Positions 1-64,000 of a stretch of 64,000 bases of DNA are shown in pieces. The stretch lies in contig JAFKAC010000014.1 of assembly GCA_025766275.1 (NCBI GenBank), forward strand, positions 62,001 to 126,000, read 5' to 3'. Position numbers and translations under genes: made by a program. Within the stretch, counting starts at the first letter, position 1; each line of letters starts with the position of its first letter. Below the pieces are notes generated by a model. That model was not told where the DNA came from and did no database searches. It worked only from the letters and a program-made list of their open reading frames with translations. The DNA comes from Lactarius indigo. Its lineage: Eukaryota > Basidiomycota > Agaricomycetes > Russulales > Russulaceae.

Positions 1-159
1 ACACAAACATCACACTGAAACGTTGTCATGTGGGTATGTCAGTCATGTGACCACTAACTGTCCACACTGCAAATGTGTGGCTCAGGCATACTCCTCTTGG
101 TGCTGTAGCTGTGTAAGCAGCCCATCCTCTTTGTCTTCTTCTTCAGGGGAGTCAGCATA

Positions 160-490
160 TGACCACATCAGGAAAAACGGTATCCTAGAATTTTTAAAAA
201 ATTTAGAAACTTTTAGAAAAATGGTAATATATGAATAATTGCTATGATTTTTCAAAAGTTGTGAAAAATTGGCAAGATAAAGACCTCCCCTCTAATATCT
301 AGTTATATTTTGGGAAATATTACCAAATATCTGCATAAATGAACACATGTTCAGTATGTTTTGACTGGATGTGTCCAAATTTACATCACATCCAGCAAAG
401 CACTTCAGTGCAACTTAGTGAACTGTAGCTCCATTCAAAAAACAATAATATATTTGACTGAGAAGAGTACATGTAACTACAGTTTGATTA
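160..490 (+). repeat. Left long inverted-repeat arm
   Basis: AT-rich arm that pairs with the reverse complement of 2,235-2,590 almost continuously. Shared blocks include catcaggaaaaa, ggtatcctagaa, aaaatggtaatatat, ttaccaaatat, acaataatatat and agagtacatg, in the same order and similar spacing. The two arms differ by many substitutions and small indels, so the insertion is old or the arms are evolving independently. Confidence 0.8.
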
Positions 491-509
491 ATGTATTATG
501 GAAACATGG

Positions 510-1000
510 TAGCAGTGGGGGTCTTGCGTGGCGTGTCGGGTTGGTGTGGGGGTATGCCGGTAGTGGCAGAGTCTTGAAGCCGCGTGCTGGGGCAGCGGTG
601 GCGCCGGGGTCTTGAAACTGCGTGACGGGGCCTTGCATGCCGTGATGAGGCAGCGTGGCGGGTCGGCGGTGGCGGGGTCTTGAGGCCGCGCGGTGGGGTC
701 TTGCGTGGCGTGTTGGGGCGGCGTGGCGCAGGTGGTGGTGGGCGTACTGGGGTGGCGCGGCGGGTCGGTGGTGGCGGGGTCTTGCACGCCGCATTGGCGT
801 GGCGTGGCAGGTCGGCGGCGACGGCAGCGGGGTCTTGCGTGATATAACGGGGCGGCGTGGTGTTAAGTTGGGGGTGGCGGGGTCTTGGACGCCAGGTTGG
901 GGCGGCGTGGTGGCGGGTTGGCGGTCGGGGCATGGCGTACCGCGTCGGGGGTAGCGATGAGGCCGGTATGGCCACGGCCGTGGTGGTTCATGTGCACGGG
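510..1000. repeat. G-rich degenerate minisatellite
   Basis: A GC-rich stretch built from imperfect repeats around ggggtcttg followed by cgtggcg or aggccgcg, with spacers of variable length. G-runs are frequent on the plus strand and almost absent on the minus strand. Translations are Gly/Trp/Arg or Pro/His/Arg/Thr strings with no domain, so I do not call a gene. It ends in purine-only A-rich DNA at about 1,016-1,065. Confidence 0.7.
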
Positions 1001-1309
1001 GGGTCCTGCAAACGGAAAAAAAGAATGAAAGAAAAAAAGAAAAAAAAGAAAAAAAAAAAAAAACTTATGCATTGAGCCGAAGTCCGGCTCTTCCCCAACC
1101 GCGTCTTTCCTCTGACGTAGGCTGTGGAGGTGGCCCGCGTGCGTGGTGGGAAGAGAAGAACAAAAAACCCCAGGTGGGGGAGCGTTGAGAGGAAATGGAG
1201 TGAGTGGGTGTTCACGCGTTCACGCCACAGATTAAGCCTCCGCTTGACGATTTTTTTCTAAGTCGCCACGCCCAGTCGCCACGTCACCTCCCTCCTACAT
1301 CTTGGATAT

Positions 1310-2135
1310 AGTAAGTCTTTTTTTTTTCTCGTCTCTCATCACGCTGATATCCAGGCCACTGCACCTGCCCACACCACCACCATCTCAGCCCGGCCAGTGT
1401 GACCTCCACTCCCACGGCCAACGCAAGATGCAGCCGACGGTACGTTTTTTTTTTTTGTTTTCTTTTAACGGGCCACTCAAGGATCTACCACCACACCCGC
1501 TGTACGCAAGGACGACGCCCACACCTCGCTCGTCTGCGGCGAGCGCCGGCTATGCAAGCCGCCACCTCCCTTCCTCAGCCCCAACGCCCGCCGCCGCCGT
1601 TCCTCACCACGCTCATCACGAAGAGGCGGCTGACGACGAGCTGGGCTTCGGCCCAGCAGACAAGATATGTTTTTTTTTTCTCTCTTTTTCTTTTTCTTTT
1701 TCTCATCTTGCTTCTCCAGCGCATGCAATGCACCTCGCACCTCACCTCGCAGGTCCTCGCCACCGCCTCGCCACATGCAAGACAGGACAACGGCACCACG
1801 CCGTCCCCTCCAACCGCCGTGCCTCAACGACTTCGCCTTTCCACCACGCCGGTCCACGGCGACATTCCCAACATGGACGCAAGACCCCCACCACAGTGCC
1901 GACTTGCTACGTGCAAGCCCTGTCGTGACCCCACGCCCTCCTACCTCGGCTCCACAAATCTAGATAAGTTTTTCTTTTTTTTTTTCTTTTTTTTTTCTTT
2001 TAATGTTGAACTCGTGCAGGACCACTGTCTCCCTCGCTTACCACCACGCCGGTCGTGGCAATGTCGCCGCCACACACTTGGCTCAATATTTAGATAAGTT
2101 TTATTTTTATTCTTTGGTTTTGTTTTTTTTCTTAT
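1310..2135 (+). repeat. Five T-tract blocks each preceded by a splice-donor-like motif
   Basis: T-rich tracts at about 1,317-1,330, 1,444-1,475, 1,668-1,705, 1,968-2,000 and 2,098-2,135 are each preceded by gtaagt, gtacgt, gatatgt or agataagtt. Most are followed 30-70 nt later by a cag-type trinucleotide. Between them lie C-rich blocks of about 90-260 nt. The pattern resembles short introns alternating with small exons, or repeated copies of one exon-intron unit. The inter-tract frames share no recognisable protein domain. It sits inside the foldback element and may be a captured or amplified gene fragment. Confidence 0.45.
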
Positions 2136-2234
2136 ATTGAACCTGCAGGCCTATGGCAATCCATGACACCGCCGCTACCCGTCCCACTGCCACCCCGCCA
2201 CACATCGGCCATTGCTATGACCATGTCACTGCCC

Positions 2235-2590
2235 TCACTTACCCTGTATCAATTGTAGTTTCATGTACTCTTATTAGTTACAATATATTATTGTTTTTTG
2301 GATGCAACTATAACTGAGTGCCCTTGTTTGCAACTAAAATACTCTGCTGTTTGTGATGCAATTTTGGACATATTCACCCAATATATGCTGAGATATGTCC
2401 ATTTATTCGGATATTTGGTAAGATTTTACCAAATCTAACTGGAAATTTGGAGGGAGGTTTTTATCTCACCTATCTTAACAATTTTGGAAAATCGGAAAAA
2501 CAGCTTATTTCTTAACATATATTACCATTTTTCTGAAATTTGTTAAATTTTTTAAAAAATTCTAGGATACCATTTTTCCTGATGCAGCCA
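2235..2590 (-). repeat. Right long inverted-repeat arm
   Basis: Reverse-complement partner of 160-490. The mutual match fades outside about 2,590 at the tgatgcagcc junction, although a short ggtcacatg/catgtgacc similarity persists on both sides. Confidence 0.8.
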
Positions 2591-3162
2591 GACTCACAAC
2601 ATTCCCATTGAGGTCCCACATGTGATATTGGTAGGTCACATGGTCGAGGCGCGTTTGTTACATAGGGCATCTCTAATACAAGTGGGTTTTGTTGGTTGTT
2701 TTGAGCATGTGGGGTCATCCTAGCCCAGGTGTGGGAAAAACTGCCCATGGTGGTGGTTGCAGTTCAAGGAGCCAACCACAAACCCATGCATAGCCCAGGG
2801 CAATAGTTAAGCACTTTACTAAACTCCTTGATCTGACCAACTTGGACCCATCTATGGTGACCTCAAAAGTCTACTGATCCAATACTAGACAGAAAAAAAG
2901 CAAAAGTTCTGGTGTTAGGAATTATAAAACAAGAACTTCTCAGTGTCCAAGTAAAAGATGAACTGAGGATAAAAAGTGTATCATATGAGTTATTACCTTG
3001 GTTATTACTATACTGGATAGCTTGTTTATGGTTAGTACCAAACATGAAGTCTAAATAGTCCAAGTAAGGCAATCCATTTGTGTATGGTAATTGTCTGTCC
3101 AGAATCACCGGTCTTCACAGGAATCAAAGTCAGAGTTGGATGAGAAGGACGCTGAAAGAGTC
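2591..3162. other. Gene-free spacer
   Basis: Contains a gggcatctctaatacaagtg stretch at about 2,667 that resembles the start of some short DNA-transposon ends, then AT-rich sequence. No reading frame with a recognisable domain and no RNA gene was found. Confidence 0.5.
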
Positions 3163-3272
3163 ATGAGGACCAGACACATGTTGGCCACGTAATCAGTGGG
3201 GCGCCACCGGAGAGATATCGGATCGTTCACTGAGGTCTAGGCATCCGGTGACGAGACTGAATATCCGATTAG
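3163..3272 (-). repeat. Dispersed inverted repeat, copy A (upstream of GTPase gene 1)
   Basis: Read as reverse complement, this 110-bp segment matches 16,833-16,940. The shared order is ggatgcctaga, gaacgatc, gatatctctccg, ggtggcgc, ccactgat and acatg. Each copy lies upstream of a giant GTPase gene, but in opposite orientation. It may be a short mobile or recombination-derived sequence. Confidence 0.6.
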
Positions 3273-3299
3273 GGGAATGACATAACTTACACACACGCA

Positions 3300-3646
3300 A
3301 CTCGCTGCGGAGTTCCCGTGCCTGTCTCCTTACTTCTCAGAAGAATACTGTAATAATACGAGAATTGGGGGACTGATAACGAATCTTCGAACATTGCTGC
3401 GGTTCTCTGTGAAGTTGTCACGCCTTTGCCTGCCTGTGACAGGGGGAAGATGTGAAGGAATGGTGTCATTCCCACCATGTGCCTAAAATGGTGCCACTGC
3501 TCTCAAATCCTTTATAACGGTTATTCTGGGCGATAACTTGAACACGCGTCCCATAGCATCGACAACTCATTTGACACTATTCATTCAATAACCTTGCCTG
3601 CTTTGAACAGTAGTGTCGACAATCACCTTTGTCACCTGAATTCGTC
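3300..3646 (+). promoter_or_regulatory. Conserved 5' flank / probable promoter of GTPase gene 1
   Basis: This block is shared with about 17,940-18,304 upstream of GTPase gene 2. Both contain cttctcagaag or ctgctcagaag, gaaaattggggg-type sequence, gactgataacgagtct or its near match, and a caatcctttata TATA-like motif (3,511-3,517 here). The start codon follows about 130 bp later. Because the frame is not conserved between copies, I read it as regulatory or untranslated DNA rather than coding. Confidence 0.55.
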
Positions 3647-6600
3647 ATGTCCAACACTGGAGATGACGCACCCGGTAAGGCGGCCTTTTATCTATGGCAC
3701 CAGAGCGCAGCTGGTTGTATGGGCCTCTGGGGTATGTTGTTCGTGTGAGAGATTTACTTACTACATTCGTGACAGCCGGGCGCTATCTACCTCAGGCCCC
3801 AGAGCCCGATGGGCTCAGCGAAGTGCAATCCACGGAATTAGCTCACCCTAGCAAGGATCTATCTCTCCCAGTAAACGGGATGTATCCCCTTCTCGATTTA
3901 ATTACGGAGCAAGGGAGCAATGGTCTCGGTAATCCTGGAACATTGTATCTATTGCGTTCGCACTCATGGTATTCAAGTCGACAAGATTGTCATTGCTCAA
4001 CATTCTCTCCAAGAATTTATCAACTCACTCTCTCCGGGTGCCTATTCCTCCATCACAAAAGTTGACTTCGAAATACTGGACAAGGTTGTTCTCAAACCAT
4101 TAGGAATCTATGGTTCGAAAGAAGAAATCGTGAGGTTTCTCCGTGAAATTGAAGCTGTTGAAGACAGCACGTACGTTTTTACTTTTTTGGAATTTGTGTG
4201 GACTAATGCTTCAGGGACAGCGCACAGAAATCACTCGCTTCACGGAACGGACAGGCGGATAGGAGTTATGAGCTATCTCTTAGATCTGGATTATATGTTG
4301 TGCGCTCATTCATGTCTACCCCCGAAGAGCAGGCCTATGTAATCTACTGGCCGGAAGATACCACTTGGGACGATGGTGCCTCTTCGCCCGTCCAGCGTAA
4401 CAGAGTGACATTCATGCGGTATGGTCGACATTTCCACGGTCTTCCATTGCTAATCAATTCGAACTACATAGATACATGAGCAAACTGTGCGATCAAATAG
4501 TGTGTTTACTCTCGAGCGAACATTCAAGGGCAGTTGCGTGGGGCGACGACAATGACGGAGCCGACAAGGATGGTAACGATGACGACAGTGACGGCACATC
4601 GACCGACTCAGAGAAAACTGACTCAAACCGATTCTATCGTTTCGAGGTAGCGAAAACAAAGGATCAAGAAGAGAATGTCGTCGTCAAAGAGGGATTCATG
4701 GTACGTTTGCCATATGACAACCCTTTACCCCTACATTGACGTCGGTTTCTGTTCGTCACAAGATGTCCTCTCCCCTGATCGTTGACCAGATTCCATCACC
4801 GGAAGTGGACGCCGACCCAAGGACCTTCCGTCCAGCACTTCTTCATGGAGAGAAGGTGCAAGGTTTCACGACAGCCACACTCGTACCGGCGAGGGCCATC
4901 ATCGAACCCTTTGCTTACGTTAATCAGACCGCTGACCAGATCAGGCTTCGTTGGTATGTTTTATAACCACTGGAGTCGAATGTTGACGAAATTGCTTCAA
5001 CAGGGAAAACGATGTCATATGTCTTGCTGAGGAGTTCGACGTCACGTTGCAGAAGCCTCTGGTCACGGCACTGGGCCTCAGTACCCGATTCCCAAATGAG
5101 TATGAAGCTTGGGAGAGAAGCGGTAACGAGATAGAGTGTCGATTCCAGCAGATCATTTCTGAGCGGAAGGCGGAGATGCATGCGAAAATCGAAGAAGATT
5201 TCGACAGTATAAGGGCCAAGATACGGGGAGCCGTTGTCAGCGAGTTGTTAAGGACGTTTCCGTGAGCTTTGACCACCCCGGCCTCGGAGTACTCATAACC
5301 GACGATAGGTCACTTCAACTTGAGAGGTTTTTACCTGAATCGATTCCTGCAGAACAGGTAGACCACGAAGCTGCCTCTCACAATGCGAAAGGTAAGGAAT
5401 CTCGACCTTCTTTCCTATCCCCCAACGGGTGGTTATAACAAAAGCAGCAGATTCGCTCCGCGACCTTTTTCGCCTTTATTCGCAAATAGAGCCAATGTTT
5501 TGGGATAGAATAAATGGAGCCGACTTCTCGGGATGCTTGAAGACCTCCGAGTTTCAGTTCAAGAAGAAGCGTTTGGTGTTCATTCAGCTTTTAGATTCGG
5601 TCTCGCAAGATGGGAGTGCGGACTTGACCCGCGTGGTAGATGCTGTCCTTAGTCAGCAGGACGAGAAGAGCGCCTTGGCAGTTCTCAAAACATTCGGAAA
5701 GGACGACAAAGGCGTCCCTTCTCGGCTACGAAGCCTCTTCAGGTTCTCAAGAGGTGAAGTGGGGTTGTGGGAAACCGCCAGAAAACGTGCATTATCGGTG
5801 TCTGATTCTCAGTTTCTTTTGGAGCTCAAGACAATTCCCATCGACGATTATCTCCACAGAGCTGCTGTTGACGTCGAGGGCACTGCTTATGCTTTCCTCA
5901 CTAAGAAGGTCGACACCTTAGTGTACGGAATAAGTCAACAGGTCCTATCAACACAAAAATCGGAATGTTCTAAGCGGGTTCAACGAGAAGAGGACGCCAA
6001 TCAGGTTCGAGAAGTGCAAATCTTGTGGTCCAATTTCGTCCGTCAAATCATGGATGTGTCTGCACAGTGCTCCAACTTGTACGTTTGATACTAGTACGAC
6101 ATCGAAACGGACTGACAACCTAGCGTGGCGCAGGCGCACAACTGTCTATCTCGACCGCTTCGAATTCCACAAATCGTCTATCGCCCATGGTTTGTTTGAA
6201 TAGTTCTCCCCGACTTGGGCGCGTCTCATCCGCTCAAATAGATGCATACTACATCAGTGGACGTCAAGAATCTGTTCGAGAAGCTGAAATAGAATATCGC
6301 ATCCATCTCCTGCACCTGCGCGCAGACGAGAGTCAAAAGGTGCAACTTGACCCATCCTACATACCAACACCCATCCTCGAGGAACGATTTACTCATTCAT
6401 TCTCTGTCTCCTCATCGACTGTCGTAAAGTATGGTCTCGGTTAATCTCATGTACCCCACACTTATCTTATCTTTGCAACTCAGATATGCTCATCTCCTTG
6501 CAGGAGGTCGAATTCTCGTGGGCCTCATCGACCCCCAGGGAAATATGGTAATCTATGTCGAGAGTCTAAGTCGAATCGGTGCTGCCATACAAAGAAGATC

Positions 6601-9600
6601 GTTTTCCAAGCTTTTACATAGGGAAAAGATTGGCGAAACTTGCCTTTTTTCCCTTGACGAATCGAAGCGCATATTAGCTGTTTGTTTACCCGCCAGGGTA
6701 TGTTTTTCATTCTGACCCCCCCCCCCCCCCCCCCCCATTTCCTCCGTGTAAAAATACTCGACAGATGGAACTCCACATCTTTGCGTTTGAAGACGAACGT
6801 GGCCCTTTGCGAGGGATGGGACCCACAATTGACCTTCTTCCGTTCTACAACAATGGTGTATCCATTATTCACGCGGCCTTCGTTCATGGTCGCGAAGAGA
6901 TCCTTTTCGTAGATTCCAGTGCTCAAGCGAGAGTTTTTTCATTGACTATGCTGCAGCCTAGGTATATGCGACTCCTTATTTTCTCTATGATCTAACTAAC
7001 ACCTTGTCATAGGCCTGCCTCTCTACAGCTACTGCAAGTTCCACGTGCGATCTACTCGTCCCCGGATGGATCATGCATGCTCGTTGTTCAAGAAAAAGAA
7101 GGCGTATCCACCTTGACCGTGACGGCGTACCATTGGACGACATTCGCTTCCACTGACGGAATTCCTATTACACTTCCTGATTTTCCTGTCGACCTTGATG
7201 CGGCGCTTCTAACCTCAGTCGTGAATCGGAACAACATCTATCTCGTCGGTCTCGACGTAACCTCGCAGACTTGTCGATCTGTCGTCCTTGATATCACGTG
7301 CAAGGCGACCGAGTTCTCGTTTCAAGAACAACGTTCGAAGGCATCTACAAGGCATCGCGGAGAGACCAGCCATAATTGCTTGATTGACTGTCATTCGGAG
7401 GTCTGGACACGTTTCCCTGTGGTAGCAACAATGGAACGGCGTACGATAACATCTTCGAGCGAGCGGCAGCAGAGGACGCTGACGTTCGTGACTGACGACG
7501 ATCAACGCCCGTTCTCGTTTTACTTCTCCGAAATGATTCGCAGTTTCACGAAGACTTCGCGTAAACCGACAGGCGATGTACTTAAAGGTATCGTCGTCTC
7601 CGCAAGGACTTTCACTTCGTTTGCGTGCGCATTCCTGTCCAGTCCGGAATGGCCAGTCTCCCGTTTCCGAGCTGGCGAATGGTTGGCCGACTTACTCTGT
7701 CTTATTCCCATCCACATTGCCGTCACACACGAAAACAGATTTGTCCCGCTCAAGGACGGAGTTCTGTCGGCACAGCTAGAAACCTCTTTGCTTGGAGCCG
7801 AAGTCAACACAATCGTAGACAGCTTGTCAATTGGATGGTATGAGTCGATTTTTCAGTCGTATTGGGCCACGAAGGTGAGTTCTTCGCATAGCAGTTGTAG
7901 GAATGGCCGTGACCATCTTTGCGGCACTCCCAGCCAGTGAAAGTTGTATCCTCAATGGGAGAACAATCCGTTGGGAAGAGCTTTACCTTGAACCATCTGG
8001 TAGACACTTCATTTGCGGGGAGTGCGATGCGTACAACAGGTTGGTTTTGGAGTGTGAGTGACTAAAGAGGATAATCGACCTTTTTTAGAGGGAGTCTGGT
8101 TGTCCGTTTCTCCTACAGATGACGCGCTTATAGTCGCGCTGGATTTCGAAGGTGGGCTTGATGCCACCTGTCGCCCGTTGTTCGGCGCTATCTGAATTAC
8201 GGCGGATGACAGGTGTACACAGTTTGGAGCGTTCGGCACAAGAGGATACCCTTCTTGTCCTTTTCAACACTGCTATATCGAATCTTGTGAGTAAACCTCT
8301 TGACCCGTGATTCTCGTTGTCGGCTGAGAGTATGCCGCGGGTAGGTTCTATTCCGAAATAACTTCACCCTCGGCAGAGATATCACTAGCCTCTTCCAGTC
8401 TTTCCAGTCAAGCACCTCCATTTTTGATCCGGCATCCAATCCATCACTCTTCCAGTCCACGCTTCTAGTCATCATTAAAGTAGGTGAATTTATTCATAAG
8501 TGGTTTCAGTACTCTTAGCTTCCATACTTCGCTAGGACGTCATTGATTCAGACGAGGCGGAAGTGACGAGAGAGTAAGATTCAAAGCTCACATGGACTTC
8601 CTTCCACTGACGTAGGCCTAGATTTTCTCTCAGGTTCCAGAGGATAGTTGAGGATGAACAAGACTCTAATTTCATCACTCGCCTTCACGCGGGGAAGTTG
8701 AATATCATCCCATGGCCGATGATCGGATCAAAAGAGTTTTACAAGCTTTTTGGTAAGGTGAAAAAGACTCTCGACAAGCAGCCGACGTCGCATCATACCG
8801 CGGGGGAATTCTTGCTAAGGCTGAAGACGTTGATGGCCAAATTGAAGGTCAGATAGAAGCAACGACACGCCTATGTGGATCACTGACTCGCGATATTCCC
8901 GATAGGCAAATGACTGGGGAACCATGTCACGTATGTTCTCCTTTTTCTAGGGCACTTTCTATCCCTCATGTCTCTTTTCAAGAAACTATGGCCATGCACC
9001 GCGCAAACTCCCTTCTTGCGATTTTACATAGTGCCTTGGAGACCGGATATTCCGAGATCGACCCCGAGCCAATCCCACTGAAGGTGCGCTTAGAATTAAA
9101 GAAGTCTTGCGTCACACTTATAAGCCTAGAACCTCGATATGGACGTTGTGATAGAAGCAGAGGATACCGAAGCGCGATTCGTTCTCACAGGGCCAGACAC
9201 CTCGATTGCCGACCATGAACGTCGACTTGCGGGTCTACGTGAGTCCTGGGACCTTACAGATCGAAGGCAACATGTAGACGACTCTGTGTGGCACTCCGAC
9301 CTTGCGCAGTACTTAACCCATCTCGTCAACCTACGGGTAGCTCATGTTGGCAGCTGGCTCAAGTCGAACATACAGCAATTCGAGGGACGTCACGCGAGTA
9401 TCGAAGAGTTACGCCGAAAGTTCAGCAATGCCGTCATAGATCTATTCACCAGCGTCGAACTCTGTCGATCCCAGTGCAGTTCCTGCAACTTGATTTGTGT
9501 CCAGAGCAGCCGTTCACACAAAGACAACCACGACTGCTCGACCAACCATAGGTGTATCCATAGTTGTGTCTTTTGCGAAAGCGACGCTCTCCCAACACAG

Positions 9601-12595
9601 CCCTGCGGTCAAAGGTACGTTTCTTCGACTCAATCCTACGACCAACTTAACTGGTATATCATGGTCACCTAGCGCTGGCCATCCAGGAAACCATATGTGA
9701 GTTCGGGACGTATCATTCTTCACGATGTTCCTCCGCCAATATCCCACTAGTTGCAAAGTGGAGACTCATCTATGCGGACGGCCTTGCGAGCTCTCAGGAT
9801 CGCGGGCTTGTACGGAGACGTGTGTCAAGGTGACCCCGCCGACTCTTAAGTTAGACGCATTCTCATGTTGGTCCCCACTAGCCAACCCAACACGAAGGTG
9901 GTCACCTCTGCTCAGCCCCGGTCCACATGTGTGGTCAGGTAGGTCTCATTTCGGTGTGGCCATTTCTGTTGATGCGAAGTTCTATAGCCGTGCCGTTTGG
10001 CTGGTTTGGTGCTTCCAAACGGAAAGTCGCTCACATGTTCTGGGACATGTTATATCCCTCTGTGAGTTATCGTAATACCATCTCTCTACAAAGAAGGCTA
10101 ACCCAGCGCCTCATCACTCAGCAATACAGAACACAAGGACCACGAGTGCGAAGACAGACAGTGCCCTGCTCAATGCCAACTATGCAACCGAATGTGCACA
10201 GGGGGTCACTTGCATGGTCTGAAATCTGCTCAAAATCACCTTTGCGGGTGCGTCTATTATTACCTCGTTTATTCTAAAGAAATGTTTAGCTTGGATCTTT
10301 AGCAAAGAACACCCTTGTAACGCCTTGTGTTCCGAGGGCATTTGCGAAATTCAAACAAAACCTCAAGCCATCGAAGCTGTCTTTGTTGGCGCACATGAAT
10401 CTTACCAATATACGAAGGTAAGCTCCCGTTTATACAAGGGGCCGCGATAACCTAAATCGCGCCTAGTATACGCAAGGTTTGTTCCCTGAATGCACCATGT
10501 TCCCCTTTCACTGGACATTGTTCTAGTTTCGAAGCACCTCCCCTGTTCCAAGGTAATCGTGGCTGGAGAGATTGAGCACACAGGCCCCCACACCCATAGC
10601 AATGACAGCGAGTCCTTCCATTATTGTGATAGTCGGTGAGTCACGTGCACCATGTCCCTTGCAGATGTTTACTAGCTGTAGGTGTGAGAGTTGCGGTTAT
10701 CTGTGCACGCTTCCTTTTGGTTTGGCTTCAACAATCTAGTTCCATTTTCTGAAAGTAACATGAACGCAGGACATCATCAGCAAGAACACGAAACCAGCCA
10801 CGGATCCATGACGCAAGCGAGGTGGGCTTTCGAAGATCCTGACGGGACGAGCTTCGAAATCGAAGGACGCAAATTTTCGTCAAACGACGAAGGGGGGCCA
10901 ATGCTGTGCAATATGGTGTGCAAATCTATGGGAAGACATGTACATGTCGACATTTGCCGCGGTTTCGATTCACATAATTCCAAAACTCGGCACATCACCG
11001 AGAGATTATCTCCTAACCCTGATCAACCCAAAGACTGGATCACGCACGCACTCCATTGGCTTCGAATGGGTAGGTTCATCATGATTACCTTGACCGACAT
11101 CGCTTATGTTATCACCAGGTTTCAGAGGTGATTGGAGACCACGGTTCCACCCGGTATTGGTTTATTCAATATCTTTCTGCAGATCCGTACCCTCGAGAAG
11201 ATCAAGTATATTTCGCAAAGTGGTATGCCGACTACTTCTGAATTCTTATAATACGCTGTCTAATGCGTTCACGACAGTGATGTACTGTGTCCGGGTAATA
11301 CCTTTTCATTGCGCGGTTTTTCGTTGTCTTGATTACGATTTGCGAAGATCCCGAACACACCACCGAAGTTGGTGGGACCAGTGCACAGCCGTCGAGCTGC
11401 ACGCTGCCAATGTTCCACGTACCTTTAAGTACCAAAGATTCGTCTCCTGGTCCCGGATATGTATCGAACGACGGTCACCACTTTAGCTGCAAAAACCCCG
11501 CGCTCCTCCAGCCATCCTTCCATGTGTGAGTGGTCTGTCTCTGATTTCCGTCGTAAATATTCAAATCATAACAGGATATTTGTCATTGACAAGTGCGTAT
11601 CCCGTGTATTCATTAATGTTTGTCCCGACGCTTTGGATACAGGTCTGGATCCATGGCGTGGGCGGATCAATCACCACTCCCCAACTCCCCTGGGTCTAAT
11701 CTTATCAGATCGAGGGCAAACAACAGACTTGGGGCGGTCTTCTCGTCGCTTTACAGCTTTTGGATCGCCCGGCAGGCTACATTTGACCGCGTAGGACAGT
11801 CGCGCGGCGGATTTAGGAAGGACGCATACAGCTTGATCCTGTTCGATTCCGCACCTACAACCTGTTTCGAGAACGATTTCACCAGCTCTCCTGAGGATCT
11901 GTTGAGAGAGGTCTTGAAATATGAGGCTGGGGGCGATACGGACTTCACGTCGGCACTCAAGACGACACAGGCTATCATGACTTCGCACTGGAGTAACGAA
12001 AGGTACGGACCTCTGCTGCCCATAAACATATTTTGTACAGTTTATCTGAGACGCTGATGGGAATCGTAGAACGCCTGTTGTGATTTTCTTGTCCGATGGT
12101 TGGAGCGAAATTAGCGATGAATGTATCTATGACATCTGTCGCGCTTCCTCAAGCCGAGGGTTTGTTCACTACCACTCTCCAACGATAGATAATGAATGAC
12201 GCAAACTCCAGGAAACCACTTGTGTTACATGCTATTGCCTTTGGACAAAGTTTTATACCTTCTGCATTGTCCTACGTGGTCAGGAGGATCCCTCGCCACT
12301 CCTCGCTCACTAGGATGGTCGACGTCGCCCAAGAAGTACAGAAGACTGTGCCGGAGGGTGTGCTGACGGTCAACATTCCTTCTTCTTTCACTACAGCTCT
12401 TGACCCGGTGAGGAATCAAATAGATTGTGGCCCGCAGGAATGTGACACTGACTTAACTAGGTTTTCCTGACGACGACGTTCCAAGGGTTTGCTGAGTCGC
12501 TGGCGAAACCGCGTGGCAATCTGCTTTCCTCACGTTCCGTTGGAAAATCTTCCGGAAATGATCAGCTGGTGAGGATTTCGGGAGATTCACACTAG
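3647..12595 (+). CDS. Giant VLIG/GBP-like GTPase with Cys/His-rich region and C-terminal VWA domain (copy 1)
   Basis: Multi-intron gene starting MSNTGDDAPG at 3,647 and ending at the TAG at 12,595; summed exons suggest roughly 2,300-2,400 residues (estimate). In order: a novel N-terminal region (3,790-4,400); an acidic Asp/Ser linker (about 4,540-4,630); a coiled-coil-like stretch (5,090-5,230); a helical region (5,450-6,080); blade-like segments resembling a beta-propeller (6,480-7,160); then the GTPase. P-loop GEQSVGKS is at 7,958-7,981, followed by a switch threonine in RTTEGVW (about 8,040-8,110), a DFEG G3 motif (about 8,145) and an IKD motif in the place of the GBP/atlastin RD motif (about 8,475). 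A Cys/His-rich region reminiscent of NF-X1 zinc fingers spans about 9,470-11,060. The VWA domain runs 11,575-12,420 with an intact MIDAS (D-K-S-G-S; Asp at 11,588, SGS at 11,644) and FLSDG. The family assignment rests on motif order, not on a search. Probable role: nucleotide-dependent large GTPase with metal-dependent adhesion or binding; substrate unknown. Confidence 0.78.
6716..6736 (+). repeat. Poly-C run of 21 in an intron of GTPase gene 1
   Basis: Uninterrupted C21 inside the intron that separates the CLPAR and MELHIFAF exons. The corresponding introns of copies 2 (about 21,353-21,403) and 3 (about 44,125-44,177) have ordinary mixed sequence, so the run arose in copy 1 only. It may be a mutation hotspot or partly a sequencing artefact. 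Confidence 0.9.
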
Positions 12596-13741
12596 GTAAA
12601 ACTAGTGTTCGCGAGCATCTGTTACGCTTGACCCGACTATGATCCGACTATGACCCACTTTTTCTCTGACCCAACTATATGACTCGATCCATGTACGATA
12701 GATGCCTCGACCGTAGTTGTAAGTTCGTACTTAAGAGTCGACATGTAACTTCTCGTGGACAAAGCTTGACCTACTGTATTCAACTGCAGTAGAGTTACTC
12801 GTTTCTTCGCTCCACAAATACAATTCACGCTTGTCTTGTCTATTCGCCAAAGCTCCGAACAACGCGCCTTACTGCCCCCGGGCCTGACAATACCGGCACA
12901 AGGTGATTAGTATATATAGAACAAACTCAGGGATATCGGGTTAGACAGACGTCATCGTAAGTTGAGGTGCTCCATACGGCTACATGCTATGATGCACAAG
13001 GAAATGGGGGTTTTTTAAAAATTAAAAATTAACTCAGAGATCACGTGCGTGTACGGTGAAAACTCTATTGACTTATTTATAATAGGAAACCAAAGGGGAG
13101 AGATCATCAAAGACTGTAGAGTATCGCGCGACTTCCCGTTCTCAGTAAAATCAATAACGAGCTGAGGAAAGGGAGCCGTTGATACCACAAAAGAGAGCCT
13201 TGTTAATGCCAGTAAGGCATTGAATCTTACTGCAGCGATTCAGTACTGTGGGACCCGAGAAGGATTGTCGCGACCGGGACGATGTGGGCGATGGGTGGCT
13301 ATGGGTTGGGCAATGGCGGATATGGGTTGCCAGGATCTGGCTGAGAACCCCTACAAGCTGACGTTTTCTGATAGAGAGCAGGGTCCACCTTACTATGAGC
13401 CATCTGCACGGAACTTGATGCTAAGGATAAAGGATGGGGGTCACACTTGAGCAATGGATAAAATCATGTTCATTATGGTGCATGATCGGGCATTTTCTGA
13501 GTGATCTGATTTTTATTGCGTGCATGATGTCGGCGCTCACTATCCTGAGAGGTATCCGAATCCTAGCGATTATGCCCCATCGTCAGGGCAGTCTACTGCT
13601 CGTTGTTGATAATTACCTATAATTCCTTTCCGCATGTGGCGTCGAAACCGTCAACTACAACCTGATGGTACTAACACGTAAGTCTCGTCTAAAGTCACTA
13701 TTTTCCTGAGTAGAAATAAACCTATTTCGGGGTGGCAAGGC
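12596..13741. other. Gene-free spacer between GTPase gene 1 and the hydrolase
   Basis: Convergent 3' ends of GTPase gene 1 and the hydrolase border this 1.1-kb gap. A short Gly/Met-rich frame near 13,280-13,345 (repeats of atgggt and gggttg) is too degenerate to call. An AT-rich patch lies at about 13,010-13,035. No recognisable protein or RNA gene was found. Confidence 0.5.
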
Positions 13742-15024
13742 TCATCCGGTGCTACCGACGTCCTCCAAGAATCCCCCTGCATTCATCCATTTCAAACATT
13801 GCGAGGCTACATCGGCGCTATGGTCTAGCAAAGGGAAAGGGTCAACGACCTCGACTTGACGAAGGTACAAAAAAGGAGATTCCCGTACTGAGACAGAACC
13901 CGTGCGGGATATCACTGGGCCCATGGGCCACCCGCACTTCCGCAGGCGTTCCGCGCAAGGTGCGCAGGACAACTTCTCGCTGCCCACCAACCCAGTCATC
14001 CCTCTCCGCGTAGTAGAGCCAGACTTTGTCTGAAAATTCGCGGAGGAAGTCGGCGTCGGGACCAAGAACGGTCTTGAATTCGTCGTCCGCCATCGTCAGA
14101 GATGCATATATCGCCGCGGGTGCTTGCAGAAAGCGATACACGAAGCGCAGCTGGCTCTCCGGCCAGGAATTAAGGACGAGGTGGAGGACCCACTGGGGAG
14201 TGTGTTGGACTAGCAGCGAGAGATACGCAAGGGCGCGCGGCAAAGGCGGGCGGAAGAAGGGCTGTGCGTACCAGCGGTAGGGTGGGAGGCATGAGATAGA
14301 CTATATGCCAGGAAATTGCAACTGTATATGTGCGTACCGAGAGGAATTTACCATTCGGGCTCCCACCTATTTCGGATATCGTGGGGGTTAACATAAACGC
14401 ACCAACGCGTGTATGGGAGCGCAGAGCAGCAGTGCGGGCCTTCAGCATTTCCTGGATGAACCAGGCGCCGATGCTATGTCCCACAAAGAGCACGTTCGTC
14501 TCGGGACCGTATGCGGCGAGCAGCTCGTCGAGGAACTCAACGAGAGACTGTATCTGCGCAGGCAGGGTTACGGAAGAGGTGTCGGGAAACGAGCGGTCGC
14601 CGCCGATATAGGAGGACAAGCCCAGGTGAGCGTGGGCGAAGATGGTGATGGAAGAGTTAGCCTCAGCGTATATCGTGTCCAAAAAGGGGATGTAGAAGTC
14701 GAGTAGCCCTGGGTTGCCTGAGAAAGGAGAAACCACATGTCAGTAGAGACAAGAACGGGGAAAGGGGGAGAGGAAGGCTCGGGTAAACGGACCAGGGATG
14801 AAAACTAGTACTGTGCGAGGGCCCGGGACGACAGAACCACTGGCACTTTGAGACTTCGGATCCTTCGGAGTCCATGGCCACCACAGTACCTGCGCCTGCC
14901 CGAAAGGTCGTCCATGGTTATACGTTGCATGCACAGGCACAGCCCCGGGAGCCTGAGTCGGCAAAGGTGGCTGCGAGGGTTGGAGAAATGAGGGAAGTGA
15001 TGACTCAAGCTGCGTAGCTCCCAT
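13742..15024 (-). CDS. Lipid-droplet-associated-hydrolase-like alpha/beta hydrolase (LDAH/DUF2305 family)
   Basis: Four exons join cleanly on the minus strand: 15,024-14,793, 14,717-14,338, 14,261-13,889 and 13,854-13,742. The introns are 75, 76 and 34 nt (the last is very short). The product is 365 residues. After a Pro/Gln-rich N-terminus comes VLVFIPGNPGLLDFY, the family's oxyanion-hole strand motif, then a FAHAHLG segment. The nucleophile elbow GHSIGA supplies the catalytic Ser. An acidic residue lies in YYAERDDWVG and the catalytic His in DIPHGF near the C-terminus. This matches the order in lipid-droplet hydrolases of animals and yeast, which act on sterol esters or other neutral lipids at the droplet surface. 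It is the one ordinary single-copy gene here and probably marks the ancestral local gene order. Confidence 0.85.
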
Positions 15025-15231
15025 CTGAGATGCGGCCGCTACAGTTGTGGTGCGTCACTCAGGCCGGACTCGCTTCGTTCCGTTCCGTTGCCATGTGTCT
15101 TTGTCATCACTGCCCTCCCCTGTTTGTTTCGTCGGCCTTTTCTCCAACCCCCATCCTTTTCCCTCACAGGGCTTTTTCTATTTTCTACCCGCCTGAACGA
15201 GACAAATCATCAAAGGGACCGACAAACGAAC

Positions 15232-15596
15232 ATGGCTCACCTTCCCTCCCAGGACCCTGCGGCAGCCCCTCTACTCGAGCACACACCCCACTCAATGTCC
15301 AACTATTTGTACGCCTGTTCTACCACGACGAAGACAAATGGCCAGGTTCCTATCTCAGGAAGATCTTCGACTTGGTATCCCCTTCGAAGAGCTCTTTGGC
15401 CAGTGCAACTTCTAGCTTTTCGCATTCTTCGCTACATCGTGCACATGCAGAACCACTCTTAAGCTTAAGCCCTGGTCGCTTTGGCGTTTTGGACATCGAC
15501 CTGCACAGCGGTATCATGCACAATACTTTGTTGGTGCGCACGCTAAGTCACCTTTCGCTCGAGGGAGCCGGACGTAGCAGTGGAGCCATACCCTAA
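15232..15596 (+). CDS. Possible short divergent open frame, unassigned
   Basis: The hydrolase start at 15,024 faces an open stretch on the plus strand. An ATG at 15,232 (MAHLPSQDPAAAP) follows a C/T-rich leader; that frame closes at about 15,462, and an overlapping frame stays open to 15,596. No domain is recognised and a splice may connect the frames. It could be a divergent transcript or the first exon of an unknown gene. Low confidence. Confidence 0.2.
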
Positions 15597-15599
15597 CCA

Positions 15600-16832
15600 T
15601 TTCTTACGGGGGCTCGTCGACGTCGCTGTAGATACGATATCATTCGCATGTTCTCACTAGCCGACCTCTCGCGATGCCTGGGTCTGCGCTATCCTGAGGC
15701 AAAGTCTAGCAACGGGCGGTACTCGCAAAACTTTCCGGTATATGCGGTTTTTGCATTGTTGTGTTCAACCGTACATTACCTGGCGCCGAACGTGGCATCG
15801 CTCGGCTATTGAGCGAGGACCTGTTAGCGCAGCCCTATACCGGCGCCTTGGCTCTACATCTGTGACCCGAGTCGCTTCACTGCCCCCCTGAGCTATCTGG
15901 GCACAAAACCGTGAGGTAGCAAAGCTAGGTCGATCGACTCCCAAAACGTAGTCTTTTTGAGAGACCAGTAGGAGTTTGTCATACTTCTAGAAGTCACTGG
16001 GGGTTTTCCAAACGATCCGGGTTTGCACGCCACCTGAATTAGGTGTCTACTCAGGATCGGAGTCCTAGCATCGGCGGCACACAGGTAAACCTCACCATTC
16101 CAAAATTCTGCCAACAATGACTCGGACAGTTGGAACGTCGCATATTTCCATAGGGTCTTTGCTGTCGTACTTCACTTTGAACAGCATAAAAGTCTCTGAG
16201 GGCTTTGAGCCTATTCGGCTGGGTCTGACAAGCGTGTCCGGACGTACTCTCATATTCCCACCTTCAATTTCAATTTTTCTTATTGTAGCGTACTGTACTA
16301 CACACTCTGACGACGGCTGATACCGTGTTTGCTGAGTGATGACTATGTACTTGACCTGTCGACCGTCCTATCACGCCCAACGTCATGGTGACCTACCCTC
16401 ATGTGCCGGGGACCCCTGCGCACAGCTAAGCCCTGGGAACTGCGTCGTTCCGAAGCAGGTGACACGCTTGTCATGGGTCATCTCTGAAACTCACGCAAAA
16501 ACATCGACACTTTGGGACGAGAGTCTAACCCGCGCCCAGAGTCAACCCTGGTGCAGGACTGGCAGGTATTTTCCTGGAAAACGGGGCAGATAACCGAGTA
16601 GGGACTTGTCTTTCATGTAGCTATCTGATGGAAGAGAGGCCGTACGTACAGATGTATGAGAATGGTGGGTCCAAGTTATTGTTATTGCGGCCCGGGTGCT
16701 TGTGGTAGGCGTCAAGTGCACCGCAGGCCAGGAACAGTGGCACCATACCCATGTGTCAGACCGCCCCCCACCGCCAGCTGCCATCTTATTTATTATGAAG
16801 TGGTAGAGAGGACGCGTGTAGGTCATGGATAA
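15600..16832. other. Gene-free spacer
   Basis: No frame with recognisable homology was found on either strand. A short open run around 15,745-15,860 (FNRTLPGAERGIARLL) looks protein-like but is isolated and unidentified. The sequence is non-repetitive within the window. Confidence 0.4.
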
Positions 16833-16940
16833 CTGGATGTTTAGTCTCGACTGCCAGATGCCTAGAATCCCAGAGAACGATCAGATATCTCTCCGCCGGT
16901 GGCGCTCCACTGATCATGCGGCCGACATGCGACTTCTGAT
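16833..16940 (+). repeat. Dispersed inverted repeat, copy B (upstream of GTPase gene 2)
   Basis: Matches the reverse complement of 3,163-3,272 over about 105 bp with scattered substitutions. It lies about 1.4 kb upstream of the second GTPase gene, whereas copy A lies 0.4 kb upstream of the first. Confidence 0.6.
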
Positions 16941-17939
16941 TTGTGAGATTCCTGGACCCTTATCGTTGATTGAACCCTTATCGACTTATCGTTGATTCAT
17001 GAGGAAGATAGACGATTCTGTCAGAGGGGAATTCCGCTCAGCGCTAGCCTAGGACGACTCCCACATGACACCAGAAGTGCATGTCGTCACCCCTTCTTTC
17101 TTTCCCTAGAATAAATGCTCACATGAAATTCTCCCCCACAGACATTTAAATAGATCTCTCTTGTGAGCACTTCATGAGCAGATGAGGTTACTAGAGTCAA
17201 ATGTGCCAGCTTGAGGGTGACTAGTTCCAAGGGAAGCGTGGCAGTAGTAACCTACGTCACTTGACTCGGACGTCACTCGACATACCATCTTCCATTGGCA
17301 CCTCATTTCAAACTTGCACTGATAAGAATTATAAGACATGAGACACCGTTTGCGCCCTTCGGCCTTGAGCACTTTCTTTAAGTTTCTTACTGTACTTCTT
17401 TCATACGAATCACATCTTCCATCATATGCGTATATTTGAGATCTCACGTGCACTATTGAATGTAAGATAGTATGATTCTATCCCATGTGGTTAGGACATT
17501 GAATTTCGTCCCTACATTACATTGAAGGGAGTAGAGAGTCCGAGTCACTAGGTTCATTCAACAAGATGTGTCAGGTCTTTGTGACCTTCGGGCTTTGCCG
17601 AGTCCTCTCATCCAGCATGACTCTGACCAACGCGACTCTGATTCCGACTAACTTACGGGAGCTTCGTTTTTTGACGTCTAGTCATGCGGTGAGTAGACTC
17701 TCAAATTCGGTACACGGGTTCAAGTTGGAAAGTTCGAGTTTGGTGAAGTGCGTAATTACCACGCTGGGCATTGTACATGTTTGTGGTATGGTTTTGAGAG
17801 GTGCGACTCAACGAGTTCTAATCTACCACTGTGCGAATAACATGTTTATCAATGCGAGCCAAATGGGACCCTCAATCTTAAAACGACATCCTCATTGGTG
17901 GACACCGACTCTCAAGCCCTATGTAGTGCCTCGTCCCAA

Positions 17940-18304
17940 GTACCCGTGCCGGTCTTTCCTATACTGCTCAGAAGAGCGAAGATACGAAAATTGGGGGACT
18001 GATAACGAGTCTTCCTTTAACCTTGCAGCTCTCTGCGACTATGTCACCCTCTCACCTGCTTGTGATGTGGGGAAGGTGTGAAGGAAGGCCGCATGGATGC
18101 ATCATCCCGACCAAGTGCTCAACATGACGTCACTGCCCTCAATCCTTTATAGTGATATCGGCAATATCATTGATGCACGTCCTATACATAGTATCGAAAA
18201 CATCTTGGACGCTATTCCTTCGGCAACACATTCTGTTCTCTTTCCTGCGCTGAACGGTGATATCCACAAACACCCTTGTCAAAACGACAGTACCTGAATT
18301 CGTC
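17940..18304 (+). promoter_or_regulatory. Conserved 5' flank / probable promoter of GTPase gene 2
   Basis: Homologous to 3,300-3,646. It shares the tgctcagaagagcga-like block, the gggggactgataacgagtctt block and cctttatag (18,145-18,151), a TATA-like motif about 155 bp before the ATG. The long open frame ending at 18,081 that overlaps this block is not conserved in copy 1. Confidence 0.55.
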
Positions 18305-21300
18305 ATGTTCAACACTGGGCACGACGCACCTGGTACGATGGCATGCTATCTACACCATCAGGGTGCATTGTCTGACTTAATATCTCCAGGTTCAGCCGAT
18401 GGCAAGAGCCTCCACAGTCCGCTCCTTGTGAGAGATTTACTGACTACATTTGCGGCAGCCGGACGCTACCAGCCTCGACCCCCTGAGCCCGATCTGTCTC
18501 GCCCAGTAAATGGAATGTATCCCCTTCTCGATTTAATCACAGAGCAAGGAAGCAGCGGTCTCGGTAATCCCTGTTCTTTACATCAGTTATGCCTACGCTC
18601 ATATGACATCAGTGGACAAGATTGTCGTCGCTCAACGATCTCTCCAAGAATTTATCAATGCGCTCTCCCCGGGTGCATATTCTTCCATCACAAAAGTCAA
18701 CTTCAAAATGTTGGATAACGTTGTTCTCAAGCCATTCGGAATCTATGGTTCAAAAGAAGAGATCGTTAGGTTTCTCGGTGAAATAAAAGCTGTAGATGAC
18801 AGCACGTACGTTCTCTACTTTTATTTTTTGGTATTTGGGTGGTCTAACGCCTCAGACAGCGCGCATGAATTGCTCGTGTCACGGAATGGGCAGGCAGCTG
18901 GGAGCTCTGAGCCAGTTCTGAGATCAGGACTATATATTGTGCGCTCATTCGTGTCCACCTCCGAAGAGCAAGCATATGTGGTCTACTGGCCGGAAGATAC
19001 CACGTGGGACGACCGTGCGGCCTCGCCCGTCCAGCGTAACAGAGTGACATTCATGCGGTGCGGTCAACTTTCTCGCCGTCTTCCGAGCCTATTCCTAATC
19101 TATCGGATCTACTTAGATACCTGAGCAAGCTATGCGATCAACTAGTTTGTTTGCTTTCGACTGAACATTCAAGGGCAATTGTGTGGAGTGAGGACGATGA
19201 TGGAACTGACAAGGATGATGACGACGACGACGACAGCGACGGCGCACCGACCGACTCGGAGAAAGCTGACTCGAGCCGTGTCTATCATTTCAAGGTGGAA
19301 AAAACCAAGGATCAAGAAGAGAACGTCGTTGTCCGAGCAGGATTTACGGTACGCTTACCATGTGACAACAGACTTCCCCTAAACTAATCCCTGCATGTCA
19401 CAAGATGACGTCTCCCCTTATTGTTGATCAATCACTCCCACAGGGAGTGGACGCAGACCCAAGGGCCTTTTATCCAGTGCTTCTTCATGGGGAGAAGGTG
19501 CAAGGTTTCATGACGACCACATTCGTGCCAGCGAGGACGATCGTTGAGCCATTTGCTCACGATTACCAGACTGCTGACCAGATTAGGCTTCGTTTGTAAG
19601 TCTCGTTGCCTTTTGGGTCTACATCTTGATAGAATCGCCTTGTCAGGGGAAAAGAGGTTGTGTTATGTCTTTCCGAGAAATTCGACAGCGCATCGCTGAA
19701 GTCCTTGCTTACGGCATTGGGCCTGAGGACCCGATTCCCGAAAGAATACGAAGCTTGGGAGAGAAGCAAGAGTGAGATAGAGCGTCGATTCCAGCAAATC
19801 ATTTCACAACGGAAAGCGGAGGTACATGCGAAAATCGAACAAGACTTTGAAGGAATACGCGTCAAAGTGCAGAGGGCCGTTATCGGCGAATTGTTAAAGA
19901 CATTTCCGTAAGCACCGGCTACCCCTCGGAGTGTCAACCCCCTCATAACCGACGCCAGGTCGCTTCGACGTGAAGTCTTTTTACCTGAATCGAGTTCTGC
20001 CGAACCGACGGACCCCAAAGGTGACTCTAACGATGCGGAAAGTAAGATTATCGATCTCCTTTCTCGTTCCCCGGCGGGTGATTCTAACGTATGCCGTAGA
20101 TTCGCTTCGCGACCTTTTCCTCCTTTACCCACGCGTGGAGCAGATATTGTGGGGAAATATACGTGGAGCCGACTTCGGCAAATACTTGAGGGCCTCCGAA
20201 TTTCAGTTCAAGAAGAAACGTATGATGTTCCTTCACCTGCTGAATTCAGACTCGCAAGACGGAAATGGTCCAAGTCCGGACTTGACCCGGTCCGTAGCAG
20301 ATGCTGTCCTCGGTCAGCAGGACGAGAGGAGCGCCTTGGCAGTTCTCGAAGCATTTGGAAAGGACGACAAAGGCATCTTTTCGTGGCTACAAAGTCTCTT
20401 TAAGTCGTCACGAGGAAAAGAGGGTTTGTGGGAAAGCGCCAGTAGACGTGCGTCGTCGGTATCAGATTCTCAGTTCCTTTCGGAGCTCAAGACCATCCCT
20501 GTCGATGATTATCTACACGAAGCTGCCACTGACGTCGAGGGAACTGCCTACGCATTACTCACAAAACAGGTCGAGACCTTGGTATCTGGAGTTAGTCGGC
20601 AGATCATTTCAACGCAAGAAAAGGAATGTGACAAGCAAATTCAACGAAAAGCGGAAACAGAGGAGGCTAGAGAGGTACAAATGCTATGGTCCAAGTTCGT
20701 CCACCAAGTTAAGGACGTATCTGCACAGCGCTCCACGTCGTACGTCTCCGATTGTATCCAAATGGGCTAGCGCTGATAACCTCGTGGTGCAGGCGCACAG
20801 TTGTCTACGTCGACCACTTCAAAGTCAGGAAATCGACCTTTTCCCGGGGTTTGTTTGAATAGTTGTCTCCAACCTGGGCGTGTCTCATCCGCCTAAACAG
20901 ATACTTACTACATCAGTGGCCGTCAGGAGTCTCTCAAAGAAGATGAGATAGAATATCGCATTCATCTCTTGCGCCTGCGCGCAGACGAGAGCCAGAAAGT
21001 GCAACTCGATCCATCATACGTACCGACACCCATCCTTGAGGGACGGCTTACACATTCGTTCCGTGTCTCCTCATCGACTGTCGTCAAGTATAGTCTTTGC
21101 TAATCCCGTCTCTCCTACACTCATCCTTGCTACTCAGATATGTTCATCTCCTTGAAGGAGGACGAATGCTCTTGGGTCTCGTCGACTCTCATGGGAATAT
21201 CGTAATCTATGTCGAGAGTCTAAGTCGCATCGATGCTGCCATCCAAGGACGATCGTTTGCGAGGGTCTTCCACCGGGACAAGATTGGCGAAACGTGCCTT

Positions 21301-24300
21301 TTCACCCTCGACGAGTCGAAGCGCATGTTAGCTGTCTATTCATCCGCTAGGGTGCGTCTTTCGTTCTGATCGTCTCTTCTCTTATGTAATAATTGCTCGA
21401 TAGATGCAGCTCCATATCTTTGCGTTCGAGGACGAGCGGGGATCCTTGCGAGGGATAGGATCCGCGATTGACCTTGCTCCTTTCTATAGCAATGGAGTGT
21501 CCATTGTTCACGCGGCCTTCGTTCATGGTCGTGAAGAAATACTATTCGTGGATTCCAGTGCTCAAGCGAGAGTCTTTTCCTTGACCATGCTACAGCCTAA
21601 GTATATGCGACTCTTTACCTTTCCTCTATGGTATTTCTGACGCCCGATTGCAGACCTGCCTCTCTACAGCTACCACAGGTGCCACGAGCGATCTACTCTT
21701 CCCCAGATGGGTCATGTGCGCTAGTAGTTCAAGAAAAAGAAGGCGTATCCACCATGACGGCGTACCATTGGACGACATTCGCTTACACAGACGGAATTCC
21801 TATCACACTTCCTAATTTTCCTGTCGACCTTGATACGGCGCTTCTCACCTCAGTCGTGAATCGGAATAACATTCATCTCATCGGTCTCGACGTAACCTCA
21901 CAAACTTGCCGATCTGTTGTTCTTGATATCACGTGCAAAGCGACCGAGTTCTCGTTTCAAGAACAGCGTTCGAAGGCACCAACGAGCCATGGAAAAGAGA
22001 CGGTTCATAACTGCTTGATTGATTGCCACTCTGACGTCTGGACACGTTTCCCTGTGGTAGCAGCAGTGAAGCGGCGTACGATAACATCTTCGAGCGAACG
22101 GCAGCCGAGGACGCTGACTTTCGTGACTGACGACGATCAACGCCCGTTCTCGTTTTACTTTTCCGAAATGATTCGCAATTTTATGAAGACTTCGCGTAAG
22201 CCGACAGGCGATGTACTCAAAGGTATTACTGTCTCAGCACGGACCTTCACTTCATTTGCACGCGCATTCTTTTCCAGCCCGGATTGGTCGGTATCCCGCT
22301 TCCGAGCTGGCGAATGGCTGGCAGACTTACTCTGTCTTATTCCCATCCACATTGCCGTCACACACGAGAACAGATTTGTCCCGCTCAAGGATGGCATTCT
22401 GTCGGCACAACTGGAGATCTCGTTGCTTGGAGCTGAAGTCAACAGAATCGTGGACAGCTTGTCAATTGGATGGTATGAGTCGATATTTCAGTCGTATTGG
22501 GCCTCGAAAGTAAGTTCTCCACATCGTAGTCATAGTAATGGCCCTGACCCTCTTGCGGTAACCCCAGCCAGTGAAAGTTGTATCCTCAATGGGGGAACAA
22601 TCCGTTGGGAAGAGCTTTACCTTGAACCACCTAGTAGACACTTCATTCGCGGGGAGTGCGATGCGTACCACAGGTTGGTTTTTGGAGTACTCGTGATTTA
22701 AGATAATAATCGACCTTTTTCAGAGGGAGTCTGGTTATCCGTTTCTCCTACCGACGATGCGCTTATAGTCACGCTGGATTTCGAAGGTTGGCTTGATGTC
22801 GACTATTTCCCGTCGTTCGTTCGGTCTGGATAACGGCGAACAACAGGTGTACACAGTTTGGAGCGTTCGGCGCAAGAGGATACCCTTCTTGTTCTTTTCA
22901 ATACTGCAATATCGAACCTTGTAAGCGAATATATTCACTTGTGGTCCTCATTGTTGTGCTGAGAGTGCGCCGTGGGTAGGTTCTATTCCGAAATAACTTC
23001 GCCCTGAGTAGAGATATTACCGGTCTCTTCCAGTCCTTCCAGTCCAGCGCTTCGATTTTGGATCCGGCGTCCAATCCGTCACTCTTCCAGTCCACGCTTC
23101 TAGTCATCATCAAAGTAAGTGAACTCCGTTATAATGACACCACTATAATCTCCCCGCCATTCTAGGATGTCATTGATTCAGATGAGGCCGAAGTGACGAA
23201 AGAGTAAGTCTCAATGCGCGCGTAGTCCTCCTTCCACTAATGGAGGCCTAGATTTTCGCTCAAGTTCCAGAAGATTGTCGAGGACGAACAAGACTCTAAT
23301 TTCATCACTCGTCTTCACGCGGGGAATTTGAAGATCATCCCGTGGCCGGTGATCGAGTCAAAGGAATTCTACCAGCTTTTCAGGAAGGTTAAAAAGGCTC
23401 TCGACCAGCAACCGACGTCGCATCATACTGCGGGGGAGTTTTTGTTGACCCTGAAGACGCTCATGGCCAAATTGAAGGTTTGAACTACGCAATTACACGC
23501 GTATGTAAATCGCTGACCTGCGATATTCCCGATAGGCAAACGACTGGGGAGCTATGTCACGTATGTTCGTCTAGCCTTAATAGACTCGCCTCCCCTCATG
23601 TCTTTTGTCTTTATTTCAGAAACTATGGCTATGCACCGCGCGAATTCTCTTCTTGCGATCTTGCCTAATGCCTTGGAGACCGGATTTTCCGAGATCGGCC
23701 CCGAGCCAGTTCCGCTGAAGGTACGTTTAGAATCAAAGATACCTTGCGTCAGACTAAGAAGTTTAGAACTTCGATACGGATGTTGTGATCGAAGCGGAAG
23801 ATACCGAAGCACGATTCATTCTCACAGGGCCAGATACTCCAGTTACTGACCATGAAGGTCGGCTGGCGACTCTACGTGAACTCTGGGATCTGGCCCATCA
23901 AGGGCAACACTTCGACGACTCTACGTGGCACTCCCACCTTGTGCAATACTTAACTCACCTTGTCGACCTGCGGGTAGCTCATGTCCAGAGTTGGCTCGAC
24001 TCCAACGTCGAGCGATTCGAAGGCAGTCACGCAAGTATCGAAGAGTTACGCCGAACATTCGACAACGCTGTCATAGATCTACGTGCCAGCATCGAACTCT
24101 GTCGGTCGCAGTGTGGATCTTGCAATTTGGTTTGTGTGCGAAGCAGCCGTCTGCACAGAGACGGCCACGACTGCTTGACGAACCATAAATGTATTCATGA
24201 CTGTACCTTCTGTGAACGGGACGCCCTCCCTACACAACCCTGCGGCCAAACGTACGTTCGTCCGCATTCCTTGTCAACGCTTCTGACATATTGCAATACC

Positions 24301-27128
24301 CCAGTGCTGGCCACCCCGGAGATCATATGTGGGTTCAAAATTTATCATACCTACCAGCATTCTCACGCACTTCAAAAGATGTCACGTAGGTGCTCATCTA
24401 TGCGGAGAGCCATGCGAGCACTCCGGAAAGCGAGGCTGTACGGAGAAGTGTGTTAAGGTGACTGCGCTGAGTTTAAACTAATGCACCACGCACATTCTTA
24501 CGCGTCGTTCCTCCTTAGCCAACTGAGCACGAAGGCAATCACCTCTGCTCAGCTCCAGTCCATATGTGCGGTCAGGTACGTCTTTTGATTTCCGGGTAGC
24601 TATTTGATTGAACAAGACGTTATATTAGCCGTGCCGTTTGGCCAGACTGCGTCTGCCGAACGGAAAAGTGTTCACATGTCCTGGGACGTGTCGCGTCCCA
24701 ATGTGAGTCATGCAACTCTTGCGAGAGAACAACTGACGGAGCGCCGTGTCTTTCAGAAATAAGGAACACGGAAATCACGAATGTGAGGACCGAGAATGTC
24801 CTGCTTCTTGTCAATTATGCAACCGAATGTGTACCGGCGGCCACTTACATGGATTGAATTCTGGCGAGAACCACCTTTGCGGGTGCGTCTATTTTTTGCC
24901 TCTTATGAAGTACTACGGACAAGTTCTCTAGAAAGCAACATCCCTGTGGCTCCGTGTGCTCCGCAGGCATATGTGAAATTCAGACAAAACCTCAGGCCAT
25001 CGAAGCTACATTCACCGGAAAGCACGGAAGCTTCCAGTATACGAAAGTGAGCCTGCATTTATAAAAGGACCGTACTGATGACTGAGAAAGTGTCCAGTAT
25101 ACGCAAGGTACATTATTTGGAGCCTCCACGTTACCCTCTAAAAAGTATCATTGTAGCCGCCAAGCGCCTCCCTTGTGCCAAGGTAATTGAGTCCGGGGAG
25201 GTCGACCACCCAGGTCCTCACACCCATAGCAACGACGAGAAGCCCTTCCATTATTGCAATACTCGGTGAGTTGAGGCAAACTCCGCTTCTCTCAGGCCCT
25301 TATTAGCTCTAGGTGTGGGAATTGTGGTTATCTATGCACGCTTCCGTCTGGTTCGGTTTCAAGCTCCGGGTCTAGTCATAATTAGTTAATTACAGCACAG
25401 GGCACCCTCAGCAAGAACACGAGACTAGCCACGGATCCATGTCGCAAACAAGGTGGGTTATCGATGGCTCCGACGATACTAGCGTCGAGTTAGAGGGTCG
25501 CAAATTCGCCTCGAACGACGAGGGTGGTCCTATGTTGTGCAATATGGTGTGCAAGTCAATGGGAAGACATGTCCATGTCGACATTTGCCGCGGTTCCGAT
25601 TCCCATAATTCCGAAACCCAGCACATCACAAAGAGGATATCACCAAATCCCGATCAAGCCAAAGACTGGATTACGCATGCACTTCACTGGCGAAGAATGG
25701 GTAGGCTCGTCACATAATTGCCTTCGCTAACATTGCCTAAGTGATTACCAGGTTTCAAAGGTGACCAAGGACCGCATTTTCACCGGATATCGATTTACTC
25801 AATATCTTTCTGCAGATCCGTACCCTCGAGAAGACCAAGCAAATTTCGCAAAGTGGTATGCTGACTACCTCTAAGTTCTTATAATGCACTGTCTGATGTA
25901 TCTGTGATAGTGATGCACTCTGTTCAGGTAATAGCTTTTTTGTCGCGCGGTTTCTAGTTGCCTCAACACAACTTACGAAGGTCGTGAACATACCGCCGAG
26001 GGGGGTGGAGCCAGTGCACAGCCGTCGGGTTGCACGTTACCTATATTTCATGCACCCATGAGCGCCGAAGGCGCGCCCCCAAGTCCCGGGTACGTATCAA
26101 GCGATGGCCACCACTTCGCTTGCAAAAACCCAGTACTTCTGCAGGCGGCCTTCCATGTGTGAGTTTCCTGCCTCATAGTCATCAATACATTCGCTTAAAC
26201 CTCTCTACAGGATCTTCGCTATCGATACGTATGTCTGCTCTGAATTGTGCATTGACCATTCGAAAACGCTCACGATATAGGTCCGGATCGATGTGGTCGA
26301 ATGACCGACGACCAATTATTAATGCTCCCGGAACTAACCGCATTATCCCCGCTGCAAACAACAGACTTGGGGCTGTAGTTGCGTCTCTCTACAGTTTCTG
26401 GACCGCACGCCAGGCTGCCATTAGCCAGAATGCTCAGTTAGGGGGGCATAGAAGAGACGCATACAGTTTAATATTTTTCAGCGACAACCCTTTGACTTGT
26501 GTCGAAAACGACTTCACGAGCTCTCCTGATGAGCTCTTGACTTCTTCCTTGCGGTACAAGCCCGGTGGAGATGAGAACTACACACTCGCACTCCAGAAAG
26601 CGCAGAGCATCATGACTTCGCATTGGAGTACAGAAAGGTGCGGCCATCTGTCGCATGTGAGGTGAACACTAACATACGAGATCGATTTCATCGTAGAACG
26701 CCTGTCCTTATTTTCCTATCGGACGGCGAGCACAAGTGCGGGGACGAGGCGATGTACGACATCTGTCGCAGCGCAGTGCGCCAAGGGTTTGTTGATCCGA
26801 GTCTCTGGCAGCCTTCGCGGGTGACCTACAACTCAAATCTTAAGATGCCACTTTCCTTCCATGCCGTCTCCTTCGGGAACGATGTTTATTCAGCCATGTT
26901 GCGTAGGATGGTGAAAATCGCCCAAGAAGTAGAGAAGGGCGCACCGCAGAATTCCCTGACGAACAGTATCCCCTCTTCTTATACAGAGGCCCTCGACACG
27001 GTAAACTTCGTCGACTTTCAGCCTTCGAAAATTGACATTTATTCCCATAGGTCCGTCTGACGGAGACATTCCAAGGGTTTGCTAACTCGTTGACGAAGAC
27101 ACGTGGTTCTCTGCTTTCGTCTTCTTAA
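18305..27128 (+). CDS. Giant VLIG/GBP-like GTPase with Cys/His-rich region and VWA domain (copy 2)
   Basis: Closest match to copy 1, exon by exon. It starts MFNTGHDAPG at 18,305 and ends TAA at 27,128. The acidic linker is an Asp-codon run (about 19,190-19,250). The P-loop GEQSVGKS is at 22,592-22,615. The segment after RTTEGVWLSV, the VTLDFEG motif and the VIIKDVIDSD motif are kept. The Cys/His region (about 24,110-25,690) includes HLCGEPC, C-x2-C pairs and H-x-H motifs. The VWA domain (about 26,210-27,010) has an intact MIDAS split by an intron: GAT-AC at 26,224-26,228 joins G-TCC-GGA-TCG at 26,281-26,290 to give DTSGS. Two stretches that are introns in copy 1 are open and in frame here: after the first ten codons (18,335-18,478) and at about 26,790-26,845. 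This is the most complete copy. It is followed by the S53 gene pair in the same orientation. Confidence 0.78.
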
Positions 27129-28356
27129 GTCATCGTTTTTTGGGGAAATCATAACTGCCTTAGGCAGAATTCCGAATCTGTAAATAGCATATGAACGAAA
27201 TAGAAGCACCGAGAATATTCATTGCCCCTGAGGGGCACCCAAGAATTATGCAGGCGAGTGCGAGACAAGCCCGAGGCCGAGCGTGGTACACGGATGCTAC
27301 CGCTGCTCGGAACTCTGGCGGAACGAATCAGCCATCCATCTCACTATAGAGTATTCCATTGGCAATTTGCCTCCGAGTCAGGGCTGTATTGTACAGAATT
27401 TTCCAGTGTAACAGCAAGGCTTGGGTTTGGATCTTCCTTGAGCAACGACGATATTGTTGTACATTTAATGGAGCCAAATCGGATGCGCCTAGTAGGGGTG
27501 TCTAGATACGTTGAAGTCATCGTATCAATTAGACACTTCACACCGTGGGCACCTTGGTGACCCGCAATGTGTACCGACACAGGTGCAAAAACCCGATCAA
27601 TTATATAATTTATATTTCAGGATTTAAGTAACTGACGAATTGAATACATTGTAAAAATACCCACGGTGGAAGTGGCAAGTGCGTACCGTACCCCTTTGAT
27701 GTACACCTGGCCAATCTAACCATATGGGTCCTCCTGTTGGCTATACTGTGTACCTGCTTGTCCTGTCATCCTTTCCGGACCAGAGCTGCTTGCGGGGGAA
27801 TTTAATCGACTCGTGGGAGAATGCCCCATTCCAAAGGGGTAGAAGATGGTCTCGACCACGTGGGAAAAAGCTTGTCCGGAAAATCCTTCCTTATCTGTTC
27901 CTTTTTCATCGGCCGGCGTTCCTGGCCCTTAAGGGAATCATAACATGACTAACTTACACGCTCCCACTCAGGCTTGAAGCTTGAAGCTTGAAGCCTTAGG
28001 CCTAAGGCCTAAGGTACCGAAACACTGACGTCTTGGCGCCCTGCCATGTGCCCACCGGACGAGAGTCTTTGATTTTGCGACGTCCAAATTCCCTTATTCT
28101 GACGACAACGTGTGGCTGTACTCTATTTCCCGCAGTATTCGGGATCAATCAACCGGTTCTCGTTACTTTTTCGAACCATGGGATCCCGACACGTTGCCAC
28201 CATGTGGTACACCCCAACCTTCTTATGACATTTTGACATTTTGAAGTGGACCGCCACTCATCGGCGTATATATAACTCCGCCATTCTCATGTCTCTCTTT
28301 CCTGTACGGCAGCTGTGGTTGCAGTTGGCCGCGCTGAACAAGATCATATAGTCAAC
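27129..28356 (+). promoter_or_regulatory. Upstream region and promoter of S53 gene 1
   Basis: From about 27,420 this block is homologous to 31,690-32,492 in front of S53 gene 2. Shared segments are gagcaacgacgata-like, aggatttaagtaa (27,620), atacccac, gtgcgtaccgt, ggtcctcctgtt, ggtctcgaccacgtggg and ccatgtggtacacccc. A TATA box (TATATATAA, 28,267-28,275) lies about 85 bp before the start codon. A small direct/palindromic repeat, gcttgaagcttgaa then ccttaggcctaagg, occupies 27,971-28,014. The first 290 bp show no gene. Confidence 0.65.
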
Positions 28357-30677
28357 ATGCGCATTTCCACCCTCTTGGGTTCCCTTTTTGTAGTCGCCTT
28401 CACCAGTGTCGCCTTCGGAGCTCCCCACACTCTCACACTCCGACAGAGCATTTCCCCCCCACGCAACTGGGTTGACCTAGGTCCCGCCCCACCCACCCAT
28501 GTTATTCCGCTGCGTATCGCCCTTCCCCAACCGCGCTTCCCCGAGCTCGAGCAGCACCTCACTGAAATCAGCGATCCGTTCCACGAGCGCTATGGAGAAC
28601 ACCTGTCAAAGGAGGACGTGGAGGCGCTTGTGGCGCCACACGCAAGTAGTGTCGACGCCGTCCACAAGTGGCTAGAAGGTCATGGTATCCGGAAGGAGGC
28701 GTGTCACAGGTCGCCTGCAGGCGACTGGGTCACCGTGCGCCTGCCTATTGCCCAGGCGGAGAAGATGCTCGGAACGGTTAGTCACCATTCCGTATTCGTG
28801 CCGACGCCCAACTTAGTACACATTTCAGGAGTTCCGTGTGTGGAAGCACACTCAGGACGGCGATGTCCTCGTACGTACGACAGAGTACAGCCTTCCCGCA
28901 CACCTCGACAAGCACATTGAGCTCATCCAACCGACAACGGCATTCAATCGCGCCAAGGGGCAACGCACCACTTTCCACTTCTCTCCTAATCCTGATGAGG
29001 CACCTTCTTCCTTCCCCTCAGCCGACAAGATCTCTGTGGATGAGTCCGGAGTGACTGTCGACCCGAGTTGCAACACGACGATTACGGTTTCGTGTCTTAA
29101 GCAGCTCTATAACGCGGTCGGCTACGTCCCTAAGGCGACAAACAAGAACGCGATCGCCCTCACGGGCTATTTGGAGGAGTTTGCAAACTTTGCCGATTTG
29201 CAGCAGTTCTACGCGGATCAAGTCCCAGCAGCGGTCGGTTCGTCGTTTGATGTCGTGCTCATCAACGGTGTGTGTCATACACCTCTTTCCCCCCTCTCTT
29301 GGAATAGGCAGGCTAATTGGTCCGAAGGTGGTCAGAATAATCAAACCTTGTCCGAGGCTGGCCCTGAGGCCGATTTAGATGTGCAGTTTGGACTCGGCAT
29401 CTCGTTCCCAACCCCTGGCACTTTCTATTCGACAGGTGGAAGGCCGCCATTTATCCCAGATGCGAACACACCAGAAAACACGAACGAACCTTACCAGGAC
29501 GCAAGTGCTAATCAAGCGCTCATTCTCTGCCTCAAGGCTGATCTCTGATACCCGCTGTATTTTAGTGGCTTGACTTCATCCTAGCGCAGCACAAGATCCC
29601 GCAAGTTATCTCTACGAGTTACGCTGATGACGAACAAACTGGCGAGTATATTCTTCGTTCGCATGTTCCACTTGTCGACTAATTTCCGCCATATATAGTC
29701 CCGGTAGACTACGCGCGTCGTGTGTGCGGAGAGTTTGCTCAACTTGGTTCTCTTCCGTTTCTGTCATCACGTGACATACTCAATATGATTAATAGGGGCA
29801 CGTGGTGTCTCTCTGTTGTTCAGTTCGGGCGATGGCGGCGTTGGGGACGGTAACCCCGACCCTGCGACACAGACATGCTTCACGAATGACGGCAAGAACC
29901 AGACCAAATTCATCCCTCTCTTCCCTCCGAGTTGTCCCTTGTAAGCCCGCATCACTTTTTCTGTTGTATTCGTAGTTAATTCTCTGCTGGCGCACCCAGT
30001 GTGACAGCAGTCGGCGGTACGGTCCATATTCCAGAAGTCGCTGCTGACTTTTCAGGAGGCGGCTTCAGCAACTATGTGCCCCTCGTTTCGTCCCTTGCAC
30101 CCTTGCCCATCTGACAGGTGCACACAGTTCGCACGCCCGATCTGGCAAAAGGTAGCAGTGAGCAAATACTTAGCATCGCTACCGAAGGGCACCTATGCGG
30201 GGCTCTTCAACCCACTTGGACGCGTATGTGCCCTCCCTCCATTTTCCCGGTAGATTTCTGAAAACGATGCATGAACGCCTTATTGACAGGCAATTCCGGA
30301 CGTCTCAGCACAGTCAAATTTCTTCCGGATATTCTTCCAGGGGCGAGCAGTGCACATTGGCGGCACCTCAGCGGCTGCGCCGTCATTTGCTGCTTTCGTT
30401 GCCCTGCTGAATGACGCGCGGATCGCCGCGGGCAAACCCCCGCTTGGCTTCCTCAGTCCACTAATATATCTGCTGAACGGGGTAGGATTTAATGACATCA
30501 CGACTGGGAACGCCCCAGGATGCGGTACACCTGGGTTCAACGTGAGTGCATCCTAGTTCATCCTGGTCCGGCGTATGACTCTGAACACGTGGTCAGGCGA
30601 CGAGAGGGTGGGACCCCGTGACGGGATTCGGAACACCCGATTTCGGGAAACTGAAAGATATCGTGTTGAAATTTTGA
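28357..30677 (+). CDS. Secreted S53 peptidase (sedolisin / tripeptidyl-peptidase-like), copy 1
   Basis: Starts [20 protein letters not shown], a clear signal peptide, with a conserved TATA box upstream. The activation prodomain (Pro-kumamolisin type) covers about residues 30-200. Exons 28,357-28,776, 28,829-29,267 and 29,328-29,500 encode the first 344 residues. The catalytic Glu and Asp are E300 and D304 in EADLD. The oxyanion Asp lies in LFSSGDGG (about 29,825) and the nucleophile Ser in GGTSAAAP (about 30,365). The C-terminal [12 protein letters not shown] calcium-site motif ends the protein at TGA 30,677. Known family role: acid protease removing tripeptides or degrading extracellular protein. 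Two introns appear to start with GC rather than GT (29,501 and 29,642), and the 60-nt intron at 29,268-29,327 is stop-free and in frame. Confidence 0.87.
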
Positions 30678-31689
30678 CGAAGGACTTCATGGCTACCATT
30701 TAATGACATCATTTCTGTTACATTTCCGACCACAGACAGGTACTGAAGCGATCGTGGATAGCCCACCACCCAGAACAAATCCGACCACCTGAGAAAGTAG
30801 AGTAACCTCAATCCTTGCTTGGACAACCGGGAAGAAGCTGGCGGTCTAGGGCGGAGTAAGGCACGAGAAAGGCATAGGAAATCATGATCGTCTTTGAGCG
30901 AACGAATAAGGCGGCAAGTCCTCTTCCCTTCTTTCTGTACCACCATCCAGACAATATGCACCCGCCCATAAATTTCGACCGATTCAAAGAACCGAAACAC
31001 TTTTCTTTTTCCCGTCCGCAACCCCCAGTAATCTTGCCATGGGATTGATGATAAGGCCCATGGCTTCCGACCTTCATAGGCTCTCTCCATGATGGCCCCG
31101 CCCTTAGTCGCGACAACGTAAATCCCTCATCCCCGGTCGAGGAGTACCTCCTATTTCGCCTGTTCGGTGTGCAGTCTCCCGATCTATTTGGAGTCGCCAG
31201 CTATTAGTATGTATATGAACTAACACACCTCAACTTACCGTACCACGCCCATCTCCTTCCGGCGCTGCACGGGAGCCCTCGGAGCGGCCCGAGTTGGTTA
31301 TTGGGCTGAGCGATCACATCGCTCACGATAGCTGTGTCTCGGTCTCGACGGACTACCTCTGGTGGAAAGAAAGGTGCATAGGTGTTGGATATAGTGTTGA
31401 CAGCCACGTCATATCTTCCGACTCCTTTCACCTGTGTCGGGCTTACGGCTGCACGAACCTCCAGTAACCAGTGACTGTCCGAGGTACCGTGTCGTCTACA
31501 ACAGAGCGTGGTGACGAAGGGAGCTTACGGAAATAAATAAGCGATTGATGTCGGCACTGTTCCCGATGTTTTGCTTATCCCGTACTACTGTGAAGTACAG
31601 TAACCCCGAGTCCCACGAACTTGAATTCGAGGCTCGCCAGGAATTTCGGGTGGGGCGCTGCGCACGCAGCACTTATGTACGCAGGACGT
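30678..31689. other. Spacer after S53 gene 1
   Basis: The first 130 bp (to about 30,810) are homologous to the 3' flanks of S53 genes 2 and 3, with an acaaatccgacc-ctgagaaagtagagt core. The remainder is unique here. Frames on the minus strand (30,808-31,116 and 31,204-31,431) show no recognisable domain and are not called. Confidence 0.45.
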
Positions 31690-32492
31690 TTAGGTCTTTC
31701 TTGAGCAGCAACGATGTTGCATTACGTTTGATCGCGCTAAAACATGATTCGCCAGAGGATGCCGGGATAAGTAGTCGTACCAGTCAGACCCCTCACACTG
31801 TGGTCAATTCACAATTGCAAAACCTAACCAATGATATTCCAGGATTTAAGTAAAATACCCACAATGTAAGTGCGTACCGTTGTCGACGCCCACGGTTTTG
31901 CACTTCTTTGGTATACACGCGGCCTTCCTATCACATGGGTTCTCCTGTTAATCAATGCCTCGGGCTGCTTGTGGGGAAATCTAGCCGGATCGTGAGAGAA
32001 TCCCTTATTCGGAAGGGGTAGAAGAAGGTCTCGACCACGTGGGGAAAAGCCTGTCCGGAAGCTCCTTCCTTATTTGTCAGCCAGCGTTCCCGGGCTCAAA
32101 CACGACCACACGCGTCCTTCTCTTCAACTTGTAAGGCCTAACATCCCGTAACACTGACTCCTCGGCTTCCCGCCATGTGCCCACCCAATAAGAATTTTTG
32201 CTTTTATATCTTCACGACCTCAGAACTCCGTGAACGTCGGTTGCAGACGACAGTGTGTTTCACTCTACCGCCCACCGCTTTCGGGATTAATCAATTGATT
32301 TTCGTCACATTCACCTTCGAACCAGGAGATCCCAACCGTTGCCGCCATGTGGTACACCCCGACCTTCTCATGGCATTTTTTAAATAGATCGCCACTCGTC
32401 GGTGTATATAACCATGCTGTCTTCATCCCTTTCCCTCCTGCACGACAGCTGTATTATCAGCGTACCGCACTGAGCAACACAAAATACTCACC
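31690..32492 (+). promoter_or_regulatory. Upstream region and promoter of S53 gene 2
   Basis: Duplicate of about 27,420-28,356. The TATA box TATATAA is at 32,405-32,411, about 85 bp from the ATG, the same spacing as copy 1. The ccatgtggtacaccccgacctt block at about 32,346 is almost unchanged and may be a control element. The duplication therefore copied gene plus promoter. Confidence 0.65.
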
Positions 32493-34817
32493 ATGCGCGT
32501 ATCTGCACTTTTCGGCTCCCTCGTTCTGGTTGCCTTCGCCAGGGTTGCCTCCGGAGCTCCGCACACTCTCACACTCCGGCAGAGCATTGCGCCCCCACGT
32601 AACTGGGTCGATCTAGGTCCTGCGCCACCCACCCATGTCATTCCACTGCGTATTGCCCTACCCCGGCCCCGCTTCCCTGAGCTCGAGCAGCACCTCACTG
32701 AGATCAGTGACCCATTCCACGAGCGTTATGGAGAACAGTTGTCAAAAGAGGACGTCGAGGCGCTTGTGATGCCACATCCGAGTAGCGTTGACGCCGTCCA
32801 TGAGTGGCTAGAAGGTCATGGGATACAGAAGGAAGCGTGTCACCGGTCGCCCGCGGGCGACTGGGTCACCGTGCGCCTTCCTGTTGCGCAGGCGGAGAAG
32901 ATGCTCGGAACGGTTGGTCTTGGTTACTGCGCCTTGTTCGCGCCGAAGACAACTCATCTTCCGCTATAGGAGTTCCGTGTGTGGAAGCATACTAAGGACG
33001 GCGATGTTCTCGTACGCACGACAGAGTACAGCCTTCCTGCACATCTCGACAAGCACATTGAGCTCATTCAGCCAACGACGGCCTTCAACCGTGCTAAGGG
33101 GCAGCGCACTACGTTCCGGTTCTCTCCTGCTCCCGACACGGCATCTCCTTCACTCTCCTCGGATGAAAAAATATCTGTGACCGGGTCGGGAGTGACTGTC
33201 GACGCGAGCTGCAACACGACGATTACGGTTTCGTGTCTCAAGCAGCTCTACAACGCGGTCGGCTACGTCCCCAAGGCGACAGATAAGAATGCGATTGCGC
33301 TCACAGGTTACTTGGAACAGTTTGCCAACTTCGCAGATTTGCAGCAGTTCTACGCGGATCAAGTTCCGGCAGCAATCAACACCTCCTTTGATGTCGTGCT
33401 CATCAACGGTGAGTTATGCTACTTCCTCGCCTGAGTCGCCTTCTCTCTTGCTAATCGGTTAACTGGTCGGAAGGTGGTCTGAATAACCAGACCTTGGGCG
33501 ATGCTGGAGCTGAGGCCGATTTAGACGTGCAGTTCGCTTTTGGAATCTCCTTCCCAACTCCTGGCACTTTCTATTCGACAGGAGGAAGGCCGCCATTCAA
33601 CCCAGACGCGGACACGCCAACAGATACGAACGAACCTTATTTAGATGTAATTTTTCATTCCTTGAGGTCGATTCCCGATACTGATACTAGCTGTACATCA
33701 GTGGCTTGACTTCATCCTGAATCAGCAGAAGATCCCACAAGTTATCTCCACGAGTTACGGTGATGATGAACAAACTGGTGAGCAGGTACTCCGTCGGTTC
33801 GCCTTTTCCCCTTATAGACTTATCGCGTTTACATAGTTCCCGTGGACTTCGCACGCCGTGTGTGTGGAGAGTTTGCTCAACTCGGTTCTCTCTTCTCTTC
33901 TGACGTCACGTGATACATGCTGAAGTTCATTAATAGGGGCACGTGGCGTCTCGCTGTTGTTCAGTTCGGGAGATGGCGGCGTTGGGGACGGTGACCCCGA
34001 CCCTGCAACACAGACATGCTTCACGAATGACGGCAAGAACCAGACCAAATTCATCCCCGGCTTCCCTGCGAGCTGTCCCTTGTAAGCCCGCTTTACGTTT
34101 TCTGTACCTCTTATGTTCCTGTTGAGTCTCTACTGGCGACGCACAGCGTGACCGCAGTCGGCGGCACAGTCCATATTCCAGAAGTCGCCGTTGACTTTTC
34201 AGGAGGAGGCTTCAGCAACTATGTGCGCTGTTTTTTTATTTATTGCGTCCTCACGACTGACAGGTGTACATCAGTTCACACGCCCGATCTGGCAAGAGGT
34301 AGCAGTAGGCAAATTTTTAGCATCGCTACCAAAGGGAACCTACGCAGGGCTCTTCAATCCCTTTGGCCGTGTATGTTCCCACCATTTCTCTTCCCTATAA
34401 AGTTCTGAACCCGATGCGTAACTGCCTCATTAATAGGCAATCCCAGACATCTCAGGACAGGCAGACTTTTTCCGAATTTTCTTCCAGGGACGCGCAGTGC
34501 ACATTGGTGGCACCTCAGCGTCGTCACCGTCTATTGCTGCTTTTATCTCCCTGCTGAATGATGCGCGGATCTCCGCGGGCAAGCCCTCGCTCGGCTTCCT
34601 TAATCCGCTACTATACGCGTTGAATGGAGTAGGATTCAATGACATCACGGCTGGGAACGCGCCGGGATGCGGTACACCTGGGTTCAACGTGAGTGCATCC
34701 GGGTCTGCGTATGTATGGTTCTGAACACGTGATTAGGCGACGGCAGGGTGGGACCCCGTGACGGGATTCGGAACGCCCAATTTCGGGAAACTGAAAGATA
34801 TTGTATTGAAAATTTGA
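32493..34817 (+). CDS. Secreted S53 peptidase (sedolisin-like), copy 2
   Basis: Starts [20 protein letters not shown] (signal peptide) and ends TGA at 34,817. It has the same prodomain, the same exon pattern and very similar sequence to copy 1. The catalytic EADLD, SSGDGG and GGTSASSP motifs are all present, as is the [12 protein letters not shown] tail. Both introns that start with GC in copy 1 start with GT here (at about 33,649 and 33,779), so this copy keeps the canonical state. Its NxT/NxS sequons fit secretion. It appears intact. Confidence 0.87.
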
Positions 34818-35404
34818 TGAGGGATTTCATAGCCACCGTGTATTGACATACTATTCCTGGTAAATTCCAACCACGGGTATTGAAGCGATTGGGGGTAGCT
34901 CACAACTCAGAACAAATCCGACCGTCTGAGAAAGTAGAGTATATATGCGTGGCGATGGGGGCGACGAGCTGGAGTTTGTCCCCTGGTCATATCCCTCAGG
35001 CTTCTGCGTGAATCACCGCGAGCTGGGAACGAGATTGGCCATCTCGTTCCCGAGCATGCCGCGCTGCTCCTTGCCGTCATCCTGCACCCATGCCGACTAG
35101 TGCCGCTCCTTGAACTCATCGAGTAGATCGAAGGACCGCGTAAACTCATTTGCAGCAGTCTATTTCATATCTCCTTGTCGTCTGTAAGCACCTGCATGAG
35201 TGGGGACAATGATGCCAGAATAGATTAAGCCCTATCCTCAGTAGAAAATGAGACCCGGTGCACAATTTACCATGACTTTGCGAATATGCAAAGTCGGACC
35301 TACAGTACTTCACATTATCATGTGGCATTATAAGGTCTTCCAATAACTAAGAGGGCCTCTGAATTGGTAACGGTAAAGTAAATACGACAATGGGGCGTTA
35401 CATA
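34818..35404. other. Shared spacer between S53 gene 2 and NLR-like gene 1
   Basis: Convergent 3' ends meet here. The block is homologous to 52,322-53,272. Conserved pieces are cagaacaaatccgacc, gtatatatgcgtgg, ctgcgtgaatc, atgccgcgctg, cttgaactcatcgagtagatcgaag, gtaagcacctgca, gcaaagt-ggacct and actaagagggcctctg. It shows that the protease-to-NLR interval was duplicated as one piece. Confidence 0.7.
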
Positions 35405-38400
35405 CTAGTCTACACCACCGATAGCACAATAGTCCATTAATAGCCGCGTGATCTCGTTTTGTCCCCTCGACGACGCAATCTGAAGCGGAGTCTGACCTTT
35501 ATCATCTTCTACATCTACACTGACGTATGCACCATGCCTGAGTAGCAGTCGTACGACATCGGCCACAGGCACCTGCCGAGATAATGCCAGGTGCAAAGGT
35601 GTCGAGTGGTTCATATCGTATGCGTTGACATCCGCCCCGTGCTGGATTAGTAGCTGCGCAGCATCAGCATTAAACCAGGACGAGGCCAGATGCAAAGGCG
35701 TAGAGTGGTTTGCATCCCGCGAGTTGACATCCGCCCCATAGCGGATTAATAACGTCGCAGCTCCGGCATTCCCCTCGGACGATGCCAGATGCAAGGGCGT
35801 CGAGTGGCTCTGATCCCGTGCGTGGACATTTGCCCCATGTGCGGTTAATACCAGAACGACTATAGCATTCCGCAACGACGCCAAATGCAAAGGCGTCGAG
35901 TTATTCTGGTTTGGTGCGTTGACATCCGCCCCGTACTCGATCAAAAGCTGGACAGTTTGGGCATGAGGTGTGGACGCCCCCAGAAACGACGGCAACGAGA
36001 GGTTCCCTGCCGAGGCCAGAAGCAAAGGTGTCGAGCGGTTCGCGTCTCGTGCGTGGGGATTAGCCCCGCGCCGGAGCAATAGCTCAACAATCGTAGTATA
36101 CCCCCCGGACGACGCCAGGTGCAGTGGCGTAGAGTGACTTTCATCCTGTACATGGACATCCGCCCCGTGCTGAATTAATAACAGCACTACTTCGTTGCAC
36201 CCCTGAGACGACGCCAGATGCAAAGGCGTCGAGAGGCTCCGATCCCATGCGTGGGGATCCGCTCCGTTTTGTAGCAATAGTCGCGCGATTTCGGCATCCT
36301 CCCGGTTCGACGCCAGGTGCAAAGGCGTCGAGTGGTTCTGATCTTGCGCGTGTAAATCTGCCCCATGCTGGAGTAATAGCTCAATAATTTTAGCATACCC
36401 CCTGGAGGATGCCAGGTGCAAAGGTGTCGAGTCGCCCTGATCCCGTGCGTCGACATCTGCCCCATGCTCGATAAAAAGCCGCACAATTTCGACGTCCCAC
36501 TTGCATGATGCCAGATGTAGAGGTGTCGAACTGTTATGATCCCGTGCGTTAACATCCGCCCCATGCTCTACCAATAGCTGCGTGACCCGTTCTAACCATG
36601 ACGCTGAGTAGCCGTTTTGCTGTGCCCTTCATCAGCCTAGTGCCACATCAATAGTATCACGGCTTTTGCACTTACCGAAGACAAGACTACATGCAAAGGT
36701 GTCTTGTAGTTTCCATCTCGGGTGTTGACATCCGCCCCGTGCTTGACTAATAGCTGCGCTGTTTCAGCAGCACTCCCCCATGACAACGCCAGATGCAATG
36801 GCATAGAGTGGTTCCTGTCCTGGGCGTTTAAATCTGCCCCGTACTGTATTAATAGCTTCACAGCTTCAGTATTTCCTTTTGACGACGCCAGGTGTAAAGG
36901 CGTCGAGTAGTCCTGATCTCGTGCGGTGACATTCGCCCCATTCTTGATCAATAGCTGCACGAGCCTTGGATCTGACGATGATCTCCAGTGGCCGTCGTAC
37001 TATCCCATCCATCAAATGAGTATTACATCAATAGTATCAAAACTTTTGCACTCACCGGAGAAAATGCTAGGTGCAAGGGCGTCTTGTGGTTCCTATCCCA
37101 TGCGTTGACGTCCGCCCCATGTTCTATTAGCAGCCGCACAGCTTCAGTACTCCCCATGGACGACGCCAGGTGAAGAGGCGTCGAGCGGTTCCCATCCTGT
37201 GCATGGACATCCGCACCGTGCGCAATCAATAACTGCAAAATTTCAGCATCACCCTTCGACGAGGCCACATGCAAGGGCATCGAGCCGCTTCTGTCATGTG
37301 CGTTGACATCCGCCTCGAGCTTGATTAAGAGCCGCACAGTTTCGGCATTGCCCTTTGATGAGGCTACATGCAAAGGCGTCGAGTGGCCCTCGTCCGGTGC
37401 GTTGACATCAGCCCCAAGCTCGATGAGGAGCCGCGCGATTTCGATACTCCCCGACGACGATGCTAGAACTAATAACTCCTGAAGGTGCGCGTTTGCATCT
37501 GCTCCACGCTGGATCAATAGTCGCACAATATCGGCGTGTCCGCGTTCTGACGCTACGTGCAATGGAGAACGGCCGTCCTTGGTCATGGCGTTGACATCTG
37601 CGCCGTGCCCTAGTAGGGTCCGAACAAGTTCTAGGTGTCCATTCGCAGCTGCCAAGTGGAGTGGAGTGGAGCGATCGTTTTCTTCAGAGTTTGCATTTGC
37701 CCCGTGGTCGAGTAGCCATCGTGTGACATCAATAAGCCCATCCTTCGACGCCGCATGTAGTGGGGTGCGATCTTCGTAACCGGTAACATCCACGGATGCG
37801 CCATTTTGATATAACAGCTCTGCGACTTGCCAGTGCCTGTTGTTCAATGCTGCCACCAACGGGCTCTTGTTATAACCAACCCTAGGGCCGTTCACGTGCT
37901 GCGGATACTCGGCGATAAGGTACTTCGTCAGGTCAGCGAATCCACACAGCGAAGCGTAGTATAAGCACAATGGAGCGCAGTCATCGGTGGATAAAGTAAG
38001 TTTCGAGAATAAAGTAAGGTGGTACATGAGGCTATCCTGTGCGAAGGACAACCACTGTTTGTCGATGATATGAGACCTGAGCCATGCTTCGAAATGCGGT
38101 GTGCCAGGATCAAAGAGACGCCGTATCCCATCTTCTACACGCATCGATACGCTCCCGAACTGGGCATGGACTACCCAATGTCGAGCGGCATACTCAAGCA
38201 GAGGAGAAGTATTGTCGGTCCTGTCATCGTAATCTGACTGGAGCAGGATTGCCAAGCAAGCTTGAGAGATGACGGTGTGGGATGGTTCAAGACGGATATG
38301 AAAGCGGGAAATGTCTGCTTCCAAGCAGGCAAGGCGATCCGAAGTCAAGAACTCCTTCACGGAGAAATGAGCAAATTGTACAACGCGGTGCGTCCGGAAC

Positions 38401-40818
38401 CAAGAGTCTTCATCGGCGCCATCAACAATGACAATCAGACTCGAACACGTAGACAGGACGCCTTGTTGATCGTCATCCCATCGCCAATCTTTATTCAGTG
38501 CCGGTATCCAGTCTAGGGCCCCGTCGAAGTCGAGCGCAAGAACTTCAGCAAGCTCCTCCACACGGAGCGGCCGAGTTGCCACAGTGAGACATTGTAATAG
38601 CCGATGAGCTTGATGCGGGTTGACCTTCCCAATTTCTTTCAACATCCGTTCGTATGTCTCGTCTAAAGATTTCGGCAGTTCTTTAAGGACGCTCCGGACA
38701 TTCTGCGGCAGGCAATTTCGCAATGTTTCCAACTGACAGAAGACCCACCGGAACCTGTTAAGTACAATGAACAAGTGTCACGATCGCCCTGCGGATATGC
38801 TCTTACATTCCGTCAGCTCTTTCTGAGAGTGTCTCAATCACATGTTCTTTGTCCTCTTGCCTCCATCTCTTCATGAATTTACCCGACCCAGAGTAGACCA
38901 CAGATCTGACATAGTCCGCGATGTCCTTCTTTTGCCCACTTTCGTCTTGAAGGAAAACTGTCTGAGATGCGAGTGATTCAAGTACATTAGTGATGTCGAC
39001 CTCCGGACGACTCGTGGCACAGATATGAAGACTAGGGACTCGAAGGCCGACAAGGTCCTTCAAAACATCAAGGAGCTGTTCGCGGGGGGATGGGACATCG
39101 GATGTGTCGGGACATTCGTCAAGGGCATCCATGATAAGATAAACCGGGCCTTGATCTGGAAGCGTGAGCATCTCCTTGAGGCATTGCAACAAAACGCTGT
39201 CACTGGGCTGACGCGCGCCGTCGTCATGTGCCTTATAGAGGCGGGAGAGTATGTCGCAAAAATTAGCAGAACAATTGGAAAGTTGGGTGAGAAATGAAGA
39301 AAGCAGGTTGCGACGTGCTTGCTTGTTGGTATCCCGAAAATCAAAGTAAAAATATGCCATCGAAGCCGATCTGTCCCTGCACAGGGTTGTGATATCGTTG
39401 ATTATGGCGGAGCTAGTCAACGATAGTAAGATTTCCAAAATTGAAGGGATCGAGTGAAACGAACCACAGGACGCTTTTCCCGGACCCGGCTGCGAAACCA
39501 GTACGGTCCATAAGATCTCACAGGAGCCACCGCAAGTGAAAGAGGCTTACGTTTCCCATGTATCCACAGCAGGGAACCAACAGCCTTCCATTCCCCGAAT
39601 TTGTCGTCTTTAATGAACCATTCAGCTGTTCCCTCGTGTTGACGATCGCTTGCGAAGTTGTGGTTTGTGGATGGATCTGGGGGAGATTGCCATCTCCTGA
39701 GCCTCTCTCGTAATTGGATCCCTGCGCGATGGTGTCAGGTTCTCGACTATCAGCGAACACAGGACTGGTTACGAACGCATCAAGTCGTCCACGTTGTCGG
39801 CAGTTTGTTGCACGATCAATTTCGCTCCTATTGCTGTTTCCATTATTTCCTTGTCGCCTAGACGGTGAAGAGCTTAGAGGGAGGCCTTCGACAGCTGATC
39901 ACATGTTTCACACCATCGATGATTACTTGCACCTTTTTGTCAACGCCTTCCACGCTGTCGGCGACGGCCGTCACCTCGTTATGGATGTCGTGGGTAATCT
40001 TCAGGAGCTGTGCACTCGCCAATAGAGACTCTTCGTTTGTCAGTTTATCGAGCTTCTTTAGCCCATCCTCCAGATCCGTCTGCCCCGTCACCCTCTTTAC
40101 AAATTTTTCTAAATCAAGATGAGTACGGAGAAGAGTATGTGACGGGCGGACTCACTCGCCCGACTCTCTCCCATCTCCTTCGTGGCAGTCGCAAGTATAT
40201 CCAATACCTCAACCGTTATCTCCACCATTTTATCAGTCATCGCCGGAGTCAGGGGGACCCCGGTATAAATCTCAAGTCGACTGAAGAAACTATGAATACG
40301 TCCAAAGATGTCGACGAGGATATCTTGGCTCGCAGCGACATCTTTAGCTGCCTGAGAACGCTCAGCATCACGAGAGTCCGCACGACGAAATAAACTAGGC
40401 TACTCACCAAGAGGAGGACACCAACGCCAGCAAAAACTACTTTCGCCGGTGCGAATATCTGCCGAATCGACATCAGAGTGAGAACACTGGCAGGTGGGTT
40501 GATATTTACCAAACCGACACCTTCGCCGAGAGTCGTGGAGAAGGCATAAAGAACATTGACGGTTGGCAAGAACCATTTTTTCAACGTGTCGCCAATCAAG
40601 GACGGACCAAACTGATCGGCCTGAAACGCGGCCAGAATGGCGCTAGGAGAATCGCATTTTTCGAGCTGTTTGAAGAGATCATGCTGCTTTAGATCTTGCT
40701 TGGTCTTTTTCTCGTATGACTTGAGAGCGGTGTCGAAGATGGCTTCGATATTGGAAGGTGATGCTGTCGTCGCTGCAAGGGTCTGGGACATAGAACCAGA
40801 AGCAGGAGGTCGACTCAT
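35405..40818 (-). CDS. NLR-like STAND protein: Goodbye domain - NACHT - ankyrin repeats (copy 1)
   Basis: Read from 40,818 leftward, starting MSRPPASGSMSQ. The N-terminal domain (DTALKSYEKKTKQDLKQHDLFKQLEKC) matches the fungal STAND N-terminal Goodbye type. A short hydrophobic stretch (VFAGVGVLLL) and helices to about 39,860 follow. NACHT comes next: Walker A GSGKS at 39,473-39,487, Walker B LIMDALDE near 39,120 and sensor TSRPEVDI near 39,000. A winged-helix-like region (38,770-38,000) precedes roughly two dozen 33-residue ankyrin repeats (37,880-35,405, many STPLHLASS). The stop is at 35,405. The array is cut by introns near 36,961-37,070 and 36,575-36,640. An apparent 2-nt shift near 39,740 disappears once an intron (gttcgt...gcgcag) is removed, so the gene looks intact. 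Family role: NTP-driven signalling switch in fungal non-self recognition; ligand unknown. Confidence 0.85.
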
Positions 40819-41210
40819 GTTGGGGGAAAGGGACGCTATGATTGACAGTCCAATAGGTGAAGGTGGGAAAACACTGATGTGTCAATAATTGCGTCTCGTT
40901 ACTACACGCGCGTGCAACTCGGAGCTCGTCATAAGTCACTTACAGCGAGGCGTTGGCCCAAGTGCAATACGTGTGGGAAAGTAAACGTGATTCGAGCTGG
41001 AGCGCGGAGCACGGAATCAGGACGCTTCTATTTGTGCCCACAATCTTTCTACAGACCACAGGACACCTCCTGTTGGTGTTAAAGAAAGAATAAGATCCTT
41101 TGCCTTGACCGATCGGCTATCGGAGTTGTCAGTGAAGGCGCTTTCCTCCTCGCCTTTTACGATCAAATTACACAGCACATTTTCCCTTTTTAGAGGACAC
41201 TTTTTTGGTA
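40819..41210. promoter_or_regulatory. Shared divergent promoter of NLR-like gene 1 and GTPase gene 3
   Basis: Only 392 bp separate the start codons of two head-to-head genes, so both must use this interval for initiation. The first 60 bp on the NLR side resemble the flank at 58,362-58,420 in front of NLR-like gene 2. The GTPase side does not resemble the promoters of GTPase genes 1 and 2, so this copy was joined to a new upstream region. Confidence 0.6.
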
Positions 41211-44200
41211 ATGTCGTCGAGTTTCCGCCGTCTCTCTACTCAGTCGTCCACAGCGGAGAAGAGCGGCATGGCGAAGGTTCAACCGACCTCACCGCCAGTG
41301 GATCCGTCTTGTCCCATCAATGGGATGTATCGCCTCCTCGATACGATCGCGGAGCAAGGGAGCAGCGGCTCTGGTAGTTTTCATTCGTCGAAGTTTACCT
41401 CGTACTCACCGTGTCCCTAAGTTGATAAGATCGTCATCGCCCAAGATTCGCTCCAGGCCTTTACCAATGCCCTCTCCCCAGGTGCTTATTCATCTATCAC
41501 GAAGATTAACTTCAAGATATTGGACGATTTGTTACTCAAGCCCATCGGTGTCTACGGATCGAGAGAAGAAATTGTGAGGTTCCTTCGTGAAATGGGTGCC
41601 ATAGATGTCGAAATGTGCGTCTATCCTTCGATACATTGCAGAATGCTTAGTATGTCGAGTCCATAGGGCATCGGAATTGCTCGTTTCGCAACGTGCCTAC
41701 TGGGCCAGGGGAGCTGAACCCATTCTGAGATCGGGGTTGTACATCATACGAACGTTCACATCTACCGCAGAAGAACAAACTTATGTTTTGTATTGGCCAG
41801 AAGATACAACTTGGGACGACAACGCGGTCTCAACGGTCCAGCGTAATAGGGTTACGTTCATGAGGTATGGATCGGTTTCGCGCCACCTTTGTTCCAGAAT
41901 AACGTGATACGTGTAGATACCTCACCAAGTTATGCGATCAACTTGTTTGCCTGCTTTCGGCTCAACACTCACAAGCGATTGTGTGGGGAGACGAGGTCGA
42001 CGATATGGACGACGCATCAATCGACTCGGAGAATGACGACTCTGACCGACTTTACGACTTTATGGTTACGGAAACGAGTGAACAAGAAGAGAATGTTATT
42101 GCTCGCCAAGGATTTACGGTGCGGTGCCCCATAACCGATGTCTTCCCTCCGTGTTGACACAATAACCACTTGTTGCAAGATGAACTCTTCACGTCTTGTC
42201 AACCAACCTCCGCCACCCAACATGCACATAGACCCGAGTATTTTATCTCCCAGGTTGCTTTATGGGGAAACAACACAAGGTTTCATGACTGCCGATTTCC
42301 GGCCGGCGACGGTCGAGCCATTTGCTCTCGATCATCAGAGCGCTTCCCAGATTCGTCTCCTTTTGTAAGCGTCTTCTGGTTATTATATTTTTTGTGAGCT
42401 TCGAATTGAAGGAATTACACTCTAGCGAAGATGACGCTGTGTTGTGTCTCTCCGAGACCCTCGAAGACAAGGCAGTGAAGACCCTGATGCGTCTGGGCCT
42501 GAGTACTCGGTTCCCGGAAGAGTACGAGGCTTGGGAAAGAAGGAGGGTCGAGATAGAGAAACGTTTCCAAAAAATCCTCTCCCGGCGACAAGCAGAAGTC
42601 TACGCAAATCTCGAACAAAATTCCGGAGACATACGAGCGAAGGTACGAGAATCTGTGATTGGTGAAATTTTGAGAGCTTTTCCGTGAGCATTGTCCATGA
42701 TGTATTTGCGTTCGTCATCGAGTGAACTAACGCTTGACATCTTTCAGAATACTGCGGCGTGATGGCTTCTCTTCTGAATCAAGATCCGCCAACTCGATCG
42801 ACTCTGGCGAAGCACCAGGTAAGTCCAACTGCCACACATCAGGCGTCATCCTCACGCGGAGCATAGGCACACTCCAAGATCTATTTTCCATTTATCCGAA
42901 GGCGGCGCAAACGTTTCGAGGTTCCATACGTGCCGCAAATCTTGACAAGCGCATCAAGTCAGCAGACTTTCAGCTCAAAAAGGAGCGGCTGCTAATATTG
43001 TACTATCTTCTCGAGAATTACGAGGGTTTGAGCGAAAGTCAGACCCGCTCCCTAGGAGATGCTGTCCTTGTCGGCAGGGATAAGCAAAAAACGCTAGGGC
43101 TCCTCGAGAGTTTCGCGAAGGGAGAAAAGGCCGGCCGGTTCTCGGTACCCCGGGGGAGCAATAATTCTCCGCTTTCAAGAGAAGAAGCGATGTGGAGATC
43201 TGCCAATAATTATGCAACGACAATTACTGACTCGCGTTTCCTCTCACAAATTAAAACCATTCCTAACAGCGACTTTTTACACGATGCCGCTGTCGAGTGC
43301 GAGGAGACCGCATATGATTGTCTCACAACGCAGCTCGATTCTCTGGTGTCTGAAATTAGTCAGCAAATCCTTTCAACGCAGAAAGACGAATGTGACAGGC
43401 AGGTGCAACGGGAAGTGAAGAGCGAAGAGGAAAAGGAACTCAAGGTATCCCGGGCCGAGTTTGTCCAGCAAATAGAAGATTTATGCCGAGAGCGTTCCAG
43501 ATCGTGAGTTGCTTATACTCCGTAGGTCGGGTATTTGTCTCACGTTGCGCAGGCCTAATAGTATCTACATCGACGACTTCAGGATGAAGAAAGAGCACCA
43601 GTATGCCTCGGGTCTGTTTGGTTTCCTTGTTGAACGGAGAGCCTATCCTCATATTCGGCTAGATTCGTACTTTATCAGCGGCAAAAAAGAAACTCTGCAA
43701 AACCAAGAGGTCGAATACAAGATCCATATCTTACGCCTGCTTGCCGACCAAAAACACAACCTGCAGCTCGACCCTTCTTATGTTCCGATCCCAGTCCTCA
43801 ACGAACGACTTTCTCAGTCTTTTCATGTCCCCTCAGAGACCGTCGTAAAGTGCGTAATTGGTTCGTACTGCTGATAACACTCCTTACCCTCGCTCATTTA
43901 GATACGCGCATCTCCTCGAAGGAGACCGAATTCTCTTGGGCCTCGTCGATGCTCAGGGAAACGTGATGATTCTCCTCGACCGTCTCAGTCGCATCGATGC
44001 CGCCATCCAATCCCGATCGTATGCTAAGTTCTTCCATCAATTCCATCAGGACAAAATCGGTCAAACATGCCTCATCGCCTTTGACGAGTCGAAGCGTATG
44101 TTGGCTATTTACGCATCCGCCAGAGTATGTCCTTTCTTATACTTATGTCTTGCGCCCGTGAGACAGACGTATCATAGATGCGACTCCATATCTTCGTATT

Positions 44201-47200
44201 CGACGAGGAGCTCAAGTCTTTGCGGGGACTTGGGACTCCAGTTGACCTATTACCGTTCTATAATTCTGGAGCATCCATCACGCATGTGCGTTTCGTCCAC
44301 AGGAGCGAAGAGATACTCTTTGTAGATTCGAACGCATGGGCGAGGGTCTTCTCTCTAGTCACGCTACGGCCCAAGTATTTTCCTCCTATCCTCGTTTCTC
44401 ATCCTATACTGACGTCTCATTATAGACCCGCTTCTCTGCAATTACCCCAGATACCACGCGCGATCTACTCTGCCCCAGATGGATTATGTGTTCTCATCGT
44501 CCAAGGTGAAGGTGAAGAACGTACAATAACAGCTTATCACTGGTCTGCATTCACGGCCACCTGTGGAATCTCCGTTACACTCCCCAACTTCCCTGTCGAT
44601 CTGGACGCGGCGCTTCTCACTTCGATCGTCGATCGGAACAACATCCACTTTGTCGGTCTTGACCTAAATTCTCAAACTTGTCGATCTGTTGTTCTCGACA
44701 TCACTCAGAAAGCCACCGAGTTCACATTCCAAGAACGGCGACGGCGATTGAAAGCATCATCACTTCATATCGAACAGACGACCCACAACTGTCTGATCGA
44801 TTGCCATGGTGACATCTGGACACGCTTCCCCGTTGTCTCAGTGGCAAAACGACATATCATAACATCTTCCAGCCAGCGGCGGCAGAAAACGCTGATCTTC
44901 GTCACTGACGACCACCGGCGTCCTTTTTCTTCCCATTTTTCCCATATCATCTCCACCTTCGAAAAGACTTCGTGCAAGCCAACTGGTGACGAAATCAAGA
45001 ATATCGTGGTGTCCGCACAGCCTTTTTCCTCTTTTACGAGGCAATTCCTATCCACCCCGGACTGGCCGGTCTCGCTCTTCAGAGCTGGCGAGTGGCTAGC
45101 AGATTTTCTATGCCTCATCCCCATCCATATTGCCGTCACTCATAAGAACAGATTCGTTCCGCTAAAGGATGGCGTTATGTCAGCTCAGCTGGATAATTTC
45201 TTACTCGGCGCCGAAGTGAACAGAATTGTAGACAGTCTATCTCTCGGGTGGTACGAGTCGATTTTCCAGTCCTATTGGGCCTCAAAGGTAAGACGTTCAA
45301 TCCGTGTTACCAGGAACGACCCTGACCAGACAACTTGCCTTGATGTTAGCCAGTGAAGGTTGTGTCGTCAATGGGAGAGCAGTCTGTCGGGAAAAGCTTC
45401 ACCCTAAATCATCTGGTAGACACATCTTTTGCAGGAAGCGCAATGCGAACAACAGGTTTGTTTCGATCGTTTACGATTCGAAAATAAACAATACTGAGCG
45501 AATTTAGATGGTGTCTGGATGTCTGTTTCGCCTACGGAGGATGCGCTTATAGTAGCACTGGATTTCGAAGGTGGGCTCGAATACACCATCCCCCATCGAT
45601 TTAAAATCACCACAAGTCCCACCCCCAACAGGCGTCCACAGTCTCGAGCGTTCAGCCCAAGAGGATACTCTTCTCGTTCTTTTCAATACCGCAATTTCGA
45701 ATCTCGTCAGTGAACTGTTATACCGTCGTCACTACGCTCTCGATCTCACAGTAACTCTAGGTTCTATTTCGTAACAACTTGGCTTATAGTAGAGATATCA
45801 GCGGCCTCTTCCGGCCCTTCCAGTCCAGTTCATCTGTATTAGGTCCGGCATCCAACCCATCGCTCTTCCAATCCACACTTGTAGTCATTATCGAGGTGCG
45901 AACGCCTGCAGTTGTTTGGGGGTGATATGGTCCCTCATGTAACCCATATAGGATGTCATTGACTCGGACAAAATTGAAGTGACGAGAAAGTAAGCGTATA
46001 ATTTCTTCTGTTACGCTCTTCTCCCCCGCTAAATGCATCTAGGTTCGCTCTCAAATTCCAGAAGATCGTTCAAGATGAGCAAGACGCTAACTTCATCACC
46101 CGCCTTCATGCGGGGAAGTTGCAAATCATCCCGTGGCCGGCAATAGAGTCGAGAGAATTTTATAGACTTTTCTCTACTGTCAAAAAGAAACTTGACCAAC
46201 AGAGAACGTCACACAACACCGCCAGCGAGTTCTTGCATACGCTGAAGACGTTGATGGCAAAGTTGAAGGTCCGTTCAATTATTAATCCGCCGAATCTCGC
46301 CAATTGACTGGAGCTCCATGCGTACCGATAGGCAAACGACTGGGGAGCCATTTCGCGTATGTTCTCATGTTCTAGCGGTCGCTCTCTTCTCAGAGTCTAT
46401 TTTAGAAAATATGGCCACGCATCGCGCGAGTTCTCTCCTCGAAATCTTGCCAATTGCTTTGGAGACCGGATACTCTGAAGTAGTCCCTGATCTTGTGCCT
46501 CTCAAGGTGAGCATGAAATTAGAAGCGGGAAAGTCTGCTTGAGGACGTTAGGATGTCTACACGGATCTTGTGATCGAAGCGGAAGACACCAGAGCCCGAT
46601 TCCTGCTCATTGGGATAGCTGCCGATCGCGAGCATCGTCTTGCAGTTCTGCGTAATTCTTGGCACCGGTTTGGATCCCGGAAACGCGCCGTCGACTCGGA
46701 ATGGATCTCCGACCTTGTGCAGTACCTGACTCATCTCGTTGACCTACGTGTTGCTCGCGTCGATAAGTGGCTGAAGTCCAATATGCAACGCTTCCAGACC
46801 GAGCACGCAAGCGTCGAAAAGTTACGCCGAGCGTTTAACAGCGCAGTGATAGACCTCTATGCCAGCATCCAGCTCTGCAAGTCTAAATGCGCCACCTGTA
46901 ACCTGTTTTGCACACAGAGCCATTTACACGAAGGCGACCACGACTGCCAAACGAGTCACGAGTGCATTCACGATTGTACCTTCTGCGACGAAGATGTGAG
47001 ACTTTGCGGTCAGCCGTAGGTCCACCCAACCTGCGTTCGACGATAGCCCGTTCTAACTTAACACCGCCTTTCAGTTCGGGTCATTCCGGAGATCATGTGT
47101 AGGTTTTGGGGAATCCATCACTTCTTCACCACTGCTCACCTGATCCATCGCGCGCTAGGTGCCATGTAGACGCTCACCTGTGCGGACAGCCTTGCGGACT

Positions 47201-48930
47201 TTCTCGGAAGCGGGACTGTGCTGACAAGTGTATTAAGGTGACTCTCCGCTCCTGCTGGTTCGCTCAGTCTAATTTCCAATCGCCCATAGCCGGTCTCGCA
47301 CGAAGGTAACCACGTTTGTTCTGTACCGGTCCATGTGTGTGGGAAAGTACGTGTCAGCAGAACGGTCTTCTGAATCTAAACTCAAGTATGCCCCTAGCCA
47401 TGCGATTTAGTTAACCTGCAGTTGCCGAAAGAGAAGCCATTTACGTGTTCTGGGATATGTCGCGTCCCAATGTGAGTTGAATCAACCCGAGTGGTCAATT
47501 CTGACAGAATATTGCTTAGATTCGAGGAGCACACGGTCCACGCGTGTGAAAATAGACTCTGCCCGATCTCATGTCGATTGTGCAAGCGATTGTGCAGCGG
47601 AGACCACTTGCACGGCCTATCTCGTAGTGAGAATCATTTTTGCGGGTATGCCCACCGCTTCGTTCCCTCTACCACGCTTTACTTGTACCTCTAGCCAGGA
47701 ACACCCGTGTAGCGCTTTGTGTTCTGCTCCAGGTATATGCCAGGTCGAGACGACCCCGCTGTCCCCAGAAGCTACGTTTTCCCCGAGGCCCGAAGCCTTT
47801 CAGTACACCAAGGTAAGCACGTGTCAATTGAAACAATCACGTCGATATTTCATAGAGGCAACTAGTATTCTCAAGGTGCGTAATCCCGGACGTTATCTTA
47901 GCCTTCTAACGGAACGTCGCCTCAGCCGCTAAGCGTCTCCCTTGCGTCAAAGTAATTGAACCTTGGAAGGTCGAGCACCGAGGACCTCACGTTCATAGCA
48001 ACGAAGAGCAGCCATTCCACTTCTGTGAGAGCAGGTAAGCCAGGGATATGGCCCCACATTTGGAAGTGCTTATCCGTTTTTCAGGTGCGAGACTTGTGGC
48101 TATCTCTGCATACTTCCTTCGGGTTCGGCATCGAGTTCCTTCTTCGTTCCTCGCTAACTCGAGTTTAGGTCATTCCCAACAAGAACACGAAACCCACCAC
48201 GGGGTTATGTCACGTACACGATGTGTTATCGATGGCATAGAGGGGAATGGCCTTGAGTTGGACGGACGTAATTTCTCATTGAAAGACGACAGTGCCCCGA
48301 TGCTGTGCAATCTGGCATGCACGTCGATGGGAAGACACGTGCATGTCGACTACTGTCGCGGTGATCACCATGAAAATCCCGAAGTGCTGCATATTACCGA
48401 GAAAATTGACCCAAACCCCTGCCAACCAAAGGATTGGATCACACACGGCCTTCACTGGCGCCGCATGGGTGCGTTCGTCTTGGCGTTCGTCCTGCGAACG
48501 TTATAGTTAGTCTTACACATGGTATTTCTCAGGTTTCAAAGGTAATAAAAGCAACAATTCTGTGGGATATTTCGAGGCTTATCCGGCTCTGTAGATCCCT
48601 ATTCTCGAGAAGATCAAGTGAACTTTGCGAAGTGGTAAGTGCGCCAGCTTCGTACTCACGTGGAGCCTCGCTTAATGCTTCCTTAACAGCGACGCCGTGT
48701 GCCCAGGTAATGGTTCCCTTCATGTATTTCCAGAGCTAAATTCCATTCAACAAGGGCTCGAACATACCATCGAAGTGGGTGGGGCTAACGCGCAGCCCTC
48801 CCACTGCACGCTGCCGATGTTCCATCCGGTTGCGAATGCCGCGGATGCGCCTGCTGGTATTGGATACGTGTCGAACGACGGACATCAATTCAGCTGCAAC
48901 AACCCTATAGTAACGCAGCAAGCATGTTAA
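41211..48930 (+). CDS. Giant VLIG/GBP-like GTPase, copy 3, truncated before the VWA domain
   Basis: Starts MSSSFRRLSTQSS at 41,211, with an N-terminus unlike copies 1 and 2, then rejoins them at PINGMYRLLDTIAEQGSSG. All later blocks are present and open: the VDKIVIAQ exon, a shorter acidic linker (about 41,995-42,050), the coiled-coil-like region (42,500-42,640), the helical and propeller-like regions, and the GTPase with P-loop GEQSVGKS at 45,374-45,397, a retained G3 DFEG motif and a changed IED in place of IKD. The Cys/His region (46,880-48,460) is also kept. The frame ends ...TQQAC at 48,930, just before the strand that carries the MIDAS in copies 1 and 2. It is more diverged from copies 1 and 2 than they are from each other. 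It may still make a GTPase-zinc protein without VWA; alternatively it is an early pseudogene. Confidence 0.72.
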
Positions 48931-49730
48931 ATGGTAGTGAGTGGGCTTACTTACGAGGCTCTGGAAAACCAAACACTGGGTGAACGACTGGGGCACCGGG
49001 TCTACACTACAAGTTCTTAGATATAGTGTAAACACAGTGAATGCATGGGAAATAATGGGAACGGGCATCCGCCCCCCGTTGTATATGAACATAAACGACA
49101 TCTTTGTGTTAAAGTAAAGATGGAGGAATTTCACAAGCTCTCTGGACGAGCTACTCACTACTGCCTTACGATTTGAAGCCAATTGCGGCAAAAGCTTTTC
49201 AAGTGCACTTTAGACTCGGAGGACATAAGACATCATGAATTTGCACTGGAGCAGGGAAGGGTACGGGTCTCGCACTGGATATTAAATCCTAGGCGTTCCT
49301 CTTCAGTGTACGTGATAAACGAGCTGATGCTTGATTACAAACCTAGACGTTCTATGTGAGGTGTGATTAAGTGATAGCATATATGTGGGTGATGCGGGTG
49401 AGAAAGCGGACTAACCCTCCTCAGCGTACGTGATAAACGAGCTGGGGAAGGGGGAAAGTTATCGTACGAGATAATATATGGGTTCTGTTTATGGATTCCA
49501 ATATGTAAACATGTGCCATCCAAGTCCAAAGACTCCAAACACGCCTCGGCTCTTACACTGCACAGAAGTCTGACGTGACTTACGATATGACGGTTGAAAT
49601 GCATCATACAACCCGTCGTAATTTTTGTCTGATGGCGAGGAATCGTACAATGTGAGCGACTAGGCAATCTACGGGATCTGTCGCAGTGCAGTACGCCGAA
49701 GTTTCTTTTGATTCGAGTATATCACTTCCC
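48931..49730 (+). pseudogene. Relic of the VWA-encoding exons of GTPase gene 3
   Basis: Fragments still align with copy 2. The piece at about 49,125-49,262 (tttcacaagctctctggacgagct, then catcatgaatttgcactggag) matches the FTSSPDELL...IMTSHWS exon. The piece at about 49,667-49,720 (atctacgggatctgtcgcagtgcagt) matches MYDICRSAV. The pieces are out of frame, the MIDAS exon is missing, and about 400 bp of unrelated DNA containing a repeated gtacgtgataaacgagctg (near 49,309 and 49,423) separates them. Confidence 0.7.
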
Positions 49731-49982
49731 CCCTGCAACTTGGCTTCAAACTCTCATAGATCTCATGCTCGTATCATTCCGACATGCCAGCGAGAACCCC
49801 GTGAATGCCGGCCCGATCCGCTGCTTTCAGGCATCAATCAACCAGTTTCCACTACTTCTTCGAACCATCCGCCATGGGTTCACAGCGACTGAAGTAGACA
49901 CGAAGGCGCTGCATGTCGGCGTATATAACCCCATGTCTTTCCCTTCTGCACGGCAGCTGCATTAGCCGCCAGCGCGCTCACC
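49731..49982 (+). promoter_or_regulatory. Promoter region of S53 gene 3
   Basis: Retains the gcatcaatcaacc-gtttcc block and the tcggcgtatataacc TATA element (TATATAA, 49,922-49,928) seen before the other two S53 genes. Here the TATA lies only about 55-60 bp from the ATG, against about 85 bp in copies 1 and 2, because part of the leader is missing. The upstream duplicated block is otherwise largely lost. Confidence 0.55.
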
Positions 49983-52321
49983 ATGCGCGTACCCGCACTC
50001 TTCGGTTCCCCCCTCGTCGTCGCCTTCGCCAGTGTTGCCTCTGGTGCTACTCGCGCTCTCAAGCTGCGACAGAGTATTGTGCCCCCACGCAATTGGGTCG
50101 ACCTAGGTCCTGCCCCACCCAACCACGTCATCCCGCTGCGTATTGCCCTTCCCCAGCCCCGCTTTCCTGAGCTCGAGCAGCACCTCACTGAGATTAGCGA
50201 TCCGCTCCACGAGCGCTACGGAAAACACCTGTCGAAGGAGGACGTCGAGGCACTTGTGGCACCGCATGCGAGCAGTGTCCGTGCTGTTCATGAGTGGCTA
50301 GAAAGCCATGTGATACAGGAAGAGACATATCACCGGTCTCCTGCAGGCGATTGGGTCACGGTGCGCCTGCCAGTTGCGCAGGCGGAGAAAGTGCTCGGAA
50401 CGGCTAGTCACTCCGCCTTGTTCGCGCCAGCTCGATTCAACTTACTTTTTAGGAGTTCGGTGTGTGGAAGCACACTCAGGACGGCGACGTCCTTGTGCGG
50501 ACCACAGAGTACAACCTTCCCGCACACCTCGACAAGCACATTGAGCTCATCCAACCGACGACTGCATTTAATCGCGCCAGGGGGCAGCGCACTACGTTCC
50601 GATTCTCTCCTGCCCTCGATGCGACCCCTTCTCTCTCAGGCGACAAGATCTCCGTCCCCGGGTCAGGAGTAGCCGTAGACAAGGCCGTAGATGCGAGCTG
50701 TGACATGACAATTACGGTTTCGTGTCTCAAGCAGCTCTACAACTTGAACGCGACCGATTACGTCCCTCAGGCAACAGATAAGAACGCGATCGCGTTCACG
50801 GGATATTTGGACGAGTTTTCTAGCTTTACTGATTTACAGCAGTTCTACGCAGATCAAGTCCCAGCGGCTGTCAACACATCTTTTGATGTCGTTCTCATCA
50901 ACGGTGTGTATTATGCTGCCTCCTTTCCCTCACTTGTAAATCGGCTAATTGACCTGAAGGCGGTCAGAATAATCAGACCTTGTTTGAGGCTGGAATAGAG
51001 GCCAATTTAGATGTGCAGTTTGGACTCGGCATCTCGTTCCCAACCCCTGGCACGTTCTATTCTACAGGTGGAAGGCCGCCTTTTATTCCAGATAAAAATA
51101 CACATGAAAACACAAACGAACCTTATCAGGTTTTCAGTGCTCATTAAGCGCTCATTCCCCACATCGAGGTTGATACTTGATGGTAGCTGTATGCTAGTGG
51201 CTTGACTTCATCCTCGCGCAGCATAAGATCCCACAAGTTATCTCTACAAGTTACGGTGACGACGAGCAGACTGGTGAGGATATGCTCCGCCCCCCGTCCT
51301 CCTTGTCGACTCACCTCCGCCACATATAGTCCCTGTGGACTACGCGCGCCGTGTATGCAGACAGTTTGCTCAGTTTGGTTCTCCACCTTTATCTTATTCA
51401 GTCACGTGATATACTGAAGACGACCAATAGGAGCACGTGGCGTCTCGCTGTTGTTCAGTTCGGGCGACGGTGGCGTTCTTGGTGGCGTTGGGGACGGTAA
51501 CGCCGATCCTGCAACGCAGACCTGTTTCACAAATGACGGAACGAACCAGACAAAGTTCATCCCCATCTTCCCTGCGAGTTGTCCCTTGTAAGCGATCATC
51601 CCTTTTTTCTGTTTCTCTGGCGTTCGTAATGGATTCTTTGCTGGTGGCGCACAGCGTGACTGCAGTCGGCGGCACGGACAATATTCCAGAAGTCGCCGCT
51701 AGCTTTTCAAGAGGCGGATTCAGCAACTATGTACGCCTTCTTGTATCTCTTGCGTCCCCGCTTATCTGATGGGTGTACTTTAGTTCAAACGCCCAATATG
51801 GCAAAGCCGAGCAGTACGGTCGTTCTTAAGATCGCTACCGGATGGCATCTACGCGGGTCTCTTCAATCCCGCTGGACGCTTATGGGCCCACCATTTACCG
51901 GTAAAGTTCTGAACCCGATGCGTGACTGCAGGCAATCCCGGACGTTTCGGCGCCGGCAGATTTCTTCCGGATCTTCCTCGGGGGGCACGCAGTGCACATC
52001 GGCGGCACCTCAGCGGCTGCACCGTCGTTCGCTGCTTTTGTCGCCCTGCTGAACGATGCGCGGATTGCTGTGGGCAGGCCCCCACTCGGCTTCCTCAATC
52101 CGCTTTTATACTGGTTGAACGGAGTAGGGTTTAACGACGTCACGTCTGGGAATGCCCCAGGATGCGGTACGCCTGGGATCAACGTGAGCGCCTCTTCCCT
52201 CATCTGAGTCTCGGAATGCCCCTGAACACGTGGTAATGCGACGGAAGGGTGGGACCCCGTGACAGGTTTAGGGACGCCTGACTTTGGGAAACTGAAAGAG
52301 ATTGTGTTGAACCTTTTTTGA
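49983..52321 (+). CDS. S53 peptidase (sedolisin-like), copy 3, probably damaged
   Basis: Starts [20 protein letters not shown] (signal peptide). The prodomain, catalytic EANLD, SSGDGG and GGTSAAAP motifs are present, with a few extra residues (VLGGVGDG) after the oxyanion Asp. Several splice sites have decayed. Intron 1 begins gctagt (GC, 50,403). The donor that is gt in copies 1 and 2 reads tt at 51,880-51,881, though an in-frame gtaaag follows 20 nt later. The last acceptor (cag/tag in copies 1 and 2) reads aat near 52,235. Without that acceptor, translation would stop at 52,207 and lose the WDPVTG calcium-site tail; the homologous tail persists to the TGA at 52,321. Either an alternative splice rescues it or the enzyme is inactive. 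Confidence 0.7.
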
Positions 52322-53272
52322 CGAAGGATTTTCATGTACATCACGTTCTGGTACACTCTTCCTGGTAAGCTTTCAATCACGGACAGGTAGTGGAGCAATT
52401 GAAAGTAGCCTACCACCCAGTACAAACCTGACCACCCGAGAACGTAGTGTGCAAGGTAGAGTGGGTATATATGCGTGGAAATCAGGGCGATGAGCTAGGG
52501 TTTGACCCTAGTCGTATCCCTTCTGTGTGAATCGCTGCGAGGTCGGAACGAGAATGGCCCTCTCGTTCTCGACCATACCGCGCTGTTCCCCATTGTCCTC
52601 CAGCACCCGTGCTGGCTGGTGCCTCTTGAACTCAGCGAACAAATCGAAGGGCGCAAATGTTGAGTTCTCAGCACACGAGAAACCGCTGTGGCTCACGCTG
52701 GCGATCATACCCTTTCCGAGTGTATTTGACTGATTAATTACTCTACCATGATCTGAACTAGCATCTTGTCTCGTCTCGTGGAATCGCGGTCTGCCCATAC
52801 CCATGTGAATACGACACTTACGGTACTCCGCGTCTTTTCTGGCCCTGTGCGTATATACCTCGTACGTTACTTTCGTAGTTCTCCGTAATCGCTTTTTGCC
52901 CGTAATTCCCGAGTTTTGTTCATTTGTCTAGTGCCCTCCACACCCAGTTCCCCTTTGCGCAAGTGCTTCGGTCTTTCTCGCGTCTGTCATAACATTCTAC
53001 AGTAAACTCACGCTCTTCATTTGCGGCAACCTCTCCCACATTTCCTTGTCTTCGGTAAGCACCTGCACGAGAGGGAATAATCAGGCTCGTATAAATTGCA
53101 CACTATATCATCAGTAGGGTCTGAGGGCACTATTCACTCTGAGTTGCCGAACATGCAAAGTTAGACCTATTCTAGTAGCACCTCGTATTATTTTACACCT
53201 CTAAACAACTGAGAGGGCCTCTGTAATCGTAATAGTGAAGTAGATACGTCAATAGGGGTACCACACACTTTT
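52322..53272. other. Shared spacer between S53 gene 3 and NLR-like gene 2
   Basis: Homologous to 34,818-35,404 at both ends, but about 360 bp longer in the middle (about 52,690-53,020). The open frame at 52,508-52,804 on the minus strand is not conserved in the sister interval, so it is not called. Confidence 0.65.
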
Positions 53273-56200
53273 TCACAATATATAGTCCGATAATAGCCGC
53301 GCAATCTCGTTTTGTCCCATCGACGACGCGATCTGAACCGGAGTCTGACCTTGATCGTTTTCTACATCTACACTGGCATCTGCGCCATGCTCGAGTAGCA
53401 GTCGCACAACATCGACCACAGGTTCCCGACGAGATAACGCCAGGTGCAAAGGTGTCAAGTGGCGCCCATTTTGTGCGTTAACGTCCGCCCCGTACTGGAT
53501 TAGTAGTTGCGCAGTGTCAGTGGCCCTCGACAACAACCGCTCTGACGACGTTGACAACGCCAAATGCAAAGGCGTCGAGTATCCTTGATCCCGTGCGTTA
53601 ACATCTGCCCCGTGCTCGATCAATAACCGCATGACCTCCCGATCTGACGGCGACATCAAATGGAATTTATCCTGTTCCTTTCGTCAACATGGCGCCGCAT
53701 TAACGGAATCACAGCTTTTGCACTCACCGAGAGCAATGTTAGATGCAAAGGCGTCTGGTGGCTCCCGTTGTATGCATTGACATCTGCCCCGTGCTCTATC
53801 AGCAGCTGCACAGTTCTAGCATCCCCCTCGAACACCGCCAGATGCAGAGGCGTTGAGTGGTTTCGATCTTGTGCGTGTACATCTGCCCTATGCTGGAGCA
53901 ATAGCTCAATAGTTCTGGCATCCTCCTGGCATGACGCCACACATGAAGGCGTCGAGTAATTCTGATCAAGATTCCGATCCTGCAAGACACCGAGCGTATG
54001 CTTGAACCTTAACCACTTAGCTTCAGCATTCCGTACTGATGACGCTAGGTGCAAAGGGGTCGAGTTGTTATGATCCTGTGCGTTAACATCTGCCCCATGC
54101 AAGATCAGTAGCTGCGGGATTCGGATCCTCTGATCCAGCGGTGACCTCCAACGACCACTATCCTGTCCTTTTCATCAACACGGTGCCGCATCAATAGCAT
54201 CACAGCTTTTGCACTCACCGAGGAAAATGTTAGATGCAAAGGCGTCTGGTGGCTCTCGTTGTATGCATTGATATCAGCTCCGTGCTCTATCAGCAGCTGC
54301 ACAGTTTCGACATCCGCCTGTGACATCGCCAGATGCAGAGGCGTAGAGTGGTTTCGATCTTGTGCGTGGAGATCCGCCCCATACTGAAGCAATACCCCAA
54401 CATTTTTAGCATTCCCCCGGCGTGCTGCCAGATGTAAAGGAGTTGAGTGGTCCTGATCCCTTGCGTCGATATCCGCCTCATGCTCGATCAATAGCCGCAC
54501 AGTTTCGGCACTCCATGCCGATGACGCCAGATGCAAAGGGGTCGAGTGGTCCTGATCCCGTGTGTTAACTTCCGCCCCATGCTCAATCAATAGTCGCACG
54601 GCTTCAGAATTCCCTATGAATAACGCCCGGTACAAAGGTGTCCGGTTTCCCCTATCCCGTGCATCGACCTCCGCTCCGCGCTCGATCAATAGCTGTATAA
54701 CTTCAACATTGCTCGAGGACGAGGCCACATGCAAAGGGACAGAGTGGGTCCAATCCCGTGCGTTGACATCCGCCCCAAGCCTGATTAGGAGTCCCACAGT
54801 TTCAGTATTCCCCTGTTTTGACGAGGCCACATGTAAAGGCGCCTCGTGTCTCGTAGCTTGTACATTGACATCCGCACCGAGCTCGATGAAGAACCGCACA
54901 GTTTCTACACTCCTCGACGATGACGCTAGAGCCAATAGTGTCTGAAGGTGCGTGTTTACTTCCGCTCCATGCTGGATTAATAGCCGCGCAACATTGACGT
55001 GTCCGCCTTGTGATGCCTTGTGCAATGCAGTACGGTCGTCCTTGGTTGTGGCGTTGACATCAACGCCGCGCCCCAATAGGGCCCGAACAAGTTCCAGGTG
55101 TCCATTCGCTGCTGCCAAGTGAAGTGGTGTGGTGTTGTAGTACTCTTGGGAGTTTGCATCTGCCCCATGGTCCAGTAGCCAGAGCGCGACATCAATACTT
55201 CCCTCCTCTGATGCCGCGTGCAGTGGAGTGCGATTTTCATAAACGGTGACATCAACGGCTGCGCCATTTTGATATAATAGCTCTGCGACCTGCCAGTGCC
55301 TGTTGTGCAATGCCGCCGCCATTGGACTCTTGTTAATCCCAACCCTAGCGTTAACGAGCTGTGGATACTCGGCGATGAGGTATTTGGTTAGGTCGAGAAA
55401 TCCACACAGCGAAGCGTAGTATAAGCACAACGGTGTATGGAATCCTTGATCTCCTTGATCATAGTCTCCGACGGATGAAGACTTGTCGGGAAAACAAAGG
55501 TATTGTGCCGATCGTAAACGTAGGAAGGACCACCATTGTTTGTCGATGATACGCGAATTAGAGTTGACCCATGTCGCGAAATATGGTTTCTCAGGATCAA
55601 AGAGACGTCGCATCCCATCTTCTACACGTAAAGATACGTTCTCGAACTGGGCATGGTCCACCCAGTGCTGGGCGGCGTAGTCACGTAAAGGAGAGCTACT
55701 TTCCGCACTGTCGTCGTGATCTGGCTGGAGTAAGATTGCTAAGCACGCTCGAGCGATGACGGTGTGGGCTGGTTCGAGACGGATATGAAAGAGGGAAATG
55801 TCCGCTTCCAGGTTGGCAAGGCGATCCGAGGTCAAGAACTCCTTCACAGAGAAATGTGCGAATTGTACAACACGGTCTCCCCGAGAGTTTTCATCGACAC
55901 CATTGACGACGACGATCAAGCTCGAGCACGTAGACAGGACACCTTGTTGCTCGTCGTCCCATCGCCAATCTTTATTCAGTGCCGGTATCCCATCCTTCGC
56001 CCCGTCAAAGTCAAGAGCAAGAACTTCTGCAAGCTCCTCGACCCGAAGCGGCCGAGTCGCCACAGTGAGACATTGTAGTAGACGATAAGCTTGACGCGGG
56101 TTGGTCTTTCCAATTTCTTTCAACATTCGTTCGTATGTCTCGTCCAAAGATTTCGGCAGTTCTTTAAGAACGCTCCGGACGTTCTGCGGCAGGCAATTTC

Positions 56201-58361
56201 GCAACGTCTCCAACTGACAGAAGACCCATCGGAACCTGTTGAACGTCGTGAACAAGCGTCGTGATCGCTCTTATATTTCTCTTACATTCCGTTGGCTCTT
56301 TCTGAGAGTGTCTCAATCACATGCTCTTTTTCCTCATGCCTCCATCTCCTCATAAATTTACCTGACCCAGAGTAGACCACAGATCTGACGTAGTCCGCGA
56401 TGTCCTTCTTTTGGCCACTTTCATCTTGAAGGGAAAATGTCTGAGATGCGATTGACTGAAGTACATCGCTGATGTCGACCTCCGGACGACTCGTGACACA
56501 GATATGAAGACTAAGAACCCGAAGCTCGACGAGGTCTTTTATGAGGTCAAGGACCTGCTCGCGGAGGGATGGAACATCAGACGTGTCGGGACATTCGTCG
56601 AGGGCATCCATGATGAGGTAAACTAGGCCTTGATTCGGGAGCGTGAGCATCTCTTTGAGACATTGCAACAAAGTACTGTCACTAGGCTGACGCTCGCCAT
56701 TGTCGTGGGTCTTGTAGAGACGTTGGAGTATTTCGCGAAAAGGATCAGAACGACTAGAAAGTTGGATGAGAAATGAGGAAAGCAGGTTGCGGCGGGTCTG
56801 CTTGTTGACATCCCGGAAGTCAAAGTAGAAATATGCCATCGAGGCCGACCCTTTATTGCACAGGGTTGTAATATCGTTGATGACGGCAGAGCTGGTCAAC
56901 AGTTTAAGCTTTCCAAATTTCAGAATTTAAGGAAAAACGAACCACAGGACGCTTTTCCCAGACCCGGCTGCGAAACACGTATGATCCATAAGACCACGGG
57001 AGCCATCACGGGTGAAAGCAGCTCACGTTTCCCGTGTATCCACAGAAGGGGACCAGTCGCCTTCCATTCCCCGAATTTATCGTCTTTGATGAACCATTCG
57101 GCCGTTCCCTCGTGTTGACGATCGCTTGCAAAGTTGTGGTTTGTGGATGGATCCGGGGGAGATTGCCACCTTCTAAGTCCCTCTCGCAATTGTTCCACTG
57201 TGATCGTGTTAGGTTCTCGACTATCGGCGAACGCAGGACTGGTTACGAACGTTTCATGCCGTCTACATTTTTGGCTGTTTGTTGCACGACCAAATTCGCT
57301 TCCGTTGTTGTTGCCATTACTTCCTTCCCGTCTAGACGACTAAGAGTATATAAGGAGGTCGTTGACAGTTATGTTTCTCACCATCGGCAATTACTTGCAC
57401 CCTTTTGTCAACCATTTCGACTTGATCGCTGATAAACTGTACGTCGCACTTGACGTCTTCCACTTGGGCTACTACAACTTGAGCATTCTGCTCTACGCCC
57501 TGGGCGATGACCGTCATTTTGTTGTCGAAACCGTGGGTGATCCTCAGGAGCTCCACACTTGCTATCGCGACCTCTTCAAGTGTCAGTTTGTCGAGCTTCT
57601 TCATCCCATCCTCTAGATCTGTCCGCCCCGCCAACCTCTTCACAAATTTTTCTAAATCGATAAGAGTCTTGAGAAACGTATAGTGAAGGACGAGCTTACT
57701 TGCTTGACTCTCTTTCATTTCCTTCGTAGCGGTTGCGATAATATCTAGGACCTCAACCGTTATCTCCACCATCTTGTTCCTCATCGCCGGAATCAGTGGG
57801 ACCCCGGTATAAACCTCTAGTCGACTAAAGAAACCGTGAATACGTCTGAAGACGTCGACGAGGACGTCTTGGCTCGCAGAGACATCTTTAGCCGCCTGAC
57901 AGCGCTCAGCGTTACAAGAGCACCCATGAGGAACTGACCAATATTCTCACCAAGAGAAGAACACCAATACCAGCAAAGATTGCTTTGGCGGGTGAGAATG
58001 CCTGCCAAATTGACTCCAGCATGAGACCATTGACAGATGAACTGACATTTACCAAACCGGCACCTTCGCCAAGCGTCGCGGAGAAGGCATAAAGAACGCT
58101 GACGGTTGGAACGAACCATTTGTTCAACGTGTTGCCAATTGGAGACGGACCAAACTGATCGGCCTGAAACGCGGCGAGAATTGCGCTAGGAGAGTCGCAT
58201 TTTTCGAATTGTTTGAAGAGATCGTGTTTCTTTAAATCTTGCTTTGTCTTTTTCTTGTACGACTTGAGGGCAGTCTCAAAGATACGTTCGATATTGGAAG
58301 ATGATGGCGGCGCCGTTGCAGGAGTCTGGGACATAGAACCAGAAGCAGGAGGTTGACTCAT
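53273..58361 (-). CDS. NLR-like STAND protein: Goodbye domain - NACHT - ankyrin repeats (copy 2)
   Basis: Start codon at 58,361 (MSQPPASGSMSQ). It has a Goodbye-type domain (ETALKSYKKKTKQDL), then helical linker exons to about 57,250. NACHT has Walker A GSGKS at 56,951-56,965, Walker B LIMDALDE near 56,600 and TSRPEVDI near 56,480. The winged-helix-like region is followed by about twenty ankyrin repeats between 55,350 and 53,273 (stop at 53,273). The Walker A exon is joined by an intron just after GSGKSVL, whose lysine-serine are intact. Introns near 54,110-54,220 and 53,655-53,725 sit at the same place of the repeat as in copy 1. One repeat (about 53,960-54,020) is degenerate, with an unrelated FKHTLGVLQD insertion. 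The upstream part is very close to copies 1 and 3; the arrays differ in number and order of repeats. Confidence 0.85.
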
Positions 58362-58699
58362 TTTGAGGGGACGCTCTGATTGACGAGGGTGGGAAAGCAC
58401 TGTTAGTCGATTAGACGCCAACGTCGCCAAGGGATCACTGGGTCCTGCTTCATACGGTAAGCGCTCACACAGAGCCAGAGCATAAACTAAGTGCAATTCG
58501 CGCACCTTGGTTGACGCCGCCGCCACGTGCACCGTCAAAATGACGATGCCTCGTCCGCACGTCACCTAGTATATCCATCGATCCAGGGAGTGACAATCGG
58601 ACTGTCATTACAAGTGGATGCTCCGAGTCGACGCATTCAATTCAGTTGCTCTAGCCAGGCAGTCCTCCGCAACTCGCGGACGACGAACTGCCCGCCTAA
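58362..58699. promoter_or_regulatory. Upstream region of NLR-like gene 2
   Basis: The first 60 bp beyond the start codon resemble the region upstream of NLR-like gene 1 (gacgct-tgattgac, gaaggtggga or gagggtggga). After that the two diverge, and no GTPase start is present as it is near NLR-like gene 1. Nothing else is recognised. Confidence 0.4.
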
Positions 58700-59030
58700 A
58701 TCGACGCCACTATTCCCAGGCCAGCATGCGATTTCGTTAAAGTTCCGCCGTCCCGCATATCGTAAGTTACTACCGCAGATTTGTAACCCCAGGACTCTTC
58801 ATCGTACATCGACACCAACTGCTACGTGCTCACACGTCAGAGACGTTCTGGACAGACTGGAGTTTCTTCAGAGATATTTCTTAGCTCGTATGGGAGTTCC
58901 ATTAGGCGCATTGAAAATAATATCACAGAACGCGCGGACAATCTGGCTTGATGCGAGTGCACAACAATACGGGGCATGCCTTGGCTACACGTTGGGATCC
59001 AGGATAAACTCCTGATCTGCCCCTTTACCA
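58700..59030 (+). mobile_element. Decayed retroelement fragment (RT/RNase H-like)
   Basis: One frame reads VSYYRRFV near 58,765, the signature just before the connection region of Ty3/Gypsy-type reverse transcriptases. A second frame reads IWLDASAQQYGACLGYT near 58,940, resembling the first strand and catalytic Asp of RNase H. The frames are interrupted and no LTRs were found, so this would be a dead fragment. Both matches are short, so the call is tentative. Confidence 0.35.
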
Positions 59031-59195
59031 CCTTAGGAGTCATCTCGATGTCTGTAGAGTAGCCCAGCGCGTGTCCCCGTCACGGAGCATTCGAAACTCA
59101 CACTTAGAAGGACCTGTACTAGAGCCATGCATTCAGCACAACTCGAACGCATCAGAGAGGAATCGGCACACTCTTGTTGAACTCTTTCTCGCGTA

Positions 59196-59322
59196 TTTCT
59201 GCGCGAACCACTTGGGCTCGGCACGACGAGCTTTACCACCGTCTTCGAGCATCCCGCGCTGTTCCTCGCCGATGCCCGTTATAGCCAGTGACTCTCCTTG
59301 ATATCTTCGAGTATATCGAATA
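59196..59322 (+). repeat. Relic of the S53 downstream flank
   Basis: Resembles about 35,005-35,130 and 52,525-52,650, the DNA that follows S53 genes 2 and 3. Shared pieces are ctgcgcgaa/ctgcgtgaa, cgagcatcccgcgctgttcctcgccg, and a final ctcctt-gat-tcttcgagtatatcgaa. No S53 coding sequence remains before it. It marks a third module whose protease was lost. Confidence 0.55.
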
Positions 59323-60030
59323 AACACGCAGAATTCTCTCTCCTTCGCGGGTCGGAGTGGTGTGGCTTGGCGGAGCAGAAGTTCGAATTGGTCATGTTCC
59401 GAGTTTGACGCGAGAGAACTTCGAGCACCAGGTGAGAGCCGCTTGAGAGCGTTCGGACAGGGATCGGCGATGTTGTTCAGTAGACAAACCGAGCCGAATG
59501 CTGGGCTTCTCCACACCTGGGACAGCCTTCAAGGAGTCGATTTGTGCTTGATGTGGATGCGAGTCACCTTTGACTAAATACGGTGTCTTAGGCCGCTTCT
59601 AACTACTCGAGACACCGCGTTGTCTGCAAGATGCTGTGAAAGAAGTATCTACCGAAATAAGAGACAGAAAATACCATGGTCCCGTGCAAGGTCCCGCACC
59701 AAACACTCCCCTTTTCTTGAGATCTTCCAGGGCTCTGGGATTCTATGCAGGCATACGCGATGGAGATCGCTTAGGTTTTGCTTGATCTCACTCTCCTTGG
59801 ATCTGTACCACAAATTTCATTTGAATGAAATTAAAAAAAAACAACGTATCATCCGGAATTTTGCGACACACCCCACTAACACTGTGGCACATGTGTTAAA
59901 AATTCCGAGTAAGAACGAGCGCATCATGGCACATCTGTATAAGGAAATGGGCCGAGAGGGTGTAAGAAATTACTAAGAATGATGAAGTGGCAAAGCGGAT
60001 GCGTGGCTACGACAATTGGGGTAATACATA
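59323..60030. other. Spacer with an unassigned open frame
   Basis: A 118-codon frame on the plus strand (59,620-59,976) has a Lys/Arg-rich end (KIPSKNERIMAHLYKEMG) that looks protein-like. It has no recognisable domain and an A9 run inside it at about 59,834. It may be a fragment of a mobile element or of a lost gene. Nothing else is recognised. Confidence 0.3.
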
Positions 60031-63000
60031 CTATTCTACAATAGCACTAGTATCACAATAGCTTGAAAACAGCTGTGTGATCTCACATTGTTCCATGGAC
60101 GACGCAATCTGAATTGGAGTCCAACCTTCATCATCCTCTACGTCCACATTTGCACCGTGTTCGAGTAGAAGGCGCACTACATTGGCCATAGGTGCCTTGT
60201 CAGATAATGCTACTCGTAATGCCTGGTGTAAAGGTGTCGAGTGGCTCTGATTGTGCGCGTTGACATCCGCCCCGTGCTGGATGAGTTGCCGTACAGGTTC
60301 AGGATTCCCATGGCACGACGCCACATGCAAAGGCGTTGACTGGTCTCGATCTCGTGCGTTGACATCCGCTCCGTGCTGAAGTAATAGCTCAACAGTTTTG
60401 GGGTGCGCTCGGTATGAAGCCAGATGCAAAGGCATCAAGTGGGCCGGACCGCGTGCGTTGACATCCGCCTCATGGTCAATCAATACCTGCACAATTTCAG
60501 CATCCCATGTTAATGACGCCAGATGCAGAGGCGTCAAATGGTCGCGATTTTGTGCGTGGACATCCGCCCCGTGCTGGAGTAATACCTTAACAACCTCAGC
60601 ACTACCCCTAGACGACGCCAGATGCAAAGGCATAGAGTGATTCTCATCCAGTGCGTGGATATTCGCTCCGTGCTGGAGTAATAGCCGCACAGTTTCAGCG
60701 CTCCCCTCGGACGACGCTAGATTAAATCCCTTCGATTGACTCCCATCCTGTGCATAGACATCAGCTGAGCCGGATTAATCACTGCAAGATTTTTGCACTC
60801 CCCTGTGACGACGCCAGATGCAAAGGCGTTGAGTGGCTCTGATCCTGTGCTTGGGGATCCGCGGCGTTCTGGAGCAATAGTTTCACAATTGCGGCATCCC
60901 CCCGGTGTGACGCCAGGTGCAAAGGCGTCGAGTGCTTCTGATCCCGTGCGTGGACATCCGCTCCGTGCCCGAGTAATATCTCAACAGTTTCAGCATTCCC
61001 CTCGGATGACGCCAGATGTAAAGGTGTCGAGTGGGCCTGATCCCGCACATTCACAGCTGCCTCACGCCCGATAATTAGCCGCACGCTTTCGGCATCCCCC
61101 TTGGAAGACGCTAGGTGTAATGGCGTCGAGTGGCTCTGGTCATGTACGTTAACATTCGCCCCGTGCTCGATTAGTAGCTGCACGACCTTCGGAGGCGACC
61201 CAAAGATACTATCCTGTCCCCTACGTCAACCTAGTACTGCGCTAACAGTATAACAGCGTTTACACTCACCCGAGATAGTGCTGAAAGCAACGGCGTCAGG
61301 TGGTCCCCATCCAATGCGTTGACATCCGCCCCGTGCTCAATCATGAGCCGCACGGCTTCAGCATCCCCCTTGTGTGACACCAGGTGTAAAGGCGTCGACT
61401 GGTTCTGATCCTGTGCGCGGACATCCGCCCCGTGCCGGATTAATACCTCGACAGTTTCAGTATCCCCCATGGACGACGCCGCCTGATGCAAGGGCGTCGA
61501 GTGGGCCTGATCCCGTGCGTTCACATCCGCCTTGTGCTCGATCATTAGCCGCACGATTTTGGAGTTCCCCATGGATGATGCTAGATGAAAAGGTGTGGTG
61601 TGGCTCCGGTCCTGTGCGTTGACATCTGCCCCGTGCTCGATCAATAGCTTCAGGACCTTCTGATCTGACGATGATATCCAGCGGCTGTTGTTCTGTCCCC
61701 TTCATCAACACGGTGCCGCATTAATAGAATCGCGAATAAACACTCACCACAGACAGCGTCAGATGCAAAGGCGTCTTGTGGTTCTCGTTGTATGCGTTGA
61801 TATCCGCCCCGTTCTCGATCAGTAGCTGCACGGTTTCAGTATTCCCCTTGGACGACGCCAGGTGCAGAGGTGTCGAGTTGCTCCCATCCCGTGCATTGAC
61901 ATCCCCTCCGTGCTCGATCAATAGCTGTAAATGTTCAGCATTGCTAGAGGACGAGGCCAGATGCAAAGGCGTCGAGTGGCTCTCATCCTGGGCGTTAACA
62001 TCTGCCCCAAGTTTGATTAAGAGCTGCACAGTTTCGGCATTGCCCTTTGATGAGGCCACGTTCAACGGTGTCGAGTAGCCCACACATTGTCCATTGACAT
62101 CGGCCCCGAGCTCGACGAATAGCTGCACAGTTTCGACGCTCTCAGACGATGACGCCAAAATCAATAGCATCTGAAGGTGCGCGTTTACTTCCGCTCCATG
62201 CTGGATCAACAGCCGCGCGACATCGACGTGTCCGCCTTCTGATGCCTTGTGCAATGCAGTACGGTCGTCCTTGGTTGCGGCGTTGACGTCTACGCCACGC
62301 CCCAATAGGGTCCGAACAAGTTCCAGGTGTCCATTTGCTGCTGCCAAGTGAAGTGGTGTGGTGTGGTCGTTTTCTTGCGAGTTCGCGTCTGCACCGTGGT
62401 CCAGTAGCCAGAGCGCGACATCGACGATCCCATCCTTTGATGCCGCGTGGAGTGGAGTGCGATTGTCATAAACGGTAATGTCCACGGCTGCGCCATTTTG
62501 ATATAATAGCTCTGCAACTTGCCAGTGTCTGTTGTGCAATGCCGCCACCAGCGGACTCTTGTTGAAACCAACGCTAGCGTTGACATGCTGTGGGAACTCG
62601 GCGATGAGGTATTTCGTTAGGTCGAGAAATCCACACAGCGAAGCATAGTATAAGCACAAAGGAGTATAGTTTCCTTGGTCTCCTTGGTCATAGCCGACTG
62701 ACGAAACAGGTTTCCAAAGCAAAGAATAGTAGTACGACAGCGAATTAAAACCAGTAGCACCTGGTAGGAAGGACCGCCATTTTTTGTCGATGGTATGCGA
62801 GCTCGAGTTGACCCATGTCGCGAAATATGGTTTTGCTGGATCGAAAAGACGTCCCATCCCATCTTTTACACGTAGTGATACGTTCTCGAACTGGGCATGG
62901 TCTACCCAGTGCCGACCGGCGTATTCGCGTAGAGGAGAGCGACTTTCCGCCCTGTTATCGTAGGAATTTGATTGGAGCAGGATTGCCAAGCAAGCTTGAG

Positions 63001-64000
63001 CGATGACGACGTGGGCTGGTTCGAGACGGATATGAAAGAGAGATATGTCCGCTTCCAGGTTGGCAAGGCGATCCGAAGTCAAGAACTCCTTAACGGAGAA
63101 ATGAGCAAATTGTACAACGCGGTGCCCCCGGGACCGGGACCCAAAGTCATCATCGACGCCATCGACGATGACAATCAAGCCCGAACAAGTAGAGAGAACA
63201 CCTTGTTGCCCGTCATCCCATCTCCAGTCTTTATTCAGTGCCGGTATCCCATCCTTCGCCCCATCAAAGTCGAGCGCAAGAACTTCTGCAAGCTCCTCGA
63301 CCCGAAGTGGCCGAGTCGCCACAGTGAGACATTGTAATAGACGATGAGCTTGACGCGGGTTTGCCTTTCCAATTTCTTTCAACATCCGCTCGTATGTCTC
63401 GTCCAAGGATTTTGGCAGTTCTTTGAGGACGCTCCGGACGTTCTGCGGCAGGCAATTTCGCAGCGTTTCCAGCTGACAAAAGACCCATCGGAACCTGTTA
63501 AATACCGTCAACAAGCGTCATCATCGCCCTTATATGTTCTCACATTCCGTCGGCTCTTTCTGAGAGTGTCTCGATCACATGCTCTTTGTCCTCTCGCCTC
63601 CATCTCCTCATAAATTTACCTGACCCAGAGTAGACCACAGATCTGACGTAGTCCGCGATATCCTTCTTCTGCCCGCTTTCGTCTTGAAGGGAAACTGCCT
63701 GAGACGCGATTGACTGAAGTACATCGCTGATGTCGACCTCCGGACGACTCGTGACACAGATATGAAGGCTAGGAACCCGAAGGTCGATGAGGTCCTTCAG
63801 GAGGTCAAGAACCTGCTCCCGGGGGGACGGGACATCGGATGTGTCGGGACATTCGTCAAGAGCATCCATGATAAGGTAAACTGGACCTTGGTCCGGAAGT
63901 GTGAGCATCTCCTTGAGACATTGCAACAACGCGCTGTCGTTGGGCTGATGCGCGCCGTTATCGTGTGCCCTATAGAGGCGGGAGAGTATGTCGCAAAAAG
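60031..64000 (-). CDS. NLR-like STAND protein: NACHT - ankyrin repeats (copy 3), 5' part off the window, frameshifted
   Basis: The gene enters from the right edge inside the NACHT domain (LLQCLKEMLTLPDQG, LIMDALDECPD, TSRPEVDI at about 63,940-63,720). An intron at about 63,514-63,540 precedes FRWVFCQLETLRN. The winged-helix-like region and a long ankyrin array follow down to the stop at 60,031. Array introns lie near 61,645-61,735 and 61,184-61,270, again starting gtgagt or gtggtg at the same repeat position. Between about 60,730 and 60,780 one repeat is broken: after SQGSAKILQ a TGA follows and the next frame (SADVYAQDG) is displaced, consistent with a 2-nt deletion. The product would lose its last seven or so repeats unless splicing rescues it. 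Goodbye domain and Walker A are outside the window. Confidence 0.8.

Follow-up and report, generated by a model that had tools for sequence, protein, structure and literature searches.

Three genes on the forward strand of Lactarius indigo contig JAFKAC010000014.1 almost certainly belong to an old family of fungal proteins, giant single chains that carry a G domain of the GBP/atlastin/VLIG type. The window, meaning the whole stretch of DNA analysed, is 64,000 nucleotides long (contig positions 62,001 to 126,000), and all coordinates below refer to it. At the level of sequence, the chain is open in copies 1 and 2, the layout recurs across fungi, the G core is constrained, and copies are many, with losses. 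These proteins may work in the cytosol as scaffolds that GTP drives to assemble on a target they recognise, probably as part of cell-autonomous defence or of nonself recognition, a reading to which we give a probability of roughly one half.

The three related plus-strand genes that the initial annotation had proposed between 3647 and 48930 are borne out by splice models and motif positions. The guide for these models was P0001, a protein of L. hatsudake, so they depend on annotated proteins. Copy 1 (3647-12595, + strand) encodes a multidomain GTPase of about 2,180 residues, with modelled exons at 3739-12532 and a stop at 12593-12595; its 41 exons run at 76.6% identity to P0001 without stop or frameshift. 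Its 5' end is uncertain, as the first exon has two candidate starts, one at 3739 in the model and an ATG at 3647 that requires an extra intron. Copy 2 (18305-27128, +; about 2,170 residues) is a multidomain GTPase of 41 exons too, modelled at 18319-27122 with a TAA stop at 27126-27128 and 92.6% identity to P0001, likewise free of stops and frameshifts; the ATG at 18305 was the choice of the first gene finder. Both copies have 40 introns of 45-115 bases, all GT-AG. Copy 3 (41241-48930, +), 60.5% identical to P0001 in its splice model, follows the same chain as far as the Cys/His region and has an in-frame stop at 48928-48930, which is the end point given earlier and is also present in allele L010; it has no intact VWA domain. 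An Rfam scan gave no match within the window.

The family is not a local oddity, judging by the sequences found elsewhere. Among the matches listed, the same layout is seen in single annotated proteins from Basidiomycota, Glomeromycota, Endogonales, Basidiobolus and a chytrid, and the G domain, Cys/His region and VWA domain are joined in one chain in many of them, as had been proposed for the window copies. These annotated proteins argue against the possibility that the G-domain and VWA exons belong to separate transcripts and that their fusion is a modelling artefact. Such a split would fit with the stop of copy 3 ahead of the VWA, which makes the parts separable, and with the dependence of the splice models on annotated guides; we regard the artefact as very improbable. 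In the P0001-guided models of copies 1 and 2, both sets of exons share a frame that is free of stops and frameshifts. In the two-haplotype Lactarius indigo assembly, 32 family places were found, some of them broken. Ascomycetes and non-fungi were absent among the matches listed (best 120 of 605, 120 of 120 and best 120 of 224 in the three protein searches), and given the size of these lists their absence proves nothing. A pattern search matched 18 stretches in the prokaryotic collection and 31 in the viral one, none of which encodes a relative; no prokaryotic relative of the G domain was found in the prokaryotic collection. The family alignment holds 110 rows (107 public members and the three window copies), restricted to members longer than 2,050 residues, and the G-domain tree contains fungal members only and describes the history within this family. 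Its Phlyctochytrium and Tilletiopsis rows stand out as very long. Among the listings of the literature searches, no paper on this giant-GTPase family was found.

The layout described initially, a G domain followed by a Cys/His region and a VWA domain, holds, and it had overlooked an N-terminal domain and a predicted beta-propeller with a helical insert. In copy 1, mapping from an AF2 model (m2870bfbcfaa7) places an N-terminal alpha/beta domain at 3880-4571, and structure models place a predicted propeller at 4638-7331 (parts 4638-4939 and 6080-7331), interrupted by a helical/coiled-coil insert at 4940-6067. The corresponding parts of copy 2, also from structure models, are the N-terminal alpha/beta domain at 18515-19219, the predicted propeller at 19286-21966 (19286-19581 and 20741-21966) and the helical insert at 19582-20728. 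Mapping onto copy 3 puts the main part of its predicted propeller at 43603-44741 (all on the + strand). The propeller, the insert, the VWA fold and the GBP-like G-domain fold are all predictions from structure models, and the insert was recognised in only 32 of 64 long relatives.

The G domains lie at 7689-8914 in copy 1, 22324-23544 in copy 2 and 45102-46340 in copy 3 (+ strand), supported in the first two by predicted fold. The P-loop GEQSVGKS is present in all three copies, as reported before, at 7958-7981, 22592-22615 and 45374-45397, and so is DFEG. At G2, the proposed T-x-E-G-V-W motif stands as RTTEGVW in copies 1 and 2; copy 3 reads RTTDGVW instead. At G4, copies 1 and 2 carry IIKD, and copy 3 carries IIED. 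Downstream of the P-loop, none of the three models contains N-K-x-D or T-K-x-D, in agreement with the earlier remark on N-K-x-D. Behind the G domain lies a helical bundle (8915-9453 in copy 1, where it lines up with the initial helices of GBP1/Sey1, and 23545-24090 in copy 2 by structure alignment; +). In a chain of 2184 residues the G domain occupies residues 1087-1365, with the Cys/His region and the VWA domain C-terminal to it, and members scanned by Pfam have one G-domain stretch per protein.

Structure prediction supports the GBP/atlastin/VLIG-group fold suggested by the initial annotation. A GBP-type G-domain fold was matched in the predicted structure, and Sey1 and atlastin were among the top fold matches by Foldseek and VIA-align; the latter is a re-look at Foldseek's own list and covers the families listed there. 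Sequence and predicted fold thus place the G domain in this group; family membership by profile cut-off does not follow, and no membership test places the family in GBP, atlastin/Sey1 or VLIG. The URGCP (VLIG) model PF25683 was the top Pfam match in six of the seven deep-branching fungal full-length members scanned and in Rhizophagus P0199, which scored best at 43.3 bits; the other members for which a score was shown reached 14.9-41.3 bits, all under the cut-off of 55 bits. A precomputed Pfam column gives PF25683 for many proteins, including P0249 (41.3 bits), and is not a cut-off test. With the GBP model PF02263 (cut-off 21.1 bits), P0051 (23.1), P0069 (26.0) and P0049 (24.9) scored over and P0001 (19.9) under. 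A search of the genome with the GBP Pfam model gave no match, and none was obtained in the control genomes either, so this search is uninformative. Dynamin/Mx (PF00350) reached at best 13.2-14.6 bits where bits were given, under its cut-off of 27 bits.

The RHD3 model was best or level in Agaricomycete members with bit scores (27-37 bits), and PF05879 (RHD3/Sey1) peaked at 37.4 bits among the members with bits given, against a cut-off of 42.4; the best E-value, 5.9e-11, came without bits. Together with the Sey1 and atlastin fold matches and the wide spread in fungi, these scores would suit a housekeeping GTPase of membrane traffic, kin to RHD3/Sey1/atlastin, with a role in shaping or tethering membranes inside the cell. 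Against it, no hydrophobic stretch of sufficient length and strength for a membrane hairpin was found in copies 1 and 2, where the best 19-residue Kyte-Doolittle mean is 1.65 and lies inside the VWA domain. The layout is also very different, and it would be unusual for such a gene to occur at about 32 places in an assembly of two haplotypes and to have broken copies and alleles that diverge. We consider this explanation quite unlikely.

Compared with the GBPs, the family differs in several respects. In GBPs the G domain is N-terminal and followed by a long helical stalk, whereas in the fungal family it is central and accompanied by Cys/His and VWA parts, and no C-terminal lipid-anchor cysteine was found in copies 1 and 2. 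The GBP2 P-loop GLYRTGKS aligns with GEQSCGKS of Rhizophagus P0199, which has serine in place of arginine. The P-loop arginine of GBPs acts as an arginine finger, so catalysis in the fungal protein would differ from that of GBPs. The VLIG/GVIN/URGCP proteins share the giant size and a G domain remote from the N-terminus, although fungal members stay below the 55-bit cut-off wherever a score was shown. Human GVIN1 is predicted to have two large G domains, unlike the single one of the fungal family, and the propeller, Cys/His region and VWA domain are not described for it in the available part of the source (PMC11974893).

The Cys/His-rich region lies at 9454-11502 in copy 1 and 24091-26135 in copy 2, both from conserved Cys/His positions, and at 46867-48909 in copy 3 by mapping (+ strand). 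It contains 71 Cys/His positions that are each conserved in 80% or more of the 107 family members, and the structure model of the region is of low confidence. Its initial description as NF-X1-like was not upheld: the NF-X1 finger was absent from the Pfam matches of four full-length members at E<=1 and ten more at E<=0.1, and, in a scan of 60 members at E<=1, from the 25 Pfam families shown out of 31. NCBIfam and PADLOC gave no useful match for four proteins scanned.

The VWA domain, matched by both profile and predicted fold, lies at 11509-12532 in copy 1 and 26142-27122 in copy 2 (+). The complete MIDAS claimed for both copies is present in copy 1 (DKSGS/T/D); copy 2 has glutamate in place of the metal-binding threonine. 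This position is a threonine in 83 of 109 family rows, and the MIDAS is altered in near paralogues of copy 2 as well, so metal-dependent VWA binding cannot be general. The earlier restriction of the VWA to copies 1 and 2 is correct for an intact domain, but weak fragments remain in one frame behind the copy 3 stop (49127-49702, +; about 49127-49258 and 49622-49702), scoring 24.9 and 13.0 bits with the family VWA profile; the top-scoring exons reach 172 bits in copy 1 and 189 in copy 2.

These two regions could also point to a quality-control or ubiquitin machine, in which the Cys/His region would read ubiquitin or act as a ligase that depends on zinc, with the VWA as an Rpn10-like dock and the GTPase as a motor. 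We judge this unlikely, as RING and other ligase families are absent among the Pfam matches shown, a common VWA fold carries no information on function, and the Cys/His region is modelled only at low confidence. RNF112, at Foldseek ranks 2-5, also has a GBP/atlastin-type GTPase in one protein. It is a RING protein with membrane segments, and we know of no propeller or VWA in it. Bacterial vWA-NTPase conflict systems, including MoxR-vWA and GTPase versions, similarly combine a vWA domain and an NTPase that acts as a switch, but as far as described in the available part of PMC7159879 these are separate proteins with AAA+ or other GTPases; they are also covered in the part of PMC8195603 available, and are only analogous to the fungal family.

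The G core is strongly constrained at the level of codons. Between the three copies, dN/dS was 0.11-0.17 over residues 45-1945 and 0.04-0.07 in the G core. In the dN/dS sets, which took in only loci without stop or frameshift and used 37-52 of 55 pairs per domain after pairs with saturated or near-zero dS were dropped, positive selection was not found, as no 30-codon stretch exceeded a dN/dS of 0.64. The copy 1 locus has deeply divergent alleles, and these, along with the many copies and losses, would suit a family acting in nonself recognition (hyphal incompatibility) and not against microbes. NLRs, which adjoin the array, have been linked to fungal nonself recognition in the part of PMC4986451 available. 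Against this, the alleles come from a single locus in a single genome, the G core is almost invariant with positive selection not seen, and NLRs are everywhere in this genome; we hold nonself recognition without an antimicrobial role to be a minor possibility. The NLR-like neighbours noted initially are real, but their adjacency says little: with 1,175 first-look candidates genome-wide, of which 150 were scored, it is near worthless as evidence for defence.

If the proteins are GTP-driven scaffolds, the G heads would, like those of GBPs, bind GTP and pair in the GTP-bound state. Targets or partners would be bound by the N-terminal domain, propeller, Cys/His region and VWA domain, and GTP would switch the protein from rest to an oligomeric or coat-like state. 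The target may be microbial or viral, or it may be a foreign nucleus. The spread from chytrids to mushrooms also fits a housekeeping role, and the lack of positive selection, the altered MIDAS of copy 2, the P-loop serine of P0199 and an insert confined to half of the long relatives speak against a defence scaffold. We nevertheless read defence or nonself recognition as more likely than housekeeping, and a role in cell defence is plausible. More tentatively, and with less confidence than in the scaffold reading as a whole, the family could be a GVIN1-like system of cell-autonomous defence from chytrids to mushrooms, in which propeller, Cys/His region and VWA would read the target, a GTP-driven coat would polymerise, and copies and alleles would turn over as in immune genes. 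Fungal MxF (Mx-like) proteins are likewise large GTPases with a proposed defence past, but of the Dynamin/Mx lineage, and the available part of PMC11789081 contains no mention of GBP, guanylate or VLIG.

As far as is known, antimicrobial giant GTPases have been described mainly from vertebrates, and intracellular defence in mushrooms is poorly known. If fungi keep a family whose G domain is related but whose attached modules differ, this would point to a greater age and variety of such machines. Since Schizophyllum commune has a member, P0347, the question is testable in a laboratory species, and mushrooms would gain a testable candidate for intracellular defence.

The initial annotation placed three G-domain genes at 3647..48930 of the window, and P-loops were indeed found there at 7958, 22592 and 45374 (copies 1, 2 and 3, forward strand). 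Genes were modelled with a first gene finder followed by protein-guided splice modelling, which gave open chains of 41 exons each for copy 1 (3739-12532; 2,183 residues) and copy 2 (18319-27122; 2,170 residues), with all introns GT-AG. Copy 3 is open from 41241 up to an in-frame stop at 48928-48930. Beyond this stop a family VWA profile recovers only fragments, which score 24.9 and 13.0 bits and share one frame; the best VWA exons of copies 1 and 2 reach 172 and 189 bits. Its allele on the other haplotype, L010, likewise ends ahead of the VWA, with identical end residues and stop and similar VWA fragments beyond. With P0089, P0081 and P0074, three proteins of L. indigo, as guides, the splice script returned an identity of 1.00 (rounded) at loci L013, L023 and L027; this shows that the annotated chains are encoded there, the splicing itself following the guides.

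The claimed GBP/atlastin/VLIG-type G domain was borne out by Pfam and PDB searches. Agaricomycete members score 27-37 bits with RHD3, above or level with GBP (20-27) and URGCP (15-26), while URGCP, the VLIG family model, ranks first in six of seven full-length deep-branching members at 34-41 bits (Rhizophagus, Geosiphon, Ambispora, Diversispora, Endogone and a chytrid). The seventh, from Basidiobolus, is led by RHD3 (31.6 vs 28.9 bits). The Rhizophagus relative P0199 reaches 43.3 bits with URGCP, and no URGCP score shown for the members scanned attains the cut-off of 55 bits. Among 60 shorter relatives, matches at E<=1 were obtained with RHD3 in 47, GBP in 46 and URGCP in 43. In a search of PDB chains, the top match of the family profile is GBP2 (E 4e-4), followed by Sey1 (E 0.007). 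The P-loop arginine of GBP2 is a serine in the aligned relative. Taken together, these results place the family in the GBP/atlastin/VLIG group. At its root there is a hint of VLIG affinity, and it is assigned to none of the three. The complete MIDAS described for copies 1 and 2 stands for copy 1; in copy 2 and loci L001-L007 the threonine is glutamate, and L006 and L007 have additionally lost the first aspartate. The P-loop GEQSVGKS is unchanged where the MIDAS is altered.

In the genome assembly (G000; 90.3 Mb, 291 contigs), one propeller/pre-G exon has 46 matches and one Cys/His exon 33, of which 32 are nearly full length. Pairs like that of copy 2 with L001 (dS 0.03) suggest that both haplotypes are present, and each would carry about half of 32 members. 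Full-length open models were obtained for 18 of 29 further loci fetched; L010 is the one that stops short of the VWA, and 10 of the 29 contain at least one stop or frameshift, an approximate count because L011 runs into a contig end and the fit at L025 and L026 is poor (50%). The family is under purifying selection, with dN/dS of 0.06 in the G domain, 0.24 in the VWA and 0.37 in the helical insert, and a maximum of 0.64 over 30-codon windows. Between copies 1 and 2, dS is 0.39-0.69 to residue 1515 and 1.26-1.54 in the Cys/His region and VWA, a roughly twofold rise in synonymous distance that sets in at residue 1516. This mosaic suggests exchange between tandem copies. At the place of copy 1 (3647-12595), the other haplotype carries L004, whose protein is 75% identical to copy 1 (dS 0.78) and nearer to copy 2. 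In its flank, 358 of 768 bases match the window beside copy 1 at 91%, the remainder being unaligned. Deeply different alleles lie here near a well-matching flank, unlike at copies 2 and 3.

Three protein searches returned fungi only, among the matches listed with organism shown: Agaricomycetes, Tilletiopsis, Glomeromycota, Endogonales (Mucoromycota), Basidiobolus (Basidiobolomycota) and Phlyctochytrium (Chytridiomycota). The prokaryotic and viral contigs searched held no relative, and the G-domain tree sets Basidiomycota apart from the remaining members. Layout was surveyed in 64 of 118 proteins newly listed by the third search, those of at least 2,000 residues. Profiles of the main propeller part, G domain, helical bundle and Cys/His region matched all 64, those of the N-terminal domain 63, the pre-G-domain block 62, the VWA 59, the first propeller part 56 and the fast-changing helical insert 32; in the chytrid member the first propeller part and the insert both went unrecognised by the profile search. 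Database names are hypothetical, 'VWFA domain-containing' or 'VLIG-type G domain-containing', and no description of the family was found in the searched literature, which includes a minority of subscription papers and preprints. The superfamily is known, and this layout is so far undescribed. For the Rhizoctonia and Ceratobasidium relatives P0147, P0152, P0180, P0187 and P0189, the database names ('cytochrome P450 family protein' or 'Vacuolar protein sorting-associated protein 13A') seem to result from mistaken or fused annotation, and the Scutellospora calospora relative P0243, with histidine-kinase Pfam domains, is possibly a mis-joined gene model.

NLR-like genes lie on the reverse strand at 35405-39546, 54105-56926 and 60031-63517, with NACHT, ankyrin repeats and a stretch that weakly matches a winged helix. 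In the first gene NACHT (NPHP3_N) exons fall at 38.8-39.5 kb and ankyrin exons at 35.4-38.8 kb, in the second at 56.3-56.9 kb and 54.1-56.3 kb, respectively; the third gene has ankyrin exons at 60.0-63.5 kb and no NPHP3_N in the exons tested. The position next to NLR-like genes, called notable at first, is real, but a first look gave 1,175 candidates for this NACHT family genome-wide (150 scored, all 150 matching), and NLRs near the GTPases are therefore expected. Sedolisin-like (pro-kumamolisin, S53) protease genes follow copy 2 as a tandem pair (28276-30553 and 32412-34721) and copy 3 (49929-51766), all on the forward strand. On contigs C226 and C25, too, relatives have the same protease family beside them, which may reflect joint duplication of protease and GTPase.

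GBPs are known to pair and assemble in a GTP-dependent manner. The same behaviour has been modelled for GVIN1 (PMC11974893; PMC12133148). The G heads of the fungal family would likewise pair and assemble when GTP-bound, in keeping with their fold, their near-invariant GTP-binding motifs and the long helices of the chain. The propeller, Cys/His region and VWA belong to types of module that serve in binding. Copy turnover and divergent alleles speak for recognition of something variable; the wide spread and lack of positive selection argue for caution on this reading. With each functional step an inference, we commit to the family being a cytosolic GTP-driven scaffold, for which a role in defence or nonself recognition would be likelier than a housekeeping one.
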